A stretch of DNA of 64,000 nucleotides from a virus: the IMG/VR virus record IMGVR_UViG_3300013114_000447, positions 62,001-126,000 of that record; one strand, written 5' to 3'. Shown piece after piece: positions 1-64,000 of this stretch. Both the position numbers and the translations under genes were made by a program. The notes under the pieces are model-generated. The model saw only the letters and a list, made by a program, of their open reading frames with translations, was not told where the DNA came from and searched no databases. Numbering within the stretch: position 1 is the stretch's first letter; every line of letters starts with the position of its first letter.

Positions 1-1
1 G

Positions 2-256
2 CCAATTAATGTTGGCAACACGGGTGAACACTCGATTAAAGAAGTAGTAGAGTTGATTGCCAACTTTATGGACTTTGAAGGAGATATCCAGTGGGACACA
101 TCTAAACCTGCAGGCCAATATCGCAAACCATCGGATAATTCTAAGTTAATAGAATTAGGATGGGCGGCTACAGACTATACCGATTTTGAAGAAGCGTTAG
201 AAAAATCATGTAAGTGGTTTACAGATACATATCCAAATTTAAGAGGTGCGAAATGA
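2..256 (+). CDS. GDP-L-fucose synthase-like SDR, C-terminal part (truncated by window edge)
   Basis: Open from base 2, so the start lies outside the window; 84 codons are visible. The segment NVGNTGEHSIKEVVELI, the later DTSKPAGQYRKPSDNSKL and the LGW near the end match the substrate-binding end of GDP-4-keto-6-deoxymannose epimerase-reductases (Fcl/WcaG family). The Rossmann domain cannot be seen. It overlaps the next gene (a GDP-mannose dehydratase) by 4 nt; in the standard pathway the dehydratase product is the substrate of this enzyme, which supports the call. Another extended SDR sugar epimerase remains possible. Confidence 0.7.
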   Translation, partial: PINVGNTGEHSIKEVVELIANFMDFEGDIQWDTSKPAGQYRKPSDNSKLIELGWAATDYTDFEEALEKSCKWFTDTYPNLRGAK

Positions 257-1224
257 AGAAAACAGCCTTTATAACAGGCGTCACGGGTCAAGATGGCTCA
301 TACCTTGCCGAGCTATTATTAGACAAGGGTTACCGAGTAGTTGGACTTAAGAGAAGAACCTCTTTGATTTGTACTGAACGAATTAATCAGGTTTTTGATA
401 ATCCTAATTTTCATTTGGAATATTATAGTCTTCACGATCCTGGGGTACTTTATCGCTTGGTTGACAAATATGAGCCCGACGAAATTTATAACCTTGCCGC
501 CCAATCACACGTTCATGTATCTTTTGATGTGCCCGAAGAAACAGTGGACACCATTGCAATGGGCACCTTGCGAATTTTGGAGACAATTCGAAATGCATGC
601 CCCCACGTTCGCTTGTATCAGGCTTCTTCATCTGAAATGTTTGGAGATAACCCCGAACACCCGCAGAGTGAATCGACGCGACTGATGCCGGCTTCTCCTT
701 ATGCGTGTGCTAAAGTTTTTGCACACCACCTTATAAGAAACTATCGAGAATCATATGGGATTCATGCTTCTAGCGGGATTTTGTTTAATCATGAATCACC
801 TCGACGTGGCGAAACATTCGTAACACGGAAGATTACTTTGGCTGCAGCCCGTATTCGAGCTTGTCGCCAACAGAAACTGTATCTCGGGAATCTAGATGCT
901 AAGCGCGACTGGGGCTTTGCAGGTGATTATGTAGAGGCTATGTGGCTGATGCTCCAGCAAGACAAGCCCGATGATTATGTTATTGCCACTGGCGAAACTC
1001 ATACTGTTAGGGAGTTTTTAGAGGTTGTATTTGAGCAAGCCGGCTTAGACGTAAACCAATACGTCGAAATCGATCCTCGCCTATTACGCCCTCACGAAGT
1101 GCCACTATTGTTGGGAGATTCTTCCAAGGCTCGTAGAGTACTGAAGTGGGAACCAAAGGTAGATTTTGTAGGATTGGCCAAAATGATGTTTGAGCATGAT
1201 TTTGAAAAAGTAGCTTATTTATGA
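253..1224 (+). CDS. gmd: GDP-mannose 4,6-dehydratase
   Basis: Converts GDP-D-mannose to GDP-4-keto-6-deoxy-D-mannose, the precursor of GDP-fucose, rhamnose or perosamine. At 323 aa it is slightly shorter than bacterial Gmd. Visible are the NAD(P)-binding GVTGQDGSY (G9, G12, G15), SSSEMFG, the catalytic Y150-x3-K154 in SPYACAK, NHESPRRGETFVTRK and the hallmark AKRDWGFAGDYVEAMW. I chose the ATG at 253 because it follows AGAGG and starts directly with the Rossmann strand; an in-frame ATG at 214 would add 13 residues unlike the family. It sits between two other sugar-nucleotide SDR genes with ATGA overlaps. A role in host surface-glycan remodelling or virion glycosylation is inference. Confidence 0.93.
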   Translation: MKKTAFITGVTGQDGSYLAELLLDKGYRVVGLKRRTSLICTERINQVFDNPNFHLEYYSLHDPGVLYRLVDKYEPDEIYNLAAQSHVHVSFDVPEETVDTIAMGTLRILETIRNACPHVRLYQASSSEMFGDNPEHPQSESTRLMPASPYACAKVFAHHLIRNYRESYGIHASSGILFNHESPRRGETFVTRKITLAAARIRACRQQKLYLGNLDAKRDWGFAGDYVEAMWLMLQQDKPDDYVIATGETHTVREFLEVVFEQAGLDVNQYVEIDPRLLRPHEVPLLLGDSSKARRVLKWEPKVDFVGLAKMMFEHDFEKVAYL

Positions 1225-2072
1225 TCCTCGTAACTGGACATAAAGGGTATATTGGTAATAAATTATTTGACAAACTTAACACATTAGGTTATGATGTATG
1301 TGGAATTGATTTACACGCTGGAAACCCAGCAGAAAACGGAGACATCAGAAGAGACCTATTCTCTTACGGCACATCTTGGTATAATCCCCCTCCCGATGTA
1401 ATATTCCACTTGGCTGCACAACCCAGCGTACAATGGTGCGTTGACAACCCTTCTGAAGCCCTCTCTCACAACGTGTTAGGCACTTCTAGGGTGTTGGAAT
1501 TTGCCAAGCAGGTCAACTGTCGGCGAGTAATTTTTGCTAGCTCAGCGGCCATTTATGGGAACAATGGTTCACCCGATAGTCCTTATGGAATGCACAAACT
1601 TATGTCCGAATATGAATGTAAACTTTATTCAGAATTATACGATATAGACACTGTCGCCCTGCGCTATTATAATGTTTATTCTGCAGATCAACCATATGGC
1701 GGATCTTATTCTACTGTAATATCTGCTTGGATGGAGATGATTCGCAATAATCGTCCATTGAGAATTGACGGTGACGGTTCGCAAACAAGAGACTTTGTTC
1801 ACGTTGACGATATTGTTGATGCTAATATATTTTGTATGAATTATGAAAAGAAGTTTTGTGGTCGCCACTATGATGTGGGGACAGGTCACGAAACGTCTCT
1901 AAACGATTTAAAAGAAAAGATAGACACACTATTAAGTGTGCGCTGGGAACACAAACCAGCCAGAATTGGAGATATAGCCAATTCAATTGCCGATACTGGA
2001 CCTTTAGAAGAATTAGGATGGACATCCAAAATTAATATAACTGAAGGGTTACAGGATTGTTTTAAGCCATAA
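1221..2072 (+). CDS. NAD-dependent epimerase/dehydratase (extended SDR)
   Basis: A 283-aa extended short-chain dehydrogenase. The N-terminal GHKGYIG (residues 6-12) is the dinucleotide-binding GxxGxxG, HLAAQPSVQW follows the second sheet, ASSAAIYG holds the catalytic serine region, and Y122-x3-K126 (YGMHK) is the catalytic pair. RDFVHVDDIVDA is typical of UDP-glucose 4-epimerase-like enzymes acting on nucleotide sugars. It overlaps the dehydratase gene by ATGA. The exact substrate cannot be decided from sequence; a UDP- or GDP-hexose epimerase or reductase is most likely. Confidence 0.85.
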   Translation: MILVTGHKGYIGNKLFDKLNTLGYDVCGIDLHAGNPAENGDIRRDLFSYGTSWYNPPPDVIFHLAAQPSVQWCVDNPSEALSHNVLGTSRVLEFAKQVNCRRVIFASSAAIYGNNGSPDSPYGMHKLMSEYECKLYSELYDIDTVALRYYNVYSADQPYGGSYSTVISAWMEMIRNNRPLRIDGDGSQTRDFVHVDDIVDANIFCMNYEKKFCGRHYDVGTGHETSLNDLKEKIDTLLSVRWEHKPARIGDIANSIADTGPLEELGWTSKINITEGLQDCFKP

Positions 2073-2084
2073 AGGAGAAATAAA

Positions 2085-2294
2085 ATGGAAGAAATGCAAT
2101 TATCAAATCAGGCCCTCGGAGCCATTATGCTGGCTCTTCAAGAGTCTTTAATGAATCAAACGGATATTGTTCCGATTCTTAAGGGATTTAAGCTAAAAGA
2201 AGGCACTGATGGACTCACAGTAATGAATCCTCCCACTGTTCGCTTAGACGATACAAATGTTACAGAAGAAGAGCTAGAAACTCTAGTTAAGTAA
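2085..2294 (+). CDS. Small hypothetical protein
   Basis: 69 aa, preceded by a strong AAAGGAG Shine-Dalgarno sequence 7 nt before the ATG. It has a hydrophobic-patterned helix near residues 9-25 (LGAIMLALQESLMNQ) and an acidic C-terminal end. No family is recognised. It is followed by an overlapping zinc-ribbon gene and probably shares its transcript. Confidence 0.7.
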   Translation: MEEMQLSNQALGAIMLALQESLMNQTDIVPILKGFKLKEGTDGLTVMNPPTVRLDDTNVTEEELETLVK

Positions 2295-2560
2295 TGCCCC
2301 GATATCGATATAAATGTCATGCCTGTAACGTGGAGCAGATAATATTTCACAGAATTGCTGAAATGATCACCACTTGTCCTCTTTGTAAAATAGAGGATAA
2401 AATTCAAAAGCTACTCACTACTCCTAACATTAAAACATCTACTGCGGATGTGCCTAATGTAGAAGTGGGTGCTGTTACTAAAGAACATATCGAAGCCAAC
2501 CGCGAGATTTTAAAACAACAAATACAAGAAGCAAAAGAGGAAAAATATGAGCCGTCTTGA
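2294..2560 (+). CDS. FmdB-like zinc-ribbon protein
   Basis: 88 aa. The N-terminal MPRYRYKCHAC and the later CPLC form a CxxC...CxxC zinc ribbon (C9/C12 with a second pair about 20 residues on), the pattern of FmdB-type putative regulatory zinc ribbons. The C-terminal half is a charged helix rich in Lys and Glu. It overlaps the previous stop (TAATG). The function of such short ribbons in phages is unknown; nucleic-acid or protein binding is the usual assumption. Confidence 0.75.
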   Translation: MPRYRYKCHACNVEQIIFHRIAEMITTCPLCKIEDKIQKLLTTPNIKTSTADVPNVEVGAVTKEHIEANREILKQQIQEAKEEKYEPS

Positions 2561-2897
2561 AATAATTTTGTCAGCCACGCTGATTTTATCAATTTTTATA
2601 AATATAGGTTTGATTGCATATGCCCGGGCAGTTGTGATTCGAATTTTATCTGTCTCCGAAGAATTAAATGATTTGCAAACAATGATTGGATCTTTTACGA
2701 CCCATCTGCAAACAGTGTATGAACTTGATTCTTTTTATGGAGACGAGACACTAAGAGGGTTATTAGAGCACGCCATTTCTCTCAATGAACAAATGGATAC
2801 TTTTGATTACATTATCTCGTTAACAGAAGCAGATACCCCATCAACAGAAGAAGGATTAGATGACGACACCACCCAAGAAGAAGAGAGCCCGACGTAA
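2547..2897 (+). CDS. Single-span membrane protein, hypothetical
   Basis: 116 aa with one N-terminal transmembrane segment (about residues 5-27, hydrophobic ILSATLILSIFINIGLIAYA), then an amphipathic helical region and a very acidic C-terminal tail ending DDDTTQEEESPT. The short N-terminus suggests a signal anchor with the bulk on the far side or in the cytoplasm; orientation cannot be fixed. It overlaps both neighbours, so it is likely cotranslated with the late sigma factor gene. No family recognised. Confidence 0.7.
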   Translation: MSRLEIILSATLILSIFINIGLIAYARAVVIRILSVSEELNDLQTMIGSFTTHLQTVYELDSFYGDETLRGLLEHAISLNEQMDTFDYIISLTEADTPSTEEGLDDDTTQEEESPT

Positions 2898-3561
2898 AAA
2901 TCATTATTTTACCTCGGATCATGAGGAGGCAATAATTCGATATGCAAAATCTACTTGCCAACGCGAGCGCACAGAATTATATGTACAATATATTCAGCCG
3001 GCCTTTAATGAAATGGTTGACAAGATTGTTTTTACATATAAATTTACTAACTTGCCAAATTGTGATTCATTGCGAGATGAGTGCAAAATTTGGTTAATGA
3101 CCATTTTAGATAAATACGACCCGAGCAAAGGCTCTAAAGCCTTCTCGTATTTTTCCGTAATTACTAAAAATTGGTTTATTCACAAAGTTAAACGCCAACA
3201 AAAACGCAACAAACGTGAAGTGGATTACGATAATATTTCAAAAGCATATGAAGAAGAATTTCTTTCAACAAATGACTCTTATATCACCGAGCGTGAAGAA
3301 AATGAATTTTGGCAATCCTTCTATAAAGAATTGCAATCGTGGGACGCGTCCCAGATGAAAGAAAACGATTTAAAAGTTTATCAAGCGATTAATATCCTTT
3401 TTGAATCAAAAGAAGAGATTGATATTTTTAACAAGAAAGCTATTTATTTATACTTACGAGAGATCACCGGGCTGAACACCAAGCAGATTGTGAATTCTCT
3501 TAAAAAGTTTAGAAAAAAATACTATAACTTTAAAGACGACTGGGAAAACGGAGCCTTATGA
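2860..3561 (+). CDS. Late-transcription sigma factor, T4 gp55-like
   Basis: 233 aa. The segment YDPSKGSKAFSYFSVIT followed by KNWFIHKVKRQQ (about residues 86-114) is the sigma70 region 2 signature as it appears in T4 gp55-type factors, which direct host RNA polymerase to phage late promoters. There is a basic N-terminus and a basic C-terminal helical region that could be the clamp- or DNA-binding part. It lacks region 4, as gp55 does. It overlaps the next small gene by ATGA. In T4 the promoter element is TATAAATA; see the ACTATTTAT motif reported for this genome. The assignment to this family is strong; the detailed mechanism is inferred. Confidence 0.82.
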   Translation: MTTPPKKKRARRKNHYFTSDHEEAIIRYAKSTCQRERTELYVQYIQPAFNEMVDKIVFTYKFTNLPNCDSLRDECKIWLMTILDKYDPSKGSKAFSYFSVITKNWFIHKVKRQQKRNKREVDYDNISKAYEEEFLSTNDSYITEREENEFWQSFYKELQSWDASQMKENDLKVYQAINILFESKEEIDIFNKKAIYLYLREITGLNTKQIVNSLKKFRKKYYNFKDDWENGAL

Positions 3562-3860
3562 AAAATCAAGATTTAGATACTTTGATAAACGAAGCGTTAG
3601 GTAACATTCGAGATGATCGAAAATCGGCCAAAGAATTTTTAAATGAGATTGCTACTCAGATTGCCAAGGATCCCGAACAAAACAAGTATCTAAGTCCAGT
3701 TGCCGCAAAACACGTTGAAACAATGCAGCGCTCCAATGAACAGCTTGTGAAGATTATTGGGTTGAGACAGAAAACTCATACACAGCTAGATATTCTCTCC
3801 GACAAAGACAAAGACAGTATTTTTGATATGTTGCAGGGAGATATCGAAGATGCCGTTTAA
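3558..3860 (+). CDS. Small protein coupled to the late sigma factor
   Basis: 100 aa, predicted almost all helical and charged (MKNQDLDTLINEAL at the start, DKDKDSIFDMLQGDIEDAV at the end). The ATGA overlap with the sigma gene suggests coupled translation. By position and size it could be a gp33-like late co-activator, but I see no residue-level match, so that is only a context guess. It overlaps the start of the baseplate spike gene by 11 nt. Confidence 0.6.
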   Translation: MKNQDLDTLINEALGNIRDDRKSAKEFLNEIATQIAKDPEQNKYLSPVAAKHVETMQRSNEQLVKIIGLRQKTHTQLDILSDKDKDSIFDMLQGDIEDAV

Positions 3861-5025
3861 TAGCACAAATGCTTCCTTTGCTCACGAAGCTCTGGCGGCT
3901 TCGCAACAAGCTGTACGACAAGCCGTTGCCACGAGTACTGACCCGCAAACTTTAACTATGACTGGCGTTGTGATTTCGCAACCTCTTCCTTTGAGCAATG
4001 AGGATGTGAGAAATTTTGTAGGGGATCTTCCCGCAGGAGCAGCTGCAGCCACTCCAAGTAATAACATTATAGGAAGGTTCTTTTTTAAAGTACGCTTGTT
4101 GTCAACGGGAGCTTTCTCCCCTCACGAATATTTGACCAATCCGTGCGAGATGACAACAGCCACTGATACTACTTTCGATTGTATCGCGGATTTGATTGCC
4201 TTACATACTACGGCTATTTCTGTAGGCGGCTATAATGGAACTAGGCCAAAAGTTGGCGATCATGTAGAAATAGAATTACACAAACTTACCAAAGGACGAA
4301 GTTTTTGGTACAATATTCAAACAGCAACCTTTAAATCTATTCTCGATGGTTCTGTGCAAAGTAGTCCCGCTGCACGCGAGCTTTCTACTGAATGCGCAAA
4401 TTTAGCTACAATGTTCGAACACCAAGATATGTCCTTACTAGGTAGCGGCACCGGCACGGGAACAACCATGGATCCGAATACTGGTGTAACTACTACACAC
4501 ACACCCGATACAGGTGTTTATCTTCCAACCAATACAGCAATTACAAATGGCGGACTCCCCGATCACAACTTGATCGGAATTGCTACTGCTGGACACAGAA
4601 CACAGCCGCGTCTATTGAAAGAAATTGTAGAAGACTGGAATGAGTTAGCTAGAGCTTTTAATGCCCACTTCGAATCTGAAGGATGGAAGTTGGGAGCCTG
4701 GGGAGATCGTACTTTTGATAGACAGGTAGAGCTTAAGCAGAAAGAGTTGAACGGTACCGGCAACCCCGCCGCCCGCCCGGGCTCATCTGATCATGGCTGG
4801 GGAGTTGCGGTAGATATGCATTATTATGACGCGAACGGAAATAGACACTCCAAAGACCAGGGCATGAACTGGGATGGAAGAGCATTCTTGTGGTTGAAGG
4901 AAAATGCTGGCACCTATATGTGGATGCACCCTTCTTGGGCATGGCAAAATGGCAGCAAGCCAGAACAATGGCACTGGGAATCTACTAAGAAAGATCGATT
5001 AATTCGCAGAAATACTGTCTCTTGA
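3850..5025 (+). CDS. Baseplate spike/hub protein with C-terminal M15 peptidase domain
   Basis: 391 aa from ATG 3850, chosen because GGAG lies 8 nt upstream and the protein then overlaps the previous gene normally. The N-terminal part (about 35-170) contains beta-rich segments such as GRFFFKVRLLS and PKVGDHVEIEL that look like a gp5-type OB fold. The C-terminal part is a zinc D-Ala-D-Ala carboxypeptidase/endopeptidase of the VanY/M15 group: SSDHGWGVAVD supplies H315 and D322, and EQWHWE supplies E372 and H375. The inferred job is local cutting of peptidoglycan cross-links during DNA entry, replacing the lysozyme domain of T4 gp5. It opens the baseplate cluster. Confidence 0.78.
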   Translation: MPFNSTNASFAHEALAASQQAVRQAVATSTDPQTLTMTGVVISQPLPLSNEDVRNFVGDLPAGAAAATPSNNIIGRFFFKVRLLSTGAFSPHEYLTNPCEMTTATDTTFDCIADLIALHTTAISVGGYNGTRPKVGDHVEIELHKLTKGRSFWYNIQTATFKSILDGSVQSSPAARELSTECANLATMFEHQDMSLLGSGTGTGTTMDPNTGVTTTHTPDTGVYLPTNTAITNGGLPDHNLIGIATAGHRTQPRLLKEIVEDWNELARAFNAHFESEGWKLGAWGDRTFDRQVELKQKELNGTGNPAARPGSSDHGWGVAVDMHYYDANGNRHSKDQGMNWDGRAFLWLKENAGTYMWMHPSWAWQNGSKPEQWHWESTKKDRLIRRNTVS

Positions 5026-5042
5026 AACACAAAAAGTAAATT

Positions 5043-6029
5043 ATGAGCAACACAACACCATTATGGTCTATTTCCGGGTTTACCGCCTCGGTTCAGAATT
5101 ATGTTCAATCTTTGGCCTCCAGGCTTGAAGAAGGTCAAACGCTACAGTCGGTACCTGCAAATAGCGGTGTCCTACACACCGAAGTCCAAGAACCAACGGT
5201 TAATTTTAATCCTGCACCAAGTCAATTTGAAATTAATCACAAAAATGCTTACATTGTTTTAGGCTCAGATCGTCCTGCAGGATTAGCTAGCGGCTATGGT
5301 GCCCTGGGCGCTCAAGGTGCCAATACTATTGATTTAGTAGTAGGAAGAATGGCCGCGGCCGAAAATGTTGCAGACGGCACCATTGTGGATTCTAATTTTG
5401 GTGCAGATGCCGCACGTATTTATATTAGTCAAAAGACCGACGTGGACACAAATTTTGGATTAGCTGATGGGAACATTGGTTCTATCAAAGGGCATTCAGC
5501 TATTGGAATTAAAGCTGATGGTGTGCGTATTATAGCGAAGGAAGGGGTAAAAATTGTAACCGGGAAATCGGATGCCTTTCGAGGATTTGGTTCGGGTGGA
5601 GAGCCCAATTCTTTAGGGGGTACCGTTGAAACTGCACCGCCGATTGAATTAATTGCCGGCAACAATACAGGAGTAAATGAAGTACCGGGCGTTCCATTTG
5701 TGGGAATGGGAGAGACTATCAATTTCTTGCAGGGGATTGCGAGAGGAGAAAACACACGAGACGCTCTTCGAGAATTATCCGATCTATTAGAAGAAGTGAT
5801 TGGCGCACTGATGAATTTAACTTTGATCCAGGCGCAATTCAATTCAATTTTAGGTGTTACTCCTATTTATTGGCATGCTGCAGCGGCTCCTCAAACAGCA
5901 ATACAGTTTATGTCGAAAGTTCAAATGGCATTATGGCAAACACGGATCAACAAGACCATTTGGGAAATCAACCATTTACAGCCGTATGGATACAAGTATA
6001 TTTGCAGTAAGAATGTGTTTGCCACATAA
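5043..6029 (+). CDS. Baseplate/tail-spike structural protein
   Basis: 328 aa. The middle (about 120-190) has a short-period pattern of beta strands with alternating hydrophobics (SAIGIKADGVRIIAKEGVKI), resembling the beta-helical or prism part of central spike proteins. The C-terminal third is helical. It lies between the peptidase-bearing spike protein and a giant baseplate protein, so it probably belongs to the hub or spike. The Shine-Dalgarno sequence is weak. No named family is assigned. Confidence 0.6.
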   Translation: MSNTTPLWSISGFTASVQNYVQSLASRLEEGQTLQSVPANSGVLHTEVQEPTVNFNPAPSQFEINHKNAYIVLGSDRPAGLASGYGALGAQGANTIDLVVGRMAAAENVADGTIVDSNFGADAARIYISQKTDVDTNFGLADGNIGSIKGHSAIGIKADGVRIIAKEGVKIVTGKSDAFRGFGSGGEPNSLGGTVETAPPIELIAGNNTGVNEVPGVPFVGMGETINFLQGIARGENTRDALRELSDLLEEVIGALMNLTLIQAQFNSILGVTPIYWHAAAAPQTAIQFMSKVQMALWQTRINKTIWEINHLQPYGYKYICSKNVFAT

Positions 6030-6043
6030 GTATTAGAGATAGA

Positions 6044-9000
6044 ATGGCACAATCAGAATTTTTAAAACTACAAGATAAAAATGGCGATCAGCTTATAGAT
6101 GAGTGTGGTGATCAGCCAATAGTGCCGGAAGAGCCCCCATGTCCGGATTGTAAAAAAGATCCATACGCGACAACACCAAATTGGAAAACCCGTAGTGACG
6201 ATGAACCGTGGCTTAATAAAAAACTTTGTGCTTATCAGGTCACCATTACTACAAGCTATACCACCGCAGCTGCTAGTTCGTCGGATTCCGATTCTGCTGC
6301 GAATGTATATATTAATAAAAGATTTAAAGAGTATGCTGATACGGCAATAGAATCGTTAATTGTTAACTTTAATAAAAAATTAGATGCAGATTCTAAGAAG
6401 ACAGTAAAAGAGTCGCTGGAATACACACGATTTGATCTAAACGTTCGCGCCAAATCGCGCTTAATATTGCTTTATTCTGTGCCTTCTTACGTTATCGATG
6501 CGTTAGAAGAAGAGGATAATAGCGAAGATCCAGAAGATCCGGAAGAAGAATTCACCGGTGCAACCGTAACTTATGAACCGGCCGATTCCATGAGCCTTAA
6601 AATGTTGCGCATCCGCAAAGCTCTTCATCTTTATAGGCGATACTATGCCGTTCATCGTTATCAAAAAGGTGGTACCATCGTTCTAGATGGAACCAAGATA
6701 TACAATATAGAAGATTATGGGGATAATGGTGCGTGGGGAGATTCTCTTACGTCGAAGATTTTGCCCGGTATTGATGCTTTTCTTAATTCTAAAGGTCTCG
6801 ATATCCCTAAAAGTAGTTCTGGCACACGTGGCGGCGGCTTTTTTAAAAAGAAAATTTCTAAATTAAATATAAAATTTAATGCCGATTATAAAATAATAAG
6901 AATAGAGGCCTTTGTAGGTGATTGCAAAGAACCACAGATTTTTAAAGGTAAAAAATTAAAATCTTTAAATAAAAAAGGCTCTGTTTTCCTGGATAAAACC
7001 GCCATGGCCTACTTTGCTCAGATGGATGAGATGCACCGCGCCTTAGTGGCCCGCGAACCGATGCCGTGGATAGAATTTATACTTAAATTTACGAAGCCGT
7101 TGCCGGAAGAAATGTTTAATTATAGGGCCGATGAGAATGAAGACGATCCCCGGGCCTTGACCTGTGTGGCAGATCGTCTTAAAGAAGACGCCAAACAAAT
7201 AGGAATGGACATCTTGGATGAATCTTTTAGTATTGGAGATGCCATTGCCTACCAGTTTAATAAGAATGTTTGCAAAGAAGATCTTGACGAAGTAGCTGAA
7301 GAAGAGGAAGAACTAGGTCTGAGACCTGGATTCCGAGCCCGGAGAAAGCGGTTCACTAATGCAGTCAATACGGTTCAAGATCCTAATAATCCTGAGAATT
7401 CTCAAACCATGGCCGCCTTTGCTAAAGAACAGGCTTATAAAGAACTCCAGAAAGATCAGCTAAGTTTCGAGCTACTCTGCGCGCAGATGGCCGGCCTAGC
7501 CGAAAGTGGCACTATTTCTGTGCAAGATATGTTCGCTACGACTTTCGATAGAATGAAATTATGTGGATTCCAAGTACTCTTGCTAGACACTATGAAATGT
7601 TTAATGAGTGGGATGACATTAGATAAAGCGTTGAGCGCCCTCGTTCAGTCAGCCTTGTCAGCAATGTCGCTAGAAAATTTTGGTATTTTATTTATAGGGC
7701 TGCCTCCGGATAAGCAAGCTCGTTTAGAGGAACTGGTCAAAAGGAACCTAGCAAGTGGTAAAGCTTTTGAGGAGGCAGCAATACCCCGCCATGGACTTGG
7801 AGATACGAGCCTCACCCCGGAAGAAGAGGAAGAAAAAGCTCGCAAAGAACGCGTAGCCGAAGCGATGGCCGACGAAAGAGCGGGCGCTAGTGGAGGTGGT
7901 GGTGGCACGCTCGGAACTGCTGCAGACATCAAAGCCCGCGAAAACAGCGCAATTAAGAATTTAGTGTTGAGACCATGGGAGAGCGCCCAAGCTGTTGCCC
8001 ATGATCGGAAACAACGCCGGAACTCACCAGAAGATGATCAAGCCGAAAAAAGAACCTTAGCACAGCAGTTCGATTTGCAAAACGCAAAACAAGAATTGGA
8101 TACTACGCGTGTAATGGAGGCATATATAGCCGCCCTTATAGAAGAGTACTCTGACGATTTGCTTTTTGTTATCGATATGTTGAACGAATTTCCCGGCGCT
8201 CCGCTCATTGCTGGTATTATTGGTTCTTTCGATTGCCCCACTTCCCCTGTTTTTGAACCAACCGCAATGGATTTTATTAAAAGTGTTGACTTGCCCTTCT
8301 GTAGAAGTCCTAAAGATATCCAAGTACCAGTTCTCAAAAATCCTTTTGGATGGTACCCGGCCAAAGCCGACTTTGCTGATGCTTTGTTTGAAGCGGTAAA
8401 AGTAGCACTCCAGAAAGCTCTTATCAAGATCATGATGGAAATTATGGTAAAGACATGTCAAATATTTGGAAGGGCTGCTTGCAAGGGCTTAGAAGTGGTG
8501 GGAGATTTGGCTATGGAAAAGGCTACCGGTGGAAATACTGCATTTGCTGATCTTGTAAAAGATACAATTTGTGGCCCCGATGCCGATGACGAACAAGTAG
8601 CCGACACAATTCAAGATATAATGACATCTTTGGGCCCCGGCGCCGCTGCCCTTGCCAATACGGAAGAAGCCACTAATTTTACAGAAGACGTGGCCTCCTC
8701 GACTACTCAGAGTGAAATGACAAATGCACTTTTGGGCGATTGTAGTGAAAGCTTTCTAGCTATTGTCGATACGATTATTGAATTTGATTATCCTCAATAT
8801 CGAGAAGGTCTCCCTAACCGCGAAGCTATCTGTCGATTTTTTACGAATGTGGGCAATTTAGCACCTCCCAAAGTTAAACAGGATATGAAAGATTTCGCTG
8901 ATCAGCTTCCTGAAAACGAATTGGTGCCGGCTAATCCGAGCTTATGTATAACTGATGAGCAACAACAAGAATTTTGTGAGTTACGCCAAGAATTATTAGA

Positions 9001-12000
9001 AGGGCGCGCCACACCCGAACAGATTCGTCGAATGTGTGAAGATGATCAAGAAGATGACGCATCTGATTTAGCAGAACTTGGCGCTGCAGCCCAAGGAGCC
9101 CCTCCCGCACTACCTTCCATAGTATCGCAACCTGGATGTGATGACGGGCTGATTCCGTTTGAATCAGAAGAGGCAGTAAGCGCTACAACTAAAACTATTG
9201 CTAATGGCTTAGAACAATTAAAAGTACAATATGTAAAGGATATGCTTGGTCATGGCGGGTTTGGCATCTTTAATAGTAGTGATGATTGGGGAATGATGAA
9301 TTTACTCCTATCAGATACACGCGGAAACGCGCTTACAGTTCACAACACAAAAGCGAATAGGGGTATTGGACCTGTTATGGATTATATCACTAACGAAAAG
9401 TTTACTGCGGCTGACTTTTTTACTCTAGGCTTCAGCATGTTCGTAAAACCAATGCCGACAATTTATCAACACTCGGCATTGCCCACAAAGGTAGCATCTT
9501 GGATGCAAGATACATTGCCAGATGGTTGGGGTAATTTTGAGAGTACTAATGATTGGGGCCCCTCATCGGCAGAATATTATTCTTTTAATGAACTGGGCTT
9601 CTGGGGATTTTTCGGTCAGGACGTGGATTTGACAGAATTGCGCACTGGATATAATACAGAATTGATTCCTCATTTTGGCTCTACCCTTTCCTTGGGTGGC
9701 GCCGAAGTTCCGCCGGCAGATAGCGTGGAAGTATTAAGATTAGGACGCAAAGCTACTCCCGATTTATCTCTTGCCTTTCAGGATAATGCGAAAGGAGAAA
9801 CAAAACAAGATAATCCAAGCTGGGAATATGGCTTTGATATTGGACTCTATTTGAGTGACCTATATGAGCCTTCAACGCTTAAGTATTCAGCACTAGAATT
9901 ACAAGCTGGCCCTCGAACTCGAATATCCACCGGACCCACCATTGGCGCCGCCCCGGAAGCTTCATTACAACAATTTGATAAGATTGTGAATGTTCCTAAT
10001 AATAATTGTCGAGTGGTTATTTCGGATTGGGAGAATAAAAACCCTCCAGCAAACATACCCATTGCCGCGGCCCTGATGGGGCCCACTGCTTTGGCCGCTG
10101 CCGCGATAGCCACAGCCGCACAGAATATGCTTGACGATAAACCCACTATAGAAACAAAATATGAATTTTTTGCTGTTGATGATACTTTAGATAATATAAA
10201 ATTTTCGTCATATCCTAAGTTATTAGCAGCCTTCCAATATCAAAGTGACTACCCCCCACAGTTAATTTTGCTACAAGAACTCATTGAACAGGCTAACGAT
10301 GGTACAGTTATCACTATTGAAACTTTAAAAGCGGACTATGATCAAGATAATGCGAATATCGCCGCCGAAGTTCGCGAGATGTTGGAATACAACGAAGACG
10401 CTTTTAAATTTGGCGCCTCATTTGAAACTTTATCACAATCAGATTTTGATTATTTGGATCCGGACACTGGAGAAGAATATAATTTTGATAATGATGAGAA
10501 AGTATTAGGAGTTAGCCGAAATCAATGGAACAATGAGCAAAATGGCACACCTGAAGATACTCGGGTTTTTTATCTCGATCCAAATCGAAAAGGATACAAA
10601 GGAACCTATAATAATCCTCCGCTCTATATTAAGCCGCTCAAAAACAAAGGCTGGATGGGTTTTATAGATGCTATTTTCCCTAATTTTTCAGAATGTAAAA
10701 ACGCTAATACTGATTTTGTAGATTTTGGCTTAATTAAAGAGCGCGTCCAAGATACTTATGACAAGATTCCTGAAGATATGCGCATGAAGCAAAGCGCTGA
10801 ATGTGCGATAGAGCTTCCGTATCATCGAATTCTGGAGCGCGCCGCTAAATCTGGTATTGAGGCACTTATATCAGCCACGCTACAGATTTTTATTAGCACT
10901 CATTTTGTTAAATGCATGCCAATGTTCAGCTATTTAAAGCCCTCTTTCCCTCAAAATTATAGCAATCTTTATATTAGTTATATGGTGGAAGCTTTAGAAA
11001 CAGCACTTAAAGACGCACAAGGCCCGTTTGCTGAGGCTTTTAATACTTTTAAAGATAATGAATTTTGGTATGCGTTTTTAGAGCAAAGCGTACAGCTTTA
11101 TGGTCGTCTAGTAGACGCTGGCACTATTGTTGATGTCCCTGCCAATATTCAAGGAGCCACAACACAATTAAATAATATGCAAAGCGTATATGAATACCCC
11201 ACCAAGGAAGATTTAGTGCAAGCAATTAAACTTGGAGATGAACCGTGGTATCAGATCTTTAATCTTCCGGGTTATCGATCTGAAAAAAACCTTGAAGCGG
11301 TTCAAGCCACAGAAGACGTAGCGAAATTAATCTTAGGGGAACTTTTTAAACGAGAAATTGAAGAATTATCCTCTAAATATGCCGATAATCTAGAGATGAT
11401 TGGTTCGCCCGTAGTTTATGAAAAGCTTCCATATTGGTTTGTTTCTGAGGCGTGTTATACCGGTGGCGCTGGTCTTAATTTGAAAGGCAAGATTATAGAA
11501 GACATTTCGGACACCGACTTAGAAACACGCACTGCTCCCTTCTATACTAACGGCGGCGAACTTTATGTAGATGCCCTAAAAGACCCTGAATCTACCTTTA
11601 AAACAGGAGAAGATTATGTAGGCTATTATCATACACATACGGATGAAAACGGAGAAAAGGTTTTTATGATGGGCAAAGAACATCTCCTTAGCCCGCATGA
11701 TATTTTGGCGCCCTATGTTAATAAAGTAAAAATGATAGATGGCGATGGCAACCGCATTGGCGATATTGCAGATTATGGATCCATCGTCTCCAGAGTCACT
11801 CTACCTTTTAAGATAGAGAAGTATATTAGTATCGACGGCCGAAAGCTACCACCTTCGGCTGCCGTTACCGAGATCAAGCAAAATGATGATACAACAAACC
11901 TGTCTGAGCACTATCCCGGTACGCTAGAAATAATTTATCGCGATGACGAACAAAAGATTCCGGCAGGTTTAAAGGGTCACTTAGGAGTTCGCCATGGCTT

Positions 12001-12742
12001 AGAATTATCTTATGCAGTAGATACCACTTACTACACTATAACAAATGTAGAAATAGACGCTTTAGATGTATCGATTGCAGATTTCACTATTGCAGAGCCC
12101 GACAGTAAGCTTTTGTTGTGCTTGATCAATAAACTAATAGAAGATGAAAAATTTAGAATGCTGACTGAATATATATTTCCTGTCAACAAGTTCACTGCGC
12201 TAACCGCCGTCTATAACGATATGGCACTTTTTCTCTCTATCGGACAAAACATCTATGAAGAACCGGACAATCCCGAGGCAGAAAGCACCGGCACCTACGC
12301 AGCCGGTTTCGACACCAAACCAGGACTTAGATTTGATTCTGAGGGGTATGCTTTGGAAATAGAAGGTTTGGGAGAAGAAGAACCCCTTCCTGACCCAAAC
12401 GGATTTGTAGGTGGAAATGACGGATGGGCAGATTATAAAAAGAGAAAGCGATGGAATTGGCTCCCAAGTCGAGTTGAGTGGGATCAGTGGGATCAAATAA
12501 TCTTAAGAAAGTCCAAGAAAACTATTAAAAATATGTTTAAGACTTACTACTATGCGAGAGACTTTAAAGCAGGAGACCCGCTTCTAGATGAAAGCCCCTC
12601 TGAGACATCTAAGAGGCTTTTGAAGAATTATTTTGTGCCTGAACCTTATGGAAAACAGCTTGTCGGTGTCGGCAAGCGTAAAAAACTTGTACCCAACCCA
12701 TTTGGAAAGTCAGACAAAGAGTGTCGGAAAACCGACGAGTAA
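6044..12742 (+). CDS. Giant baseplate-region structural protein (2232 aa)
   Basis: One uninterrupted frame of 2232 codons. The N-terminus has a CPDC pair; long acidic helical stretches follow (EEEEEK near 595 and a Gly-rich linker near 620), then many Cys residues between about 740 and 1030. Near residues 1850-1890 there is YVGYYHTHTDENGE followed by SPHDIL, a pattern I have seen in phage structural proteins. It lies between the spike genes and gp25/gp6, so baseplate hub or wedge is the likely place. It is too far from the usual position, and too varied, to call a tape measure protein. A GTCGG-AAAA-CCGAC hairpin covers the last codons (12723-12736). Confidence 0.65.
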   Translation: MAQSEFLKLQDKNGDQLIDECGDQPIVPEEPPCPDCKKDPYATTPNWKTRSDDEPWLNKKLCAYQVTITTSYTTAAASSSDSDSAANVYINKRFKEYADTAIESLIVNFNKKLDADSKKTVKESLEYTRFDLNVRAKSRLILLYSVPSYVIDALEEEDNSEDPEDPEEEFTGATVTYEPADSMSLKMLRIRKALHLYRRYYAVHRYQKGGTIVLDGTKIYNIEDYGDNGAWGDSLTSKILPGIDAFLNSKGLDIPKSSSGTRGGGFFKKKISKLNIKFNADYKIIRIEAFVGDCKEPQIFKGKKLKSLNKKGSVFLDKTAMAYFAQMDEMHRALVAREPMPWIEFILKFTKPLPEEMFNYRADENEDDPRALTCVADRLKEDAKQIGMDILDESFSIGDAIAYQFNKNVCKEDLDEVAEEEEELGLRPGFRARRKRFTNAVNTVQDPNNPENSQTMAAFAKEQAYKELQKDQLSFELLCAQMAGLAESGTISVQDMFATTFDRMKLCGFQVLLLDTMKCLMSGMTLDKALSALVQSALSAMSLENFGILFIGLPPDKQARLEELVKRNLASGKAFEEAAIPRHGLGDTSLTPEEEEEKARKERVAEAMADERAGASGGGGGTLGTAADIKARENSAIKNLVLRPWESAQAVAHDRKQRRNSPEDDQAEKRTLAQQFDLQNAKQELDTTRVMEAYIAALIEEYSDDLLFVIDMLNEFPGAPLIAGIIGSFDCPTSPVFEPTAMDFIKSVDLPFCRSPKDIQVPVLKNPFGWYPAKADFADALFEAVKVALQKALIKIMMEIMVKTCQIFGRAACKGLEVVGDLAMEKATGGNTAFADLVKDTICGPDADDEQVADTIQDIMTSLGPGAAALANTEEATNFTEDVASSTTQSEMTNALLGDCSESFLAIVDTIIEFDYPQYREGLPNREAICRFFTNVGNLAPPKVKQDMKDFADQLPENELVPANPSLCITDEQQQEFCELRQELLEGRATPEQIRRMCEDDQEDDASDLAELGAAAQGAPPALPSIVSQPGCDDGLIPFESEEAVSATTKTIANGLEQLKVQYVKDMLGHGGFGIFNSSDDWGMMNLLLSDTRGNALTVHNTKANRGIGPVMDYITNEKFTAADFFTLGFSMFVKPMPTIYQHSALPTKVASWMQDTLPDGWGNFESTNDWGPSSAEYYSFNELGFWGFFGQDVDLTELRTGYNTELIPHFGSTLSLGGAEVPPADSVEVLRLGRKATPDLSLAFQDNAKGETKQDNPSWEYGFDIGLYLSDLYEPSTLKYSALELQAGPRTRISTGPTIGAAPEASLQQFDKIVNVPNNNCRVVISDWENKNPPANIPIAAALMGPTALAAAAIATAAQNMLDDKPTIETKYEFFAVDDTLDNIKFSSYPKLLAAFQYQSDYPPQLILLQELIEQANDGTVITIETLKADYDQDNANIAAEVREMLEYNEDAFKFGASFETLSQSDFDYLDPDTGEEYNFDNDEKVLGVSRNQWNNEQNGTPEDTRVFYLDPNRKGYKGTYNNPPLYIKPLKNKGWMGFIDAIFPNFSECKNANTDFVDFGLIKERVQDTYDKIPEDMRMKQSAECAIELPYHRILERAAKSGIEALISATLQIFISTHFVKCMPMFSYLKPSFPQNYSNLYISYMVEALETALKDAQGPFAEAFNTFKDNEFWYAFLEQSVQLYGRLVDAGTIVDVPANIQGATTQLNNMQSVYEYPTKEDLVQAIKLGDEPWYQIFNLPGYRSEKNLEAVQATEDVAKLILGELFKREIEELSSKYADNLEMIGSPVVYEKLPYWFVSEACYTGGAGLNLKGKIIEDISDTDLETRTAPFYTNGGELYVDALKDPESTFKTGEDYVGYYHTHTDENGEKVFMMGKEHLLSPHDILAPYVNKVKMIDGDGNRIGDIADYGSIVSRVTLPFKIEKYISIDGRKLPPSAAVTEIKQNDDTTNLSEHYPGTLEIIYRDDEQKIPAGLKGHLGVRHGLELSYAVDTTYYTITNVEIDALDVSIADFTIAEPDSKLLLCLINKLIEDEKFRMLTEYIFPVNKFTALTAVYNDMALFLSIGQNIYEEPDNPEAESTGTYAAGFDTKPGLRFDSEGYALEIEGLGEEEPLPDPNGFVGGNDGWADYKKRKRWNWLPSRVEWDQWDQIILRKSKKTIKNMFKTYYYARDFKAGDPLLDESPSETSKRLLKNYFVPEPYGKQLVGVGKRKKLVPNPFGKSDKECRKTDE

Positions 12743-12765
12743 GTACTTATGTATGGATATAAAGA

Positions 12766-13134
12766 ATGTCATCACTTAGTGTAAAACTGCCATTAACCAA
12801 AGATTCAGGTAACGGGTTTACCATGAATAAAAGCATCGTTGGGATGATTAAGCAAAATTTTAAAATGCTTTTGCTCACAGTCCCAGGCGAAAGAGTAATG
12901 GAACCCAACTTCGGTGTAGGTCTAAAGACGTTTTTGTTCTCTAATTACTATGAAGGCTTGGAAAGTCAGATATCTCAGAGAATTAGAGAACAAGTAGCAA
13001 CCTACATACCGACCATAACAGTAAAAAACATTCAGTTTTTAAAAAGCAATATTGATGTCAACACTTTAGGAATTAGAATTACGTATGAAATACCAGCTAT
13101 CGGACTTCAAGATTTACTTGAATTCACTATTTAA
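12766..13134 (+). CDS. Baseplate wedge subunit, gp25-like
   Basis: 122 aa. The segment MIKQNFKMLLLTVPGERVM, then EPNFGVGLKTFLFSNY, and the late ISQRIREQVATYIPTI match the GPW/gp25 family, a small conserved baseplate wedge component that contacts the sheath and gp6 in contractile tails. Length is typical. It is followed at once by gp6, the same order as in many myoviruses. Confidence 0.9.
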   Translation: MSSLSVKLPLTKDSGNGFTMNKSIVGMIKQNFKMLLLTVPGERVMEPNFGVGLKTFLFSNYYEGLESQISQRIREQVATYIPTITVKNIQFLKSNIDVNTLGIRITYEIPAIGLQDLLEFTI

Positions 13135-13149
13135 TTTGAGGTTTTTTTA

Positions 13150-14946
13150 ATGGCAGACGATCAGAAAAAGATTTTACCTATCGACTATACCCATAGGGAG
13201 TTCCATACAATCCGGAATGACTTGATGGAAATTGCCGAAAGGTTTTATCCGGATACTTTCCAAGATTTTAGCGAGGCCTCTTTTGGTAGTATAATGTTGG
13301 ATGCGGTAGCTTATGTGGGCGACCAGCTTTCACTCTATTTAGACTATAATGTCAACGAATCCTTTTTAGACACCGCTTACCAGCGCTCTAACATTCTGCG
13401 CCACGGCCGCGTGCTTGGTTATAAAGACCCCGGACGCCCATCGACTTATGGACAAGTGGCATTATTTATAATGGTACCGGCATCATCTACCGGTATCGGC
13501 CCTGATAGACGCTATATTCCTATTTTGAAACGAGGAAGTAAATTTACTTCCCAGACCGGTCTAAGCTTCGTTTTATTAGAAAATGTAGACTTTGCCGATC
13601 CTAAAAATCCTATGGTAGTGGCACAAAGTGATGCTTCTACAAATGCTCCCACTCAATATGCAATTAAGGCTTATGGAAATGTGGTATCAGGCCAGTTTGC
13701 ACAAAAGCAACTTTCAATTGGTCCTTACCAAAGATTTTTGAAGAGAAAGGTCGGCGCCGATAATATATCTGAGATTATCTCAGTAACTGATTCAGAAGGA
13801 AATGAATATTTTGAGGTAGACTATTTGGCTCAAGATATTGTTTTTAAAGAAGTTGCAAATGATAATTTCAAAAACGATAATGTTCCTTCTGTGTTGAAGC
13901 CACTGTTAGTCTCTAGAAAATTTGTTGTTGAAACCGATAGGAGCACTACCTCCATACAGTTTGGAAGCGGTAAGGCCGGCCAAACTGATATTGTTGCTGC
14001 GCCGCAAGAAGTAGCGCTTGAGGTGTTCGGTAAAGATTATATTTCGACCACCACATTCGATCCTTCACGCCTCTCTAATAGCGACAGTTTTGGAATAGTA
14101 CCCTCTAATACTACATTAACAGTTGTATATCGAGTTACCAACCCTACTAATTCAAATGTTGCCGTGGGCGGAATCAATACTGTCTCGAATGCCTTATTGT
14201 CCTTTGAAAATCGCCCGTCGTTAGCTACGACTACAGTAAACCAAATTCAGGTCTCACTAGAGGTGCTCAATGAGACTCCTATCGTGGGAGATGTTACTAA
14301 TCCCTCTAGTGGCGAGCTAAAGCGCAGGATTTTTGACACGTTTCCTACACAAAATAGAGCTGTTACCCAATCGGATTATGAAAATCTTGTCTATCGAATG
14401 CCTTCTAAGTTTGGCTCTGTGAAGAGGGTTTCGGTTCAAAAAGATCCAGACTCTCTTAAGCGAAATCTTAATTTGTATGTGATTTCGGAAGATTCATATG
14501 GAAAGCTTATTGCTACTAATATGGTTATCAAGAACAACATAAAAACATGGCTTAATCAATATAGAATGATCAACGATACTGTTGATATTTTAGATCCCTA
14601 TATAGTTAATCTCGGGATTGATTTTGTTGTAAAAACTCAAGCCGGCTCTGATAAATTTGATGTATTAAACCGGTGTATAAACACACTCGCGGGCAAATAT
14701 GGGGAAGGCTTTTTTATTGGCGAACCCTTTTATATTAGTGAAATATATGAAACACTCAAGCAGGTAAAAGGGGTGCTGGATGTGATAAAAGTTAAATTAA
14801 CTAATAAAGTGGGCGGAAGTTACGCCGATACGATTTTGGAGATTAATGATAACCTTTCTCCGGACGGCTCTTATTTACTTGTTCCCAATAATGTAATTTT
14901 GGAAATAAAATTTCCCACCCAAGATATCCGAGGAAAAACTAGATAA
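13150..14946 (+). CDS. Baseplate wedge subunit, gp6-like (BaseplateJ-type)
   Basis: 598 aa. The N-terminus DYTHREFHTIRNDLMEIAE, then ASFGSIMLDAVAYVGDQLS and the YQRSNILRHGRVLGY helix are characteristic of T4 gp6 / baseplate J-like proteins. The C-terminal half holds FPTQNRAVTQSDYENLVY, the conserved segment before the second domain. In contractile tails gp6 dimers form the inner ring of the baseplate. It is directly downstream of gp25. A CACTATTTA motif sits 17 nt before the start codon. Confidence 0.9.
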   Translation: MADDQKKILPIDYTHREFHTIRNDLMEIAERFYPDTFQDFSEASFGSIMLDAVAYVGDQLSLYLDYNVNESFLDTAYQRSNILRHGRVLGYKDPGRPSTYGQVALFIMVPASSTGIGPDRRYIPILKRGSKFTSQTGLSFVLLENVDFADPKNPMVVAQSDASTNAPTQYAIKAYGNVVSGQFAQKQLSIGPYQRFLKRKVGADNISEIISVTDSEGNEYFEVDYLAQDIVFKEVANDNFKNDNVPSVLKPLLVSRKFVVETDRSTTSIQFGSGKAGQTDIVAAPQEVALEVFGKDYISTTTFDPSRLSNSDSFGIVPSNTTLTVVYRVTNPTNSNVAVGGINTVSNALLSFENRPSLATTTVNQIQVSLEVLNETPIVGDVTNPSSGELKRRIFDTFPTQNRAVTQSDYENLVYRMPSKFGSVKRVSVQKDPDSLKRNLNLYVISEDSYGKLIATNMVIKNNIKTWLNQYRMINDTVDILDPYIVNLGIDFVVKTQAGSDKFDVLNRCINTLAGKYGEGFFIGEPFYISEIYETLKQVKGVLDVIKVKLTNKVGGSYADTILEINDNLSPDGSYLLVPNNVILEIKFPTQDIRGKTR

Positions 14947-16493
14947 TGGGAATTAAAAGATATACAGCGAATGCCGATACTACGATTGTTAACGCATTTA
15001 AGCCTAGCTTAGAAATTCGAGGTACCGGCTCTAATATGGGCGAAGCTGATGTTATGGAGATTTTCTCTATTTATGGGCGCCAATCAGTCTCATCTTCGAA
15101 TTCAACAGGCTCACAAGAACTTTCACGAATTTTGGTTAAATTCCCGATGGATGGAATTACAACTGATCGTAGTAACGGTGTTGTACCAGCTAGCGGAAGT
15201 GTAAGTTTCTATTTGAGATTGTTTAATGCCAAGACATCTAAGACAGTCCCACGCGAATTTACTTTGGTTGCGCGCCCAGTTTCAGGTACATCGTGGCAGG
15301 AAGGCATTGGCCTTGATTTAGAAGGCTACAAAGATGAGGTTAAAGGCAACACCGGCGCCAACTGGATTTCTTCTTCAAAGGGCAAGCCTTGGGGGCTAGT
15401 CGGTGGTGATTATTATACTGGCTCTGGAGACACTTATACACAAAAATTTGGCACCGGGTTAGGAGATTTAGAAATTGATATTACTCAATTAGTAGAGCAG
15501 TGGATCAACGGGGATTATGCCAACTATGGAGTGGGCGTCCACCTCACAGCTAGCCAAGAAGCTTATTTTTCTGGATCCACTGCCGGCGCCGTTGGAATGG
15601 CCAGCGGAAATGTTCTTGCGTTACCAGACGGTGCGACGGAATCTTATTATACTAAGAGATTTTTTGCGCGCGGCACACAATTTTTCTTTAAAAAGCCTGT
15701 AATTGAAGCACGTTGGAATTCTGCGCGCAAAGATGGCCGCGGCGACTTCATGTATAGTAGCTCTTTGGCTCCAGCCGCAGATAACCTTAATACACTTTAT
15801 TTGTATAACTATGTCCGCGGACAACTAACCGATATACCTTCAGTAAGCACTGGCGCGATTTACGTAAAGCTTTATTCAGGCTCAGCGGCCCCTACAGGAA
15901 GCAGTCTACTTCTCCACGATTCAAAATATAATGTAACAGGCGGACATGTCACTACCGGCATTTATTCGGCTTCGTTATGTTTGACCGCTGGAGCAAGTCC
16001 CCTCAAGAATGTTTTTGATGTGTGGCACGATGATGGTGTGGTTGAATTTTTTAGTGGCTCGATTAAACCAAAATTATTATTAGCTAACCAAACAGTAGAA
16101 ACTCCTGTTTATTTTATGAAGATAACAAATCTACAAGACAAATATAGAGAAAACCAATCAGCCCGCATGCGTTTGTTTGTGAGAAATAAATTCTGGAGCC
16201 CCACTATTTATACTAAAGCAACGCAAGGCGTCGAAAGTTCTACGATTCAAAGCGCTTCTTACGAAGTTTATAGAATCTTAGATGGCTTTACCGCTATTCC
16301 CTACGGTACTGGCAGCGATCTTCACACAATGTTATCGTATGACGTTTCCGGCAATTATTTTGATTTTGATATGAGTTTGCTAGAGCCAGGATATGCTTAT
16401 GGGTTTAAATTTTCATTTTACGACCCTGCACTAAGCACTTGGCTTGAACAGCCATATGTGTTTAAATTTAGAGTAGAGGATTATGAGTATTAA
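14946..16493 (+). CDS. DNRLRE-like tail/baseplate structural protein
   Basis: 515 aa. The N-terminal MGIKRYTANADTTIVNAF followed by SRILVKFPM and beta-rich text with GTSWQEG resembles the DNRLRE fold found in surface and adhesion proteins. The C-terminal half carries beta-sandwich-like segments (VETPVYFMKITNLQDKY). It overlaps gp6 by 1 nt and the following giant protein by 11 nt, so it is probably made in step with them. A role as wedge-attached outer baseplate or short fibre protein is inferred. Confidence 0.6.
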   Translation: MGIKRYTANADTTIVNAFKPSLEIRGTGSNMGEADVMEIFSIYGRQSVSSSNSTGSQELSRILVKFPMDGITTDRSNGVVPASGSVSFYLRLFNAKTSKTVPREFTLVARPVSGTSWQEGIGLDLEGYKDEVKGNTGANWISSSKGKPWGLVGGDYYTGSGDTYTQKFGTGLGDLEIDITQLVEQWINGDYANYGVGVHLTASQEAYFSGSTAGAVGMASGNVLALPDGATESYYTKRFFARGTQFFFKKPVIEARWNSARKDGRGDFMYSSSLAPAADNLNTLYLYNYVRGQLTDIPSVSTGAIYVKLYSGSAAPTGSSLLLHDSKYNVTGGHVTTGIYSASLCLTAGASPLKNVFDVWHDDGVVEFFSGSIKPKLLLANQTVETPVYFMKITNLQDKYRENQSARMRLFVRNKFWSPTIYTKATQGVESSTIQSASYEVYRILDGFTAIPYGTGSDLHTMLSYDVSGNYFDFDMSLLEPGYAYGFKFSFYDPALSTWLEQPYVFKFRVEDYEY

Positions 16494-19400
16494 AAAACTT
16501 TTTGGCTCTGTGGAAGATGGCAGAAATTACCTTTCCGATACAGACCAGAAAGAAGCATTCAAAGATGTAGAATCGGAACGCAATTTAGAACAGCTTAAAG
16601 AAAAGCAATCTAATTTCGTTCCGCAAGTCGATTATTCTGATCCTAGGTTCTTTGCTCGCTTTGGATCTGCCTACTACTATTATAAAGGCGCGATGGAGCG
16701 CATTACGGATTATTATCCTTATGATGGTTCGGATGCCGAAATCAATGGCTTCTACAATAAGCTTTTAGATGTAGAAAAATACATTTTCAACAACTTGTAT
16801 CCACGCACGAACGGATATGTTGAGTTAGGCGAGGCCACAACTACGTCACTTAGCAAGCTTAGCGGCGGATATGCCACTCCCACTACCAAAGAATATATCA
16901 CTCTCAAGGGCGGCCCGAACGCCATCGACTCCGCTGGTTCATTAGTTAAAGCTAGCAACAATCCATACTCAGACAAGTTTCAATATTCAAATGTATACGA
17001 CACTAGCATTTATACCACAGCGGGACTTCCTTCCGATTATGGTGTAGGAACACGCCAATCAAATCTTCAATGTAATTTTGATACTGGTGTGTCTATCGAA
17101 TTTTGGTTAAAGAAACCCACTTTTGGAACGTGTCCCGAAACTGTCTTTGATTTATGGACAAGCGGCTCACAGAGCGGCTCAGTAGATTATGGGAGAATCA
17201 CCGTCGAGCTTACAGGCGCCTCTGGCGTCAGTCCTTTCTTGCTGACGGTGCAGTCAGGAAGTGCAGTATCCATCGAACCCGGAATGACGGCGGCAGGTAT
17301 TTTTCAGCAATCGATTGGCTCTGGTATAACAGCCGCCTCACTCGATACCTGGACTCATGTGGCGCTGGTGATGTACAATACTGGTTCTGATTTCGCTTCA
17401 AAATTATATATTAACGGCGGACTAAACGACACCTATGTAACTGGATCTACGACTATAAATCAACTTAAGCAAAAAGATACTTTTGCGCGCATCGGTGCAT
17501 TATTGACCGCTCCATCTGGCGCTGCAGCCACCGCCGACAGCGCCGTTGCTGATTACGATGGGATTAATAAACTTAGTGCCTCGATGGATGAGTTCCGATT
17601 TTGGAAAGAAAAGCGCTCCGGAGAAGACATTGGGCGCTATTGGTTTTCCCAGGTAAGGGGCGGTACAAACACAGATATTTCTAACACGACCCTTGGTGTC
17701 TATTACAAATTTAACGAGGGCATAACGGAAACCAGCAGTGTTGATAGCAATGTTTTGGACTATGCCGGCCGTATCACCAATGGCGTATGGACGGGCTATG
17801 GAACCAACTCTCGAAGTACCGGCTCTGCTATGATAGAGTCCAGTGCTTCCGCACAAGAATATAAAGATCCTATTATATATTCCTCACACTCCTCAGTATC
17901 TAATTTGAAGTCTGAATTGCTGGCTACTGGATCATATCATGATGCACAAAATAATTCAATGTTTCGAAATTATGCCCCATCTTGGATTATCGAAGAAGCA
18001 GAGCAATTGGGCAACAATAATCTAGATGTTGTCTCACACATTGTAGGCACTTATTTTGATAGAGTTCACCTGCTTTCACAACAGGTGCCCAAGTTGAGAG
18101 GTATAAATTATACTAGTGCTTCTTCTGAACCAGTTCCATTCGCCCAACACTTACCACAATCATTAGGTCTTTATACTCCCGAAATCTTTATCGACGCAAA
18201 TGTGATGGAGAGATTCTTAAATAGAAACAATGACATGTTGTTTGAAAATGATTTAGATGAAACCAAAAATCTGATCTACCTTAATCTTTATAATAATCTA
18301 GCTAATATTTTTAAATCGAAAGGCACCGAAAGATCTTTGCGAAATGTTCTTCGATGTTTTAACATTGACGAACAGATTGTTAAAATAAATACTTATGCTA
18401 AAAATACAACCTTCCCGCTCAGCAACAATTATGAACAAGTAATAGAAAAAGTTTCTTATGCTAATTTCGACAAGAAAGAAAATCGAACTGCGGTAATTTA
18501 TCAACGTGCTGATAGTACAAATCCGAATAGCCGAGGTTATATACCGACTGGATCTAAACCCGGTAGCGAAGGAGGAACTGAATACGCCAACTACGAAATG
18601 CAATATGGTTGTACAATCGAAGGACAGATAATGTTCCCGCATTGGAGTGTAGACTATTCCGACAACCAACGCGATTATACCACCGTCTCTCTTTTTGGAG
18701 GGATTACTCCTTACACCTCGTCGGCCGATGGTCTTACTGGGGCTGACACAAGTGCCAACTATCCGGATTATACCAATTTTCAAGTTCAAGCCATCAAGAC
18801 CGGTCCAAATTCTAAAGATGTATACTTTAAACTAACATCTTCTGCTCCTGCTTACGGTGTCCCCGAGCAATTTCCCACATTAACCAGTAGTGTTTTCTCG
18901 AATGTGTATGATAACACTACCTGGAATCTTTCGGTACGAGTTAAGCCCAAGCTTGATGGACCTATTACTACTGTCTCAGGCGCTTCAGTAACCCAATATG
19001 ACGTAATATTTGAAGGAATTAATATTGATTTAGGGACTATCGAAAACAGCTTTACTGTGGGAGGTGTCGTTAGCGCTGCGACAGGCAGCGCTTCTGACTT
19101 CTTGACGCGCCCAAAGCGACTCTATGTTGGTGCCCAGCGAACTAATCTTACTGGCCCCGTAGTACACAAATCAGATGTTCTTGTTGGTTCGCTGCGCTAT
19201 TGGGCCAAAGCCCTGAATACCGGCAGCTTGAGCCAGCATGCGCACGATATTGATAACTATGGAATTTCAGGTTCTTATCAAAGTGTGGCGGCTATTGACA
19301 CTGCCAACAAGAGTGCCGATGTTTTAAACCTCAACACACTAGCTTTAAATTGGGCTTTTAATCAATTAAGTTCTTCCAACTCTACGGGCGTCTTTGTGGT

Positions 19401-22400
19401 GCCTGATATAAGCTCTGGCTCAACATCGTTGGCTACGGATTATGGGCCCATGGGTACTATCACTGGCTATCAGCATAACGGTTATGGATACGATTTTCCG
19501 AATAGCAGTACCGATGCAATTGAGAAGAGACTCACCAATACGTTTAAATTTATTTCGCCCGAAAGAGCGACGTCCGCCGACGCAATTCAAATTTTATCTG
19601 AAGACGACAAGGTCTTTGGGATTACAGAGACAGTACCAAATTATGTCTATACTGTTGAAAAAAGCATGTATCGCGCGGTTTCTGAAGAGATGCTTGATTT
19701 CTTTGCAGGAGTTGTGGACTTTAATAATGTTATAGGCGCTCCAGTTAATCGTTATCGCGGCCGTTATAAATCATTAGAAAAACTGCGAGAGATCTTTTTC
19801 CGCAAAGTAACAAAAACAAGCCAAGTTGAGAAGTTTGTTGAATATTATAAATGGTTCGACGACGCCATTGGGCACATCATGGCTCAAATGGTTCCGGCCT
19901 CATCCGATTTTGTTGCGGATGTTTATAATACAGTTGAGAGCCATGTCCTTGAGCGTAATAAATATCAAACCAAGTATCCAAGCTTGGAGACCAAACAAAA
20001 CCATCCCGAAGCTCAAATGGAGGGTGTTGGCGGCCTAGGAATTACTTACAAAAACTATTCTAGCCCAGTGCCAGCCTCTCCTCGTAATACCAATCAAAAT
20101 ATACAGTATTGGCTTAAAAAAGCAAAACGCTCTGAACCAGAAATTACCTCGGGTAATCCCACAATTGATACGCAAAGAGAAAATATGCGTCAAATTATTA
20201 ATACTGCGCCCCGAGCATCGACAAAGCCCGGCGAATTAATGACTTCCGGCATCGCCGGATCCGGAACGAAGTATTTTCAGGATTTCTATCCTCAAAGAAA
20301 TTATCAAAAGCTTTATAAATTAAAATCTTATGATGCCGATGCTTCCATTCACGGAGGGGTAAACTTCAGCAAAGATCAAAATATTCAGTATACCTATAAC
20401 TCTCTATATCCTTTTGGTCCTGTTAGTACCGAAGAGAACCGATTTATTCCTTTGAACGTTCTTGTTGGATTAACCTCTGATCTGGTATCCATACAAGATT
20501 TTGAAGATGATCGAGAGTTACGCAGAAAAGTAAAAAGAGTTTTCAAAGTGCAGTCTGCACGGCGGTGGTATCAAGATGAGGGATATAGTGATGTAAAATC
20601 CTCTATGGCCTTCCCTTTTAATATAATGAGTTCATCCCTAAACTCTGGATATAACAAAGAAGTACAAACAAAAGTTGGCGCCAACATTGAAATTACAAAC
20701 TTGCACAATGATACTTACGGCCAAGCGATGGGCACCCCCATGCAAGGGCCCTTTACCGAAAAATACGTAGGAGGACACCAATCACGTCACATCACTTATA
20801 ATTCAGGCGCAACAGATACCTACCTCACACGTCCTGAAGCCTGGAAGCTTTTATTGGGACAGTGCGCAGATCAAGGCTCCGGCGCCATTGGCATGGCTTC
20901 TCCTACCTATCCTTATCCTGATATTGGAGCCCCCCCAAGTTCTGCTTATGGTCGTATTGATTTTACTTCTAATCCGATTACTGATAATTCTGTGACAATA
21001 AGCGATGGAGACACTAGTCTTACATTTACAATTCCCTTTATGAATACATACGCTACTCATCACGCGGATCAGGTCAGAAGCTATATTGTTATCGGCGGAG
21101 ACAATTCCTCTAGCTACGGCAATCCGACTTTAGCAGAACCTCAATATTTTGATATTGACGCAGGAACTTATTCATGTTGGATATCGGGAAGCATCCCTAT
21201 GACTGGCAACGGAAACCTTATTATCATGGGTGTGAACCACGCCACTTTTAATTTTAGCCTGATTGATGATGGGTCAACTCCCCCAGGATCCTCCCCGGCA
21301 TCTAAATTGAGACTTACACAACAGTGGCTCAACGGCGCATCCGCGGGCTCTACAGTGAATTCTTATTGGACTACTGACAACAAAGAAGTGCCTTTAGGGC
21401 AGTGGAATCACGTGGCGGTTACATGGGATGCTACTACAACCGGCAGTACCGAGCCCGTATTTTTTGTAAATGGAGTGCAGGTCGATTCTTCGCGCGATGG
21501 AAGTGCCGTGCCGACAGCCGCTGGATCTACTTTAAGACTTGCATTGAAAGCCCGCAGCGGTCTTCCTTCTGGAAATCCGAAAGTTACATGTTTAATAGGT
21601 GGTTATAATGCATCAAATGCAATTAGTGGCGCCATGGATGAGGTCTCCATATGGCAATTAAGCATGAGTGCCGATCAAATTAGTGAATTATATGCTACGG
21701 GAAGTGTAACTGATCTGATGCAACATTCTGTATATACGAGCAACAATTCCAATCTTAGAGCATGGTATCGAATGGGCGACGATCCCAATGATGCTATTGA
21801 TGGCACAGGAGTTTATGACCTGGGAACCAACTCTATAGTCGACCAAACCGGCAGATATAACGGCACTCCTGGCGAAGACATGACCGTAGATTTTGCCACA
21901 AATGTTATAACAAGCTCGGCAACAGGAGATAATATAGCCTGGACACGCGGAGGCAACACTAATGCTACTGCCGTTAATTTGACTACAGCTATCAATGCTC
22001 AAAGCTTTAATATAGTAGCTAGTAACCCCGAAGGTGACGCAGAAACTATTACGGTATCTAACACTAAATATGGAGTTCCGACCTCCACTAAAAAAGAGGC
22101 CCGCGGAAGTCTTGGAAACGTAAGCCTATCAAGAGTCGGCTCTCGTATCAGCGTAGAAGGCATGCAAGGCGGAAGCGATCCACAAATTATAAACTTTAAT
22201 GCTCCTCGCGCAACTTATTATCGTGAAGAATTAGCTAAAAGACCAGTTAACATTCGCAACATTCAAATGACCACTGGGTCCACTATTATTGGAAATTACC
22301 AAAACAACTATGAAGTTGTTAGCACGGTTGGAGCTTTCGCTAATCCGCGAGATTTCATCGAAAATCAGCCCACGCTGCCTTCTGTGATTACTACTAAAAC

Positions 22401-25400
22401 CAACTTGAATCGCGGCGGAGCCAATCGTTTTACGGGAAGAACTGGGCAAGCAGTATTAAACTATTTAACGCTTGATCGAGCATCTGGTAGTCATTACGAT
22501 TTTGAGCTTGATTATGGCATAACTGATAACAGTGGCTCTTATGCCAATAAGTCGGTTATCATCACGCGCTTCGGAGCCCCCGGCTCTCGCGAGACCATGG
22601 CAAGAGGATACCAAGACTTCAAGTCTTCCGAATTCTCAGCATACAATGCCACCCCTTATAGAAACTTAAGCGTTTTAAATGCAGGACAATCAAATGAAAT
22701 AGACGCCCAAACTAAAGTGGGGGGTTTTGGCTATATTGTAAACGATCTTCATAACAGGCCTTTTGGTTTAAACCAACACTTAACACGCCACACCGCACGC
22801 TTTGGACGTGACGATATGGCAGTAACAGGCACAACTTTCGCTACAGACGGTCCAGGCGCCTCCTACAATCAATTGCCCGGATTTCACAAGGTACATCGAA
22901 ACGTCAAGAGAAGACTTGAAACCATAGGAGACGGTTCACAGGTAACGGCTAGTGTATACGATAACTGGTATGTTAGACATCAAATCCCACGATCAGATAT
23001 GCAATATACATGGATTACCGCATCTTTGGTAAGCAACAATGATCATTTTGGTTACTTGCCTGCCAGTTACGAAGTAAGCACTTCGGCAGGATACACGGAA
23101 CCTTATAATTTTGTGAGCGCCAGCGATTTTGGAATCTACCAATACACCGGTTTCGGTGGTGGACTCTGGCGATTAGGCGCCACTAAGAAGATGGTTCAAA
23201 ATTACTATACCATCGGTGTTGATGCTGATTTTTTACCCTTAGACTTTGCTGGGATGAATACTATTATATATGACCACTTTTCTGCAAGTTCTAATGTGCT
23301 CGGGTTGCGCTCACCGGAGAGTGTTTACGACTATAATCTCTATGACCCACCCCAGACTAGGTTTTATTTCAACACTACTGTGATCACAAACGCGGGATTG
23401 ATTAATCCAGGCATCCCGGGCTGGCTATGGGGCGCTCCGATTCCCAAGGGCGCATTCGACGCGCGCGCATTTAACCTGTTGAACCTTCACCGTAATGGCC
23501 CTTACGGATGGCCAATCTTTAAGCAGATTGATTATAACAATCCTCTCACTCGTTATGAACGCCGCAATAATCAGATTTCAATCTTAATGGCCGATTCTGG
23601 CGCTTATGGTACCGATTTCAAAACTTTCGACTTAAGTCCAGTTTCAATGCGCGCACACCCTGGCAAGATCAACTTTGATAATAATTCTCAAGATATGACT
23701 ATTGTGGCTAGTCATAACAACGCGAGAATCTTTTTTAAGGAAGCTGAACTTAACGATCTTGTGAATATTAACTATTCTGATATTGTAACTCCCTTTGAGC
23801 AAATGCTTGACGTCACGACTATGGGAGACAGGTATAGCACCAATTGGATTATGTATAGTCAACAGTTATACCCATCAGAGAGAAATGAGTTTGAAAGCTA
23901 TATCACTAAGAGAACTGGATATAACAATAAATTCTGGCGTTCAACACAAGCGCAGCGTATCGATCAAGCTCAAGGTGACGGTGTTCCTCCGTTGCGAGGC
24001 GGAACCCTTATCCCTAATTCGTGGGGATGCCCGTGGCTCGCTCCCCTTCCGGATCAGCGCGCCGCAGCAGGCATGTATGGTGGCAACTATATTCAACTTA
24101 CACAATCATCATGGCCATTAGATCCTGTTAAGGATTTTCTCACGCGTCCTCAAGCTACTCGGCACCCACGCTTAGGTGCCGGCTCGCCGGCTTCCTACAG
24201 AGAGGGCGGTATTAAGTTTAGAAACTCAGGCTCCGGCGAGCTTCAGAATCAATATATTATGCCGGCATTTCGGCCCTCTTATTTAGCATATGTGGTTGGT
24301 GTTGGAGACTTTGGCTCGCCCGGTGCGCTATATTCTCGTAAACAAACACTAGGCTCTTACAAATCCGTTGTAAGTCCCTATGGCATTGTGCTGCCTAGCA
24401 CGGGCGCCCTATCTTCTGCACTAGATCCTCGCGAACAAATTGAGACTTTTGCAGGAGAGGCAGTTTGGGATTGTCCCACTTATGCCGGCATTAACATTCA
24501 AACTGGAAGCACCTTTACTTTCCAATCTCAAAGTTCCGATCCTTGGTTTAGCGATTACGAGACATTCCAGTACGATTTGAAACTAGCAGCGAAAGACTAT
24601 TCTATTGTACCGGAATTCCGCATTAGCGAGCATATTGCGGATTTTAAGAAATATGGATTATTCGGTGCACATAATAGTGATATTTTCGAAATTCCCGGTA
24701 CCGGCATTAATAGTGCAAAGAGCAGCAGCTTCTACCGCGATTATTCTAATTCTGAATTTATGAAGGGCTTTTTAAATATTAAAGAAGATTCCGGTATTTT
24801 ACCACGCGAGATAGAAATCGAATGTGAAGCAGCCATTAGATTTAATCCTTATAAAGGATTTTACCCCGTTCAGCGCTCATTAGATCTTGTATCCCAATGG
24901 TCTAGTTCCTATGCAGACGGGATCACTGTAACCGTTGATGGAGATGGCACAACCTCGATGGGCCCAACAATTGGTTCCAGTAGTTTCGGACAGAAGTTGC
25001 TTACCGATATGGGGCTCTATATTAGACCTATGATCGCGCCTCTCTTTGCGCCCGGTATTCTCTACAATTCTATTAAGTCTGGAATGGCGGTAGATTATCC
25101 TGTTGTCACAGACGATACAAAGATATTGCGCTGGCCGTTTTTCTCTGCGTCTATCGACACCTCCGGGGTCGCCGACACGATTAAGGGACCAGAGAAGCGA
25201 GATACTTGGGCTTTGACAATCAACCCAAATACCTTAAAAGTTAGCGCTAACGATACTAACGGATATGATGGAAAGTCTTTCTTTGATAAGAGACTTCCAT
25301 TTGAAACCATGATCAAGCCTGAAGGTCAGATAGATGGGATGCAATTCATTGATATGGAATCAAATATTTCTTGTTCAGCTTTGACAACTGCTTCATTTGC

Positions 25401-27666
25401 TAGTCCTGCTGTCGATGATAATTATACTTTAATGGCTAGCAATTATTTTGCCGAGATTGGGAACTTTTTCCTTAAAGATTCTCACTATACTAAATTAGAA
25501 TCAGATATTATTGCTGATAAGCTTAAATTTGAGAGCGGGAGCGTGTATGCAGCGCGCATTAAACTTAAGAGATCCTATATCGGCGCACGTACATATGAAA
25601 ATGAAATCGATTCCGGCGGGTTTACCTTTGCTGCTAATGGAACCCAAGGCCGATGGCGCCTCTTTGGCGGCGCCGGCCAAGAGATTGATGATCTACCATA
25701 TCCTTCCGGTGCTTATTTTCCTGTGCCTCAAGATCCAACTCGACAAGACGGCTTTAGAGAGAGTTTCACCCTTTACAGTCGACCAACTGCCTTTGGCCCG
25801 CCAATAGCCGCTTTGCGCAAGACAGGATCAAATGCGCATGTTCCCAATGATACCACGGTTGCGCAACTCGAAACCGCGATTAGCGAACAAACGGGTAATT
25901 ACCCTCACGATTCTATTAATGGGTTTAACTGGGCGTTTACTCCCCCTTACTATGATGGAGAATCATGGGCAGATGTTATTTTCCGACCTGATTCCACTAA
26001 AGAATATAGTGTCCAAGATATCTTAGCCGATTCTAAAGTACGCTACTGGCGCCATGACGCCGGAGGTCCCCATGGCGCGGATTCGTTAGGCTTCGTGGGA
26101 AACCTTTCCGGAGCTTATATTGGTTTGTCCCGCGGTATTTATGATGGAGAAAATATTAACCGTAATGCGATGCAAATATCTGCTAGTATTAATTTGTTTG
26201 GATTTGAACAAGTGCCATTTACCGAAAGAGATGCTTTCGGGAACGTGGTAACTACCCGCGACACCACGACAGGAACTCGATGGGTTCTCCAGCCTAAATT
26301 TGAAACCCCGCACTTAAACTTTAATGATGCTTATAACCAAGCACAAATGCCTATTTATGGTTCTGCTTCTGTGCCAATTGGGATTTGGCACCAATTTGGC
26401 AAAATCCCCACAAATCCAGAGGTAGGAATTTTCTTAGAGATTGACGATATACCAGAACAATGGCAAAAATATCACTATGATATGTTTTATTATGACAGCA
26501 TCTATAATGATAATAATGCGGCCTCTTTTGTGGCGGGCAAAACACCATTTAGATCATTGACTGATGTTTTTGGATTCAAGTCCAATAGTAAATCTAAACG
26601 TCTAGGAGAATTGGCCGATTCGCAAACACTTAGAGAGGCTATTGTGGCTATCCCATATTATACGGAACAAACCCCTGGTGATTATAGTTTGACTACCGAG
26701 AAGACCGCCCGAACCCAGTATACTAAAAAATTCATTAGTATTCCCAAGGAAAGAATACAAGCCGCAGCCGAAGAGCAAGTGGGTTCTCTAGAAGGAGATT
26801 CTTTGGACACTGCGGGGTCTTCGATTAGAAAGCTTTTACAGAAGATGGATCGCTACGTCCTTCCTCCGCAATTTGATTTTAAATCTAATAAAAACATTGA
26901 TCCTATTGCTATGTATATTATAGAATTTGAATATAAACTAGACAAAGACGATTTGTCCTATATTTGGCAAAATATGGCACCGAGAGATTATAAGAAGCTT
27001 TCATTCCAGAAATCATCTGTAGCCCACGAATTGATGGACACAGAATTATTATCGGGGCATAATATTCTTGAGAGCGAAAATTTACGCTGGATGGTGTTTA
27101 AGGTTAAACAAAAATCGCAAGCCTTTTATGATGATTCTGTGGTCGCACAAATCGGACAGACAACTAGAGACGCCTTTATTCAGCAACGCCGAAGAACCGA
27201 GCAAGGCTATAATCTAAATTACAACTGGCCTTATGACTATGTATCTTTTGTTGAGATGGTTAAAGTAAACGCCAAGGTGCTTTATGGCGGCCGCAGCACC
27301 GGTGTTCAAGGAGAACGAGTGCCTGCTGGTCAAAACGAACGTGTTCCTGTCTTAGAAACGCCAGCGCGCGAAGGGTCGCGAACTCTTCCGAGAGCGGCAG
27401 CAATAAATGAACAAGTAGCGGAAAGAGTACGAGCCCTCCCCCGGAGAGCACGACGCCGCGCCGCCCGCGGAGCCAGAGGCCGCCAAGCGACTCTTCCGCT
27501 TGCCGATCAACAAACACGAGCAACTGCTCGTCGCCAGGGGCGCCGGCGTAACAACACTAATACCACACGCCGCGCAACTAATCCGACTCGCACGCGAAGA
27601 ACTCGCCGCGGCAGAGGCGGTGGCGGTAATCGCGGCGGAGGTGGCCGCGGCGGCGGAGGTTATTAA
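16483..27666 (+). CDS. Giant tail/adsorption protein with two LamG-like domains and an RGG C-terminal tail (3727 aa)
   Basis: 3727 codons without interruption. A first LamG/concanavalin-like domain lies near 200-370 (VSIEFWLKKPTF, TWTHVALVMYN, SMDEFRFWKE) and a second near 1560-1740 (YSCWISGSI, QWNHVAVTWDA, AMDEVSIWQLSMSADQIS); such domains bind glycans or proteins. Long beta-rich stretches lie between. From about residue 3640 the protein turns into an Arg-rich tail (LPRRARRRAARGARGRQ) ending in an RGG box (RGRGGGGNRGGGGRGGGGY). The glycine codons there also supply the GGAGG ribosome site of the next gene. It probably forms the peripheral baseplate or a receptor-binding apparatus; no single known fibre family is matched. 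Confidence 0.7.
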   Translation: MSIKKLFGSVEDGRNYLSDTDQKEAFKDVESERNLEQLKEKQSNFVPQVDYSDPRFFARFGSAYYYYKGAMERITDYYPYDGSDAEINGFYNKLLDVEKYIFNNLYPRTNGYVELGEATTTSLSKLSGGYATPTTKEYITLKGGPNAIDSAGSLVKASNNPYSDKFQYSNVYDTSIYTTAGLPSDYGVGTRQSNLQCNFDTGVSIEFWLKKPTFGTCPETVFDLWTSGSQSGSVDYGRITVELTGASGVSPFLLTVQSGSAVSIEPGMTAAGIFQQSIGSGITAASLDTWTHVALVMYNTGSDFASKLYINGGLNDTYVTGSTTINQLKQKDTFARIGALLTAPSGAAATADSAVADYDGINKLSASMDEFRFWKEKRSGEDIGRYWFSQVRGGTNTDISNTTLGVYYKFNEGITETSSVDSNVLDYAGRITNGVWTGYGTNSRSTGSAMIESSASAQEYKDPIIYSSHSSVSNLKSELLATGSYHDAQNNSMFRNYAPSWIIEEAEQLGNNNLDVVSHIVGTYFDRVHLLSQQVPKLRGINYTSASSEPVPFAQHLPQSLGLYTPEIFIDANVMERFLNRNNDMLFENDLDETKNLIYLNLYNNLANIFKSKGTERSLRNVLRCFNIDEQIVKINTYAKNTTFPLSNNYEQVIEKVSYANFDKKENRTAVIYQRADSTNPNSRGYIPTGSKPGSEGGTEYANYEMQYGCTIEGQIMFPHWSVDYSDNQRDYTTVSLFGGITPYTSSADGLTGADTSANYPDYTNFQVQAIKTGPNSKDVYFKLTSSAPAYGVPEQFPTLTSSVFSNVYDNTTWNLSVRVKPKLDGPITTVSGASVTQYDVIFEGINIDLGTIENSFTVGGVVSAATGSASDFLTRPKRLYVGAQRTNLTGPVVHKSDVLVGSLRYWAKALNTGSLSQHAHDIDNYGISGSYQSVAAIDTANKSADVLNLNTLALNWAFNQLSSSNSTGVFVVPDISSGSTSLATDYGPMGTITGYQHNGYGYDFPNSSTDAIEKRLTNTFKFISPERATSADAIQILSEDDKVFGITETVPNYVYTVEKSMYRAVSEEMLDFFAGVVDFNNVIGAPVNRYRGRYKSLEKLREIFFRKVTKTSQVEKFVEYYKWFDDAIGHIMAQMVPASSDFVADVYNTVESHVLERNKYQTKYPSLETKQNHPEAQMEGVGGLGITYKNYSSPVPASPRNTNQNIQYWLKKAKRSEPEITSGNPTIDTQRENMRQIINTAPRASTKPGELMTSGIAGSGTKYFQDFYPQRNYQKLYKLKSYDADASIHGGVNFSKDQNIQYTYNSLYPFGPVSTEENRFIPLNVLVGLTSDLVSIQDFEDDRELRRKVKRVFKVQSARRWYQDEGYSDVKSSMAFPFNIMSSSLNSGYNKEVQTKVGANIEITNLHNDTYGQAMGTPMQGPFTEKYVGGHQSRHITYNSGATDTYLTRPEAWKLLLGQCADQGSGAIGMASPTYPYPDIGAPPSSAYGRIDFTSNPITDNSVTISDGDTSLTFTIPFMNTYATHHADQVRSYIVIGGDNSSSYGNPTLAEPQYFDIDAGTYSCWISGSIPMTGNGNLIIMGVNHATFNFSLIDDGSTPPGSSPASKLRLTQQWLNGASAGSTVNSYWTTDNKEVPLGQWNHVAVTWDATTTGSTEPVFFVNGVQVDSSRDGSAVPTAAGSTLRLALKARSGLPSGNPKVTCLIGGYNASNAISGAMDEVSIWQLSMSADQISELYATGSVTDLMQHSVYTSNNSNLRAWYRMGDDPNDAIDGTGVYDLGTNSIVDQTGRYNGTPGEDMTVDFATNVITSSATGDNIAWTRGGNTNATAVNLTTAINAQSFNIVASNPEGDAETITVSNTKYGVPTSTKKEARGSLGNVSLSRVGSRISVEGMQGGSDPQIINFNAPRATYYREELAKRPVNIRNIQMTTGSTIIGNYQNNYEVVSTVGAFANPRDFIENQPTLPSVITTKTNLNRGGANRFTGRTGQAVLNYLTLDRASGSHYDFELDYGITDNSGSYANKSVIITRFGAPGSRETMARGYQDFKSSEFSAYNATPYRNLSVLNAGQSNEIDAQTKVGGFGYIVNDLHNRPFGLNQHLTRHTARFGRDDMAVTGTTFATDGPGASYNQLPGFHKVHRNVKRRLETIGDGSQVTASVYDNWYVRHQIPRSDMQYTWITASLVSNNDHFGYLPASYEVSTSAGYTEPYNFVSASDFGIYQYTGFGGGLWRLGATKKMVQNYYTIGVDADFLPLDFAGMNTIIYDHFSASSNVLGLRSPESVYDYNLYDPPQTRFYFNTTVITNAGLINPGIPGWLWGAPIPKGAFDARAFNLLNLHRNGPYGWPIFKQIDYNNPLTRYERRNNQISILMADSGAYGTDFKTFDLSPVSMRAHPGKINFDNNSQDMTIVASHNNARIFFKEAELNDLVNINYSDIVTPFEQMLDVTTMGDRYSTNWIMYSQQLYPSERNEFESYITKRTGYNNKFWRSTQAQRIDQAQGDGVPPLRGGTLIPNSWGCPWLAPLPDQRAAAGMYGGNYIQLTQSSWPLDPVKDFLTRPQATRHPRLGAGSPASYREGGIKFRNSGSGELQNQYIMPAFRPSYLAYVVGVGDFGSPGALYSRKQTLGSYKSVVSPYGIVLPSTGALSSALDPREQIETFAGEAVWDCPTYAGINIQTGSTFTFQSQSSDPWFSDYETFQYDLKLAAKDYSIVPEFRISEHIADFKKYGLFGAHNSDIFEIPGTGINSAKSSSFYRDYSNSEFMKGFLNIKEDSGILPREIEIECEAAIRFNPYKGFYPVQRSLDLVSQWSSSYADGITVTVDGDGTTSMGPTIGSSSFGQKLLTDMGLYIRPMIAPLFAPGILYNSIKSGMAVDYPVVTDDTKILRWPFFSASIDTSGVADTIKGPEKRDTWALTINPNTLKVSANDTNGYDGKSFFDKRLPFETMIKPEGQIDGMQFIDMESNISCSALTTASFASPAVDDNYTLMASNYFAEIGNFFLKDSHYTKLESDIIADKLKFESGSVYAARIKLKRSYIGARTYENEIDSGGFTFAANGTQGRWRLFGGAGQEIDDLPYPSGAYFPVPQDPTRQDGFRESFTLYSRPTAFGPPIAALRKTGSNAHVPNDTTVAQLETAISEQTGNYPHDSINGFNWAFTPPYYDGESWADVIFRPDSTKEYSVQDILADSKVRYWRHDAGGPHGADSLGFVGNLSGAYIGLSRGIYDGENINRNAMQISASINLFGFEQVPFTERDAFGNVVTTRDTTTGTRWVLQPKFETPHLNFNDAYNQAQMPIYGSASVPIGIWHQFGKIPTNPEVGIFLEIDDIPEQWQKYHYDMFYYDSIYNDNNAASFVAGKTPFRSLTDVFGFKSNSKSKRLGELADSQTLREAIVAIPYYTEQTPGDYSLTTEKTARTQYTKKFISIPKERIQAAAEEQVGSLEGDSLDTAGSSIRKLLQKMDRYVLPPQFDFKSNKNIDPIAMYIIEFEYKLDKDDLSYIWQNMAPRDYKKLSFQKSSVAHELMDTELLSGHNILESENLRWMVFKVKQKSQAFYDDSVVAQIGQTTRDAFIQQRRRTEQGYNLNYNWPYDYVSFVEMVKVNAKVLYGGRSTGVQGERVPAGQNERVPVLETPAREGSRTLPRAAAINEQVAERVRALPRRARRRAARGARGRQATLPLADQQTRATARRQGRRRNNTNTTRRATNPTRTRRTRRGRGGGGNRGGGGRGGGGY

Positions 27667-27668
27667 TT

Positions 27669-28790
27669 ATGGCTAAATTTTTAAATAAAAAAGAACAAGT
27701 TATCGATTTTAAGCTGACTAATTATGGTCATTATTTATTATCGATTGGCAAAATGAAGCCTGTCTATTATGCGTTCTTCGATGATAATGTTTTATATGAC
27801 GGAGAATATGCTGGAATTACCGGTAGCCAAAACAGCATCCATGAAAGAATTAAAGATAACACTCCGTATTTGGAAGGACTTACTCATTTCACAAATATTG
27901 ACGCTGAAATTCTGAAAGTATCCGAAGGCACTACAGACGGCACCGGCGTGCCCGTTCTTGAGGACGATCAAGGGCGCCAGTCCAAGTTTTATTTTGCATC
28001 GGATCTTACCGCTATAATGCGCGAGCCAAAAGTAGAAAACTTAAAAGCTTCTTCAATGATTGGAGATGCTGCTTTGGATGGGGATAAACAAAAAGCCGCC
28101 GCTTGGAAGGTAGTCTCATTGCAGGGGCAAATTTCTGCTTCCTCTCAAGTGGATGCTAAAAATGATATTCGTATCCCTCAATTAGATATTCAATTAAATT
28201 ATGTTAAAAAAATCATTAGTTCGGAAATCGATGCCAACCCCACAGATATTCGCGATTTGATGGATAATGTTGGAGGCTTTGTTGATAACAAGGCAATTAC
28301 ATTAGAAATGGACAATTTGATGATTTATGCCGAAGAGGTTAATACTGAGCTATTTACTGAAAATTTTGATATTGAAGTGTTTAAAGTTGAGGCCGGCGAT
28401 TATGGCTGCAGTGGTTCTCTTCATCCCGCCACCGGAAAGTGTGTACCGAATTCATCAGGCGAGGGAGGAGTATATACAGGTTCATATGCCGACTCTTTCG
28501 ATAGAAAATATTTTGAGAAAAAAGCCTCACAAATAGTTAATAATATGATGATCTCCCCCACACCTATAGAAAATATAGGACAAGTATTAACTACGGGAAG
28601 TGTAGAATATTATTTTGATGTTAAAAGAGATAGTGAAATAGACGCAACAACTGCATGCAAGAGCGCAGAAATATTTAATAGATCATCTTATTATATCGAT
28701 CTTGACTTTGATTGTGATATGGAAGATGAAGATTTCAGTATATTAGATATTTATGGTAGAGTAACGGAGTCCGAGATATGCCCGACTTAA
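27669..28790 (+). CDS. Tail structural protein with shared N-terminal LTxxG module (copy 1)
   Basis: 373 aa. The N-terminal 45 residues (FKLTNYGHYLLSIGKMKPVY, then FDDNVLYD) line up with the N-termini of two later genes at 37177 and 38315, with a consensus LTxxGxxxLxxGxF and then DDxxxY. This is the most divergent of the three. A Cys pair (YGCSGSLHPATGKC) lies near residue 245. The start is preceded, 9 nt upstream, by a GGAGG embedded in the RGG-tail codons of the previous gene. It overlaps the next gene by 13 nt. Tail or fibre assembly is inferred from context. Confidence 0.65.
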   Translation: MAKFLNKKEQVIDFKLTNYGHYLLSIGKMKPVYYAFFDDNVLYDGEYAGITGSQNSIHERIKDNTPYLEGLTHFTNIDAEILKVSEGTTDGTGVPVLEDDQGRQSKFYFASDLTAIMREPKVENLKASSMIGDAALDGDKQKAAAWKVVSLQGQISASSQVDAKNDIRIPQLDIQLNYVKKIISSEIDANPTDIRDLMDNVGGFVDNKAITLEMDNLMIYAEEVNTELFTENFDIEVFKVEAGDYGCSGSLHPATGKCVPNSSGEGGVYTGSYADSFDRKYFEKKASQIVNNMMISPTPIENIGQVLTTGSVEYYFDVKRDSEIDATTACKSAEIFNRSSYYIDLDFDCDMEDEDFSILDIYGRVTESEICPT

Positions 28791-31700
28791 ACATTAAAGG
28801 AAGCACACTAGATAATTTTGGTGAGCATTTGCCCACCCCTATTATTGAATATGTGGGCATTCGCGCCGACAAACTTGAAGTCCAAGTTTCTTTGTATTTT
28901 GATTTCACGGATCTTGAAAAAGATACAGTTACATTTTTAGAATATTTCACCGAGATAACAAAAGCTCCGCTGTATGTAACTGTTGCTTATGTGATTGGTG
29001 ATACCTACGCACAAGCCGTCATCGACAAGACCCAACCGGATATTTTTAAAGAACTATATATGACGCCCGGATCCGTTTGTGCTGGCGCACAATTTGATTT
29101 CAAGGATGGTTCTCGGGGGTGTGCTACATATTCGAATTATAATACCGTTTTTTTCGATGACGCTAGCGGAGCGGGAGACTGGATCGTTTCGGATCAAAAC
29201 TTTTATACTGATGATGATAAAAAAATAGTACAATATACCACGACCCTTACCTTAGATTTTGAAGTCGGAAACAAAAATTTTGATATTAATAATTTAGACA
29301 ACAATATCTTTATAGCTCCTGCGACAGGCACTGATAATAGTCTAGCTGATGAGTTTGGCGGTGCCATCACAGTTTTTGCTTTTTCTTCGTGGTACGATCT
29401 CGCTTCACCGGAATTCTCGGGCTGGAACCCGGCCACAAGTCAACAACCTTTTCCTGTTAAAGAAATTGAAATAGACGATGGCTATAGGAAGCTGCCGACC
29501 TTTTATATGGATTTAATGCCCCCGCTTGCTCGTCAGCAAGTATCTGATATTTCTTATCAACAAGTTTTTAAAGACGGAAACGCATACACAGATCCCGAAG
29601 TTCTCTTTGCAGATGCGGCCGGCATCGTTTATAATCATACTCCTATTTTATCTATTAATGGAAAATACTATAAACAAGACGGCTACACACTGGAACAAAT
29701 AGTAGAAGATTTTAGTAGTCTTATATCAGCCTCTGCTATCTTAGACGAGCCTACCACCCAATTAGAATCGATTTTAAATGATTTAGCCTCGACGCTCGAA
29801 ATCTACGGAGAATCTAGCGAGCTTTTAATTCGTCTTAACTTGATCCGTATCGCCTTTCCAGAAAAATCGACTGCCACCGAAGTAGGAAGATTTTATGAAT
29901 TGGTTAAAACTCGATTCTTTAATGCTGAACAGGGAGTAGCAAGCGGTACTCAAGTCTTCGAACAACTAGTTCATACATCTAAAGTTCGTGATTTGCGTAC
30001 TGTGCTACATGGCACATATACTCCTACTGACCAATCAGAGGTGCCTGTTATTTACGGTCAGAATAGAGGATTTAACGAAGGATTGGTGACTTCTTTAAAA
30101 ATCTGGGAGTATGGAGCAGACGAGCAATCCGATAGCTCGGTTTTTCTTAGAAATGGTTTTTGGTTTTTTGATATGGAGTCCGCAACGGAGAATTATAGCA
30201 ATCTAGGCCGCGTGTTCTCTATGTCCGGACTCAAAGCTAAATACGGCCCAGAAATAATTGCGGCCTCTTTTAAGGTCAAAGAAGCACGCGTCAAAAAATG
30301 GATTTTTAGCGGAGATCCCCAGCGGCCGCAGGTACCTCGGAATTTAGAGGGGTATGTAGAACAATATCCCTCGGTAACCGAAATCCATGAAAGCTATCTA
30401 GATTGGGTATCGACTATCACGAGTGAAATTGATTACGTGGGGTACACCAATGCACCAATCTCACATAAATACATTCCGCAGACGTCCAAAATAAAGATGG
30501 AAACTAATAGCGCGTTCCCTGATCAAATGACAGAGACCGGCATCTATTTTTCAACTGTCGCCCCAACGATAAACCCACAAACTGGCAAGCCAGCGTCCGT
30601 CGATCCGTGGGAGGGCGTCTCTCATTATCTATCGTATCTTTTATTAAGAGGAGTAGATGCTTTGGCTGACAGCCAGCTAGACAATTCATATGGACTAATG
30701 ACTTTCCAATTTCAAGATATAGAAAAAAGCTTTGAGTCCCAGGCCGGTTCGAAAGCCCATAAGGATAAGGATATAGTTTATTCATTCGAAGTTGATGTGG
30801 AAGACACCGGCAAGGTAATCATTCAAGCGTTAACTGCTTCATATATAGACTTGTTTGAAAACGAACTAAAACCTTATTATAACTTTGCGAGCGAAAATTG
30901 CAGCTATAATAATGTCGATGGAAAATTCAATTCTTTTTTCACGGAAGGAGTAATGAATTATTACAGCAATGTAGACAAAGATCGCACTCCGTGGGTTTTG
31001 GCCGCGGCCCAATTCATCACTTTTCGCGATATGACCACCAATGCCTATGGAGGAGATATCGAAACGATGACCGAGGCAGCCCGTTCTATTGTCGGAAAAA
31101 TAAACCCGGTTAATGGAAATCTGGAAGACTTAACTGTATTTTATAACAACTATAAAGAATTTGCCGACTTGTATTTAGAAGAAGGAGATGTTTATAAAAT
31201 AGTAGAGGCGATGGAGGATGTCACCACTTACCAATTTGGCCAAAAGAATGTGTCCCATGGCGATAATACCGTAGTACAATACTTCCCTCTCCCGGATCCC
31301 GTGCCAATTACTACAGACGCGCTAACGGCACCTACGGGATGCCAAATTGCATCATGTCCATCCGGTCAAGAACTTCGGCTTCCTACTGAAGAAGGATGTT
31401 ACTGTGATGACTCGAATATCACGACCGTGATAGAGCGCACTATCACGGCCTGGGACAACTCAAACACCCAGTACGAATACGGCTCAACCGCCTATAGACA
31501 GTCCGAGACCTTGCCTGACTTTGTCGACCGCATGCATGGATATTTCAAAGATATACTCCGAGGCTGTGTTGATTGCAGCCAGCGCGAGATCTCACATACG
31601 ACCCATATCAGTCTGTCAGAAGAGTCCAAACACCGCCACGGACTTGAATGGGATCAGGTTTATGTCGCGGCCTCAACCGAGTGGTTGGAGAAGTCTTGGC

Positions 31701-31924
31701 GAGAATACTATGATGAGATCGAGAGCGTGCTCTTGTGGTCCTCCGAGAGAGAAGAGCATAAAGATGCTTTGATTCTTTGGTGTCAATGGGCTTGGAATAA
31801 CTGTCACTTAACCAGCCATGGCCGCACTGCCACAGGCGTAAACTGGGAGCAGTACATAGATGGTAGCTCATCTACCACCTTGGAAGCCGGCCCTGGCTGG
31901 GGCTATGGCTTGAAAAGTTCGTAA
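28778..31924 (+). CDS. Large tail structural protein, unknown family (1048 aa)
   Basis: 1048 aa, beta-rich through the first 300 residues and more helical after that. A short Cys-rich insert near residue 855-875 (CQIASCPSGQE, then CYCDD) resembles other Cys-rich inserts in this cluster. The last 130 residues are Trp- and His-rich (EESKHRHGLEWDQVY, LWCQWAWNNCHL). No domain is recognised. Its place between module copy 1 and the nucleotidyltransferase-like gene puts it in the distal tail or fibre block. Confidence 0.6.
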   Translation: MPDLNIKGSTLDNFGEHLPTPIIEYVGIRADKLEVQVSLYFDFTDLEKDTVTFLEYFTEITKAPLYVTVAYVIGDTYAQAVIDKTQPDIFKELYMTPGSVCAGAQFDFKDGSRGCATYSNYNTVFFDDASGAGDWIVSDQNFYTDDDKKIVQYTTTLTLDFEVGNKNFDINNLDNNIFIAPATGTDNSLADEFGGAITVFAFSSWYDLASPEFSGWNPATSQQPFPVKEIEIDDGYRKLPTFYMDLMPPLARQQVSDISYQQVFKDGNAYTDPEVLFADAAGIVYNHTPILSINGKYYKQDGYTLEQIVEDFSSLISASAILDEPTTQLESILNDLASTLEIYGESSELLIRLNLIRIAFPEKSTATEVGRFYELVKTRFFNAEQGVASGTQVFEQLVHTSKVRDLRTVLHGTYTPTDQSEVPVIYGQNRGFNEGLVTSLKIWEYGADEQSDSSVFLRNGFWFFDMESATENYSNLGRVFSMSGLKAKYGPEIIAASFKVKEARVKKWIFSGDPQRPQVPRNLEGYVEQYPSVTEIHESYLDWVSTITSEIDYVGYTNAPISHKYIPQTSKIKMETNSAFPDQMTETGIYFSTVAPTINPQTGKPASVDPWEGVSHYLSYLLLRGVDALADSQLDNSYGLMTFQFQDIEKSFESQAGSKAHKDKDIVYSFEVDVEDTGKVIIQALTASYIDLFENELKPYYNFASENCSYNNVDGKFNSFFTEGVMNYYSNVDKDRTPWVLAAAQFITFRDMTTNAYGGDIETMTEAARSIVGKINPVNGNLEDLTVFYNNYKEFADLYLEEGDVYKIVEAMEDVTTYQFGQKNVSHGDNTVVQYFPLPDPVPITTDALTAPTGCQIASCPSGQELRLPTEEGCYCDDSNITTVIERTITAWDNSNTQYEYGSTAYRQSETLPDFVDRMHGYFKDILRGCVDCSQREISHTTHISLSEESKHRHGLEWDQVYVAASTEWLEKSWREYYDEIESVLLWSSEREEHKDALILWCQWAWNNCHLTSHGRTATGVNWEQYIDGSSSTTLEAGPGWGYGLKSS

Positions 31925-31939
31925 AAGGAGAAAATTTAA

Positions 31940-32467
31940 ATGCCTAAAATGATACAAATTAGTTCTTTGATGCGAAACAAGATAGTTATCAAAGGTCGAC
32001 CCCTGAGAAAGAGTAGCGCGATATCGAACACTAAAATTGAAATGGCAAATGATATTTTTGTCAATACTGGTGCCCTGGTCCCAGGAGCAGCAGAGAATGC
32101 GAACGTAGCGAAGATGTCTCAAAATGTTTTAGCAGTTATCGGATGTAGTATTGATTCCACCACCGACAGAGATTTTTCTCTGTTAACTCAACAAACTGAT
32201 ACCGAAGTCATTCAAAACCCTAATATTATTGATGAGACCAAATGGGCCGAATTAAAAAATGAAAAGATCACGGCGCTAGATAAGTTTCCAAGTGTAGATG
32301 ATAACTTCTTTAAACCTGATTATCCTATTTCTATAACTGCCAAAGACCAATGGCTGTCTCCGCCTCAAGCGAAAGAAGTAATAAAAAATTCTAGTGAGGT
32401 TGTTAAAGACATTTTAAGGATCAACTTGAAGACTCCTTATAAAAGAACATTACCCCAATTTAAGTAA
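31940..32467 (+). CDS. Hypothetical protein in tail cluster
   Basis: 175 aa with a strong AAAGGAG Shine-Dalgarno sequence 10 nt before the ATG. Basic N-terminus (MPKMIQISSLMRNKIVIKG), otherwise mixed composition with no membrane segment and no recognised motif. Same strand and spacing as neighbours; may be a small structural or assembly protein. Confidence 0.6.
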   Translation: MPKMIQISSLMRNKIVIKGRPLRKSSAISNTKIEMANDIFVNTGALVPGAAENANVAKMSQNVLAVIGCSIDSTTDRDFSLLTQQTDTEVIQNPNIIDETKWAELKNEKITALDKFPSVDDNFFKPDYPISITAKDQWLSPPQAKEVIKNSSEVVKDILRINLKTPYKRTLPQFK

Positions 32468-32482
32468 AAAGGATGGTGTATA

Positions 32483-33112
32483 TTGCCAGCAAAATTTGAG
32501 TATATAAAAGGCGGCGCCATAGCTGAAATACCGTGGTTTCCCGCTGATCCTTTGCTGCTAAATAATTGGAAAGCAGAGGCTATTGATTTAATTGAAAACA
32601 GTTCGTATGATTTTTGGGTCTGCGGCGGCGCCCTGGAGAAGTGGTTTTCTTGGGATGTTGATGTGGTGTTAACGGGGGAACTGCAAGATTTAGCCGAACT
32701 CAAAGATCTTTTAGATAATATAACACAATTAGGCTTTAATCATCGGCAATTGGTGGATCTATATTGGTGTGATGATTATAGAAAGCCTTTCGAGTCTGGA
32801 CCATGCAAACACCTACAGCTTGCATGTGATGCGTATGCCGAAACTGGAAGGTGTACTCTTGAAGAATGTCTAATACAAAAAAGTATAGAAGTTATCCTCC
32901 CTACTGCAGCTATTATAAAAAATGGACGGCAAGTGTGGAGCGCCCCCGCCAATTCCATCGATGTAGGGCATTCATTGTGCAAATATCAAGCGCGCTCTCC
33001 GTCTGTCAAACAGATAAAAAGAATTGAAAGTGGAACTATTTATAAAGGCACCCCCCGTCGTATTACGCGAGATTTAGATTTTAGAGATATAATCTACTGG
33101 TCACACCAGTAA
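32483..33112 (+). CDS. Nucleotidyltransferase-fold protein (minimal, pol-beta-like)
   Basis: 209 aa starting at TTG 32483, with AAAAAGGA 10 nt upstream; the nearby ATG at 32473 is in another frame and stops after eight codons. The segment VCGGALEKWFSWDVDVVLTG (about residues 46-65) has the GG...W...DxD pattern of the polymerase-beta-type nucleotidyltransferase fold, with the two metal-binding aspartates. Cys residues (CKHLQLACDAYAETGRCTLEEC) follow. Substrate unknown. An enzyme of this type inside a tail-gene block is unusual. Confidence 0.55.
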   Translation: MPAKFEYIKGGAIAEIPWFPADPLLLNNWKAEAIDLIENSSYDFWVCGGALEKWFSWDVDVVLTGELQDLAELKDLLDNITQLGFNHRQLVDLYWCDDYRKPFESGPCKHLQLACDAYAETGRCTLEECLIQKSIEVILPTAAIIKNGRQVWSAPANSIDVGHSLCKYQARSPSVKQIKRIESGTIYKGTPRRITRDLDFRDIIYWSHQ

Positions 33113-33121
33113 GCAAGGAAA

Positions 33122-33130
33122 CCCCCCCCC
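33122..33130 (+). repeat. C9 homopolymer between ribosome site and start codon
   Basis: Nine consecutive C residues lie between the AAGGAAA ribosome site (about 33115-33121) and the ATG at 33134. The resulting Shine-Dalgarno to start distance is about 13 nt, longer than usual. Such tracts can change length by slipped-strand mispairing. A sequencing or assembly artefact cannot be excluded. Confidence 0.8.
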
Positions 33131-33133
33131 AAC

Positions 33134-34348
33134 ATGACAAAACAATGGTACCAGCAGCCTGCTAATAATAACGGGTGTACTTCTCCAAAAGTGCCGTGCA
33201 CAACTTCGGGGTGCAGCGGGTGCTGCTTTCCCCAACAGAACACCAATGGAAAGTGTAGTGATGGCTCTACTCCTCTCCAGCACGGTACCAATGGTAATAG
33301 TGGCAAAACCGCGATGTCTGGCTGGTGCAATTCGCAGGGTTTAGTTGATTGCAATACTCAGGGATGTACCACTAAATGCTGTACTAACTTACAGAATACC
33401 CAAGGTAAATGTGGTGATGGTTCCTATCCTCCACAAGCAAGCGCTGCCACCGAGCCTAGTCCGGAACGAGATTTGTATGGCGGATATCCCGACATCGATC
33501 TTTATAACCAGACTCCCACTGCATATGGCACTCTTTATTTGCTAAAAGATTTCGGAGGAAATTTGGGGGCCGGCAGCTTTGATATTGATTGGATGACAAC
33601 AGATTTATACAGTTATACTACTGTGAAAGCTCCCCTTGAACAAGGCGCCCCTTCCGCAAGCCCAAGCGCAGTTCCCTCGGTTTTTGCCTCTTTGGCAGGA
33701 GTGGGAGAGTTTCGCGGCGCCGAAGTGGCCACAAGCCAAGTGTTGAATGATTATCTGGAGGCGGATCCGCATATACATCCTGGTTTAATAATAGGCGCGA
33801 GCTTGGCATACACCCCGGGCGCGTCAAATGCAGGGTGGGAAGATAACGGGTTAGATGAGACTGGCGTCCTGTATGGGATAATTTTTCTTGGCGACAACGC
33901 GAGCCCCGCCGGAAATCTGGAAGAATGGCCTGAGCCTTTCGATTGGGATGAGTATAACGCTTATATAAATGCGCGCGGATACAGCCCATGGGCGGTGTAT
34001 GTGACGTCCGGCGGCCAATATGAGTACCTGGAGGCTCCTTATTTATTCTATGATAGGACACTAGAGCTACCCTACTTATCCTATAAATTTGGCTATGGCG
34101 ATCCACAGGATCCACAAAATACCTATGACACGTCAGGCATGGCCTCATATATCAAGGCCTTGACAGACTGGACAATCGAAACGCTTGCTGGACAAATTGT
34201 AGCAGATGAAATTCCCAATCAAATTATCAATAATGTTATTGATTATGGCTCCATCAAAGCAAGTCAGTTGAGTAGCTTCGAGACTACCGAGGCTCTGCAA
34301 AGCGGCATTGAATCAACCACTTACACACAGGATTCTGAGGGCACCTAA
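33134..34348 (+). CDS. Tail protein with two N-terminal six-cysteine repeats
   Basis: 404 aa. The first ~100 residues hold two tandem Cys-rich units with the pattern C-x6/7-C-x4-C-x2/3-CC-x9-C followed by DGS and then PLQ or PPQ, for example VPCTTSGCSGCC and VDCNTQGCTTKCC. This looks like a small disulfide knot. The remainder is acidic and Tyr-rich (YGGYPDIDLYNQ, SYKFGYGDPQDPQN) with no recognised domain. There is no signal peptide. It overlaps the next gene by one base. A virion surface or adsorption role is inferred from the tail context. Confidence 0.6.
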   Translation: MTKQWYQQPANNNGCTSPKVPCTTSGCSGCCFPQQNTNGKCSDGSTPLQHGTNGNSGKTAMSGWCNSQGLVDCNTQGCTTKCCTNLQNTQGKCGDGSYPPQASAATEPSPERDLYGGYPDIDLYNQTPTAYGTLYLLKDFGGNLGAGSFDIDWMTTDLYSYTTVKAPLEQGAPSASPSAVPSVFASLAGVGEFRGAEVATSQVLNDYLEADPHIHPGLIIGASLAYTPGASNAGWEDNGLDETGVLYGIIFLGDNASPAGNLEEWPEPFDWDEYNAYINARGYSPWAVYVTSGGQYEYLEAPYLFYDRTLELPYLSYKFGYGDPQDPQNTYDTSGMASYIKALTDWTIETLAGQIVADEIPNQIINNVIDYGSIKASQLSSFETTEALQSGIESTTYTQDSEGT

Positions 34349-37158
34349 TGCCTATTTTTACAAAAGAAATCGAGCTTATTGATGCTAATGCCTTCTCGGG
34401 TTCTATGGAATCCCTCCGCAATGAATTAGGAATTTATTGGGAAACGGAGACAACTCCAAACGGCACCGTTGTTACTACTTTTAAAAGGGGACTAGAGGGT
34501 TCTATTGACTATACGCTAGACCAGAATAGTCAGATTTCATATAAGATCCTGGCTCTCGGGGGGATCACCTCACACTCAGAACGATTGCGCTATGTAGAAT
34601 TACAACCCGCATTTCAGGTAACAGCTTCCACTGACAAAATTGTTCCTAATTTTAAAATTCCTGGTCGATTCTATGGCAATGAAGCTAAAATTCGAAGCGA
34701 TAGTGAGTGGAAGGCTTATCTTTTAGGTGGCACTTATGGAGAAAAAACTTATCCTGGAATATATTCTACGGAGGTGTTTGACGATTATGGCACCTCTTAT
34801 GGGCTGCCTTATGGCTTGGCCGAATTTAATTCCTTATATGGGCTAACTGGTGGCGGCTATCGGTCATCTTCCATTGTTTATCATTATAATCAACATTTGC
34901 CCAAATTTGAGTCATGGGCTGCAACTACCAGCACAATCTTGCTACCTAATATAGCCCAAATGGGGCTGTTGAGCGAAACAAGCGCCAGTATTTTTCCTAT
35001 AAGCGAAGTTGTTACGCGCGATGGAGAATATCCGGAGAGCTTAGAGACAATCTTACAAACGTCACTGACCGGTGTGCTACCGCACACTTATTATACTGTT
35101 GATCTGTCCGAGCCTAACAAGTATGTCGATGTGACGAAAAACTTGCGAGACTATTTGGAGGCACTTCCCTTATATCCTTTGAGTGATAAAACTGTCAGTA
35201 CTATAAGTATTGGAAGCAACAACCTGCTTTATAACAAAGATTCAAGCAATCTGATTTTTGATGATATAGCCGGCGGAGACGCAAGGACTATTTTAGGGAA
35301 TTACCCTATGTATACCTCTATAGATTTTTATAGACCTGATGATGAAGGCACCTCTTTTCGAGATATCTTTAATGAAACCGATTTTTCTTCCGAATTATTA
35401 AGCCTGTTAGCTGCTGTGTTTGAGAGAAACAGTACTGAAAAAACTTATGTAACGAAAGTCAAGCAAGACACCATATCGAACAAAGAGCTTAATGAAACAG
35501 AAACGGTGAGTTCGACCGGCATCCGGGTTTTGGATGCAGTGGATGCTTTGACTAGCGGCTATACTTTAATGGGGGATCTTGCACCACTAAATGTCAGAAG
35601 CCTTCTTGTACCAGGGTTGGCTGCTGCAGAAGCCGGCGGAGACCAATTTGCCGAGGGCGCCCTTAGTTTGGATCCCTTATCAAATAGTACGCGTTTTTTA
35701 AATTCTTACACCACCCTTACCACACTGACGCGGTTATTGTCATTGCTCGATAGTGACTATGCAACTGGAGACATCGCTGCAGATTTAAACCATTTCGAGA
35801 GTAACATACCAGGCAAAAATGGAATGTACACACTTCTACAAAAAGCCGGTACCCCCAATTATAAAGAGACAATAGCCTATAGACTTGAAAAGACAGATGC
35901 TCTCGGCAATGTTCAAAATGTGTGGTTCTACAATGAGTCCCCCAATAGCTCCCGTGACACCGGAGAGGGATTGTTCCAATATTGGGACTCACAAGTAAAG
36001 TATGGAGAGACTTATACATATAATATTTATGCGTATGTGATGATCACAGGAATGAAATACCGAATGGCAGACTTGCGAATTGGAAAGAACATCGGCACCG
36101 GTAGCATAGTAAACAGCTCTGCGGATAAGTTTTGCGTCCAATTTCAAGACCCCACCACAGGAGAGATAGCAGAACAGCTTTTTGCTAGCAGTGATAGCAA
36201 ATGGAGTGACTATAGTGGTGTACAATACCATGGCGTGTATAATGAACTGGCTACCGATAATACTTTCTCTACTAATGCTGAAGCCTTGTCGACATATCCT
36301 TATTTGGCCGACTTTAATCTTTATTATGAGCCTACACTTCAAATCTTACAAATCCCCGTCACCTCTAATACTGTGACGATTTTAGACAACCCAGCGCCGG
36401 GTTTGGATGTTGTGCCTTTCCAGGTGATCGACAATTCACAAAAGATCGGATTCTATATTCAAGCCGAAGTTTATCAGCCTGCGGACACTTTTCCTACTAT
36501 TATTCAAACATCAGATGAGACATACAAGACTAACTATTTGGCATCTACTGGGTTGTCGGAGAGCGATGAAATTGGAAGGCCTCCAGTTTCAGATCAGGCT
36601 TTTATTCAAATATTTCGAAGAGATACAAAACCAGCTACTTATAAAGATTTCAACAACCATCTTTATAAGACAATCTCTTTAAAAATTCGCGGTGACGTTT
36701 CTACCGACATGTCGTATTACCAACCCAGTAAAGCATTTCACGATACAATAGAGACTAATAAAAAATATTATTATGTGATGCGGTTATTGAACGCGCATCA
36801 AGAGCCCGGATCTCCTTCGGCTATAATTGAGGCTGAATTGGTGGATGATGGTGGCTATAAATATGCGCTCTTTAAAGAGTTGTTTGAAGAAGATCTTGCA
36901 GACGAAGTTTTTGTCAATCCTTCGATTAAATTTAAAAAGCTTTTTCAAATTATTCCAAATTTTCAACAACTCGCTTTGGATACCAGTAATGTAGATTTCA
37001 CTCAGACTGCGGAAAGTCAAATCAGCGCACTATCCGTAGGGGCCCCGGGGATGGAAGAATCAATTTTCGATCAGAAATTTAAAATTAGATTGACTTCTAA
37101 AAAAACAGGCAAGAAAATTGATTTAAATTTAACCTTTAATTTAACGGAAGAAGTATAA
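34348..37158 (+). CDS. Large tail/fibre structural protein (936 aa)
   Basis: 936 aa. A beta-rich start (MPIFTKEIELIDANAFSGSM) is followed by Tyr/Gly-rich segments (YGTSYGLPYGLAEFNSLYGL) and a long central region. Fibronectin-like strands (YRLEKTDALGNVQNVWFYNE, GETYTYNIYAYVMI) lie near residues 510-570. The C-terminal part (FKIRLTSKKTGKKIDLNLTF) is beta. No named family. It probably belongs to the fibre or outer baseplate set with its neighbours. Confidence 0.6.
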   Translation: MPIFTKEIELIDANAFSGSMESLRNELGIYWETETTPNGTVVTTFKRGLEGSIDYTLDQNSQISYKILALGGITSHSERLRYVELQPAFQVTASTDKIVPNFKIPGRFYGNEAKIRSDSEWKAYLLGGTYGEKTYPGIYSTEVFDDYGTSYGLPYGLAEFNSLYGLTGGGYRSSSIVYHYNQHLPKFESWAATTSTILLPNIAQMGLLSETSASIFPISEVVTRDGEYPESLETILQTSLTGVLPHTYYTVDLSEPNKYVDVTKNLRDYLEALPLYPLSDKTVSTISIGSNNLLYNKDSSNLIFDDIAGGDARTILGNYPMYTSIDFYRPDDEGTSFRDIFNETDFSSELLSLLAAVFERNSTEKTYVTKVKQDTISNKELNETETVSSTGIRVLDAVDALTSGYTLMGDLAPLNVRSLLVPGLAAAEAGGDQFAEGALSLDPLSNSTRFLNSYTTLTTLTRLLSLLDSDYATGDIAADLNHFESNIPGKNGMYTLLQKAGTPNYKETIAYRLEKTDALGNVQNVWFYNESPNSSRDTGEGLFQYWDSQVKYGETYTYNIYAYVMITGMKYRMADLRIGKNIGTGSIVNSSADKFCVQFQDPTTGEIAEQLFASSDSKWSDYSGVQYHGVYNELATDNTFSTNAEALSTYPYLADFNLYYEPTLQILQIPVTSNTVTILDNPAPGLDVVPFQVIDNSQKIGFYIQAEVYQPADTFPTIIQTSDETYKTNYLASTGLSESDEIGRPPVSDQAFIQIFRRDTKPATYKDFNNHLYKTISLKIRGDVSTDMSYYQPSKAFHDTIETNKKYYYVMRLLNAHQEPGSPSAIIEAELVDDGGYKYALFKELFEEDLADEVFVNPSIKFKKLFQIIPNFQQLALDTSNVDFTQTAESQISALSVGAPGMEESIFDQKFKIRLTSKKTGKKIDLNLTFNLTEEV

Positions 37159-37176
37159 TTACTCACGAGAACCAAT

Positions 37177-38250
37177 ATGTCATTCTTAGATAATGCCGGC
37201 ACTATCATACTCGACGCAATCCTTACAGATGTGGGTCGCCAACGATTGGCTCAAGGAAACTTCCAAGTCACCAAGTTCTCATTAGGTGATGATGAGATTG
37301 ATTATAAGCTATACATAGCGCCTATTGCTAATAATGATCCTCCGGCTTGGACCTCCTTTAGCGATCCGGCTGGATATCTTATTCTTTCGCAATCTTGTTT
37401 TGAAGCGCTTAATAACACAAGCGCCACTATAAACTACGGACTTACTTCCTTTGAAAGAAATGATCTTCTTTATTTGCCTGAATTAAAAATTAATTATTCT
37501 GGCTCTGCTAGTACAAAGGGTAACACAGGACAGCCTCATGAACACCCGGGTATAGCGCGCCCAGTTAGTGGATCGGTTTTTTATTTGGCAGTTAATGGTG
37601 AAACTAGCAAAAAATTGAAATCTGCGCTTGGAAGTACTAATTATATATTAGAGAGCTTAGGATATAATAAAACAAAAATCGTAATTGAATCCGGAATCAC
37701 CACTGACCAACTGGCCGGCAATTTAGAAAATTCGCGAGCATTCATTGTACAGCCGGCTGTGTTAGACACTTATTACTATGTTCATGTAGACAGTCGTTTT
37801 TTTGTCAACATTATAGGCTCCGGCGCCGATGCAGTTTTTAAGAACAGAACCAATGGTGAATTAGAGATGAATTTTAAAACTTTTAAGCCACATACGAGAA
37901 TATCGATAACTAGCCCGCTCGATAAATTTGATTCTTATATGGTAGCAGCGGGACCAAATAGAGTTTATAGTACCAACAATACGGGACCATTGACGGATCG
38001 TTCTATTTCTGCTATTGCTGGACCTCGCGGAACTGTTATGGCTTTGGGGCTCACTATCGTAAATGAGATAGGCGGTAGTTCCGGAACCACACGAAATCAA
38101 AAATATACTATTTTTGGAAAAAATGATCAAATATTATTTGGTGGAAGTGATAAATACGATTATATAGATACGACTATTTATGTTAAAGGCGCAACAACCG
38201 GCGCCCAAGTTCAAATTCCTTTGAGAATAATACGCTATGCTGGCACATAA
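37177..38250 (+). CDS. Tail structural protein with LTxxG module (copy 2)
   Basis: 357 aa. The N-terminus FLDNAGTIILDAILTDVGRQ, then LAQGNFQVTKFSLGDDEIDY, is close to that of the next gene (38315); the two are clear paralogues over their whole length, sharing VVESGI/VIESGI, VDSRF and the C-terminal PLRxIRY. Copy 1 at 27669 shares only the N-terminal module. The block AISGPRGT/AIAGPRGT near the C-terminus is conserved between copies 2 and 3. Function not known; a tail or fibre component is likely. Confidence 0.7.
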   Translation: MSFLDNAGTIILDAILTDVGRQRLAQGNFQVTKFSLGDDEIDYKLYIAPIANNDPPAWTSFSDPAGYLILSQSCFEALNNTSATINYGLTSFERNDLLYLPELKINYSGSASTKGNTGQPHEHPGIARPVSGSVFYLAVNGETSKKLKSALGSTNYILESLGYNKTKIVIESGITTDQLAGNLENSRAFIVQPAVLDTYYYVHVDSRFFVNIIGSGADAVFKNRTNGELEMNFKTFKPHTRISITSPLDKFDSYMVAAGPNRVYSTNNTGPLTDRSISAIAGPRGTVMALGLTIVNEIGGSSGTTRNQKYTIFGKNDQILFGGSDKYDYIDTTIYVKGATTGAQVQIPLRIIRYAGT

Positions 38251-38257
38251 CAAACTA

Positions 38258-38296
38258 ACTATTTATGGTAAAACAAATAAAATACACACTATTTAT
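38258..38296 (+). promoter_or_regulatory. Two ACTATTTAT elements, candidate late promoter
   Basis: The 64-nt gap between the two paralogues has ACTATTTAT at 38258-38266 and again at 38288-38296, followed by the AGAGGA ribosome site and the ATG at 38315. The same element occurs before the last gene of the window (63716-63724) and, as CACTATTTA, before gp6 (13125-13133). This genome encodes a gp55-like late sigma factor, whose T4 relative reads a single AT-rich octamer. Proposed as a late promoter core; low certainty. Confidence 0.3.
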
Positions 38297-38314
38297 ACAA
38301 GAGAGGAAAAATAA

Positions 38315-39322
38315 ATGGCTTTTTTAGACAATTCTGGCGACATAATCCTTGACGCAGTATTAACCGACACCGGCCGCCGCAGGCTATCCGAAGGGAACTT
38401 TCAAATTCGAAAGTTTGCGCTTGGAGACGACGAGATACAATACAACCTTTTTGACAAAAACAACCCGTCAGGCTCAGCATACTACGATTTAGAGATCTTA
38501 CAGACACCCGTAGAAGTCGCCCACACTAAAGCTTCTGAAATTCAATATGGACTTCTCACTTTAACTAACAACAATTTGTTATACATGCCCTCTTTGGCCT
38601 TAAACGAGCTAACAACCCAGTCCGTATTAAAATACCAAAAAGTCCTATATGTTGCAGTAAATGTTGAAACAAGAAACAAAATAGTAAACTCCTCTAATGT
38701 CGATGAAAAATATGTATTAATGTCCAACATCCGGAATCCTACTCGCGCTGTAGTGGTTGAATCCGGAATCAACACAACAGACCTTAAAGGCACCCCTGCT
38801 AACCGCACGGCCTACTTGCAGAGTACGAACCTCATAGACTCAAGTTTTACGGTATCGGTAGATTCTCGATTTATTAATGGAGTGTGGGGGACCGGGCCAG
38901 CTTCCACTTTTTCTAATAATACCGATGGCGCCCCTAATGTGGCGTTTGGACCTCTTGTGAACGCGCGCGGCCCAGGCACCTCTAGAGGACTCGTCAACTT
39001 TCAAACTTATGCCGCTAATACAGTAGATGATTTGGTGTCTTACTATGCTTCTCAAGGAGCGAACTTGGACACCCTTATTTCGGCTATCTCGGGTCCACGA
39101 GGAACCGCAGCCAAATTAAACTTTAATGTACCTGATGATTTGCGAGAATTAGCAGGGGGAACTAGAGCTACCGAGTGGACTAAATACGGACAAGTGGCGC
39201 AAAATGTATTTAGTACTGGTCAGCTATATGATATTATTGACACTTTCACCCTAATAGCCGGCTCAAATACAAATGCTTCAATCCAAGTACCCTTAAGACT
39301 TATCCGGTACGTAAGTGGCTAA
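38315..39322 (+). CDS. Tail structural protein with LTxxG module (copy 3)
   Basis: 335 aa, paralogue of the preceding gene. The N-terminus FLDNSGDIILDAVLTDTGRR, then LSEGNFQIRKFALGDDEIQY, differs from copy 2 by mostly conservative changes. VVESGINTTDLKG, VDSRFINGV and SAISGPRGTAAKLNF are also shared. It is preceded by a good AGAGGA site and a candidate promoter element. Tandem duplication followed by divergence is the simplest history. Confidence 0.7.
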   Translation: MAFLDNSGDIILDAVLTDTGRRRLSEGNFQIRKFALGDDEIQYNLFDKNNPSGSAYYDLEILQTPVEVAHTKASEIQYGLLTLTNNNLLYMPSLALNELTTQSVLKYQKVLYVAVNVETRNKIVNSSNVDEKYVLMSNIRNPTRAVVVESGINTTDLKGTPANRTAYLQSTNLIDSSFTVSVDSRFINGVWGTGPASTFSNNTDGAPNVAFGPLVNARGPGTSRGLVNFQTYAANTVDDLVSYYASQGANLDTLISAISGPRGTAAKLNFNVPDDLRELAGGTRATEWTKYGQVAQNVFSTGQLYDIIDTFTLIAGSNTNASIQVPLRLIRYVSG

Positions 39323-39338
39323 ATCACGGAGATATTAA

Positions 39339-40421
39339 ATGCCCCAAAATTATCAATTATTAAACCCCAACACAGATCGCACGACTACCAAGACGTTGTT
39401 GCATGAGGCGATCCCCGTCACAGGCGCTATTTTAAGTGCCACCTACGGAACTTATCCAAACGAGGGTAATATCAAGAACTATACTCATGGAATGTTTCAA
39501 TCGGTATATGATTATCCTTATTTAAGTTCTTCAGCAAATCACATCTTTGATATTACAATGGGATACGACGAAAGCTCTGTCTTATCGCAGTCTTCACACA
39601 CGGCGGTGATGATGCAAAAGAAGAAAATTAACATTTATAATCAGATGTCGCAGGTATTGTTGGGATATACCGGCTCAAATAACGAAGTTGAAATTTTTGA
39701 AAGTGATTTAGACTATGGTGACAATGATCGCCAGATGAGAGAATGCTTTTTCGTTAATTTCTCTCGGCTTCTTAGTAAAGATCAAATTAAACCGGGCACC
39801 TTCTCTATCACCCTTGGTTCTGGCTCATGGGCTGCTCCATATAGTGTCGGCGGCGGTGGGCGCCTCACCTTGACTGATAGATCGGCTTCCCTGACACAAG
39901 GAACCAAGAATACTCCCGGTGGAACTTATGGAGTTCTTTATTCGGGTAGTAATGCTGATTCGCGCTGCGGATTAGTGTTTTATGAAGCAGCAATTGTAGT
40001 CCTCTCGGCTTCGTGTTGGATGTCCGGCGCTACAGAGACCTCGCGCGCAGACTTTTACAATCTGGACTACACCGAGCGTTCTACTACAGGCTCCATGATC
40101 TCTTCATCGATTTCCGGAAACTGTGATGCCCTCCGACATAGAATTTATGACCTCTCTTATAACAACACAACCGAGATCAATTCTACCATTTATTTCTGTA
40201 GGGCTCCTCATAATAGTTTCAACTATAGTTCGAACCCGACCTACACGACAAGCGGCAAGATTAATGTGAAAAACGTCGCCTCTGATCCGCCGGTGTCTTA
40301 TATTACTACTGTTGGGCTTTATAATGCACAGAATGAACTCCTCGCTGTGGCCAAGTTATCGGAACCGCTCAAGAAGGATCCTTCAAACGAGATTACGCTG
40401 CGAGTAAGATTGGACTACTAA
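39339..40421 (+). CDS. Tail structural protein, paralogue of the next gene
   Basis: 360 aa. The centre (RLLSKDQIKPGTFSITLGSG, then YGVLYSGSNADSRCGLVFYE) and the C-terminus (SNPTYTTSGKI, TTVGLYNAQNELLAVAKLSE, LRVRLDY) align with the next gene. This C-terminal module is one I recall from marine phage structural proteins. No enzyme motif. It has an AGATATT spacer after CGGAG and the gap to the next gene is 1 nt. Confidence 0.65.
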   Translation: MPQNYQLLNPNTDRTTTKTLLHEAIPVTGAILSATYGTYPNEGNIKNYTHGMFQSVYDYPYLSSSANHIFDITMGYDESSVLSQSSHTAVMMQKKKINIYNQMSQVLLGYTGSNNEVEIFESDLDYGDNDRQMRECFFVNFSRLLSKDQIKPGTFSITLGSGSWAAPYSVGGGGRLTLTDRSASLTQGTKNTPGGTYGVLYSGSNADSRCGLVFYEAAIVVLSASCWMSGATETSRADFYNLDYTERSTTGSMISSSISGNCDALRHRIYDLSYNNTTEINSTIYFCRAPHNSFNYSSNPTYTTSGKINVKNVASDPPVSYITTVGLYNAQNELLAVAKLSEPLKKDPSNEITLRVRLDY

Positions 40422-40422
40422 A

Positions 40423-41850
40423 ATGTCCTTCAAGAAGTTTGGACAAAATGATATCCTTATAAATACAATGATGGCAGAGCCTCATTGTGAATTCTTCATT
40501 TATGATGGGGATATCTTTTATAACAATACACCGAGCAAAGCCGGCACTTCTACTGCAGGCGGCGGCGGTTCTGCTGTGTCTGAAGTTCGTATGGTATCCC
40601 CCGGCAGTATTAGCTTGTATGAGTACAATATTGATCGACCAGATACAAGCGGGGATGATAAGATTATCGGTGAGGCCGGCCCTCACTCTAGAGGAGGCGG
40701 CTCTTATACCCAGGCTGTCGCCGATCTTGGACCAGAACCCCAGACATTTGTTCAATATACTGGACGCATCTATCCTTGGATTTCCAAAGACAGCGCCGGC
40801 GCAAGCTGGAAAACAGTTAATGCTACCGGTTATGCTACCGAATATATGTATGGTGATGTTCTAACCGGAACCTATCCTCTCTCCGCCTCAATAGTGCGCA
40901 AATATATAGTCGGCGGTTCTACAGGTCCCACTTTTGGCGCGGTGGGGGAGACGTCTGGCTCCGGCGCCGACGAGGTATCCATCGAGGGCAAGTTAACAGC
41001 ATTAGGAGATGGTCCTTCTGGTTCTCTCGATAGGCACTTCTATAGTTTAAAAGGTCGTTTAAATTTTTATGGCATTCGAAGTGCGCACTATAAAGTTTCT
41101 GCTTCTCTAGGATCGGACTCGTGGAACAAAAATGAACAGACCTTAAATTTAATCGCCATTCCATCAATAGCCTTTGGCTCTCAAATCAAGCCCGGAACGG
41201 TCTCTTTAAAATGGTATTATGACGGCGGCCTGATTGGAGAACTTCAAGACCGTCGACAAAACGGAGAATTAATTCAAGTTTCCGCTTCCACAGGGTATAC
41301 AGCTAATAATAATAAAGTTGCAGGAGTTATTATGTACGATGAGGGATACATTGTCTTAACTGGCTCGTGGGCTTTAAATGCGGCTGCTATCCCATTACAG
41401 ACGGCCGTGAATTCCTCTCCCACATGGCTTTATTTTGGTGTCGGTGCGAATGATGGACTTAATCAAAGTAACACTGGGACTAATTTTGCAAAAGCTTCTT
41501 TTAGCTTATCTTTCAAGGGGCAGACGAAAACACAAGTAATGACACTGTTTACGCATGCTAAGCGTGGAGAAGCCAATTTCTCTAATAACCCCACATATTT
41601 AAAGTATGGACAAGACAAACTACAATATACCTCTTCACAAGTTTATGAAGAAAATCCTGATCAATTCCTTGCCAACACCGTCAGTTCGAGTTATAATGAT
41701 TATGAGGCTCCGTTTAAACGGAGTGTGTATATTTCCAAAGTGGCAGTCTATGATGAGAATAAGAATATGATCGGCGTTGCAACGTTAGCAAATCCAGTTC
41801 TCAAAGAAGAAGATCGAGACTACTCCTTTAAATTAAAATTGGATATTTAA
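40423..41850 (+). CDS. Tail structural protein, longer paralogue
   Basis: 475 aa. Shares IKPGTVSLKWYYDGG, VAGVIMYDEGYIVLTGSW, FSNNPTYLKYG and the C-terminal SKVAVYDENKNMIGVATLAN with the previous protein, with a longer N-terminal part (Gly/Ser-rich GTSTAGGGGSAVSEVRM near residue 45). Ends one base into the RuvC-like gene start. The last of the tail block before the DNA-metabolism genes. Confidence 0.65.
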   Translation: MSFKKFGQNDILINTMMAEPHCEFFIYDGDIFYNNTPSKAGTSTAGGGGSAVSEVRMVSPGSISLYEYNIDRPDTSGDDKIIGEAGPHSRGGGSYTQAVADLGPEPQTFVQYTGRIYPWISKDSAGASWKTVNATGYATEYMYGDVLTGTYPLSASIVRKYIVGGSTGPTFGAVGETSGSGADEVSIEGKLTALGDGPSGSLDRHFYSLKGRLNFYGIRSAHYKVSASLGSDSWNKNEQTLNLIAIPSIAFGSQIKPGTVSLKWYYDGGLIGELQDRRQNGELIQVSASTGYTANNNKVAGVIMYDEGYIVLTGSWALNAAAIPLQTAVNSSPTWLYFGVGANDGLNQSNTGTNFAKASFSLSFKGQTKTQVMTLFTHAKRGEANFSNNPTYLKYGQDKLQYTSSQVYEENPDQFLANTVSSSYNDYEAPFKRSVYISKVAVYDENKNMIGVATLANPVLKEEDRDYSFKLKLDI

Positions 41851-42425
41851 TGATACTTGGTGTGGATATTTCCACCAGCATCACAGGTTTTGCGATTGTT
41901 ACCGATAACGTGCTGGTATATTATGACTCTATTGATTTGCGAAAATACAAAGGCTTTTTCGCTAAGACAATCGCTATAAAAGAAAAGATACTGGACATTT
42001 TCGAAATGTACCAGCTTAATAACGATGACAAGATGACTGGAGATTCTGAGTTTCCTATTCAGCACATCTATATTGAGCAATCTCTCCATATGTTTATGGG
42101 AGGCCGCTCATCAGCTAAAACACTTTCAACACTCACGCGCTTTAATGGCGTCGTAGCGTGGCTTCTCTTCGAACTATTTGAAATCGAACCACAATTTATC
42201 GGCGCTTCGTCTGCTCGCAAGCAAGTCGGCATTAGAGTTCCGAGAGGTGAGAAAGCAAAACAAGTTGTTTTGAAATATTTACTTGACAACGAACCCACTT
42301 TTAAGATACAATATACAAGTAAGGGCAATCCCAAACCTGAATCTTATGATCGGGCGGATGCAATTATAATCGCGAGAGCGGGAGATATAATTGAGCGAGA
42401 AAAAGAAACACAAGATTCTGTGTGA
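41850..42425 (+). CDS. RuvC-like Holliday junction resolvase
   Basis: 191 aa, RNase H-like fold. The acidic tetrad can be placed at D6 (LGVDIST), E76 (IYIEQS) and D167/D170 (SYDRADA), the same order as E. coli RuvC. A basic helix (SARKQVGIRVPRGEKAKQVV) precedes the last pair. It would cut branched DNA before or during packaging, the task of endonuclease VII (gp49) in T4. It overlaps the primase gene by 35 nt, so the two are probably cotranslated. Confidence 0.85.
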   Translation: MILGVDISTSITGFAIVTDNVLVYYDSIDLRKYKGFFAKTIAIKEKILDIFEMYQLNNDDKMTGDSEFPIQHIYIEQSLHMFMGGRSSAKTLSTLTRFNGVVAWLLFELFEIEPQFIGASSARKQVGIRVPRGEKAKQVVLKYLLDNEPTFKIQYTSKGNPKPESYDRADAIIIARAGDIIEREKETQDSV

Positions 42426-43326
42426 TGTATTAGGATATTCACATACAAATGGTTCCGAAACACTTTTCAAATGCCCTGCGTGCGATCACCACAAGCTTAA
42501 ACTCTCTGTTAACATCCGCAAGAATGTTTTTAAGTGTTGGGTATGTGATTATCGTGGTCGTAATATTCGCCGGCTGGTTCGTCGTTTTGGAACGTTTGTT
42601 CAACTACAGCGATGGGAAGAACTCACGGGTCGCCACGATCTCGATAGATTTGCTGAGCTATTTGATGATAGCGTTCGTGTGGACCCTCAGCCCACTTTGG
42701 ATCTTCCAGAAGAATTTGTAAGTCTCGCCAGCAATGTGCCGGCAACTGGTGTATACGCTTATAAATACTTGTACTCACGCGGTATAACAAAGGCCGAGAT
42801 TCTTAAGTGGAAGATAGGTTATTGTTTCAGCGGCGAGTATCGCAACCGCATTATCATCCCGTCCTTTAACGATGACGGCAATGTCAGTTATTTCATCGCG
42901 AGATCCTATAACGGAGATTCATACAAGTATAAGAATCCCAGAGCATCTAAAGACATTGTGTTCAATGAGCTATATATTGATTGGAACGATGACTTGACAA
43001 TCGTGGAAGGGGTGTTTGATGCCATTACTGCCGGAAACAGCGTACCTATTTTGGGGTCCACTCTGCGATCTGACTCCGATCTCATCCGCAAAATCGTGTA
43101 CAACGATACACCAGTCTTCGTTGCACTCGACCCCGATGCGCGAGAAAAAGAGAACAGGATTATTGAGACGCTTCTTAAATACGATGTCGAACTTTACAAG
43201 ATTGACGTGAGTGGTTACGAGGACGTGGGCTCCATGCCGAAAGAGGTTTTCCGAGAGCGAAAACAAAAAGCAGAATTCATAGATAGAGACGACTATTTAC
43301 TCATGAATTTACTCTCGGCAGTATAA
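42391..43326 (+). CDS. DNA primase, DnaG-type (zinc finger plus TOPRIM)
   Basis: 311 aa from a TTG start at 42391 with GGGAGA upstream. The N-terminal zinc finger uses C28/C31 and C49/C52 (CPAC and CWVC). The TOPRIM domain shows E206 in TIVEGVFDA and D247/D249 in ALDPDA. It lacks a helicase-binding domain of DnaG size and is close in length to T4 gp61. It makes RNA primers for lagging-strand synthesis. Its last 17 codons have a diverged duplicate at 44705-44755. Confidence 0.88.
   Translation: MSEKKKHKILCDVLGYSHTNGSETLFKCPACDHHKLKLSVNIRKNVFKCWVCDYRGRNIRRLVRRFGTFVQLQRWEELTGRHDLDRFAELFDDSVRVDPQPTLDLPEEFVSLASNVPATGVYAYKYLYSRGITKAEILKWKIGYCFSGEYRNRIIIPSFNDDGNVSYFIARSYNGDSYKYKNPRASKDIVFNELYIDWNDDLTIVEGVFDAITAGNSVPILGSTLRSDSDLIRKIVYNDTPVFVALDPDAREKENRIIETLLKYDVELYKIDVSGYEDVGSMPKEVFRERKQKAEFIDRDDYLLMNLLSAV
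43276..43326 (+). repeat. Direct repeat, copy 1 (primase 3' end)
   Basis: This 51-bp stretch encodes FIDRDDYLLMNLLSAV plus the stop. It recurs at 44705-44755 with 7 differences by my count, all synonymous or Asp/Glu. The two copies bracket the four-gene cassette. Confidence 0.85.
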
Positions 43327-43331
43327 ACCGC

Positions 43332-43360
43332 TTGACATTTACAGATAGATCGCTTATAAT
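43332..43360 (+). promoter_or_regulatory. Consensus sigma70 promoter of the inserted cassette
   Basis: TTGACA at 43332-43337, a 17-nt spacer and TATAAT at 43355-43360: a perfect match to the bacterial sigma70 consensus. The next ATG is at 43367, only 6 nt after the -10 box, so transcription would start about at the start codon. This is the only perfect consensus promoter I noticed in the window. Confidence 0.75.
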
Positions 43361-43366
43361 AAGAAT

Positions 43367-43636
43367 ATGAAAGTAACAGCACTAAGGTGTAACAATTGCA
43401 ACACCCTAATTTATTCTCGTACTCGTCACGATATGAGAGGCTGCCGGTGTTGGAAGAACGATTACGATAACATCGGAATTGCAATTGACGGCGGGTTCGA
43501 CTATTGCAAGGTTCACGCCAGTCCAAAATCAGACTATGATTTTATTGCCGAGTATGATCTTGGAGAGGTTGACAGGAAAACGCTTTATCAAGATTGGAAC
43601 ACTCGAACCGATAATTATGGGATGATTACAGAATGA
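43367..43636 (+). CDS. Small Cys-containing phage protein (DUF-type)
   Basis: 89 aa. MKVTALRCNNCNTLIYSRTR followed by CRCW and DGGFDYCKV matches a small phage family of unknown function that I recall. The CxxC and CxC pairs suggest a zinc ribbon. The start lies 6 nt after a perfect -10 box, leaving no room for a ribosome site, so the mRNA may be leaderless; the next in-frame ATG (43430) would remove the conserved first CxxC. First gene of the inserted cassette. Confidence 0.7.
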   Translation: MKVTALRCNNCNTLIYSRTRHDMRGCRCWKNDYDNIGIAIDGGFDYCKVHASPKSDYDFIAEYDLGEVDRKTLYQDWNTRTDNYGMITE

Positions 43637-44211
43637 ACGAAGAAAACGACTTTAGACTTGTGAGAGCTTTCCCGCTCCTTTATGCAGATAGGGGCGGCTC
43701 TAAGCAATCAACGCTCATGTGTTGGGGCTTCTCGTGCGGCGATGGCTGGTTTGATCTTATCTGGGATCTCTCAGAGAAGCTTGAGCCGATCATCAAGAAG
43801 TTTGTTGATGAAAATCCAAACCTTGAATGTTCGAATTGCGGCTGCAAGAAAGACAGACACTATGCTTGCAAGACCCGCAATCCCGGCAGGTGCCTATCGG
43901 TTCACGTCGATCCGGATTCAGATGAGGAGCCCCCTGGCAACTATTATGCTTGCTTCTGTGATAGTTATGTGTCAAGTCATCCAAGGGCTGTTCAGGTGAA
44001 AGAGAAGTTCGGATCGCTTAGGTTCTATATGACATCAGAAAACGACGAGATCCGCAGCCTAATCGGCGAAGCCGAAGCAAAATCGTGTGAAACCTGCGAG
44101 GAATGCGGAGATCCCGGCAAAGAAAGAGACACAAGTTGGATCCGAACGCTCTGCGACGGATGCTATGAGAATTGGGAGCAGATCCGAGCAGCGAGATGGA
44201 GCAAAGAATGA
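43633..44211 (+). CDS. Cys-rich zinc-binding-like protein, phage conserved hypothetical
   Basis: 192 aa. CGDGWFDLIWDLSEKLEPII, VQVKEKFGSLRFYMT and a terminal CEECGDPGKERDTSW with LCDGCY are features of a conserved phage family that I recall without a known function. Two or three CxxC pairs point to zinc ribbons. It overlaps the previous gene by ATGA. Second gene of the cassette. Confidence 0.7.
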   Translation: MNEENDFRLVRAFPLLYADRGGSKQSTLMCWGFSCGDGWFDLIWDLSEKLEPIIKKFVDENPNLECSNCGCKKDRHYACKTRNPGRCLSVHVDPDSDEEPPGNYYACFCDSYVSSHPRAVQVKEKFGSLRFYMTSENDEIRSLIGEAEAKSCETCEECGDPGKERDTSWIRTLCDGCYENWEQIRAARWSKE

Positions 44212-44453
44212 AACCAACACTTGAGTCTGGTGATATCATAATCCGTCGCGCAAGTAATGGTTGGATTGTATTTGTAGAATCAGAGCACGAGCCAGATCAC
44301 TTTATCACTCTCCTTTATGAAATCCCCGACACTGAATTCGGGGAACAAGAGTGCTTTATGAACCTTTTAGGAGCAGAGTTCCCAGAGCAATTTCAGTCAA
44401 AACATCGTGGCGGTATTCAAATGGAGTTGCGAACCAAGGGACGAGAGCATTAA
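44208..44453 (+). CDS. Small hypothetical protein of cassette
   Basis: 81 aa from ATG 44208, chosen for its ATGA overlap with the previous stop and the GGAG 6 nt upstream; in-frame ATGs upstream (44172, 44196) lie deep inside the previous gene. Beta-rich first half (SGDIIIRRASNGWIVFVE). No family known to me. Confidence 0.6.
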   Translation: MKPTLESGDIIIRRASNGWIVFVESEHEPDHFITLLYEIPDTEFGEQECFMNLLGAEFPEQFQSKHRGGIQMELRTKGREH

Positions 44454-44480
44454 GAAAAATATTGAAGTGATTGAAGAATA

Positions 44481-44702
44481 ATGAGCGAGAACACCAAAAA
44501 AGAAGATTGGCAGAGACTAGAAATCACAGATGTGATCGACAATCCTGACGGAACTTCAACATTAGTTTTTGAACTCGAAGACGAGTTCAGAGAGTGGTTC
44601 AAGAAATCATTCGGATTAAAAAGGTGGAGCGACAAAAGGTTCGAGAAGGTGTTTCTTGAAGCAATTAGAGGCTATATAGAGAGGGAGACCGGAAAAGATT
44701 AA
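44481..44702 (+). CDS. Small hypothetical protein of cassette
   Basis: 73 aa, acidic-basic mixed; DGTSTLVFELEDEFREWFKK and RFEKVFLEAIRGYIERE are typical of a small phage protein I recall without function. Last gene of the inserted block; it stops 2 nt before the duplicated primase tail. Confidence 0.6.
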   Translation: MSENTKKEDWQRLEITDVIDNPDGTSTLVFELEDEFREWFKKSFGLKRWSDKRFEKVFLEAIRGYIERETGKD

Positions 44703-44704
44703 TC

Positions 44705-44755
44705 TTTATCGATAGAGAAGACTATTTATTGATGAATTTACTCTCGGCAGTGTAG
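44705..44755 (+). pseudogene. Duplicated, diverged primase C-terminal fragment (direct repeat copy 2)
   Basis: Encodes FIDREDYLLMNLLSAV and a TAG stop, with no start codon or upstream primase sequence. Against the true primase end it differs at 7 of 51 bases, and only one residue changes (D to E). The synonymous pattern means it diverged under selection as part of a real primase gene, so it came from a related phage or an old duplication rather than a recent copy error. Confidence 0.8.
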
Positions 44756-44765
44756 GAGAGCCCCG

Positions 44766-45824
44766 ATGAAAGTAACCAAATCAAAACTAAAGCAGATTAT
44801 TAATGAAGAACTGGGACAAGAACTCCAAGAACTTTATATCCCTTTTATTGGCGGGAAACTTCCCGAGAAAGAATATGCAATCCGTAGGAAGCAGTTGGAC
44901 GCCATTGGCGATATGGCAAATGACCTAAGCGCGGAAGAGGAAGAACAATTCTTAAGGTACGCGAGCCGGTTGGTAGCACCCAAGGAGGAAGGGGAAGGCT
45001 TTGTCCTGCTGAGCGACAGGATAGAAGCTGGTCTTCTAGGACAATTGTTTCAACAACTGAGGCGCCTTCTGTATGACCGTCACCCTAAACATAAAGCACA
45101 GAGTCTTATGAACCGTTTTGATCAAAACGCAGATCGGTTGTCCAAAGAGTTGGGCGGACTAGCCCAAGAAATAGCCGATCAGAAAGCTGATGCTGCGGCA
45201 AGAGAAAAGGCCGCCCGGGAAGAAAGGTATGAGAGGGAACAACGAGAAGAAGAAGAAGAAAAAGCAAGAGCGCGAAATAGGAGAGACGCAGAAGAAGCCC
45301 GTTCGGCGCAGGAGTACCTGAGTATGTCCGATGCAGAACGTACTCGACTGCGCAAGCGGTCAGGATCGTCGTCCCACCGCGTTAACCCCGGCTTTGCAGG
45401 CTCAGGAAACATGGGCTATGGAGAATCACTCGATAGGAGAATCCCAATGAAAGTAACCAAAGCACAACTTCAAGAGATCATCCTTGAAGAGCTTACAATC
45501 GCTTTAGACGAGCTTGGCGCTGGCAAAGGCGCCGGCATGAGCCTGCGCGCTGCCCAACTCGGTGGAACCGGACACGGCAAGCGCGATGAAGACGAAGAAT
45601 ACGTCGATCCCGAAGTCGATCCTTATGAGAAAGCGCTGGAAGCTCCGTTGGCCGAAGAAGAGGATGACGAGTGGATTCAAGACGCAGAGAAAGATATTAA
45701 AAAGCGCGGCACCGAGGGTGTCTGCACTGGGGATAAATTTGGTGGTCCCACATGCAAGCCTGGAACGAAACGATACAACTTAGCAAAGACGTTCCGGAAG
45801 ATGGCGAAAGACCGCAAAAAATAA
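44766..45824 (+). CDS. Tagged coiled-coil protein; two tagged units in one frame
   Basis: 352 aa. Begins with MKVTKSKLKQIINEELG, the IIxEE tag. A strongly charged helix follows (about 135-195, rich in R, E and A, including EEEEEKARARNRR), then at residue 228 a second copy, MKVTKAQLQEIILEELT, preceded by its own AGGAGA. The C-terminal module (EGVCTGDKFGGPTCKPGTKR, then YNLAKTFRKMAKDRKK) resembles a module I recall from marine phage proteins. It could be a fusion of two tagged genes. Inferred to be a head-internal or assembly protein through its tag. Confidence 0.65.
   Translation: MKVTKSKLKQIINEELGQELQELYIPFIGGKLPEKEYAIRRKQLDAIGDMANDLSAEEEEQFLRYASRLVAPKEEGEGFVLLSDRIEAGLLGQLFQQLRRLLYDRHPKHKAQSLMNRFDQNADRLSKELGGLAQEIADQKADAAAREKAAREERYEREQREEEEEKARARNRRDAEEARSAQEYLSMSDAERTRLRKRSGSSSHRVNPGFAGSGNMGYGESLDRRIPMKVTKAQLQEIILEELTIALDELGAGKGAGMSLRAAQLGGTGHGKRDEDEEYVDPEVDPYEKALEAPLAEEEDDEWIQDAEKDIKKRGTEGVCTGDKFGGPTCKPGTKRYNLAKTFRKMAKDRKK
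45447..45824 (+). CDS. Possible internal-start product with second tag
   Basis: In frame with the 44766 gene. The ATG at 45447 lies 6 nt after GATAGGAGA and starts exactly at a complete second IIxEE tag, so a 125-aa product could be made alone. This is the same start context and tag as in stand-alone tagged genes at 51207 and 51553. Confidence 0.45.
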   Translation: MKVTKAQLQEIILEELTIALDELGAGKGAGMSLRAAQLGGTGHGKRDEDEEYVDPEVDPYEKALEAPLAEEEDDEWIQDAEKDIKKRGTEGVCTGDKFGGPTCKPGTKRYNLAKTFRKMAKDRKK

Positions 45825-45828
45825 AAGC

Positions 45829-45857
45829 TTGACTCTTGCTTGACAATGAGTTATACT
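45829..45857 (+). promoter_or_regulatory. Sigma70-like promoter of the recombination gene
   Basis: TTGACT at 45829-45834, a 17-nt spacer and TATACT at 45852-45857, in the only sizeable gap of the region. A second TTGACA overlaps (45840-45845) without a good -10 partner. The start site would be near 45864, followed by GGAGGG and the GTG start at 45883. Confidence 0.6.
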
Positions 45858-45882
45858 ATAAGAGTATCTATGCGGAGGGTAC

Positions 45883-48800
45883 GTGAAGTTTGCACATATA
45901 AGTGATACTCATATCAAAAATCTGAAGTATCATTATGAATATCGAGTCATTTTTGAGCAGTTGTATGAAACGCTGCGGGAACAAAAAGTCGATTACATTA
46001 TACACTGTGGGGATATAGCCCACACCAAGACCCAGATCTCACCAGAGTTTGTTGAGATGTGTTCTGATTTTTTTCGCAGTCTCGCTGAGATTGCACCAAC
46101 CTATATCATTCTAGGAAACCATGACGGCAACCTAAAGAACAGCAGTCGTCAAGACGCACTGACACCGATTGTCGACGCGCTCAATCTGCCGACACTGCAC
46201 TTGCTTAAAGATTCAGGCGAGACTCATTTGAACGACGATTTCTGTTTGAATGTCTTGTCTGTTTTTGATCGAGACAACTGGATGAAGCCCACCAATACTG
46301 ACAAGATCAATATTGCACTTTATCATGGCTCAATCTCTAATTGTAAAACTGATACCAATTGGACGATGAGTTTTGGTGAAGATGATATATCTATCTTTGA
46401 CGATTTTGATTTTTCTATGCTTGGTGATATTCACCGTCGCCAATTCCTAGATCACGATGGACGCGTTTGGTATGCTGGCTCAACTGTTCAGCAGAACCAT
46501 GGCGAGACCAACGACAAAGGTATTCTCATTTGGGATATCAAATCTAAAGACGAATGGGACATTGAGCCGATTGTGTTTAAAAACCCTAAGCCGTTCTTTA
46601 CAATCCCGCTCACACTCAAGGGGCGGATGCCTCGCAATCTCCAAGTACCCACTGGCGCACGCCTGCGATTGGTTAGTAACAATAACCTTCCGCTTAACAC
46701 GATGCGCCGAGCAATGGACATTGCGAAGCATCGCTTTAAGCCCGAGAGCATCTCGTTTCTCAACAGAGCAGCAGGCGAGCGCGGTAATGTAGAAGATCTA
46801 ACTGACGGTATTAAGACAGAAAACCTGCGAGACATTAAAGTCCAAGAAGAACTGATTGACGAGTTCCTTTCAGATTACCAGACCGATGCCACAACCCTAG
46901 AGCGCGTGTTTGAGCTTAACAGCAAGTACAACAAGATTATCGAGGACCGAGAAGAGATCTCTAGAAACGTAAACTGGAGAATCAAGTCGTTTAAATGGGA
47001 CAATCTGTTTAATTACGGAAAGGATAACTCCATCGACTTTGAAAACCTTAACGGCATCATTGGCGTTTTTGGAAAGAACTTCAGCGGCAAATCTAGCATC
47101 ATTGATGCGGCCCTGTATACATTGTTCAACACCACCTCAAAGAACGAGCGCAAAAACCTCAACGTTATTAATCAACATCAAGAATCTTGCGAAGGCGTTT
47201 TAGAGATCGAGATCGGACACAAAGTCTACAACATTAAGCGCACCTCTGAAAAATATACGAAACGCTTGAAAGGTGTTGAGACCTTAGAAGCCAAAACAGA
47301 TTTGAACTTCGAAGTCTATGACCCTGTCACAGACGAGACAACATCCTTAAACGGCACCACACGCAATCAGACGGACGCAAATATTCGAAAGCACTTCGGG
47401 TCCATGGATGATTTTATGGTGTCTTCTCTGGCAAGCCAGCACGGTGCATTGGGATTCATTGATGAGGGTTCGACACGTCGAAAGGAAATCATCGCCAAGT
47501 TCCTCGATTTGGAGCTGTTTGACCAAAAGTTTAAGATGGCCAAAGACGACTCTGTTGAGGCCAAGGCTCTCCTGCGCAAGTATGAGGATCGGGATTACAA
47601 CACTGAGGTGCAGGCATTAGAAACCAGCTTGGAAGACTTGACTGTACAAGCGGAAACTAATCGCACAACTTGCGAGGATTATCGTAAAGAACTTAAACTT
47701 CTGAACGAAGGAGCGAGACGCTTAGACGAGAAGATCAATTCTATTCCTGGCAAGCTTATTGACATCACAAAAGTCATGACAGAGCAAAAAGATAAGCAAG
47801 TGTTGTCGAAGTTGTTGGAGGAGAAGATAACAAGCCAAACAGCACTGGCACTTGTCAAGCAGCAGAAAGTGGCAATATCAGAGAGCTTATTAGAGCTTAT
47901 CGATCATGCCACCCTCACAGCCGACAAAGCAGAAATTGATACTTTAGATCATAGTATTATGAATCTTCGAGAAGAGATTGAAAAGATTGGCAAAAAGGAA
48001 AAGCTTTTGAAGAGTATCCCCTGCGGCGATTCTTATCCTTCGTGTCGATTTATCAAAGATGCCTATATTGACGTAGCTAACAAGCCAGGAATTGAAGCAG
48101 ACCTTCACGCGGCCGCTATGCGTTTAGAAACGTTGTCTCCTGACGACACAGCCGAAAAGCTTGAAGAGTATCGTTTAACGCAAGAACTGATTGTAGAACT
48201 AAAGGCGGAAGTTGCCGCGCTGCAATTAGAATGCGAACGTAATAAGAACACAAAGGCCACAACTGATCAAGAATTGATCACTCTCACCACCAAGGTCGCT
48301 GAATATAAGCAAAACAAAAAGGTTATTGATGGACTTGAAAAAGTCATCAAAGAACGACAAGGTTACCAAACTAAGATCGAGACTAAAAAAGAAAAGATTG
48401 AAATCTGTGATAACGAGACATTAGAGATTGTACGACAGGTGGGTTCCTATGAAGAGAAGATTGAATCTCTCAAGGCTCAAAGTAAGGAGTATCAAGACCT
48501 TCAGAATAGTTATGCGGCATACGATTTGCTTATGCAATGCATGCACCCTAACGGAATCGCTTACGATATTATCAAGAAAAAGATTCCAGTCATTAACCAG
48601 GAGATTGCAAAAGTTCTCGCCAACATTGTTGAGTTCGAAGTGTTTTTTGAGACCAGCGGAAACAAGCTTGACATCTTTATTAAGCATCCTAAGCACGACG
48701 AACGGCCCATTGAAATGGCGTCAGGTGCAGAAAAGACAATGGCCGCGATGGCAATTCGTTTGGCTCTTTTAAGTGTTTCTTCACTTCCAAAGTCGGACTT

Positions 48801-48990
48801 GTTTATCCTCGATGAGCCGGGCACCGCATTGGACGAAGAAAATATGGAGGGTTTTATTAGGATCTTGGAACTAATTAAGGTATATTTTAAGAACGTTCTC
48901 TTGATCTCGCATTTAGACTCTCTCAAAGATTGCGTCGACATGCAGATTGTAATAGAAAAGAAAAAAGGCTACGCAAAGGTAAACCAATAA
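45883..48990 (+). CDS. Fused Mre11-Rad50 (gp47-gp46/SbcD-SbcC) recombination nuclease
   Basis: 1035 aa, GTG start after GGAGGG. Residues 1-~340 are an Mre11/SbcD phosphoesterase (HISDTHIK with D8 and H10, CGDIAH, LGNHDGN, then MLGDIHRRQ). From about 366 a Rad50/SbcC ATPase begins: Walker A G397KNFSGKSS, long coiled coils, a hook-like C714-x6-C721 (CGDSYPSC), the ABC signature MASGAEKTMAAMA and Walker B FILDEPGTALD. In T4 and bacteria these are separate proteins forming one complex that resects DNA ends for recombination-dependent replication. Here they are one chain, with a helical linker near 320-365. It has its own sigma70-type promoter. Confidence 0.93.
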   Translation: MKFAHISDTHIKNLKYHYEYRVIFEQLYETLREQKVDYIIHCGDIAHTKTQISPEFVEMCSDFFRSLAEIAPTYIILGNHDGNLKNSSRQDALTPIVDALNLPTLHLLKDSGETHLNDDFCLNVLSVFDRDNWMKPTNTDKINIALYHGSISNCKTDTNWTMSFGEDDISIFDDFDFSMLGDIHRRQFLDHDGRVWYAGSTVQQNHGETNDKGILIWDIKSKDEWDIEPIVFKNPKPFFTIPLTLKGRMPRNLQVPTGARLRLVSNNNLPLNTMRRAMDIAKHRFKPESISFLNRAAGERGNVEDLTDGIKTENLRDIKVQEELIDEFLSDYQTDATTLERVFELNSKYNKIIEDREEISRNVNWRIKSFKWDNLFNYGKDNSIDFENLNGIIGVFGKNFSGKSSIIDAALYTLFNTTSKNERKNLNVINQHQESCEGVLEIEIGHKVYNIKRTSEKYTKRLKGVETLEAKTDLNFEVYDPVTDETTSLNGTTRNQTDANIRKHFGSMDDFMVSSLASQHGALGFIDEGSTRRKEIIAKFLDLELFDQKFKMAKDDSVEAKALLRKYEDRDYNTEVQALETSLEDLTVQAETNRTTCEDYRKELKLLNEGARRLDEKINSIPGKLIDITKVMTEQKDKQVLSKLLEEKITSQTALALVKQQKVAISESLLELIDHATLTADKAEIDTLDHSIMNLREEIEKIGKKEKLLKSIPCGDSYPSCRFIKDAYIDVANKPGIEADLHAAAMRLETLSPDDTAEKLEEYRLTQELIVELKAEVAALQLECERNKNTKATTDQELITLTTKVAEYKQNKKVIDGLEKVIKERQGYQTKIETKKEKIEICDNETLEIVRQVGSYEEKIESLKAQSKEYQDLQNSYAAYDLLMQCMHPNGIAYDIIKKKIPVINQEIAKVLANIVEFEVFFETSGNKLDIFIKHPKHDERPIEMASGAEKTMAAMAIRLALLSVSSLPKSDLFILDEPGTALDEENMEGFIRILELIKVYFKNVLLISHLDSLKDCVDMQIVIEKKKGYAKVNQ

Positions 48991-49898
48991 TGAAATTATT
49001 AATGGAAAATTGGCGAAAATTTGTCAATGAAACTGAAGAAAATCTTCACGAACTGGATAAGGGCGCGCTTTATGCGTTAAATAATCCAGGCACTCCCTTG
49101 GCAACTTACGTCGCGGTACTTAAGAAATATGCGAATGATCCAGAATTTGATAAGATCGCCGGCGCAGGCCAAGCCGATGGCCAGCCGGCCGATGAGGTGG
49201 CTAAGGTGCAGCCGGGCGCTATAGCTGCACAAGATCTCACAGCGACCCAAGCAGAAATTGGATTTGGAAATAGTCTGGCTGATCAGGTAGCTAATAAATA
49301 CGACGCCACTAAAACTGCTCTTGGACTAAACGGATCTCCAATTGTTATGGCTTCGAAGTCAGGTCCAGTTCCAATTTTAGTATACAATGGAAAATATATT
49401 TTAGACGGGCATCACCGGTGGTCACAAATTATGATGGTCAATCCAGGTGGTACTGTTAAGGTCGACAATTTAACTGGACCCGCTATCGACAATGAAGAAG
49501 AGGCTCTTAAGGTTATGCAATTCGCCATCGCTGCGACTGCTGACAAAGTAGTGACAAAGCCATTTGAGGGTGAAAATTTAATGCAAGCAAACGAGCAACA
49601 AGTAGCGAACTTTGTTCTTAAAAATGTTACTGATGAAGTCTTGCAGCTTTTAGTTCAGGCTGAGAAGATTGAAAAACCAGATAAACGCCTCGCTGCCCAA
49701 TATATTGCTGGTAATCTGCCGGTCATTAAGAAGTCTGCCGGCCGGTTCTCTCGCGAGAAAAGTATGCCTCAAGCCGGCGACTCTGGCGTTTCACAGGATG
49801 CGGTTAATCAAGCGCTTGGCACAGGCAAGGTTAACTTTGATAGCCCCAAGCCGGCCGACGCATATGGGAACCGCCCAGAGAAAAAAGCCGCAGAATAA
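48990..49898 (+). CDS. ParB/Srx-like-fold protein with W-x-x-F-x-N-E tag
   Basis: 302 aa from ATG 48990 (TAATG overlap with the previous stop; the upstream in-frame ATG at 48930 lies within the Rad50 gene). The start MKLLMENWRKFVNETEEN is the second tag type. The centre has PIVMASKSGPVPILVYNGK then ILDGHHRWSQIM (about 138-149), which is the DGHHR signature of the ParB/sulfiredoxin-like fold. The remainder is helical with a Gly/Pro-rich C-terminus. ParB-like phage proteins can bind DNA or act as nucleases; which applies here is unknown. It lies directly before the FtsZ-like gene. Confidence 0.65.
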   Translation: MKLLMENWRKFVNETEENLHELDKGALYALNNPGTPLATYVAVLKKYANDPEFDKIAGAGQADGQPADEVAKVQPGAIAAQDLTATQAEIGFGNSLADQVANKYDATKTALGLNGSPIVMASKSGPVPILVYNGKYILDGHHRWSQIMMVNPGGTVKVDNLTGPAIDNEEEALKVMQFAIAATADKVVTKPFEGENLMQANEQQVANFVLKNVTDEVLQLLVQAEKIEKPDKRLAAQYIAGNLPVIKKSAGRFSREKSMPQAGDSGVSQDAVNQALGTGKVNFDSPKPADAYGNRPEKKAAE

Positions 49899-49913
49899 TA
49901 AACGGAGATTATA

Positions 49914-51041
49914 ATGAACAACCCTGACGATTTTGATTTTGCCGAGACAGCAACGGAAACCAATCCGCCTGCTCTCGAAACCCCTAAAACTAGTGAGTTC
50001 GACGACTTTGATTTCGTCGATCACTATGGAGACGATGAAGAAGTAACCCACGAGAATTTGCTTCCGGAGAACACTGTTCCCGCATCACTGAACTGTGCCA
50101 TTGTTGGCGTAGGTGGAGGTGGGGGCAAGATGGCCAAAGCCTTTCTCGATCTTGGCTACAACAGGACTCTGCTTGTTAATACCACTGCTAAAGATATCCC
50201 TGACGCTGTGGGTGATGAGCATGTGGTTTTGATTCCCGATGCCGATGGCATTGGAAAAGATGTGAATTTAGGAAAAGCTGTGTTTGATGCAAACAGTACA
50301 GTCGTAGAAGATGCCCTCCGCACAAAATTAGGCAAAGTTGACTGGCTGTTCGTTTGCGCTGGAGGTGGCGGTGGAACTGGTTCTGCCGTCGCTTCTCTAC
50401 ACAGCGTCTTTGAGCGCTACCTTAAGTCGGTACAAGCCGAAGGCGAGGTAGTATACATTACGTCGTGGCCGACCGCACAAGAATGCTTGAATCCAACAAT
50501 TAGCAAGAATGCGTTAGCTTTACTTAATGATGTTTCCCAGCACACTCACATCGTTTTGGACAACGAACGCCAAGTTAAATTGTTGCGCGGAAAGGTGGGG
50601 ATGCTGAATCTGTTTCCTTCTGCCAACACGGCGTTTGCAAAGTTAATGACTCAAATTCTCAAACTCTCCAGCGATAAATCGCCGATTCAATCGTTTGATA
50701 CCAAAGATCTAGAAAGATGTTTGCGAACCCCACAAAGAATGTTTATTGGATCGACAATGGTAAAAGATCCCGCTACGCCAAACCTAGGCGCTACGATTCT
50801 TCAGAATTGTATGAAGCGTTCTCCGTGTCCCGCCCCCAAAGGTAAGCCCCAAACCGGCGCATTATTATTGATTGCGTCGTCTGAGATGGCAAACGATCCA
50901 GAGATTAGCAAACACATGGATGCAGCGATTGGATATGTTGGCGGCAGAACAGACACACTTTTTTCAGGTGTTTATATTAATGATAATGTACCTGGGCTCG
51001 TTGCCATACTATGTATGAATGGGCTACCCAAAGGAAAATAA
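49914..51041 (+). CDS. FtsZ/tubulin-like GTPase
   Basis: 375 aa. After a ~55-residue acidic N-terminal arm with two DDFDF motifs (residues 5-9 and 30-34), the core starts with CAIVGVGGGGGKMAKAF (FtsZ G1). The tubulin signature A149-GGGGGTGSA follows, then ITSWPT, and DNERQ at the position of the FtsZ PNDRL. SFDTKDLE aligns with the FtsZ T7 loop NLDFADV and keeps both aspartates, so GTP hydrolysis is plausible. The C-terminal domain (TGALLLIASSEM, then GVYINDN, VAILCMNG) matches the FtsZ activation domain. It lacks the FtsZ C-terminal partner peptide. Phages use tubulins (PhuZ) to position DNA; the role here is inferred. Confidence 0.85.
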   Translation: MNNPDDFDFAETATETNPPALETPKTSEFDDFDFVDHYGDDEEVTHENLLPENTVPASLNCAIVGVGGGGGKMAKAFLDLGYNRTLLVNTTAKDIPDAVGDEHVVLIPDADGIGKDVNLGKAVFDANSTVVEDALRTKLGKVDWLFVCAGGGGGTGSAVASLHSVFERYLKSVQAEGEVVYITSWPTAQECLNPTISKNALALLNDVSQHTHIVLDNERQVKLLRGKVGMLNLFPSANTAFAKLMTQILKLSSDKSPIQSFDTKDLERCLRTPQRMFIGSTMVKDPATPNLGATILQNCMKRSPCPAPKGKPQTGALLLIASSEMANDPEISKHMDAAIGYVGGRTDTLFSGVYINDNVPGLVAILCMNGLPKGK

Positions 51042-51044
51042 TAA

Positions 51045-51206
51045 ATGAGTACACCACGAGATTTAGCGCGAGATACATGGGCAAGAACGAAGCAGCTTGT
51101 TTTGCTTAACGGCGCATTAGAAGATTATGTCCTGCTCGCCGTTACGAAAGTAACGTGTTTGGCTATCGGACTTGCCGCTGGCTGGCACATGTGGGGAGGA
51201 GTATAA
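51045..51206 (+). CDS. Small single-span membrane protein
   Basis: 53 aa: MSTPRDLARDTWARTKQLVL at the start, then a transmembrane helix (LLAVTKVTCLAIGLAAGWHM) near the C-terminus. It has AAGGAAA upstream and stops directly before the next ATG. First of a run of very small membrane proteins; function unknown. Confidence 0.65.
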   Translation: MSTPRDLARDTWARTKQLVLLNGALEDYVLLAVTKVTCLAIGLAAGWHMWGGV

Positions 51207-51551
51207 ATGAAAATCACCAAATCCCAATTGATGCAGATTATTAAAGAAGAAACATCTAGCTTAAACGAAATGCCGTATCGGCAAGGGGGTCGCCACGCCG
51301 GCTACGACGCCAATTGGCGCCGCACGTTTGGTGAGCCAGATCCCTCTCAAAAAGATACGGAAGCACAAGCCATTGCAGACATGGATGTGGGAATTGCGCG
51401 AGAGTTTGCGCAAGACGTTGTAGAATTTGTACGCCAGAATGTAGCTTCTGAGCAGGCACCAGCCCTGGCAGAAATGTCGATGGGGGACTTTTTGAGACTA
51501 GCTGCTGATTTAGCAGGCGATGAGCCGCTGGTAACACAAGTCGGAGAATAA
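51207..51551 (+). CDS. IIKEE-tagged small protein
   Basis: 114 aa. MKITKSQLMQIIKEETSSLN is a perfect example of the recurrent tag; GGGGAGGA lies upstream. The body has no recognised domain (GGRHAGYDANWRR, then helices FAQDVVEFVRQNV and MGDFLRLAADLAG). The first 45 bases are nearly repeated at the start of the next gene. Inferred to be a head-targeted accessory protein. Confidence 0.65.
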   Translation: MKITKSQLMQIIKEETSSLNEMPYRQGGRHAGYDANWRRTFGEPDPSQKDTEAQAIADMDVGIAREFAQDVVEFVRQNVASEQAPALAEMSMGDFLRLAADLAGDEPLVTQVGE

Positions 51552-51552
51552 G

Positions 51553-51789
51553 ATGAAAGTAACCAAGTCCCAATTGATGCAGATCATCAAAGAGGAGATT
51601 ACGAATATGAATCGTGGACTTCGAGAGTTTGCAGAATGGGTGATGGAAGTAAATGGACATATTGAAAGCTTGTCTGACGAATATGTATCGGCAGACGAAT
51701 TGGCCACCGACGTTAATCTGTATGATTTATGGTACCAGGGAATCCCGGCTGCCGCGGCTGCGCAAGATCTTATAAGCGGTGACTATTGA
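51553..51789 (+). CDS. IIKEE-tagged small protein
   Basis: 78 aa. MKVTKSQLMQIIKEEITNMN, the same tag, then a short helical body (LREFAEWVMEVNGHIESLSD). The DNA of the tag matches the previous gene, including an identical 17-base run. It follows the previous stop by one base and overlaps the next start by ATGA-type contact. Function unknown. Confidence 0.65.
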   Translation: MKVTKSQLMQIIKEEITNMNRGLREFAEWVMEVNGHIESLSDEYVSADELATDVNLYDLWYQGIPAAAAAQDLISGDY

Positions 51790-51923
51790 TGAAGCTTTGG
51801 AATAAACTAAATCACTGGCTCGACTGGCGCGGCATTAAGTGGACCGACATTATCGGCTCGGGTGTAGCGTTTGGAACAATCATCGGACTAGTTATAGTAT
51901 TAACCTGGGCAGGATTGCAATGA
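51789..51923 (+). CDS. Small Trp-rich membrane protein
   Basis: 44 aa. MKLWNKLNHWLDWRGIKWTD precedes a single transmembrane span (IIGSGVAFGTIIGLVIVLTW). It starts within the previous stop (TGATG) and overlaps the next start (ATGA). An N-terminal amphipathic helix plus a single span recalls small holin or antiholin-like proteins, but that is a guess. Confidence 0.6.
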   Translation: MKLWNKLNHWLDWRGIKWTDIIGSGVAFGTIIGLVIVLTWAGLQ

Positions 51924-52117
51924 GAGAAAGGCTTCGAAGGTTATGGAGTGTAGACGTGCTGGCTGTAGGGCTGGCATTACTTGCTTTGGCATACGCGTGC
52001 TGTGTGCACCATCGAGCCCAAGAAAGATTGAATGAAATTGAAGGCGTGGTTAACGAAGGAATTCATATTCCGACACAGCCAACTCCACCAGTGAGGTTCG
52101 AACCAGAATGTCAATAA
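51920..52117 (+). CDS. Small single-span membrane protein
   Basis: 65 aa from ATG 51920 (ATGA overlap; the upstream in-frame ATG at 51839 is inside the previous gene). A basic N-terminus (MRERLRRLW), one span (VDVLAVGLALLALAYACC) and a short soluble end rich in Pro. Part of the membrane-protein run. Confidence 0.6.
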   Translation: MRERLRRLWSVDVLAVGLALLALAYACCVHHRAQERLNEIEGVVNEGIHIPTQPTPPVRFEPECQ

Positions 52118-53112
52118 AGATTACAAAAAAGAAACTGATGGAAACTGTGGAGAAGGAAATGAAAAATGTCCTTCTAGAGACATATTTGCGCATCCACCTT
52201 TCACAAGTTTTAACAGAGCGAACTGAGGGAATGTCGACTGCTAAAATTGAGGCGCTGCTCTCATCTGTGATTGACAATTTGGAGGGTATCGATATGAGTA
52301 TCGATTACCTCACTTCAGCGATAACTGGTCATGATCCATATTCTTTGGGGATCGCACAGAAGGTGGCCGGCCGCGGCGGCGGACGCTTCTCTCCTGTTCC
52401 ATCCCCTCCGGAACAAGTCTCTGAAGCGGAAGAATTGTCGGAACTAAACCCTAATAAAACATTGGACCAACAAGAGCCCGAGGACTTTGAAGAGCCCGAG
52501 GAAGATCCTGACGCTTTAAGGTCCGATACAGTTTTAGGGGCCACCGGAAAATGGCCTGAAGAGCCTTCTGAGCCAGCGCAACAACGGCCTCCTCGTGAAT
52601 ATCGAAGTAAGGCCATTGAACTTTTGGCTTCGTTTCATGTAAATGTTGATCAGCAAGCTATAGATGCAGTGGCGTGGCAACTATACCACAATGCCATGGG
52701 CGCCCCCACGCAGGCGATGGAAGAACCCCCGAAGAAACGAAAAAGATTTAAGTTTTTTGAAAACGTAGGAAAACGCCCTAATGCTGAGCTACTAGCTTTA
52801 TTGCGAACAATGTTGAAAACTGCCGAAGATCCTTATGCAGATGAACAACGACTCCTATCTTTAGGAGGTGAATTAGAAGACATGCTCGGCCAATTGGCGC
52901 CGGCAGCCGAGTGGGCCCAAGAGCAGGGCTATGACCGGCCTACATATAGTGAAAACCTACAGCAGTATATTAGAGAAGAACTCGAAGCTTATTTGGAAGA
53001 AGAGGAAAAGAATAATCCTTGGGCCATATGCACTAGTTCTGTCGGCAGAGAAGATAAAGAAAAATATGAGAAATGCGTAAAAAGCATAAAAGCACAAAAT
53101 AGAGGAAAATAA
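52108..53112 (+). CDS. Tagged multi-motif protein with C-terminal WAICT module
   Basis: 334 aa. The N-terminus MSIKITKKKLMETVEKEMKN is a divergent tag. A Pro/Glu-rich low-complexity region (about 105-165) precedes a helical domain (KAIELLASFHVNVDQQAIDA, then RKRFKFFENVGKRPNAELLA). The C-terminus NPWAICTSSVGREDKEKYEK with a second Cys (KCVKSIK) is a module I recall at the end of many marine phage proteins. No enzymatic motif. The tag suggests targeting to the head or an assembly complex. Confidence 0.6.
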   Translation: MSIKITKKKLMETVEKEMKNVLLETYLRIHLSQVLTERTEGMSTAKIEALLSSVIDNLEGIDMSIDYLTSAITGHDPYSLGIAQKVAGRGGGRFSPVPSPPEQVSEAEELSELNPNKTLDQQEPEDFEEPEEDPDALRSDTVLGATGKWPEEPSEPAQQRPPREYRSKAIELLASFHVNVDQQAIDAVAWQLYHNAMGAPTQAMEEPPKKRKRFKFFENVGKRPNAELLALLRTMLKTAEDPYADEQRLLSLGGELEDMLGQLAPAAEWAQEQGYDRPTYSENLQQYIREELEAYLEEEEKNNPWAICTSSVGREDKEKYEKCVKSIKAQNRGK

Positions 53113-53113
53113 A

Positions 53114-53305
53114 ATGAGTGTATTAAGTAACTTATGGAATAGCACCGTCACAGCCGCAGGTCACGTATGGAGCGTTGCCCTGGATTTAGGATGGTCAGTA
53201 TGGCACGAAGTCAAAGATGGCATTAGTCGTTTAAGCTGGTGGTTATTGGTCGGATTGGTCTGGCTCGATGGACTAGCAGTAGGCTGGTGGCTGTGGAGTA
53301 GCTAG
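53114..53305 (+). CDS. Small Trp-rich membrane protein
   Basis: 63 aa with about nine Trp residues. An amphipathic first half (VWSVALDLGWSVWHEVKDG) is followed by one span (LSWWLLVGLVWLDGLAVGWW). It ends one base into the next GTG start. Possibly a pinholin-type or antiholin protein of the lysis cassette; not proven. Confidence 0.6.
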   Translation: MSVLSNLWNSTVTAAGHVWSVALDLGWSVWHEVKDGISRLSWWLLVGLVWLDGLAVGWWLWSS

Positions 53306-53499
53306 TGGCTGAGCATAAAGGATTTTTAGATACGTGGTTGTTAAAGCTTACTTCTCGTAAGTTATTGGTATGGATAACTGCGTCTGCATTAGCCTTTACC
53401 GGGTATTTGACGAGCGGTGATTGGGTAGTTATTAGTACCGTCTTCATTGGCACCCAAGGTGCCGTCGACATTGTTGAGAGATTCAAGGGACGCAAGTGA
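53305..53499 (+). CDS. Putative holin-like membrane protein
   Basis: 64 aa, GTG start overlapping the previous TAG. Two hydrophobic segments (LLVWITASALAFTGYL and VVISTVFIGTQGAVDIV) separated by a short turn TSGDW, with a basic C-terminus (ERFKGRK). This is the topology of small class II-type holins. A spanin-like protein follows directly. Confidence 0.5.
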   Translation: MAEHKGFLDTWLLKLTSRKLLVWITASALAFTGYLTSGDWVVISTVFIGTQGAVDIVERFKGRK

Positions 53500-53882
53500 C
53501 ACCACAACAACTGATCATCCAGTTCTTAGTAAAGAATTGGAAAGGAGTATTGATCGTTCTTTTGTCTGGCGTAGTGATGGGCAAAATGCGCTATGACTAT
53601 AAGCAGATGCAAGCGGCATACGAGGCTTCAGAACAATCTCTGCAAGCTCAGATTGCTGGACTGCAAGAGATCCACAAGAAGCAAATGGCGGATATGGAAG
53701 AATCACTACAGGTCTACAAAGATACCTTAGATCAAGTAGAACAAGATTACCAAGAGAGCCAAGAAGAATTGCTCGAAGAGATCGAGAACCGTAGAGAAGA
53801 ATACGGAAGACAATTCTCTCAAGACCCAGAAGAACTAGCGGAGACTATAATGTTAATGTACGGATTTAATTATGTTCCTTAG
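53496..53882 (+). CDS. Putative i-spanin (Rz-like)
   Basis: 128 aa, GTG start. One N-terminal span (NWKGVLIVLLSGVVMG) then a long coiled coil (about 35-115, e.g. YEASEQSLQAQIAGLQEI and QVEQDYQESQEELLEEIENR). An inner-membrane anchor plus periplasmic coil is the i-spanin layout, which helps fuse the membranes in Gram-negative lysis. No clear lipoprotein partner (o-spanin) is seen; the next gene has a signal peptide but no lipobox. Confidence 0.5.
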   Translation: MTPQQLIIQFLVKNWKGVLIVLLSGVVMGKMRYDYKQMQAAYEASEQSLQAQIAGLQEIHKKQMADMEESLQVYKDTLDQVEQDYQESQEELLEEIENRREEYGRQFSQDPEELAETIMLMYGFNYVP

Positions 53883-54291
53883 TCTATTATTAATGTTAAC
53901 AGGCCCGGCCCAGGCCGAGGACGCAGGACAATTTACCTTTCTAGGGCACCAGCAGTGTGCCCCGTTTGAGGGTGTGCTTTTTGATGTGCCAGCGTTGTCT
54001 GAAATCATGGCGCGCCAGTCCACCGCCAATCTCGCATGCCAAGCACGAATTGACTATGAACTTTCAGTTGAAATTGCAAGCTACGAGCTAGAACTTCGCA
54101 ATTGGGAGATTCAGTATAACGCCCTACATGAAGAAAGCAGTCTTCTGATCTTCCAGAAGGATGAAGAGATTGACCACCTTCAAAGAACTCTCTTGAAGCA
54201 ATCCCCCCGCAATAATTGGATGTGGGCCGCCGGCGGTGTTGGAGTAGGAATCTTAAGCACCTATGCAGCCTATAGGCTGTTTAATGAGTGA
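53872..54291 (+). CDS. Signal-peptide protein with C-terminal membrane span, lysis cluster
   Basis: 139 aa. Signal sequence MFLSLLLMLTGPAQA with a plausible cut after AQA, then FTFLGHQQCAPFEGVLFDVP, a helix-rich middle with coiled-coil character (LIFQKDEEIDHLQRTLLKQ) and a C-terminal span (MWAAGGVGVGILSTYAAYRL). I recall similar proteins in marine phages. It follows the spanin-like gene with an 11-nt overlap. A role in lysis or envelope disruption is inferred from context. Confidence 0.55.
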   Translation: MFLSLLLMLTGPAQAEDAGQFTFLGHQQCAPFEGVLFDVPALSEIMARQSTANLACQARIDYELSVEIASYELELRNWEIQYNALHEESSLLIFQKDEEIDHLQRTLLKQSPRNNWMWAAGGVGVGILSTYAAYRLFNE

Positions 54292-54673
54292 TAAAGATTT
54301 CGATAAATTAGCTGCGATAGAGCAGGCTATTTCCCAAAAATATGGCAAAGAAGCAATTCAAAACCCACGCGCAAATTGGGACGAGACCAAAGAGAAAGAA
54401 TATCTTGTACAAATGCGAGAGTTATATAAAAAAACAGATAAGAATGAAACCTTCCAAGAGAAAATAGATGTAAATGGCATAAAGGTTTCAAAGAAACTAT
54501 TTAATAGAGATTCTTTACAACATTGTTCTGTGTGTTCTGCGCTAGCGCGAAAGGTACTGGATGATGTTTGTTTTCTAAAATTTGATTGCTGCCATAAATG
54601 CTATGTTAAATATGTAGAAGATAGAGAAGAAAGATGGGAACAAGGTTGGAGACCACAAAAAGGAAATAAATAA
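54284..54673 (+). CDS. Zinc-finger-like small protein, conserved in marine phages
   Basis: 129 aa from ATG 54284, overlapping the previous stop. The C-terminal half has RDSLQHCSVCSALARKVLDD, then FDCCHKCYVKYVEDREERW, giving CxxC and CCxxC ligands for zinc. The N-terminal half is charged and helical. I recall this family in uncultured phages without assigned function. It directly precedes the head/packaging cluster. Confidence 0.65.
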   Translation: MSDKDFDKLAAIEQAISQKYGKEAIQNPRANWDETKEKEYLVQMRELYKKTDKNETFQEKIDVNGIKVSKKLFNRDSLQHCSVCSALARKVLDDVCFLKFDCCHKCYVKYVEDREERWEQGWRPQKGNK

Positions 54674-55227
54674 TGGCAACAGTTTACGAAATCGTACAAG
54701 GCTTAGCACAAGCCGCCGCTAATGCATATGATGGCGCGTTAGGAGAAGACTACGAGCCTGATAAGCCCGGTATTCTTCGCCGAGAAGAGGGTAATGCCCT
54801 CATCGATCAACGAGTGATGGATGGCTTCAATGTGAAGTTTTATGGGAATATGATGTGCCTTAGCTATCAATCAGAAATCCAACTTAAAGAAGTTATCGCC
54901 GGCGGCTTTGAGGAAGATATCGATCAGCGCCTCACTGACATTTCAGGATGGCTTAAGAAAGAATACAAAAAGATTACTGGCGATTCGGTCAGCCTGACGG
55001 CCGAGGGTGAAGTAGATATCCGCGTGGAAAATTCTTCTCGGGTACGAACCTGGGTAGTGGCGAAGAAGCACTATCGTGTGGGTGGCTTGGACGAATCTAT
55101 GAATGATGATAATCGAGGTTCCACCAATCCTGTGGAAGCCAAATGGAAGACCTTTTTAGATCAAGGCGGCTGGAATGGTAAAGGCGGCACGCGCCCCGAT
55201 AACGATACGAGGAAGAAAGAATCATGA
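54673..55227 (+). CDS. Conserved phage protein with C-terminal W-x-x-F-L-D-Q tag
   Basis: 184 aa. MATVYEIVQGLAQAAANAYD, RREEGNALIDQRVMDGFNVK and LSYQSEIQLKEV are features of a family I recall near terminase in marine phages. Near the C-terminus PVEAKWKTFLDQGGWNG resembles the second short tag type. The mixed alpha/beta core has no enzymatic motif that I can see. It overlaps the next gene by 4 nt. Confidence 0.65.
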   Translation: MATVYEIVQGLAQAAANAYDGALGEDYEPDKPGILRREEGNALIDQRVMDGFNVKFYGNMMCLSYQSEIQLKEVIAGGFEEDIDQRLTDISGWLKKEYKKITGDSVSLTAEGEVDIRVENSSRVRTWVVAKKHYRVGGLDESMNDDNRGSTNPVEAKWKTFLDQGGWNGKGGTRPDNDTRKKES

Positions 55228-55568
55228 AAATTTCGATTGCACGACTCAAAGAGATTATTATGGAAGAAGTTGCGGGAGCAACCACTGAAGGTCACGATAA
55301 AGATTGGGGTATGGGCAAGGACGAAAAGTCTCGCACCCGACCCGGAGAAGAAGATTATACCGGGCACAAGGGAGACGAGTCTCATACGCACCCCGGAGAA
55401 CTGGATTATGAACATGATGGAGAAGATCTCGAAGGAAAAGCCAACCGCGTTCTCGCAGACTTACATGATGTAATGACGGCCGCAGGCCTTAATGTTGATC
55501 TAACTGCGGATGTAAGCGATGATGATATCGAAGCCGAAGAAGAAATAGAAATCGTAGATGATGAATGA
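55224..55568 (+). CDS. IIMEE-tagged acidic protein
   Basis: 114 aa. MKISIARLKEIIMEEVAG is the tag. Next come two short imperfect repeats (KSRTRPGEEDYTGHKGDE and ESHTHPGELDYEHDGED), then an acidic tail ending EAEEEIEIVDDE. No domain is known. It is translationally coupled to the terminase (ATGA overlap). It might be a small terminase or a head protein; there is no helix-turn-helix to support a small terminase. Confidence 0.6.
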   Translation: MKISIARLKEIIMEEVAGATTEGHDKDWGMGKDEKSRTRPGEEDYTGHKGDESHTHPGELDYEHDGEDLEGKANRVLADLHDVMTAAGLNVDLTADVSDDDIEAEEEIEIVDDE

Positions 55569-57151
55569 GTTTTCAATTAGACAAGAAACAGCAAGTCAAC
55601 GAGATTCTGAAATGCGGTAAAGACCCAGCTTACTTTCTCACAAACTATGCTCGTATCTCTCACCCAATGCATGGGTTGATTTTATTTGATACATATGATT
55701 TTCAAGATGCGCTCCTAAATGACTTTAATGATTATCGCTTTAATGTCATCCTTAAAGCACGTCAGCTTGGCATCTCTACAATCACAGCCGGCTATATCGT
55801 ATGGATGATGCTATTTCATCGCGATAAGGCCATTTTAGTTATGGCAACCAAGTTCGCCACCGCCGGCAACCTCGTCAAAAAGGTTAAAGGTATCATGCGC
55901 AATGTACCAGACTGGCTAAAGATTGCAACAATCAGCGTTGACAACCGCACATCTTTCGAGTTGTCCAATGGTTCCTCTATTAAAGCCGCGTCCACTTCGG
56001 GCGATGCCGGTCGTTCCGAAGCACTGTCTCTTTTGGTTCTCGACGAGGCCGCCCACATCGAAGGCTTAGAAGAATTATGGACTGGTCTATATCCGACGTT
56101 GTCCACAGGTGGGCGTTGTATTGCGTTGTCTACCCCAAATGGTGTGGGAAACTGGTTTCACAAGACCTGTACCGAAGCAGATTCTGGAGTAAACAATTTT
56201 AATTTAACGACGTTACCGTGGGATGTCCACCCAGATCGAGATGAACAATGGTACACTAAAGAAACAAGAAACATGTCCAAGCGCCAGATTGCACAAGAAT
56301 TACAATGTAATTTCAACACGTCTGGTGAAACAGTGATTGATCCCGAATGTATGGAATGGCTGCTATCGAATGTTAAAGAGCCCAAACATCGCACGGGATT
56401 TGACCGTAATTTTTGGATTTGGGAAGAATTTGATCCTACCTGTAATTATTTGATGGTGGTGGATGTATCTCGTGGCGATGGCGCCGATTTTTCTACATTT
56501 CATATTGTCAAATTAGAAACCTTAGAAGTCATCGGAGAATATCAAGGAAAACTAACTCCTGATTTATTTGCTAACATGCTTAATCAAGTCGGCCGAGAGT
56601 TTGGAAATGCGATGATGGTAGTAGAAAATAATAATATTGGCTATACAGTACTTGACAAACTTGTAGAATACGGTTATCCTAATATATATTATTCTATAAA
56701 GTCAACGCATGAATATATTGAGCAACATCAAGCTGAATATAAAACTAACACGATTGCCGGCTTCTCTACTACACAGAAGACCCGACCTTTAATAGTTGCA
56801 AAATTAGAAGAGTTTATAAGAAATAAACTAATTAAAGTGTATTCATCCCGCACGGTTAATGAAATGAAAACTTTTATTTGGAAAAATGGAAAGCCTCAAG
56901 CTATGAAGAGTTATAATGATGATTTGATTATGGCTTTAGCAATTGCATGTTGGGTGCGTGACACTGCTATTCAAACTAATGCACGTGATTTAAACTATCA
57001 GAAGGCGTTCGTAGATGCAATTATTACGACACGCACTACGATGAACACGACTATTTCGGGCCAACAGGGGTACAAACAAGAGAATGCCCTAGATAAAAAA
57101 ACGACAGAGGCGGCAAAACTTTATGAACAATATAAATGGATTATTAAGTGA
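55565..57151 (+). CDS. Terminase large subunit, gp17-like
   Basis: 528 aa. The packaging ATPase part has FNVILKARQLGISTITAGYI (Walker A-like, about 62-80) and LLVLDEAAHIE with D160/E161 (Walker B plus catalytic Glu), then LSTPNGVGNWF (motif III). The nuclease part has YLMVVDVSRGDGADFSTFHI, MVVENNNIGYTVLD and a late SYNDDLIMALAIA with further acidic residues. It drives DNA into the prohead and cuts concatemers. It lies just before portal, as in other myoviruses. Confidence 0.95.
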   Translation: MSFQLDKKQQVNEILKCGKDPAYFLTNYARISHPMHGLILFDTYDFQDALLNDFNDYRFNVILKARQLGISTITAGYIVWMMLFHRDKAILVMATKFATAGNLVKKVKGIMRNVPDWLKIATISVDNRTSFELSNGSSIKAASTSGDAGRSEALSLLVLDEAAHIEGLEELWTGLYPTLSTGGRCIALSTPNGVGNWFHKTCTEADSGVNNFNLTTLPWDVHPDRDEQWYTKETRNMSKRQIAQELQCNFNTSGETVIDPECMEWLLSNVKEPKHRTGFDRNFWIWEEFDPTCNYLMVVDVSRGDGADFSTFHIVKLETLEVIGEYQGKLTPDLFANMLNQVGREFGNAMMVVENNNIGYTVLDKLVEYGYPNIYYSIKSTHEYIEQHQAEYKTNTIAGFSTTQKTRPLIVAKLEEFIRNKLIKVYSSRTVNEMKTFIWKNGKPQAMKSYNDDLIMALAIACWVRDTAIQTNARDLNYQKAFVDAIITTRTTMNTTISGQQGYKQENALDKKTTEAAKLYEQYKWIIK

Positions 57152-57159
57152 GATTATAA

Positions 57160-59130
57160 ATGGCAATTCAAGATAAAAACCCAGCAAACTCTGAAACGAG
57201 CTTATTCAAAGCGTTAACGCGTCTCTTCTCGGGTCCCATTGTTAACTATCGTTCTCAATCGGGACGTCGCATTCGGCGTCAACATTTAGATAAATTTTCC
57301 TCTCGCTTTAAATCGGCATCGGGGCAACAGTTTAAAAAGACACTTTATAATCCTTTAGATGTTATTGCTACAAATGCGATTCAAAACCAACGACGTTCAG
57401 AGCGTTATGTAGATTTTGATCAGATGGAATATATGCCTGAAATCGCATCTACGATGGACATCTATGCAGATGAGATGACAACATATTCTGAACTGCGCCC
57501 GATGCTTAATGTCCGATGTCCTAATGAAGAAATTAGTGCGGTACTGGATGTCTTATTTGATAGCATCCTTAACTTAAAATACAATCTTTTTGGTTGGGCC
57601 CGCACGATGTGTAAATATGGTGATTTTTTCCTGTATGTTGATATCGATGACAAATATGGAGTGACATCTGTTCTACCGCTCCCGGCCCAAGAAGTTGAAA
57701 GACTAGAAGGTAAAGATGCCACCAACCCGAATTATGTGCAGTTTCAGTGGAACTCTGCTGGGATGACCTTTGAAAACTGGCAAGTTGCCCATTTCCGCAT
57801 CTTAGGAAATGATAAGTACATTCCGTATGGAACATCAATTTTGGAGCCAGCACGACGCATTTGGCGCCAGCTAGTGTTGATGGAAGATGCTATGATGGCA
57901 TATCGTGTTATCCGTTCTTCTGAGCGCCGAGTGTTTAAGATTGATGTCGGTTCTATTCCTCCCAATGAAGTCGAACAGTATATGGAAAAAATTGTGACCA
58001 ACCTTAAGCGTCATCAAGTTATTGATCCTGAAAACGGACGTGTGGATTTGCGATACAACCCAATGTCTATCGAAGAAGATTATTTCATCCCAGTTCGCGC
58101 TGGCTCGGTCACAGAGATCAAGAACCTCGCCGGCGGCACCAACACTACCGATATTGATGATATCAAGTATTTGCGTGATAAGCTTTTTTCCGCACTCAAG
58201 ATACCTCAATCTTATCTAACGATGGGAGAAGGTGCCGAAGAAGACAAGACTACTCTTGCGCAGAAAGACATTCGTTTTGCAAGAACCATTCAGAGACTCC
58301 AAAGAGTTATTATCGCAGAGCTTACAAAGATTGGTATCATCCATCTGTACACATTAGGCTTCAGAGGCGACGACTTATTAAGCTTCAGCTTAACTCTCAA
58401 TAACCCGTCCAAGATTGCAGAACTTCAAGAAATTGAGACCTGGAAGCAGAAGTTCGACATTGCCGCTGCAGCCACAGAAGGTTATTTCTCACGGCGCTGG
58501 GTGTCCGAACATATCTTTGGTATGAATCATGAAGACTTTGGTCGCAATCAACGCGAAATGTATTATGATCGTAAGCACGACGCCGCTCTTCAGGCAGTCG
58601 CTGAAGCTGCTGCAGCCGAAGGCGCCGGCGGCGGAATGGGAGGCGATCTGGGGGGAGACCTTGGAGGCGATCTCGGAGGCGATCTCGGAGGAGATCTTGG
58701 TGGTGATCTTGGCGGAGGCGAGGAAATGCCCGCAGGTGAAGCCGGCGGTGATGAGGGAGGTGGCGATGATTCAGCGCTCCTAGCCGTCCCACCCGGCTCT
58801 CGTAACGAGCCTCGTCTGACCCCTGGAGCAAAGGGAAAAGTATATTATCCTAAGAAGGTTGATGGCCGACCAGCAGGAGCCCGGACGCGCTCTATGGGCG
58901 CGAAGTACAATCGAGAAAAAGCTAGCTCGGCTATTCGGAATGTTGTCCCAGGCGCTGAGATCGGTTCCCTCGCAAAGATGGGCAGCTTGGGAAATGGTAT
59001 TTATGAAGGACAAGCACCTATTTATAACGCAAGTGAGCTTTCTGAAGAAGAAAAGCTTTTTCACGTAAGCGATTCGATACGGGCGCTCCTTAAAGGATTA
59101 GAAGGATTGGAGAATAATAATGAAGGGTAG
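57160..59130 (+). CDS. Portal protein, gp20-like
   Basis: 656 aa, longer than T4 gp20. FDQMEYMPEIASTMDIYADE, YGTSILEPARRIWRQLVLME and YRVIRSSERRVFKIDVG are portal hallmarks; a further signature is SVTEIKNLAGGTNTTDIDDI. The stem and wing end near residue 480. It is followed by a Gly/Asp repeat (494-517) and a basic C-terminal region (PRLTPGAKGKVYYPKKVDG), an extension beyond the T4 protein. It forms the dodecameric vertex through which DNA passes. Confidence 0.93.
   Translation: MAIQDKNPANSETSLFKALTRLFSGPIVNYRSQSGRRIRRQHLDKFSSRFKSASGQQFKKTLYNPLDVIATNAIQNQRRSERYVDFDQMEYMPEIASTMDIYADEMTTYSELRPMLNVRCPNEEISAVLDVLFDSILNLKYNLFGWARTMCKYGDFFLYVDIDDKYGVTSVLPLPAQEVERLEGKDATNPNYVQFQWNSAGMTFENWQVAHFRILGNDKYIPYGTSILEPARRIWRQLVLMEDAMMAYRVIRSSERRVFKIDVGSIPPNEVEQYMEKIVTNLKRHQVIDPENGRVDLRYNPMSIEEDYFIPVRAGSVTEIKNLAGGTNTTDIDDIKYLRDKLFSALKIPQSYLTMGEGAEEDKTTLAQKDIRFARTIQRLQRVIIAELTKIGIIHLYTLGFRGDDLLSFSLTLNNPSKIAELQEIETWKQKFDIAAAATEGYFSRRWVSEHIFGMNHEDFGRNQREMYYDRKHDAALQAVAEAAAAEGAGGGMGGDLGGDLGGDLGGDLGGDLGGDLGGGEEMPAGEAGGDEGGGDDSALLAVPPGSRNEPRLTPGAKGKVYYPKKVDGRPAGARTRSMGAKYNREKASSAIRNVVPGAEIGSLAKMGSLGNGIYEGQAPIYNASELSEEEKLFHVSDSIRALLKGLEGLENNNEG
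58639..58710 (+). repeat. 12-bp minisatellite encoding (GGDL)6 in portal
   Basis: Six tandem 12-nt units (GGAGGCGATCTC type) in frame, encoding Gly-Gly-Asp-Leu six times (portal residues 494-517), then Gly-Gly-Gly-Glu. Units differ mainly at third codon positions, so selection on the peptide seems to outlast copying. Probably a flexible linker whose length can change. Confidence 0.85.
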
Positions 59131-59953
59131 ACATAACAAAAAAAGAAATACCGCATTTGTTTATGAGGCGTTGATTCGCGAAGCAACCGCGGCCATCTTA
59201 AAGAAAGACACGATACAGTGTAATAAGATCGTGGACCTTATTAAGAAGCACTTCAAACCAGGAAGTCTTTTGCGACAAGATTTAGAATGCCATCGATCTC
59301 TTTATGAAAGTTGTGGCTTCGATAAAGAAACGTCAGAAAAGATTCTACGGGAAGCAAAATTAGCTAGCCGTCTTTTGGATTTCACTGGATTGTTTAAAGA
59401 GCAAAGCGCTCTTATAGATGACATAAATAAAGAATTAGACTCGTCTGTTTTCAATGCCTTTGTGCCCAACTATAAAACTTTGGCATCGATATCTCAGATT
59501 TTTTCGACCAAGACATCGCCTCGCGATCAAGTACTCTTGGAGCAGGAGATTGTTACTAGTATGTGTAGAGAAGGTACGGTCGAGACAGAAGAAAACGATA
59601 TTGATAATTTGGTTATTAAAACATTTGTAGAAAAGTTTAATGATAAATACGGCGACGACCTCTTGCAAGAACAAAAAGAACTCTTGACACACTATATTTC
59701 ATCTTTTGCTGACAACGCGCTCGAACTGAAGATTTTTCTTAATGAGGAAATTGGGCGACTTAAAGAATGTTTAAACAAGGCTAAAGACGTTGACGAAATT
59801 AAAAGCGATCCTGAAATGTCTACCAAAACTCATCGAGTGATCGAGCGCTTAGATAAGTTTGCAACAGTCGCTGTTAACGAGGAATTGCTTTTAACGGTGC
59901 TAAAAACTCAAAGCTTAGTAAAGGAAATCTATTCAGATGGCAATAACAGTTAG
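59120..59953 (+). CDS. Head-cluster protein downstream of portal (conserved, unknown)
   Basis: 277 aa, mostly helical. The N-terminus MKGRHNKKRNTAFVYEALIR is strongly basic, and RQDLECHRSLYESCGFDKET is a segment I recall conserved next to portal in marine phages. In T4 the interval between portal and protease encodes core proteins gp67/gp68; this protein may be an equivalent, but size and sequence do not settle it. It overlaps portal by 11 nt and the next gene by 17 nt. Confidence 0.6.
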   Translation: MKGRHNKKRNTAFVYEALIREATAAILKKDTIQCNKIVDLIKKHFKPGSLLRQDLECHRSLYESCGFDKETSEKILREAKLASRLLDFTGLFKEQSALIDDINKELDSSVFNAFVPNYKTLASISQIFSTKTSPRDQVLLEQEIVTSMCREGTVETEENDIDNLVIKTFVEKFNDKYGDDLLQEQKELLTHYISSFADNALELKIFLNEEIGRLKECLNKAKDVDEIKSDPEMSTKTHRVIERLDKFATVAVNEELLLTVLKTQSLVKEIYSDGNNS

Positions 59954-60476
59954 AATTGGACAGGCGGCAGACGACGCAGTAGTGCGCCTTGAATTAGATG
60001 TGCGTAAGAGTATGAATGGAGATCTGATGATTTTTGATCACGGCGATATCGATATCGTACTTTCTACACGCACCAACAAGATCACTACCTTCCCCAAAGA
60101 AACCTTGAATGATTTAGTTTACGGAGCCCAAAATCGCTTGTTTGCCGAATTACGAAAGAAAGGCCTTGTCGTAGCAGATTCTATTCAAGCCGGAGGCTTT
60201 TATGGATCGGTTGAAGCACTAATGGAAGAAGCATCGTCAGAAAGCTTAAGCACTCCGAAGCTGGCTCTCATTAATATTTCTAACTTTATTGAAGAAGAGC
60301 GCCCCTACTTTGAAACAACAGAAGCAATTATTGGGATGGCTGACGACGAGCTTATCCATCCGGATAAACAAGACTCTACTGAACTTGGAGAAGTTCCCCA
60401 GCACAGTGACCAGGGCTCTATTCGTCCAGGCTTTATTCGCGATCCATACTCGTTGAGCTACCTATATACAATTTAA
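59937..60476 (+). CDS. Conserved head-cluster protein
   Basis: 179 aa with a beta-rich N-terminal half (MAITVRIGQAADDAVVRLEL, IDIVLSTRTNKIT) and an acidic Ser-rich C-terminal half. No named family. Tight linkage to portal and protease suggests a head assembly or neck role. Confidence 0.55.
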   Translation: MAITVRIGQAADDAVVRLELDVRKSMNGDLMIFDHGDIDIVLSTRTNKITTFPKETLNDLVYGAQNRLFAELRKKGLVVADSIQAGGFYGSVEALMEEASSESLSTPKLALINISNFIEEERPYFETTEAIIGMADDELIHPDKQDSTELGEVPQHSDQGSIRPGFIRDPYSLSYLYTI

Positions 60477-61025
60477 ATGAAACTCTTATTAGAACATTGG
60501 AATCGGTATCTCCAAGAAGAGGAAGAGGCGCGCCCTCTCTATGGCGACGAAAAAGAAGATGCCCCTGACTCCGAAGAGTCGACCGAAGAATTTCAAAAAT
60601 ATGTAGAAGCAGAAAGGAAAAAAACTATGGCGGCATGCGCCGACGTTAGAGAATTTGAGCCCGAGCAACGCTCCAGCCCAGAATTTGCAACCGCTTTAGA
60701 GAAGTGTAAAAAAGCTAATGAAGAACTAGAAAACAATATTCGAGAAAAATCTCCTTTTAATATTGGTGATAATCCCGACAATGCTCCCGCAGACCCTACA
60801 CCCGAAGAGCCTCAACAAAACAAGGGGCGAGACGTACAAAACGTAATGCGGTCAAATCAAGTTAAATTAACCAACGTTGAGAAAGAAGTTGGTTCGATAG
60901 AACAGGATTTGGAAACTATTATACAGAGAGTTCAAGCCTTATTAGGTCGCGTCCGACAGGAACTTACAGAAAGCGATATTCGAGAGATCATCAAAGAAGA
61001 ATACAAGCTTTATCAGGAGCAGTAG
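60477..61025 (+). CDS. Doubly tagged coiled-coil protein, candidate head core/scaffold-associated
   Basis: 182 aa. It has the W-x-x-Y-L-Q-E tag at the start (MKLLLEHWNRYLQEEEE) and the IIKEE tag at the end (LTESDIREIIKEEYKLY). The middle is charged, helical and coiled-coil (VEKEVGSIEQDLETIIQRVQ). The presence of both tag types in one protein links them functionally. It is adjacent to the prohead protease, consistent with an internal core protein; inference. Confidence 0.6.
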   Translation: MKLLLEHWNRYLQEEEEARPLYGDEKEDAPDSEESTEEFQKYVEAERKKTMAACADVREFEPEQRSSPEFATALEKCKKANEELENNIREKSPFNIGDNPDNAPADPTPEEPQQNKGRDVQNVMRSNQVKLTNVEKEVGSIEQDLETIIQRVQALLGRVRQELTESDIREIIKEEYKLYQEQ

Positions 61026-61330
61026 TGGAATTATTATACTTTATATTGGCATCTTATGGTCTTACCCAGATCTTAGTCTACGGAAAAGTCTTTGATGCTC
61101 TTCGTCCTACGAGAGGATGGCTTGGACAACTGTTCAGGTGCCCCATGTGCATTGGTTTTCATGTAGGGTGGATTTTAATGCTACTTTCTCCTTACACAGA
61201 ACTATTTAATTTTGATGTAACACCGGTAAATTATCTTATTTTAGGGTGTCTTTCTTCGGGGACATCTTATATTCTTAATATGATTATCGGAGATGAAGGA
61301 ATAAAACATGAACACAAACGCATGGAATAA
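61025..61330 (+). CDS. DUF1360-like membrane protein
   Basis: 101 aa, GTG start overlapping the previous stop. Three hydrophobic segments (LLYFILASYGLTQILVYG, GFHVGWILMLLSPY, VNYLILGCLSSGTSYILNM) and the motif LFRCPMCIGFHVG, the CPxCxGF signature of DUF1360. Function unknown. A membrane protein between head genes is unusual but common in these genomes. Confidence 0.65.
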   Translation: MELLYFILASYGLTQILVYGKVFDALRPTRGWLGQLFRCPMCIGFHVGWILMLLSPYTELFNFDVTPVNYLILGCLSSGTSYILNMIIGDEGIKHEHKRME

Positions 61331-61378
61331 TAAGTGGATGCTGCAGCCGGTCAGACGGTGCTGCAAAGGTTCTTAGCT

Positions 61379-61987
61379 ATGGGAAAGAAATTACTAAGAG
61401 AATATTACGCGCTTTGCGAAGGCGGCGTATGCCAAGATCTGTTAACGGAAGATGAGAAGCGCTTCGTTGCTAGCGGAGGAATGATGCTTTCGGGCAAACT
61501 CCAAGAAGCAGATGTGCAAAACGGCAACGGTCGTATTTACCCTTACCGTGTATTAATGCGAGAAATTGAAACTTACAAAAAACTCGTAAAAGAAAATCGT
61601 GCTCTCGGAGAGCTTGATCATCCAGATGATTCTGTCATCAATTTAAAGAATGCATCGCATATGGTGACTGATGTATGGATGGAAAATAAAAATGTGATGG
61701 GCAAAGTAAAAGTACTGGACACCCCATCGGGCAATATCTTGCGCGGCCTTGTAAATAGCGGCGCACAGCTTGGTATCTCTTCACGAGGAATGGGATCGGT
61801 GAGTGAGGCTCAAGGACAAACAATCGTCGAAGACGATTTCCAACTTATCTGTTTTGATTTTGTATCGGAACCCTCAACACCGGGAGCATATATGATGAAA
61901 GAGGCCAAAGACTTAAGCACTCCCAATGTCTTTACCAAAGCTGATCGTATCAATCGCTTATTGAACGAGGTATTGACGGATGAGTGA
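61379..61987 (+). CDS. Prohead core protease, gp21-like (S77-type)
   Basis: 202 aa from ATG 61379, chosen because AAAGG lies 9 nt upstream; an in-frame GTG at 61334 would add 15 residues with a weak site. LREYYALCEGGVCQDLLTE opens the fold, NGNGRIYPYRVLMREIE and ALGELDHPDD supply the catalytic H81, and AQLGISSRGMGSV supplies the Ser (S134 or S135). T4 gp21 cuts scaffold, capsid and internal proteins after (L/I)-x-E. That specificity fits the short tags carried by many neighbours, which makes this protease central to the reading of the window. Confidence 0.9.
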   Translation: MGKKLLREYYALCEGGVCQDLLTEDEKRFVASGGMMLSGKLQEADVQNGNGRIYPYRVLMREIETYKKLVKENRALGELDHPDDSVINLKNASHMVTDVWMENKNVMGKVKVLDTPSGNILRGLVNSGAQLGISSRGMGSVSEAQGQTIVEDDFQLICFDFVSEPSTPGAYMMKEAKDLSTPNVFTKADRINRLLNEVLTDE

Positions 61988-63050
61988 GCAATGGTCTAGT
62001 TATAGTGACCAGCAACAACGCGTTGCAACCTGGAGAACCTTTTTAAACGAAGGTTCTTTTCTGCAACGCTTGCGAAAAAAAAGCGCTCCCGGCCTGGAAG
62101 ACATGTCGGATGCCGAACTTCGTGGAGTATTTGCGACCGACCCGGATCCAGCAAACCAGCGTCAAGCAGCATACCTCTATATTAGACGTGCAAGCAACAC
62201 TGAAGAGCAACAAAGCCGCACAGAAGAATTAATGGACATTGCCAAGTCTAAAGATCCTACACCCACATCGCGTACTGGGACGACTGCCTTGGGTGAACCG
62301 GTCCCCCCCATCCCAGATGAGCCCTCACGACTTAGCACACGCATGCCCACCACTACTCCGGCACCAGTCGAAGACGAAGAGATGGTCGTTTGGGCAAAAA
62401 AAAGCGCACCTCCACTAAAAAAGGCTCTTGAAAGTGGGGGTTCCAAAGATGTAGCAGAGGCGCGCACTTGGATCGCACGCCGGACGGAGGAAGAAAAAAA
62501 CGCTCTGATAAACGCTCTGGCAGATATCGGACACACTTTTGTAGAAGACGATTCCGCAGATGAGAGCCCTGGTTCAGAAGAGACAGATATACCGGAACCT
62601 CTTCTTAATAGCGACGACCACACTTTAACTGTGATTCATTTTCTTGGATTGGATGACGCACCTTTGGATTCTATTCATTACCCAACAGACGAAGCCTGGA
62701 TGAATGCATCGGAGAGGCAGAAGCGAATCTGGTATCGTTATTACGCGGATGTTATACAGGATCGCGGCCAGGATTCGGACGGTGAAGATCCTTTATATAG
62801 ATCATTTCACAGCTTTTTCTTGAAGCCCGAGACGGATCTCTTTCTCCCAGAAGCGTTTCGCCAGTGGCTCGCTTGGGAAATTGAGAATCCTGAAAAAACA
62901 CCTGAAGTAAAAGCTTGGTGCGGCGAAAAAGAATGCACCCCGGCCGACATTGAGAGCAAACGCGAGTCACTTAAAGAGCTTTATATATTGGAAGAATCTC
63001 AAATGAGACGGTGGCACCAATTAGCAGGAATTAACCCGAGAGTATTATGA
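61980..63050 (+). CDS. Tagged head-cluster protein, position of scaffold
   Basis: 356 aa. Near the N-terminus RVATWRTFLNEGSFLQRLRK holds the second tag type with an L-N-E | G possible cut. The rest is acidic and helical with Pro/Thr-rich linkers; RTEEEKNALINALADIGHTF is a clear helix. The C-terminus ends KRESLKELYILEESQMRRWH. The gene lies just downstream of the protease, where T4 has the gp22 scaffold, but the composition is not convincing for a scaffold. It overlaps the next gene by 4 nt. Confidence 0.55.
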   Translation: MSEQWSSYSDQQQRVATWRTFLNEGSFLQRLRKKSAPGLEDMSDAELRGVFATDPDPANQRQAAYLYIRRASNTEEQQSRTEELMDIAKSKDPTPTSRTGTTALGEPVPPIPDEPSRLSTRMPTTTPAPVEDEEMVVWAKKSAPPLKKALESGGSKDVAEARTWIARRTEEEKNALINALADIGHTFVEDDSADESPGSEETDIPEPLLNSDDHTLTVIHFLGLDDAPLDSIHYPTDEAWMNASERQKRIWYRYYADVIQDRGQDSDGEDPLYRSFHSFFLKPETDLFLPEAFRQWLAWEIENPEKTPEVKAWCGEKECTPADIESKRESLKELYILEESQMRRWHQLAGINPRVL

Positions 63051-63466
63051 AAAAATCAGACCTTAAACAATTAATCAAGCCACTTGTCAAAGAGTGTATT
63101 CATGAAGTCCTCCTTGAAGAAGGGCTTTTATCCAATGTGGTTTCCGAAGTGGCGAAAGGGCTCCAGACGACCCCGCTTGTGGAAGTGCAGCAGTCTTCGA
63201 ATCAGGGACCAACACCATCAGTCGGCATTCAGACGACCGAACAAGACGTGGCGTCACGGGCTCAGTTAAAAGAATATAGAAAAAAGATGATGGAAGTTGT
63301 AGGAAAAGATGCGTATCAGGGAGTGGACTTATTTGAGAATACAGCCCCACTCTCAAATCACATTCCAGAACAAGGAAGCGCAGACTTAGGAGATCCCAGT
63401 GACGCTGGAGTGGACATTAGCTCTTTAGTAGGAAATTCCTCTAAAATTTGGCAGGCATTAAAGTAG
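63047..63466 (+). CDS. Tagged small head-cluster protein
   Basis: 139 aa. MKKSDLKQLIKPLVKECIHE, then LLEEGLLSNVVSEVAKGL, is a tag-like amphipathic N-terminus that I recall in many marine phages. The body has a short helix (AQLKEYRKKMMEVVGKDAY) and a C-terminal DAGVDISSLVGNSSKIWQAL. Possibly an internal or decoration protein; function unknown. Confidence 0.6.
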   Translation: MKKSDLKQLIKPLVKECIHEVLLEEGLLSNVVSEVAKGLQTTPLVEVQQSSNQGPTPSVGIQTTEQDVASRAQLKEYRKKMMEVVGKDAYQGVDLFENTAPLSNHIPEQGSADLGDPSDAGVDISSLVGNSSKIWQALK

Positions 63467-63470
63467 ACTT

Positions 63471-63713
63471 ATGGCCCGAGCAACCCACATTAAAGTAACT
63501 GCACGCGAGTGTCACGGAAACACCGAGCGCATGATCCGACGTTTTATTAAGAAAGTAAAAAAAGAACGTATTATTGAGAGCGTTAAGGACAAAAGACACT
63601 ACAAAAAACCTTCTGTTGCAAAGAAGGAAAAACGCATTCGTGCGGCTCGGCAAAGGATCCGAGACGAACAAAAACGAAAGAGAGCGCAACAAAGGCGCGC
63701 TAGAAATATTTAG
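63471..63713 (+). CDS. Ribosomal protein bS21 homologue
   Basis: 80 aa, very basic. ECHGNTERMIRRFIKKVKKE aligns with the bS21 NEPFDVALRRFKR region, and SVKDKRHYKKPSVAKKEKR with the RRREFYEKPTTERKR region; the following K/R-rich C-terminal helix also fits. bS21 sits near the anti-Shine-Dalgarno end of 16S rRNA and affects initiation. Phage-borne bS21 copies are known from marine and large phages. Here it is the gene before a truncated structural gene and a late-type promoter motif, so late expression is possible. Confidence 0.82.
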   Translation: MARATHIKVTARECHGNTERMIRRFIKKVKKERIIESVKDKRHYKKPSVAKKEKRIRAARQRIRDEQKRKRAQQRRARNI

Positions 63714-63714
63714 G

Positions 63715-63728
63715 CACTATTTATAGTG
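63715..63728 (+). promoter_or_regulatory. ACTATTTAT element within a small inverted repeat
   Basis: CACTA-TTTA-TAGTG forms a 5-bp inverted repeat and includes ACTATTTAT (63716-63724). It stands 27 nt before the start of the final structural gene. There is no U-run after it, so a terminator is unlikely. Same element as before 38315 and 13150; proposed late promoter core. Confidence 0.3.
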
Positions 63729-63754
63729 TATATTAAAAATTTAGGAGATTTATA

Positions 63755-64000
63755 ATGGCAAATTGGAATCCATCATGGAAAACAGAAGTAGGTTTAAACC
63801 ATGTTGGGGCATATCAAGTTAGTGGGCAACCATACGCTTCTGGCAATCTTGACTGTGGAAATGCAAAACAAGTTGAGTTCCCCTATGTAACTCGATGGTT
63901 TCAGGTTATTAATCGAGAAGCCTTCCCCGTGCGTGTTGGGTTTTCTCAATTGGGAGTTTCTGGGAGTAATTATTTTACTTGCCCGCCCTCTGCATCGGCT
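63755..64000 (+). CDS. Structural protein, truncated by window end
   Basis: 82 codons visible from ATG 63755 (TTAGGAG upstream), no stop before the window ends. MANWNPSWKTEVGLNHVGAY, then VSGQPYAS, VEFPYVTRWFQVINREAF and VRVGFSQLGVSGSNYFT resemble a beta-rich phage structural protein I recall near capsid genes. It is probably a head or tail component; the major capsid gene would be expected near here or beyond the window. Confidence 0.6.
   Translation, partial: MANWNPSWKTEVGLNHVGAYQVSGQPYASGNLDCGNAKQVEFPYVTRWFQVINREAFPVRVGFSQLGVSGSNYFTCPPSASA

Follow-up and report, generated by a model that had tools for sequence, protein, structure and literature searches.

Among described phage systems, the closest is the capsid-targeting sequence (CTS) of phage T4, an N-terminal peptide (MKTYQEFIxE|A) that opens the internal proteins IPI-IPIII and those of the T-even IP cassettes and is cut by gp21. 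Mutation has mapped residues 4 and 7 of the T4 CTS to targeting and residues 8 and 10 to processing (PMC9026906), and the internal proteins of the T-even phages form a highly diverse set in which the CTS alone is conserved (PMC3012670). The T4-type internal proteins of RB32, for instance, begin MKTYQEFITE, MKTYQEFISE and MKTFKEFINE. Other phages also mark proteins of the head. In P1, the first 30 residues of DarB are an N-terminal capsid signal that suffices to carry a foreign protein inside (PMC9024508). In phiKZ/SPN3US, gp245-type (gp21-related) proteases remove head propeptides by cutting behind a short motif whose last residue is E (PMC10052503).

The 64,000-nucleotide stretch of viral DNA analysed here (the window; all its features named below lie on the plus strand) encodes a gp21-type prohead protease (Peptidase_S77; 61334..61987), as a previous sequence-only reading had stated. 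The protein matches PF03420 at E = 3e-31 (105 bits against the family model, cut-off 27), and the GEL-x-HP and SSR blocks are conserved in its alignment with RB32 gp21. The window also holds a T4-like large terminase subunit (55565..57151; 46% identical to that of Flavobacterium phage immuto) and a portal protein (57160..59130; assigned from gene order, compared with immuto gp20). Two short peptides recur at the N-termini of proteins in this genome, T1 (strict motif MKITKxxLxxIIxEE) and T2 (MKLLxENWRxFLNE). We consider it likely that both are propeptides that target the capsid in the manner of the T4 CTS; they would load cargo and then be cut off. Their best reading is as new CTS families whose predicted cargo is much larger.

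T1 opens four proteins of the window, all of which had been cited before and are good copies by translation: 44766..45824 (352 aa, start MKVTKSKLKQIINEE; tag 44766-44831, sites INE-14 and LQE-22), 51207..51551 (114 aa, MKITKSQLMQIIKEE; tag 51207-51272, second site LNE-21), 51553..51789 (78 aa, MKVTKSQLMQIIKEE) and the acidic 55224..55568 (114 aa, MKISIARLKEIIMEE), which overlaps the start of the terminase gene. The tag at 52108..53112 (334 aa, MSIKITKKKLMETVEKE) is loose, as had been said; this protein consists of two modules joined, SIDYLTSAITG and NPWAICTSSVGREDKEKYEKC, each of which occurs alone behind T1 in other phages. The repeat reported inside the 44766 protein is indeed a strict copy (45447..45512, residue 228, MKVTKAQLQEIILEE). 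An AGGAG of its own closely precedes the ATG, at about 45435-45439, so that it may be a second start; the copy is probably such a nested start or a fused second tagged gene. What had been overlooked is T2, so that T1 is real without being the sole tag. T2 is at least as frequent as T1 in the window's genome and opens the proteins at 48990..49898 (MKLLMENWRKFVNE, tag 48990-49031) and 60477..61025 (MKLLLEHWNRYLQE, tag 60477-60518), the latter between portal and protease. The C-terminal tag formerly assigned to the 60477 protein is present only as a loose T1-like match (SDIREIIKEEYKLY, about 60963-61022). C-terminal use of the tag in general was not supported: in ~3.6 Mb of fetched loci the strict T1 motif stands 289 times at an N-terminus, 23 times internally (often, in fact, at an N-terminal start other than ATG) and once at a C-terminus, in a spurious overlapping frame. 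Nor did the gene at 63047..63466 hold up as a tagged one; it is a conserved head-region gene adjoining the protease, with 81 homologous frames.

The recurrence of T1 is not due to chance. More than 120 viral contigs match its DNA pattern and none matches a scrambled one; in 2000 shuffled versions of the genome's proteins neither T1 nor T2 appeared at an N-terminus, against two T1 and five T2 in the unshuffled genome with the same gene caller, which misses some starts. A tblastn search of 50,697 named phage genomes with the bare tags returned no convincing copy, the literature searched made no relevant mention of the T1 or T2 letters, and an association of the tags with a late promoter (TATAAATA) was looked for and none was found. 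Like the T4 CTS, T1 and T2 are N-terminal peptides of about 10-14 residues on otherwise unrelated proteins. The bodies in the window are mutually dissimilar, as had been claimed (best pairwise BLASTP E = 0.26). Across the loci, clustering by body gives 228 groups for 292 T1 proteins and 110 for 227 T2 proteins, with a mean column identity of 5-6% in the aligned tagged proteins. Such a pattern might also come from a mobile 5' gene cassette, spread by recombination at a shared start or as an A-rich, translation-boosting start, with no role for the peptide. Indeed, the first codons are A-rich, several T2 tags of different phages share long identical DNA, and the neighbours 51207 and 51553 agree at 36 of the first 42 bases. 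Nonetheless, the T1 tag DNA is distinct in 284 of 292 cases, and synonymous sites vary freely while residues are fixed far from the start codon. The tags are also nearly absent from prokaryotes, with a single T2 match in 84,980 genomes, and neither the shifted yet retained (L/I)xE nor the exchange of two unlike tags on the same bodies (both described below) fits a cassette, which we regard as very improbable.

The evidence for capsid targeting includes the spacing Phi-x-x-Phi-Phi-x-E, which T1 and T2 share with residues 4, 7, 8 and 10 of the T4 CTS, and the (L/I)-x-E in which both tags end. The most conserved columns include L8, I11, I12 and E14 in T1 and W8, F/Y11, L12 and E14 in T2. As in T4, an S77 protease and a gp23-type capsid protein are encoded in the same genome. 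The letters themselves are not MKTYQEF-like: T2 is partly alike (WRKFLNE vs YQEFITE) and, in sequence, nearer than T1 to T4, but has a longer head (MKLLxEN) ahead of W-x-x-F/Y-L-x-E, whereas T1 has only the spacing in common and frequently a second site. Both differ further from the T4 CTS in their far higher copy number (up to 18 T1 per genome) and in cargo with enzyme domains. The P1 DarB signal resembles the proposed role of T1 and T2 as an N-terminal head-entry signal, but it is a system of one protein in another phage lineage. The phiKZ/SPN3US propeptides, unlike T1 and T2, are mostly 111-254 residues long and individual in sequence, with no short recurrent tag.

The fixed place of I-x-E in T1 that had been described is confirmed by copies in loci retrieved by means other than T1, in which position 14 was unconstrained and is E in 64 of 64. 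In T2, [LIVM]xE ends at residue 14 in 267 of 300 prefixes; of the 33 that depart from this, 26 contain it in a shifted position, compared with 8 of 33 downstream windows of equal size. All 48 major capsid proteins whose propeptide could be aligned contain [LIVM]xE inside it. Even with T1 and T2 removed, the same core is enriched at N-termini of protease loci (16.6% vs 3.5%, p = 3e-8; the immuto genes were called for this comparison without requiring a Shine-Dalgarno sequence). For T1, a second (L/I)xE peak lies at residues 21-22 (40% vs 1.1% background). Since this second site often follows ~8 residues further on, the cut in T1 may fall after residue ~22 rather than 14. The residue after the T1 site at 14 is usually E, as against A/S after capsid-protein sites, which counts against a CTS. 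Together with an amphipathic, helix-like repeat that runs past residue 14 and a weak resemblance of T1 to the N-terminal helix of the 63047 protein (MKKSDLKQLIKPLVKECIHEVLLEEG; HHalign probability 74%), it would suit a core-docking or oligomerisation helix that holds proteins in the prohead or to one another, is never cut and includes the conserved E. T1 as a mimic of the 63047 helix was itself rejected on that weak profile support. Against an uncut helix stand T2, whose conservation halts directly after E14 and which usually keeps (L/I)-x-E even where the register is displaced by one to a few residues, and the same type of site in the capsid propeptide; we judge such a helix unlikely.

The protease accompanies the tags. 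Each of the 15 tagged contigs that reach 140 kb has a gp21-type protease gene, and tagged contigs without it resemble fragments missing the head region. Tags occur in 18 of 78 protease loci and in one of 120 neutral loci, the single contig concerned being also protease-positive. The tag had been expected not to be equally common in phages that lack the protease, and neither T1 nor T2 was found in 20 protease-negative control contigs, although this comparison is confounded with lineage and many protease-positive phages lack the strict tags (11 of 13 contigs picked irrespective of tags). Co-occurrence over whole contigs of at least 140 kb is borderline (p = 0.05) and likewise lineage-confounded. 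This confounding would leave room for a tag that routes proteins elsewhere (membrane, RNA polymerase or a phage compartment), with the S77 protease incidental to the lineage. Against such a destination speak the spacing, identical to that of an experimentally mapped head-targeting signal, the position of the window's tagged proteins among head genes and the enrichment of tag-like cores in protease loci; we give it very little credence.

Among the cargo domains are kinase-like, GNAT, NUDIX, HAD and zeta-like ones. Proteins that are small and acidic or basic are mostly behind T1 and enzyme-like proteins (HAD-like, PGDYG and ParB-like among the T2 bodies) mostly behind T2. At the sequence level the two tags are interchangeable: among GNAT (E ~1e-20), kinase-like (E ~4e-15) and ParB-like (E ~2e-7) bodies, a homologue that starts with T1 in one phage starts with T2 in a different one. 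The largest mixed cluster (30 proteins) was rejected as a clean swap; it rests on shared lysine-rich modules. The 48990 protein has a weak ParB-like match and a DGHHRW motif, and among its homologues the one in L222 starts with T2, the one in L263 with a T1-like tag and the one in Microcystis phage Mel-JY01 with yet another tag. Of three full-length tagged-cargo proteins searched against the 50,697 named phage genomes, only the 48990 protein had a relative there, the one in Mel-JY01. The AlphaFold model of 48990 is of low confidence (mean pLDDT 37), and a fold search with it gave no match with E <= 0.001. The basic Cys-pair module at the C-terminus of the 44766 protein (GVCTGDKFGGPTCKPGTKRYNLAKTFRKMAK) stands elsewhere directly behind T1 (L157) and behind a T1-like tag (L185).

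Bodies, site, spacing, protease and swapping together lend partial in silico support to the earlier CTS-like reading, with T1 as just one of at least two families. In the mechanism we propose, the N-terminal amphipathic segment, Phi-x-x-Phi-(L/I)-x-E, would dock cargo on the prohead core before shell closure. The gp21-type S77 protease would then cleave T2 after residue 14 at (L/I)-x-E, and T1 at residue 14 and/or ~22, the T1 tag often being a tandem repeat of the site. The freed cargo, modular and composed mostly of small acidic/basic proteins for T1 and of enzyme-like ones for T2, would remain with the DNA and then enter the host. More tentatively, and with some doubt, T1 and T2 might be two addresses of one prohead loading code, e.g. 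core layers or dosage classes, T1 serving small, abundant acidic or basic proteins and T2 serving enzymes, in virions that hold at least a dozen tagged enzymes and inhibitors, with an injected proteome readable from the tag alone. Host-takeover enzymes delivered by the virion are so far known from T4 Alt and from a few internal proteins. If capsid targeting is correct, they would become a large, exchangeable arsenal of T4-related phages. A short N-terminal rule, Phi-x-x-Phi-(L/I)-x-E, in its T1 or T2 form, would predict as virion-carried hundreds of 'hypothetical proteins' that widespread uncultured phages encode, many of them with a recognisable enzyme fold, and phage-based protein delivery would gain new loading tags.

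Candidate sites are also present in the cultured relative immuto, whose host is Flavobacterium sp. LMO8 (MKKSQLRQIIKE in immuto35A_190 and MKKVMGNLADLLLE in the 5'-nucleotidase immuto35A_183); the immuto capsid protein has a candidate cut site at QIVSE|A. In the window, DLLTE near the N-terminus of the protease, conserved in close relatives, is a candidate self-cleavage site. Finally, in the protein at 61980..63050 a T2-like site, WRTFLNE, runs up to residue 24, and the C-terminal MRRWHQLAGI of this protein resembles the C-terminus of the scaffold.

The idea put forward by the sequence-only reading, that a tag routes diverse cargo into the prohead and that a gp21-type protease then cuts after (L/I)-x-E, survives the tests run, with corrections, a second tag having been missed. 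The source record is a virus contig of 203 kb, and the window covers its bases 62001-126000. There, translations show the expected common start (T1, MKITKxxLxxIIxEE) on the proteins at 44766, 51207, 51553 and 55224; at 52108, said to be tagged more loosely, the motif is present but loose. The internal repeat proposed for the 44766 protein is a strict copy at residue 228, and the bodies behind the tags are indeed dissimilar (best E = 0.26). In 2000 shuffles of the first 60 residues of the proteins that the genome encodes, neither a T1 N-terminus nor one of the second tag (T2, MKLLxENWRxFLNE) arose. The back-translated T1 pattern matches at least 120 stretches in IMG/VR, versus none for a scrambled T1 of the same residues. 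Exactly at the second T1 copy of the 44766 gene, an in-frame ATG at 45447 has a good Shine-Dalgarno site, a possible nested start yielding a second tagged protein. Elsewhere in the window, a 100-residue protein at the opposite end (3558-3860, MKNQDLDTLINEALGNIRDDRKSAKEFLNEIA) has two tag-like sites, and the C-terminal part of the predicted portal (57160-59130) contains a repeat, GGDLGGDLGGDLGG.

A scan of the remaining genome revealed T2: six proteins at genome 12.9-21.5 kb carry it, as do those at 48990 and 60477 in the window, which makes at least eight. Divergent relatives lie at genome 12058 (MPMKYSWKGFLGE, on a NUDIX protein, E = 2e-17) and 189895 (MSFDKWREFLAE). T2 has at least 120 matches in viral contigs and a single one in 84,980 prokaryote genomes. 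Many genomes hold both tags, T1 reaches up to 18 copies per contig, and the tags of a genome share one direction, with a single exception in one of the genomes (G016); reversed, the tag pattern had no matches. Outside the window, T2-tagged genes form a run at genome 12058-22115, with NUDIX, PGDYG-domain and HAD-like proteins among their products; the HAD-like protein has a relative in Flavobacterium phage immuto, annotated as a 5'-nucleotidase, with another, LLE-ending N-terminus.

ALTERNATIVES: synonymous diversity speaks against a DNA-level cassette (of 292 T1 tags, 284 are distinct in DNA), although tags do duplicate locally (36 of 42 bases are identical between 51207 and 51553). A tag function outside the head is possible. 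Clustering of the bodies gave 228 clusters for the 292 distinct T1 proteins (median 109 aa) and 110 for 227 T2 proteins (median 201 aa), both upper bounds because short proteins may conceal some kinship. Pfam families among 105 T2 or T2-like proteins, mostly cluster representatives, were NUDIX, PGDYG, AAA_33/zeta-like, protein kinase, GNAT, HAD/NT5C, HD, DUF192 and nucleotidyltransferase; T1 representatives gave GNAT, pentapeptide repeats, DUF6321 and few others. Neither list holds polymerase, helicase, terminase or tail families. Homologous bodies appear behind different tags: GNAT proteins carry T1 in one locus (L031) and T2 in four (L118, L170, L237, L430), kinase-like proteins T1 in L175 and T2 in L248, and the 48990 family T2 in the window and L222, a T1-like tag in L263 and a different tag in Microcystis phage Mel-JY01. 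The C-terminal modules of the 44766 and 52108 proteins recur in short T1-tagged proteins elsewhere, so that these two look like fused cargo.

The I-x-E had been described as standing at a fixed place, and T1 position 14 is E in 46/46 and 18/18 copies, counted with position 14 unconstrained in loci not fetched with T1. In T2, [LIVM]-x-E ends at 14 in 267 of 300 copies; in 26 of the remaining 33 it is shifted but still lies within residues 13-22 (e.g. WRKYLLQE, WRGYLLSE, WREFILTE), against 8/33 in downstream windows of equal width. Helix packing alone hardly explains why the site is kept when the register is lost. T2 conservation stops at E14 and that of T1 runs on; possibly the tag, chiefly T1, is a docking helix left uncut. 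A second (L/I)-x-E, with its E at position 21 or 22, is present in 40% of T1 copies (background 1.1% per position), and 15% contain a strict full-core repeat (L16xxV19L20xE22). The residues common after this second site (A, G, I, S) resemble the A/S following the site in the propeptide of the major capsid protein gp23, whose homologues with alignable propeptide have [LIVM]-x-E in 48/48.

In T4 IPIII, residues 4 and 7 serve mainly targeting, and 8 and 10 processing (PMC9026906); internal proteins of the T-even phage RB32 start MKTYQEFITE, MKTYQEFISE and MKTFKEFINE. When alignments are anchored on E, T2 W8, F/Y11, L12 and E14, and likewise T1 L8, I11, I12 and E14, fall on the four positions of the T4 capsid-targeting sequence, which are among the most conserved columns of both tags. 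Of the single arguments for function, we consider this shared Phi-x-x-Phi-(L/I)-x-E spacing the strongest. The idea would add two new tag families, T1 and T2, to the known mechanism of T4 capsid targeting, and the cargo predicted for them is much larger; neither motif was found reported in the open-access journal literature searched.

The protease (PF03420, Peptidase_S77) was found in 25/49 tagged contigs 60 kb or longer versus 3/23 neutral ones fetched with a dUTPase motif (p = 0.002), and at 140 kb or more in 15/15 (this genome counted) versus 3/5 (p = 0.05). The tag might have been equally common without a protease, but neither T1 nor T2 occurs in 20 protease-negative controls. Of the 24 tagged contigs without protease, gp23 is missing as well from 22 and lies only at a contig end in the other two, so that they look like fragments rather than exceptions. 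Around proteases, 18/78 loci hold a tag, in a sample skewed toward close relatives of the window's protease, versus 1/120 neutral loci, that one on a protease-positive contig. Since many protease-bearing phages lack strict T1 and T2, the protease looks necessary but not sufficient. After exclusion of T1 and T2, the generic core is still enriched, at 16.6% of N-termini in protease loci versus 3.5% in neutral loci (one protein per cluster, p = 3e-8), a figure that wants independent repetition because the consensus was picked after T1, T2 and T4 had been seen and relaxed T1/T2 variants are still included.

Further tag-like features were observed. A polyprotein-like product (L139:793-1896, minus strand) has a T2-type start and lysine-rich Cys modules with IIKEE-like segments between them, laid out as if for cutting into several basic peptides. 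An acidic protein at genome 176114-177019 (L008:14114-15019), starting MARKKLLTEGEVRQFMKLANLGPLSENYF, has two LxE sites within its first 26 residues and may represent a core protein or one more kind of tag. A third recurrent motif, R-M/W-x-x-LAGI, lies at the C-terminal end of the 61980 protein (about 62990-63047) and of a scaffold-like protein before gp23 (L006:10150-10174), and is perhaps another core-binding tag; in immuto it also stands at the start of small proteins (SEQFRRMQKLAGIITES).

Follow-up and report, generated by a model that had tools for sequence, protein, structure and literature searches.

A tubulin/FtsZ-superfamily gene in uncultured T4-type phages and its possible role as a filament-forming GTPase

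To our knowledge, the phage tubulins of known function have so far come from nucleus-forming jumbo phages (PhuZ) or from plasmid-like prophages (TubZ). The window analysed here, a 64,000-nucleotide stretch of a virus record (IMGVR_UViG_3300013114_000447, positions 62,001 to 126,000), raises the question of what a tubulin-like protein would do in a phage of T4 type. The original prediction described an FtsZ/tubulin-like GTPase with intact nucleotide and T7-loop motifs, apparently closer in motif style to FtsZ than to PhuZ and encoded beside a ParB-like gene.

The tubulin core and the two ends of the protein

In the window, the gene belongs to a tightly packed series of genes that share its strand. 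Its translation matched PF00091, the GTPase domain with the G-G-G-T-G-[ST] signature, above the Pfam cut-off (E 2.1e-8, 35.1 bits; cut-off 33). The same profile matched all 40 members of alignment A2, and a few relatives fell slightly below the cut-off, for example L062 at 32.6 bits. The FtsZ profile TIGR00065 gave a match (E 2.2e-9, 37.1 bits) far under its equivalog cut-off of 295.2, and weakly matched 44 of 44 family members; every member of the two family alignments matched a tubulin or an FtsZ profile. Compared with two close relatives, the core had a dN/dS of 0.05-0.07, indicating strong purifying selection. The open reading frame thus encodes a true tubulin/FtsZ-superfamily protein, as had been predicted.

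The motifs proved to be intact. In 52 relatives, non-redundant at 90% and with identity down to 52%, residues G152, G153, G154, T155, G156, S157, K72, N89, N217, N238, Q259, D262 and D265 were invariant (52/52), a set that takes in both halves of the inter-subunit active site. The proposed alignment of SFDTKD with the FtsZ loop NLDFAD held for both aspartates and failed at the first T7 residue, which is S, T, A or V in the phage family and N in FtsZ.

An AlphaFold2 model built on a 44-sequence alignment (mean pLDDT 87, core about 95, core blocks 84-97) predicted a full tubulin fold, in which a GTPase domain (residues 61-224) is followed by the central helix H7 (230-251) and then by the activation domain. 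The second, independent model, of the divergent member L062, reached a mean pLDDT of 91.5, and both models show the two-domain fold, the central H7 and catalytic-type acidic residues in the T7 loop. Among the best 50 PDB matches listed, VIA-align scored the first model highest against TubZ (Z 32.5), followed by CetZ2 (32.1), with FtsZ at 28.4, and the corresponding values for the L062 model were 31.9, 31.8 and 28.6. The best match extended over 312 residues at 2.4 A, and the similarity of the predicted fold to PDB structures is far beyond chance. PhuZ chains did not appear among those 50, from which we draw no inference of absence. In a viral structure library searched with Foldseek, the nearest entries were two unstudied phage proteins (TM 0.73 and 0.66), and PhuZ proteins scored about 0.5.

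The core is preceded by an acidic, low-complexity arm (Table 1). For 87 of 98 sequences the distance between arm motif and core is 25 residues, and for the others 23-24, whereas the length of the stretch N-terminal to the motif ranges from 3 to 128 residues. An arm that binds one particular site on its own filament would be expected to show such fixed spacing. At the other end, 98 of 98 near-full-length sequences stop 0-7 residues past the last strand/G370 (the window protein has 4 after residue 371), and neither these sequences nor the model contained an H11 helix, a C-terminal tail or an FtsZ-type C-terminal linker or peptide. Because all of them end so close to the core, the family lacks both the FtsZ C-terminal peptide, which is the site for FtsA, ZipA and SepF, and the H11 helix with the tail that TubZ and PhuZ have. 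TubZ ends in an H11 helix and a tail that recruits its cofactor, and the PhuZ tail holds the filament together (PMC3678025).

Table 1. Features of the tubulin gene and of the gene run that contains it (window coordinates)
Feature	Position	Strand	Basis or remark
Candidate late-promoter motif ACTATTTAT, before the 44766 gene	44721..44729	+	nearest upstream copy, about 5.2 kb 5' of the tubulin gene
Sigma-70-like promoter match TTGACT-17-TATACT, 5' of the SbcCD-ParB-like-tubulin run	45829..45857	+	consensus match only
SbcCD / T4 gp46-gp47-like recombination nuclease, one polypeptide	45883..48990	+	same gene run as tubulin
Upstream neighbour, ParBc_2-like below cut-off	48990..49898	+	likely ATG at 48990, giving MKLLMENWRKFVNE..., capsid-targeting-like
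GGAG, ribosome-binding-site-like, directly 5' of the tubulin ATG	49904..49907	+	sequence
Tubulin/FtsZ-superfamily phage gene, 375 aa	49914..51041	+	ATG start, ORF list, Pfam, AlphaFold2 model
Acidic N-terminal arm, residues 1-57 (30% D/E, 2% K/R), low-complexity	49914..50084	+	residues 1-45 predicted disordered
Arm motif DDFDFVDHY, residues 30-38	50001..50027	+	family consensus [DE]F[DG][FM][VI][DE]x[YF]
T1 (G1) loop GVGGGGGK, residues 65-72	50106..50129	+	glycine-rich; sequence, alignment
T4 tubulin signature GGGGGTGSA, residues 150-158	50361..50387	+	GGGTGS invariant
T7 loop QSFDTKDL, residues 259-266	50688..50711	+	D262 and D265 invariant
C-terminal activation domain, residues about 263-371	50736..51026 (residues 275-371)	+	AlphaFold2 model

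Distribution, neighbouring genes and candidate promoters

Two viral-contig scans gave about 130 distinct viral loci with the gene among the matches listed, and the second scan found at least 270 relatives among candidate stretches. No match was obtained by tblastn (E 0.01) in 50,697 phage genome records, and a second family member used as query at E 10 gave chance matches only. All 14 long records tested carried the gene once only. Judged by terminase, immuto (46% TerL identity) and Mel-JY01 are the closest cultured phages of T4 type, and a profile search of immuto, Mel-JY01, S-PM2 and LR756508 gave no match. In a sample restricted to close relatives by TerL, 13 of 15 records carried the gene; for the remaining two, the available stretch of the locus stops too close upstream of TerL to reach the expected place. 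Among loci found via a related capsid protein the gene was nearby in 1 of 80, and of 12 longer, mostly incomplete records of this capsid-related group one had it, far from the capsid gene. Beyond the window lineage it is therefore a gene of mobile position whose frequency is patchy or unmeasured, and we claim no core-gene status for it in the wider group.

Two different phage tubulins (L079 and L080) were found on short contigs in one bin of a Flavobacteriales assembly, SZUA-1004, and the bin also has an FtsZ of its own (L158). The two contigs are probably phage DNA binned with, or infecting, that community. Together with the similarity of TerL to that of a Flavobacterium phage, they hint weakly at Bacteroidota hosts.

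The assignment of the genome to the T4 type was borne out by TerL, portal, prohead protease, baseplate wedge, RuvC, primase, an SbcCD of the gp46/47 kind and a late sigma factor. The SbcD (gp47) and SbcC (gp46) homologues are fused into 1035 aa, as they are in many relatives (cluster 8), and the gene at 2860-3558 matched the late sigma transcription factor family weakly (phrog_234, E 1.5e-4). Elsewhere in the window, an Rz-like spanin gene (phrog_1152) and the conserved gene that comes next and overlaps it, at 53496-54291 between the tubulin gene and TerL, are possibly the lysis cassette, and a single 3727-aa open reading frame with a repetitive arginine/glycine-rich C-terminus occupies 16483-27666 in the tail/baseplate region. 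Rfam and tRNA scans of the window returned nothing.

Many unrelated small proteins share a start peptide, M[KS][IV]TK.[QK]L..[II]..E, among them those beginning at 44766, 51207, 51553, 52108 and 55224 in the window and others in L117, L005 and further loci. A second type, MKLLxExWxxxxxE, opens the genes at 48990, 60477 and 61980. These peptides resemble the capsid-targeting sequences of T4, which are cleaved by the prohead protease, and the proteins that bear them may be head-packaged.

The gene at 48990 is the ParB-like neighbour that the original prediction had pointed out. Its ParBc_2 match (E 0.058) is below the Pfam cut-off, it begins with a capsid-targeting-like peptide, and its family occurs in just 18 of 104 distinct tubulin loci, at differing positions. 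We therefore rejected it as a conserved partner, and a functional pairing with the tubulin for partition is probably not to be read from its proximity. Depending on the clade, the tubulin gene stands after SbcCD, between the major capsid, neck and sheath genes, near TerL, portal and protease, or near phoH. It was always on the strand of its neighbours, and no conserved neighbouring adaptor gene was found across the tubulin loci.

When would the gene be expressed? The most strand-biased abundant 8-mer of the tubulin loci was ACTATTTA, with 163 forward and 7 reverse copies, most often 20-60 nt 5' of ATG start codons; in the capsid-related loci the bias was 222 to 6. In the window, ACTATTTA(T) occurred 12 times on the forward strand (13126, 16203, 22460, 33035, 38173, 38258, 38288, 43292, 44721, 54496, 61201 and 63716) and never on the reverse, against about 2.9 expected for both strands together. 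The T4 late promoter TATAAATA was also considered and rejected, as it occurred in both orientations with no strand-biased upstream pattern. Going by its bias and placement, ACTATTTA is a candidate late promoter of the present T4-type lineage, unlike the TATAAATA of T4. This candidate motif lies 27-45 nt 5' of the tubulin ATG in L018, L020, L022, L079, L092 and L118. In the window, the copy at 44721 stands at the start of the series of genes in which SbcCD and then the tubulin gene follow, and the sigma-70-like match at 45829-45857 is a second candidate promoter. Within the clade of the window, the tubulin gene comes after recombination genes with no late motif adjoining, which suggests that timing may differ between clades.

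Possible roles of the phage tubulin

Judged from the invariant motifs and the predicted fold, GTP-dependent assembly of the phage tubulin is very probable. The T1 and T4 loops would bind GTP, and the next subunit would supply the T7-loop aspartates that complete the active site for hydrolysis in trans, so that hydrolysis would need head-to-tail filaments. We know of no role for the T7 aspartates other than against a neighbouring subunit. The acidic arm probably docks on a neighbouring subunit or on a phage partner, and may stand in for the C-terminal tail of PhuZ and TubZ. If the tubulin is made when virions are assembled, as is probable, the filaments might serve to place phage DNA or capsids within the infected cell, by analogy with PhuZ but without a phage nucleus. 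For this reading in full, a late-expressed, GTP-driven filament that organises phage DNA or capsids, we see the chances as evenly balanced. The variation in the position and presence of the gene counts against it. More tentatively, the family could represent a fifth prokaryotic tubulin type, in which nucleus-less T4-type phages use filaments built with the N-terminal arm, in place of a C-terminal tail, to position capsids or phage DNA late in infection.

Other readings of the same evidence have to be weighed. The protein might act on the host instead, co-assembling with, capping or competing with host FtsZ so that septation is blocked and the cell stays one large factory. Phages are known to attack FtsZ, T7 Gp0.4 being an example (PMC13423816); FtsZ and the phage protein have elements of the longitudinal interface in common, and the acidic-aromatic arm could mimic a peptide of a division protein. 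However, a pure inhibitor would have no need of both catalytic T7 aspartates and a nucleotide pocket of its own at 100% conservation, the family is a divergent clade of its own and no recently captured FtsZ, and a takeover factor would be expected to act earlier than the late-gene context suggests. We consider such interference with division unlikely.

The repeated placement of the gene beside capsid, protease, portal and neck genes would also suit a GTPase that forms no long filaments and takes part, either as a switch or as a small oligomer, in packaging or in building the head. This is somewhat more doubtful still, as the placement is not fixed, the neighbours vary by clade, the invariant T7 aspartates imply head-to-tail contacts, and T4-type phages in which the gene was not found (immuto, Mel-JY01 and S-PM2) build heads without it. 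Least probable of all, in our judgement, is a TubZ-type partition motor that keeps the phage genome as a plasmid in pseudolysogeny. In its favour, the TubZ fold is one of the closest matches, the TubZ clade is weakly the closest one (94/93, then 82/70), and in the window a ParB-like gene adjoins. Yet we rejected a TubRC-type cassette: tubC-like iterated repeats were not found within 48.4-52.3 kb, nor tandem repeats at 45-56 kb, and the gene directly upstream does not encode a small DNA-binding (HTH) protein. Also missing from the protein is a C-terminal tail, with which TubZ recruits its cofactor (PMC3678025), and the genome is of the lytic T4 type.

If the preferred reading, a filament that organises phage DNA or capsids, is true, ordinary large myophages of a broad uncultured T4-type group build a cytoskeleton too, and cell-organising filaments may be commoner in phages than one would judge from the few giant, "nucleus-forming" examples. 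The 'spindle' would then no longer be tied to the 'phage nucleus', and the combination of an N-terminal arm with a missing tail would offer a new natural design for testing how tubulin filaments are stabilised.

Comparison with known tubulins

In a maximum-likelihood tree, the phage family (99/99), FtsZ (100/99) and PhuZ (100/100) each formed a clade, and the phage tubulins form by sequence a clade of their own apart from FtsZ, TubZ, PhuZ and CetZ. TubZ was the nearest group, with support of 94/93 that fell to 82/70 after removal of two long branches. The tree contained long branches and only two CetZ rows, and the AU test rejected no alternative (FtsZ p 0.09, CetZ p 0.14, PhuZ p 0.26), so that TubZ as sister group is only suggested. 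We also searched 296 genomes of the phylum to which the Flavobacteriales assembly holding two family genes belongs. Profile A1 otherwise gave only FtsZ-level scores there (at most 48 bits), which argues against a recent host origin; on the strength of these scores and the separate clade we rejected recent capture of a host FtsZ.

The proposed closeness to FtsZ stands only in part. By structure matches and in the tree, the protein is nearer to FtsZ, TubZ and CetZ than to PhuZ, but it is not especially FtsZ-like: its fold scores were about 32 for TubZ and CetZ against 28 for FtsZ, and its best single sequence match is the archaeal CetZ 3zid (E 1.3e-8). It has the GTPase loops, the T7 DxxD, PF00091 and weak TIGR00065 matches in common with FtsZ, whereas it reaches 37 bits against the 295 of the equivalog cut-off, lies outside the fully supported FtsZ clade and has no C-terminal linker or peptide. 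CetZ2 has a fold score near the best; unlike CetZ, the present gene is phage-encoded, and it did not group with CetZ in the tree, although the AU test does not reject such a grouping. TubZ of Bacillus plasmids and phage c-st is the nearest solved fold, at 17% identity, but the phage family differs from it in the missing H11 and tail, the motif-bearing N-terminal arm and its own long-branch clade, and no tubC-like repeats were found at the window locus.

PhuZ of the phiKZ-type jumbo phages is likewise phage-encoded, and a T7 aspartate of the present protein is equivalent to PhuZ D190, for which a mutant has been described (PMC4244570). The PhuZ family PHROG 4733 gave a weak, partial match (E 0.005). 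Unlike PhuZ, to which it is 13-16% identical, the present family is tail-less and is found in a T4-type genome. By sequence, phiKZ gp54 (chimallin) had no match in the virus record, in a search without a positive control and on a record that may be incomplete.

The closest viral structures were A0A6J5RW92 ('FtsZ cell division GTPase') and A0A8S5UFG9 ('cell division protein'), both of uncultured Caudovirales (Foldseek E 3.4e-22 and 2.5e-17). They are just 16-18% identical to the phage tubulin and by sequence belong to a different family, and they indicate that databases already contain unstudied FtsZ-like phage proteins other than PhuZ. In the open literature, subscription journals being outside the scope, we found no description of the present family. 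The phage tubulin is a kind already known, with phage 'FtsZ' entries in databases, and we claim no categorical novelty for it; in architecture and genome type, the present family differs from all characterised families.
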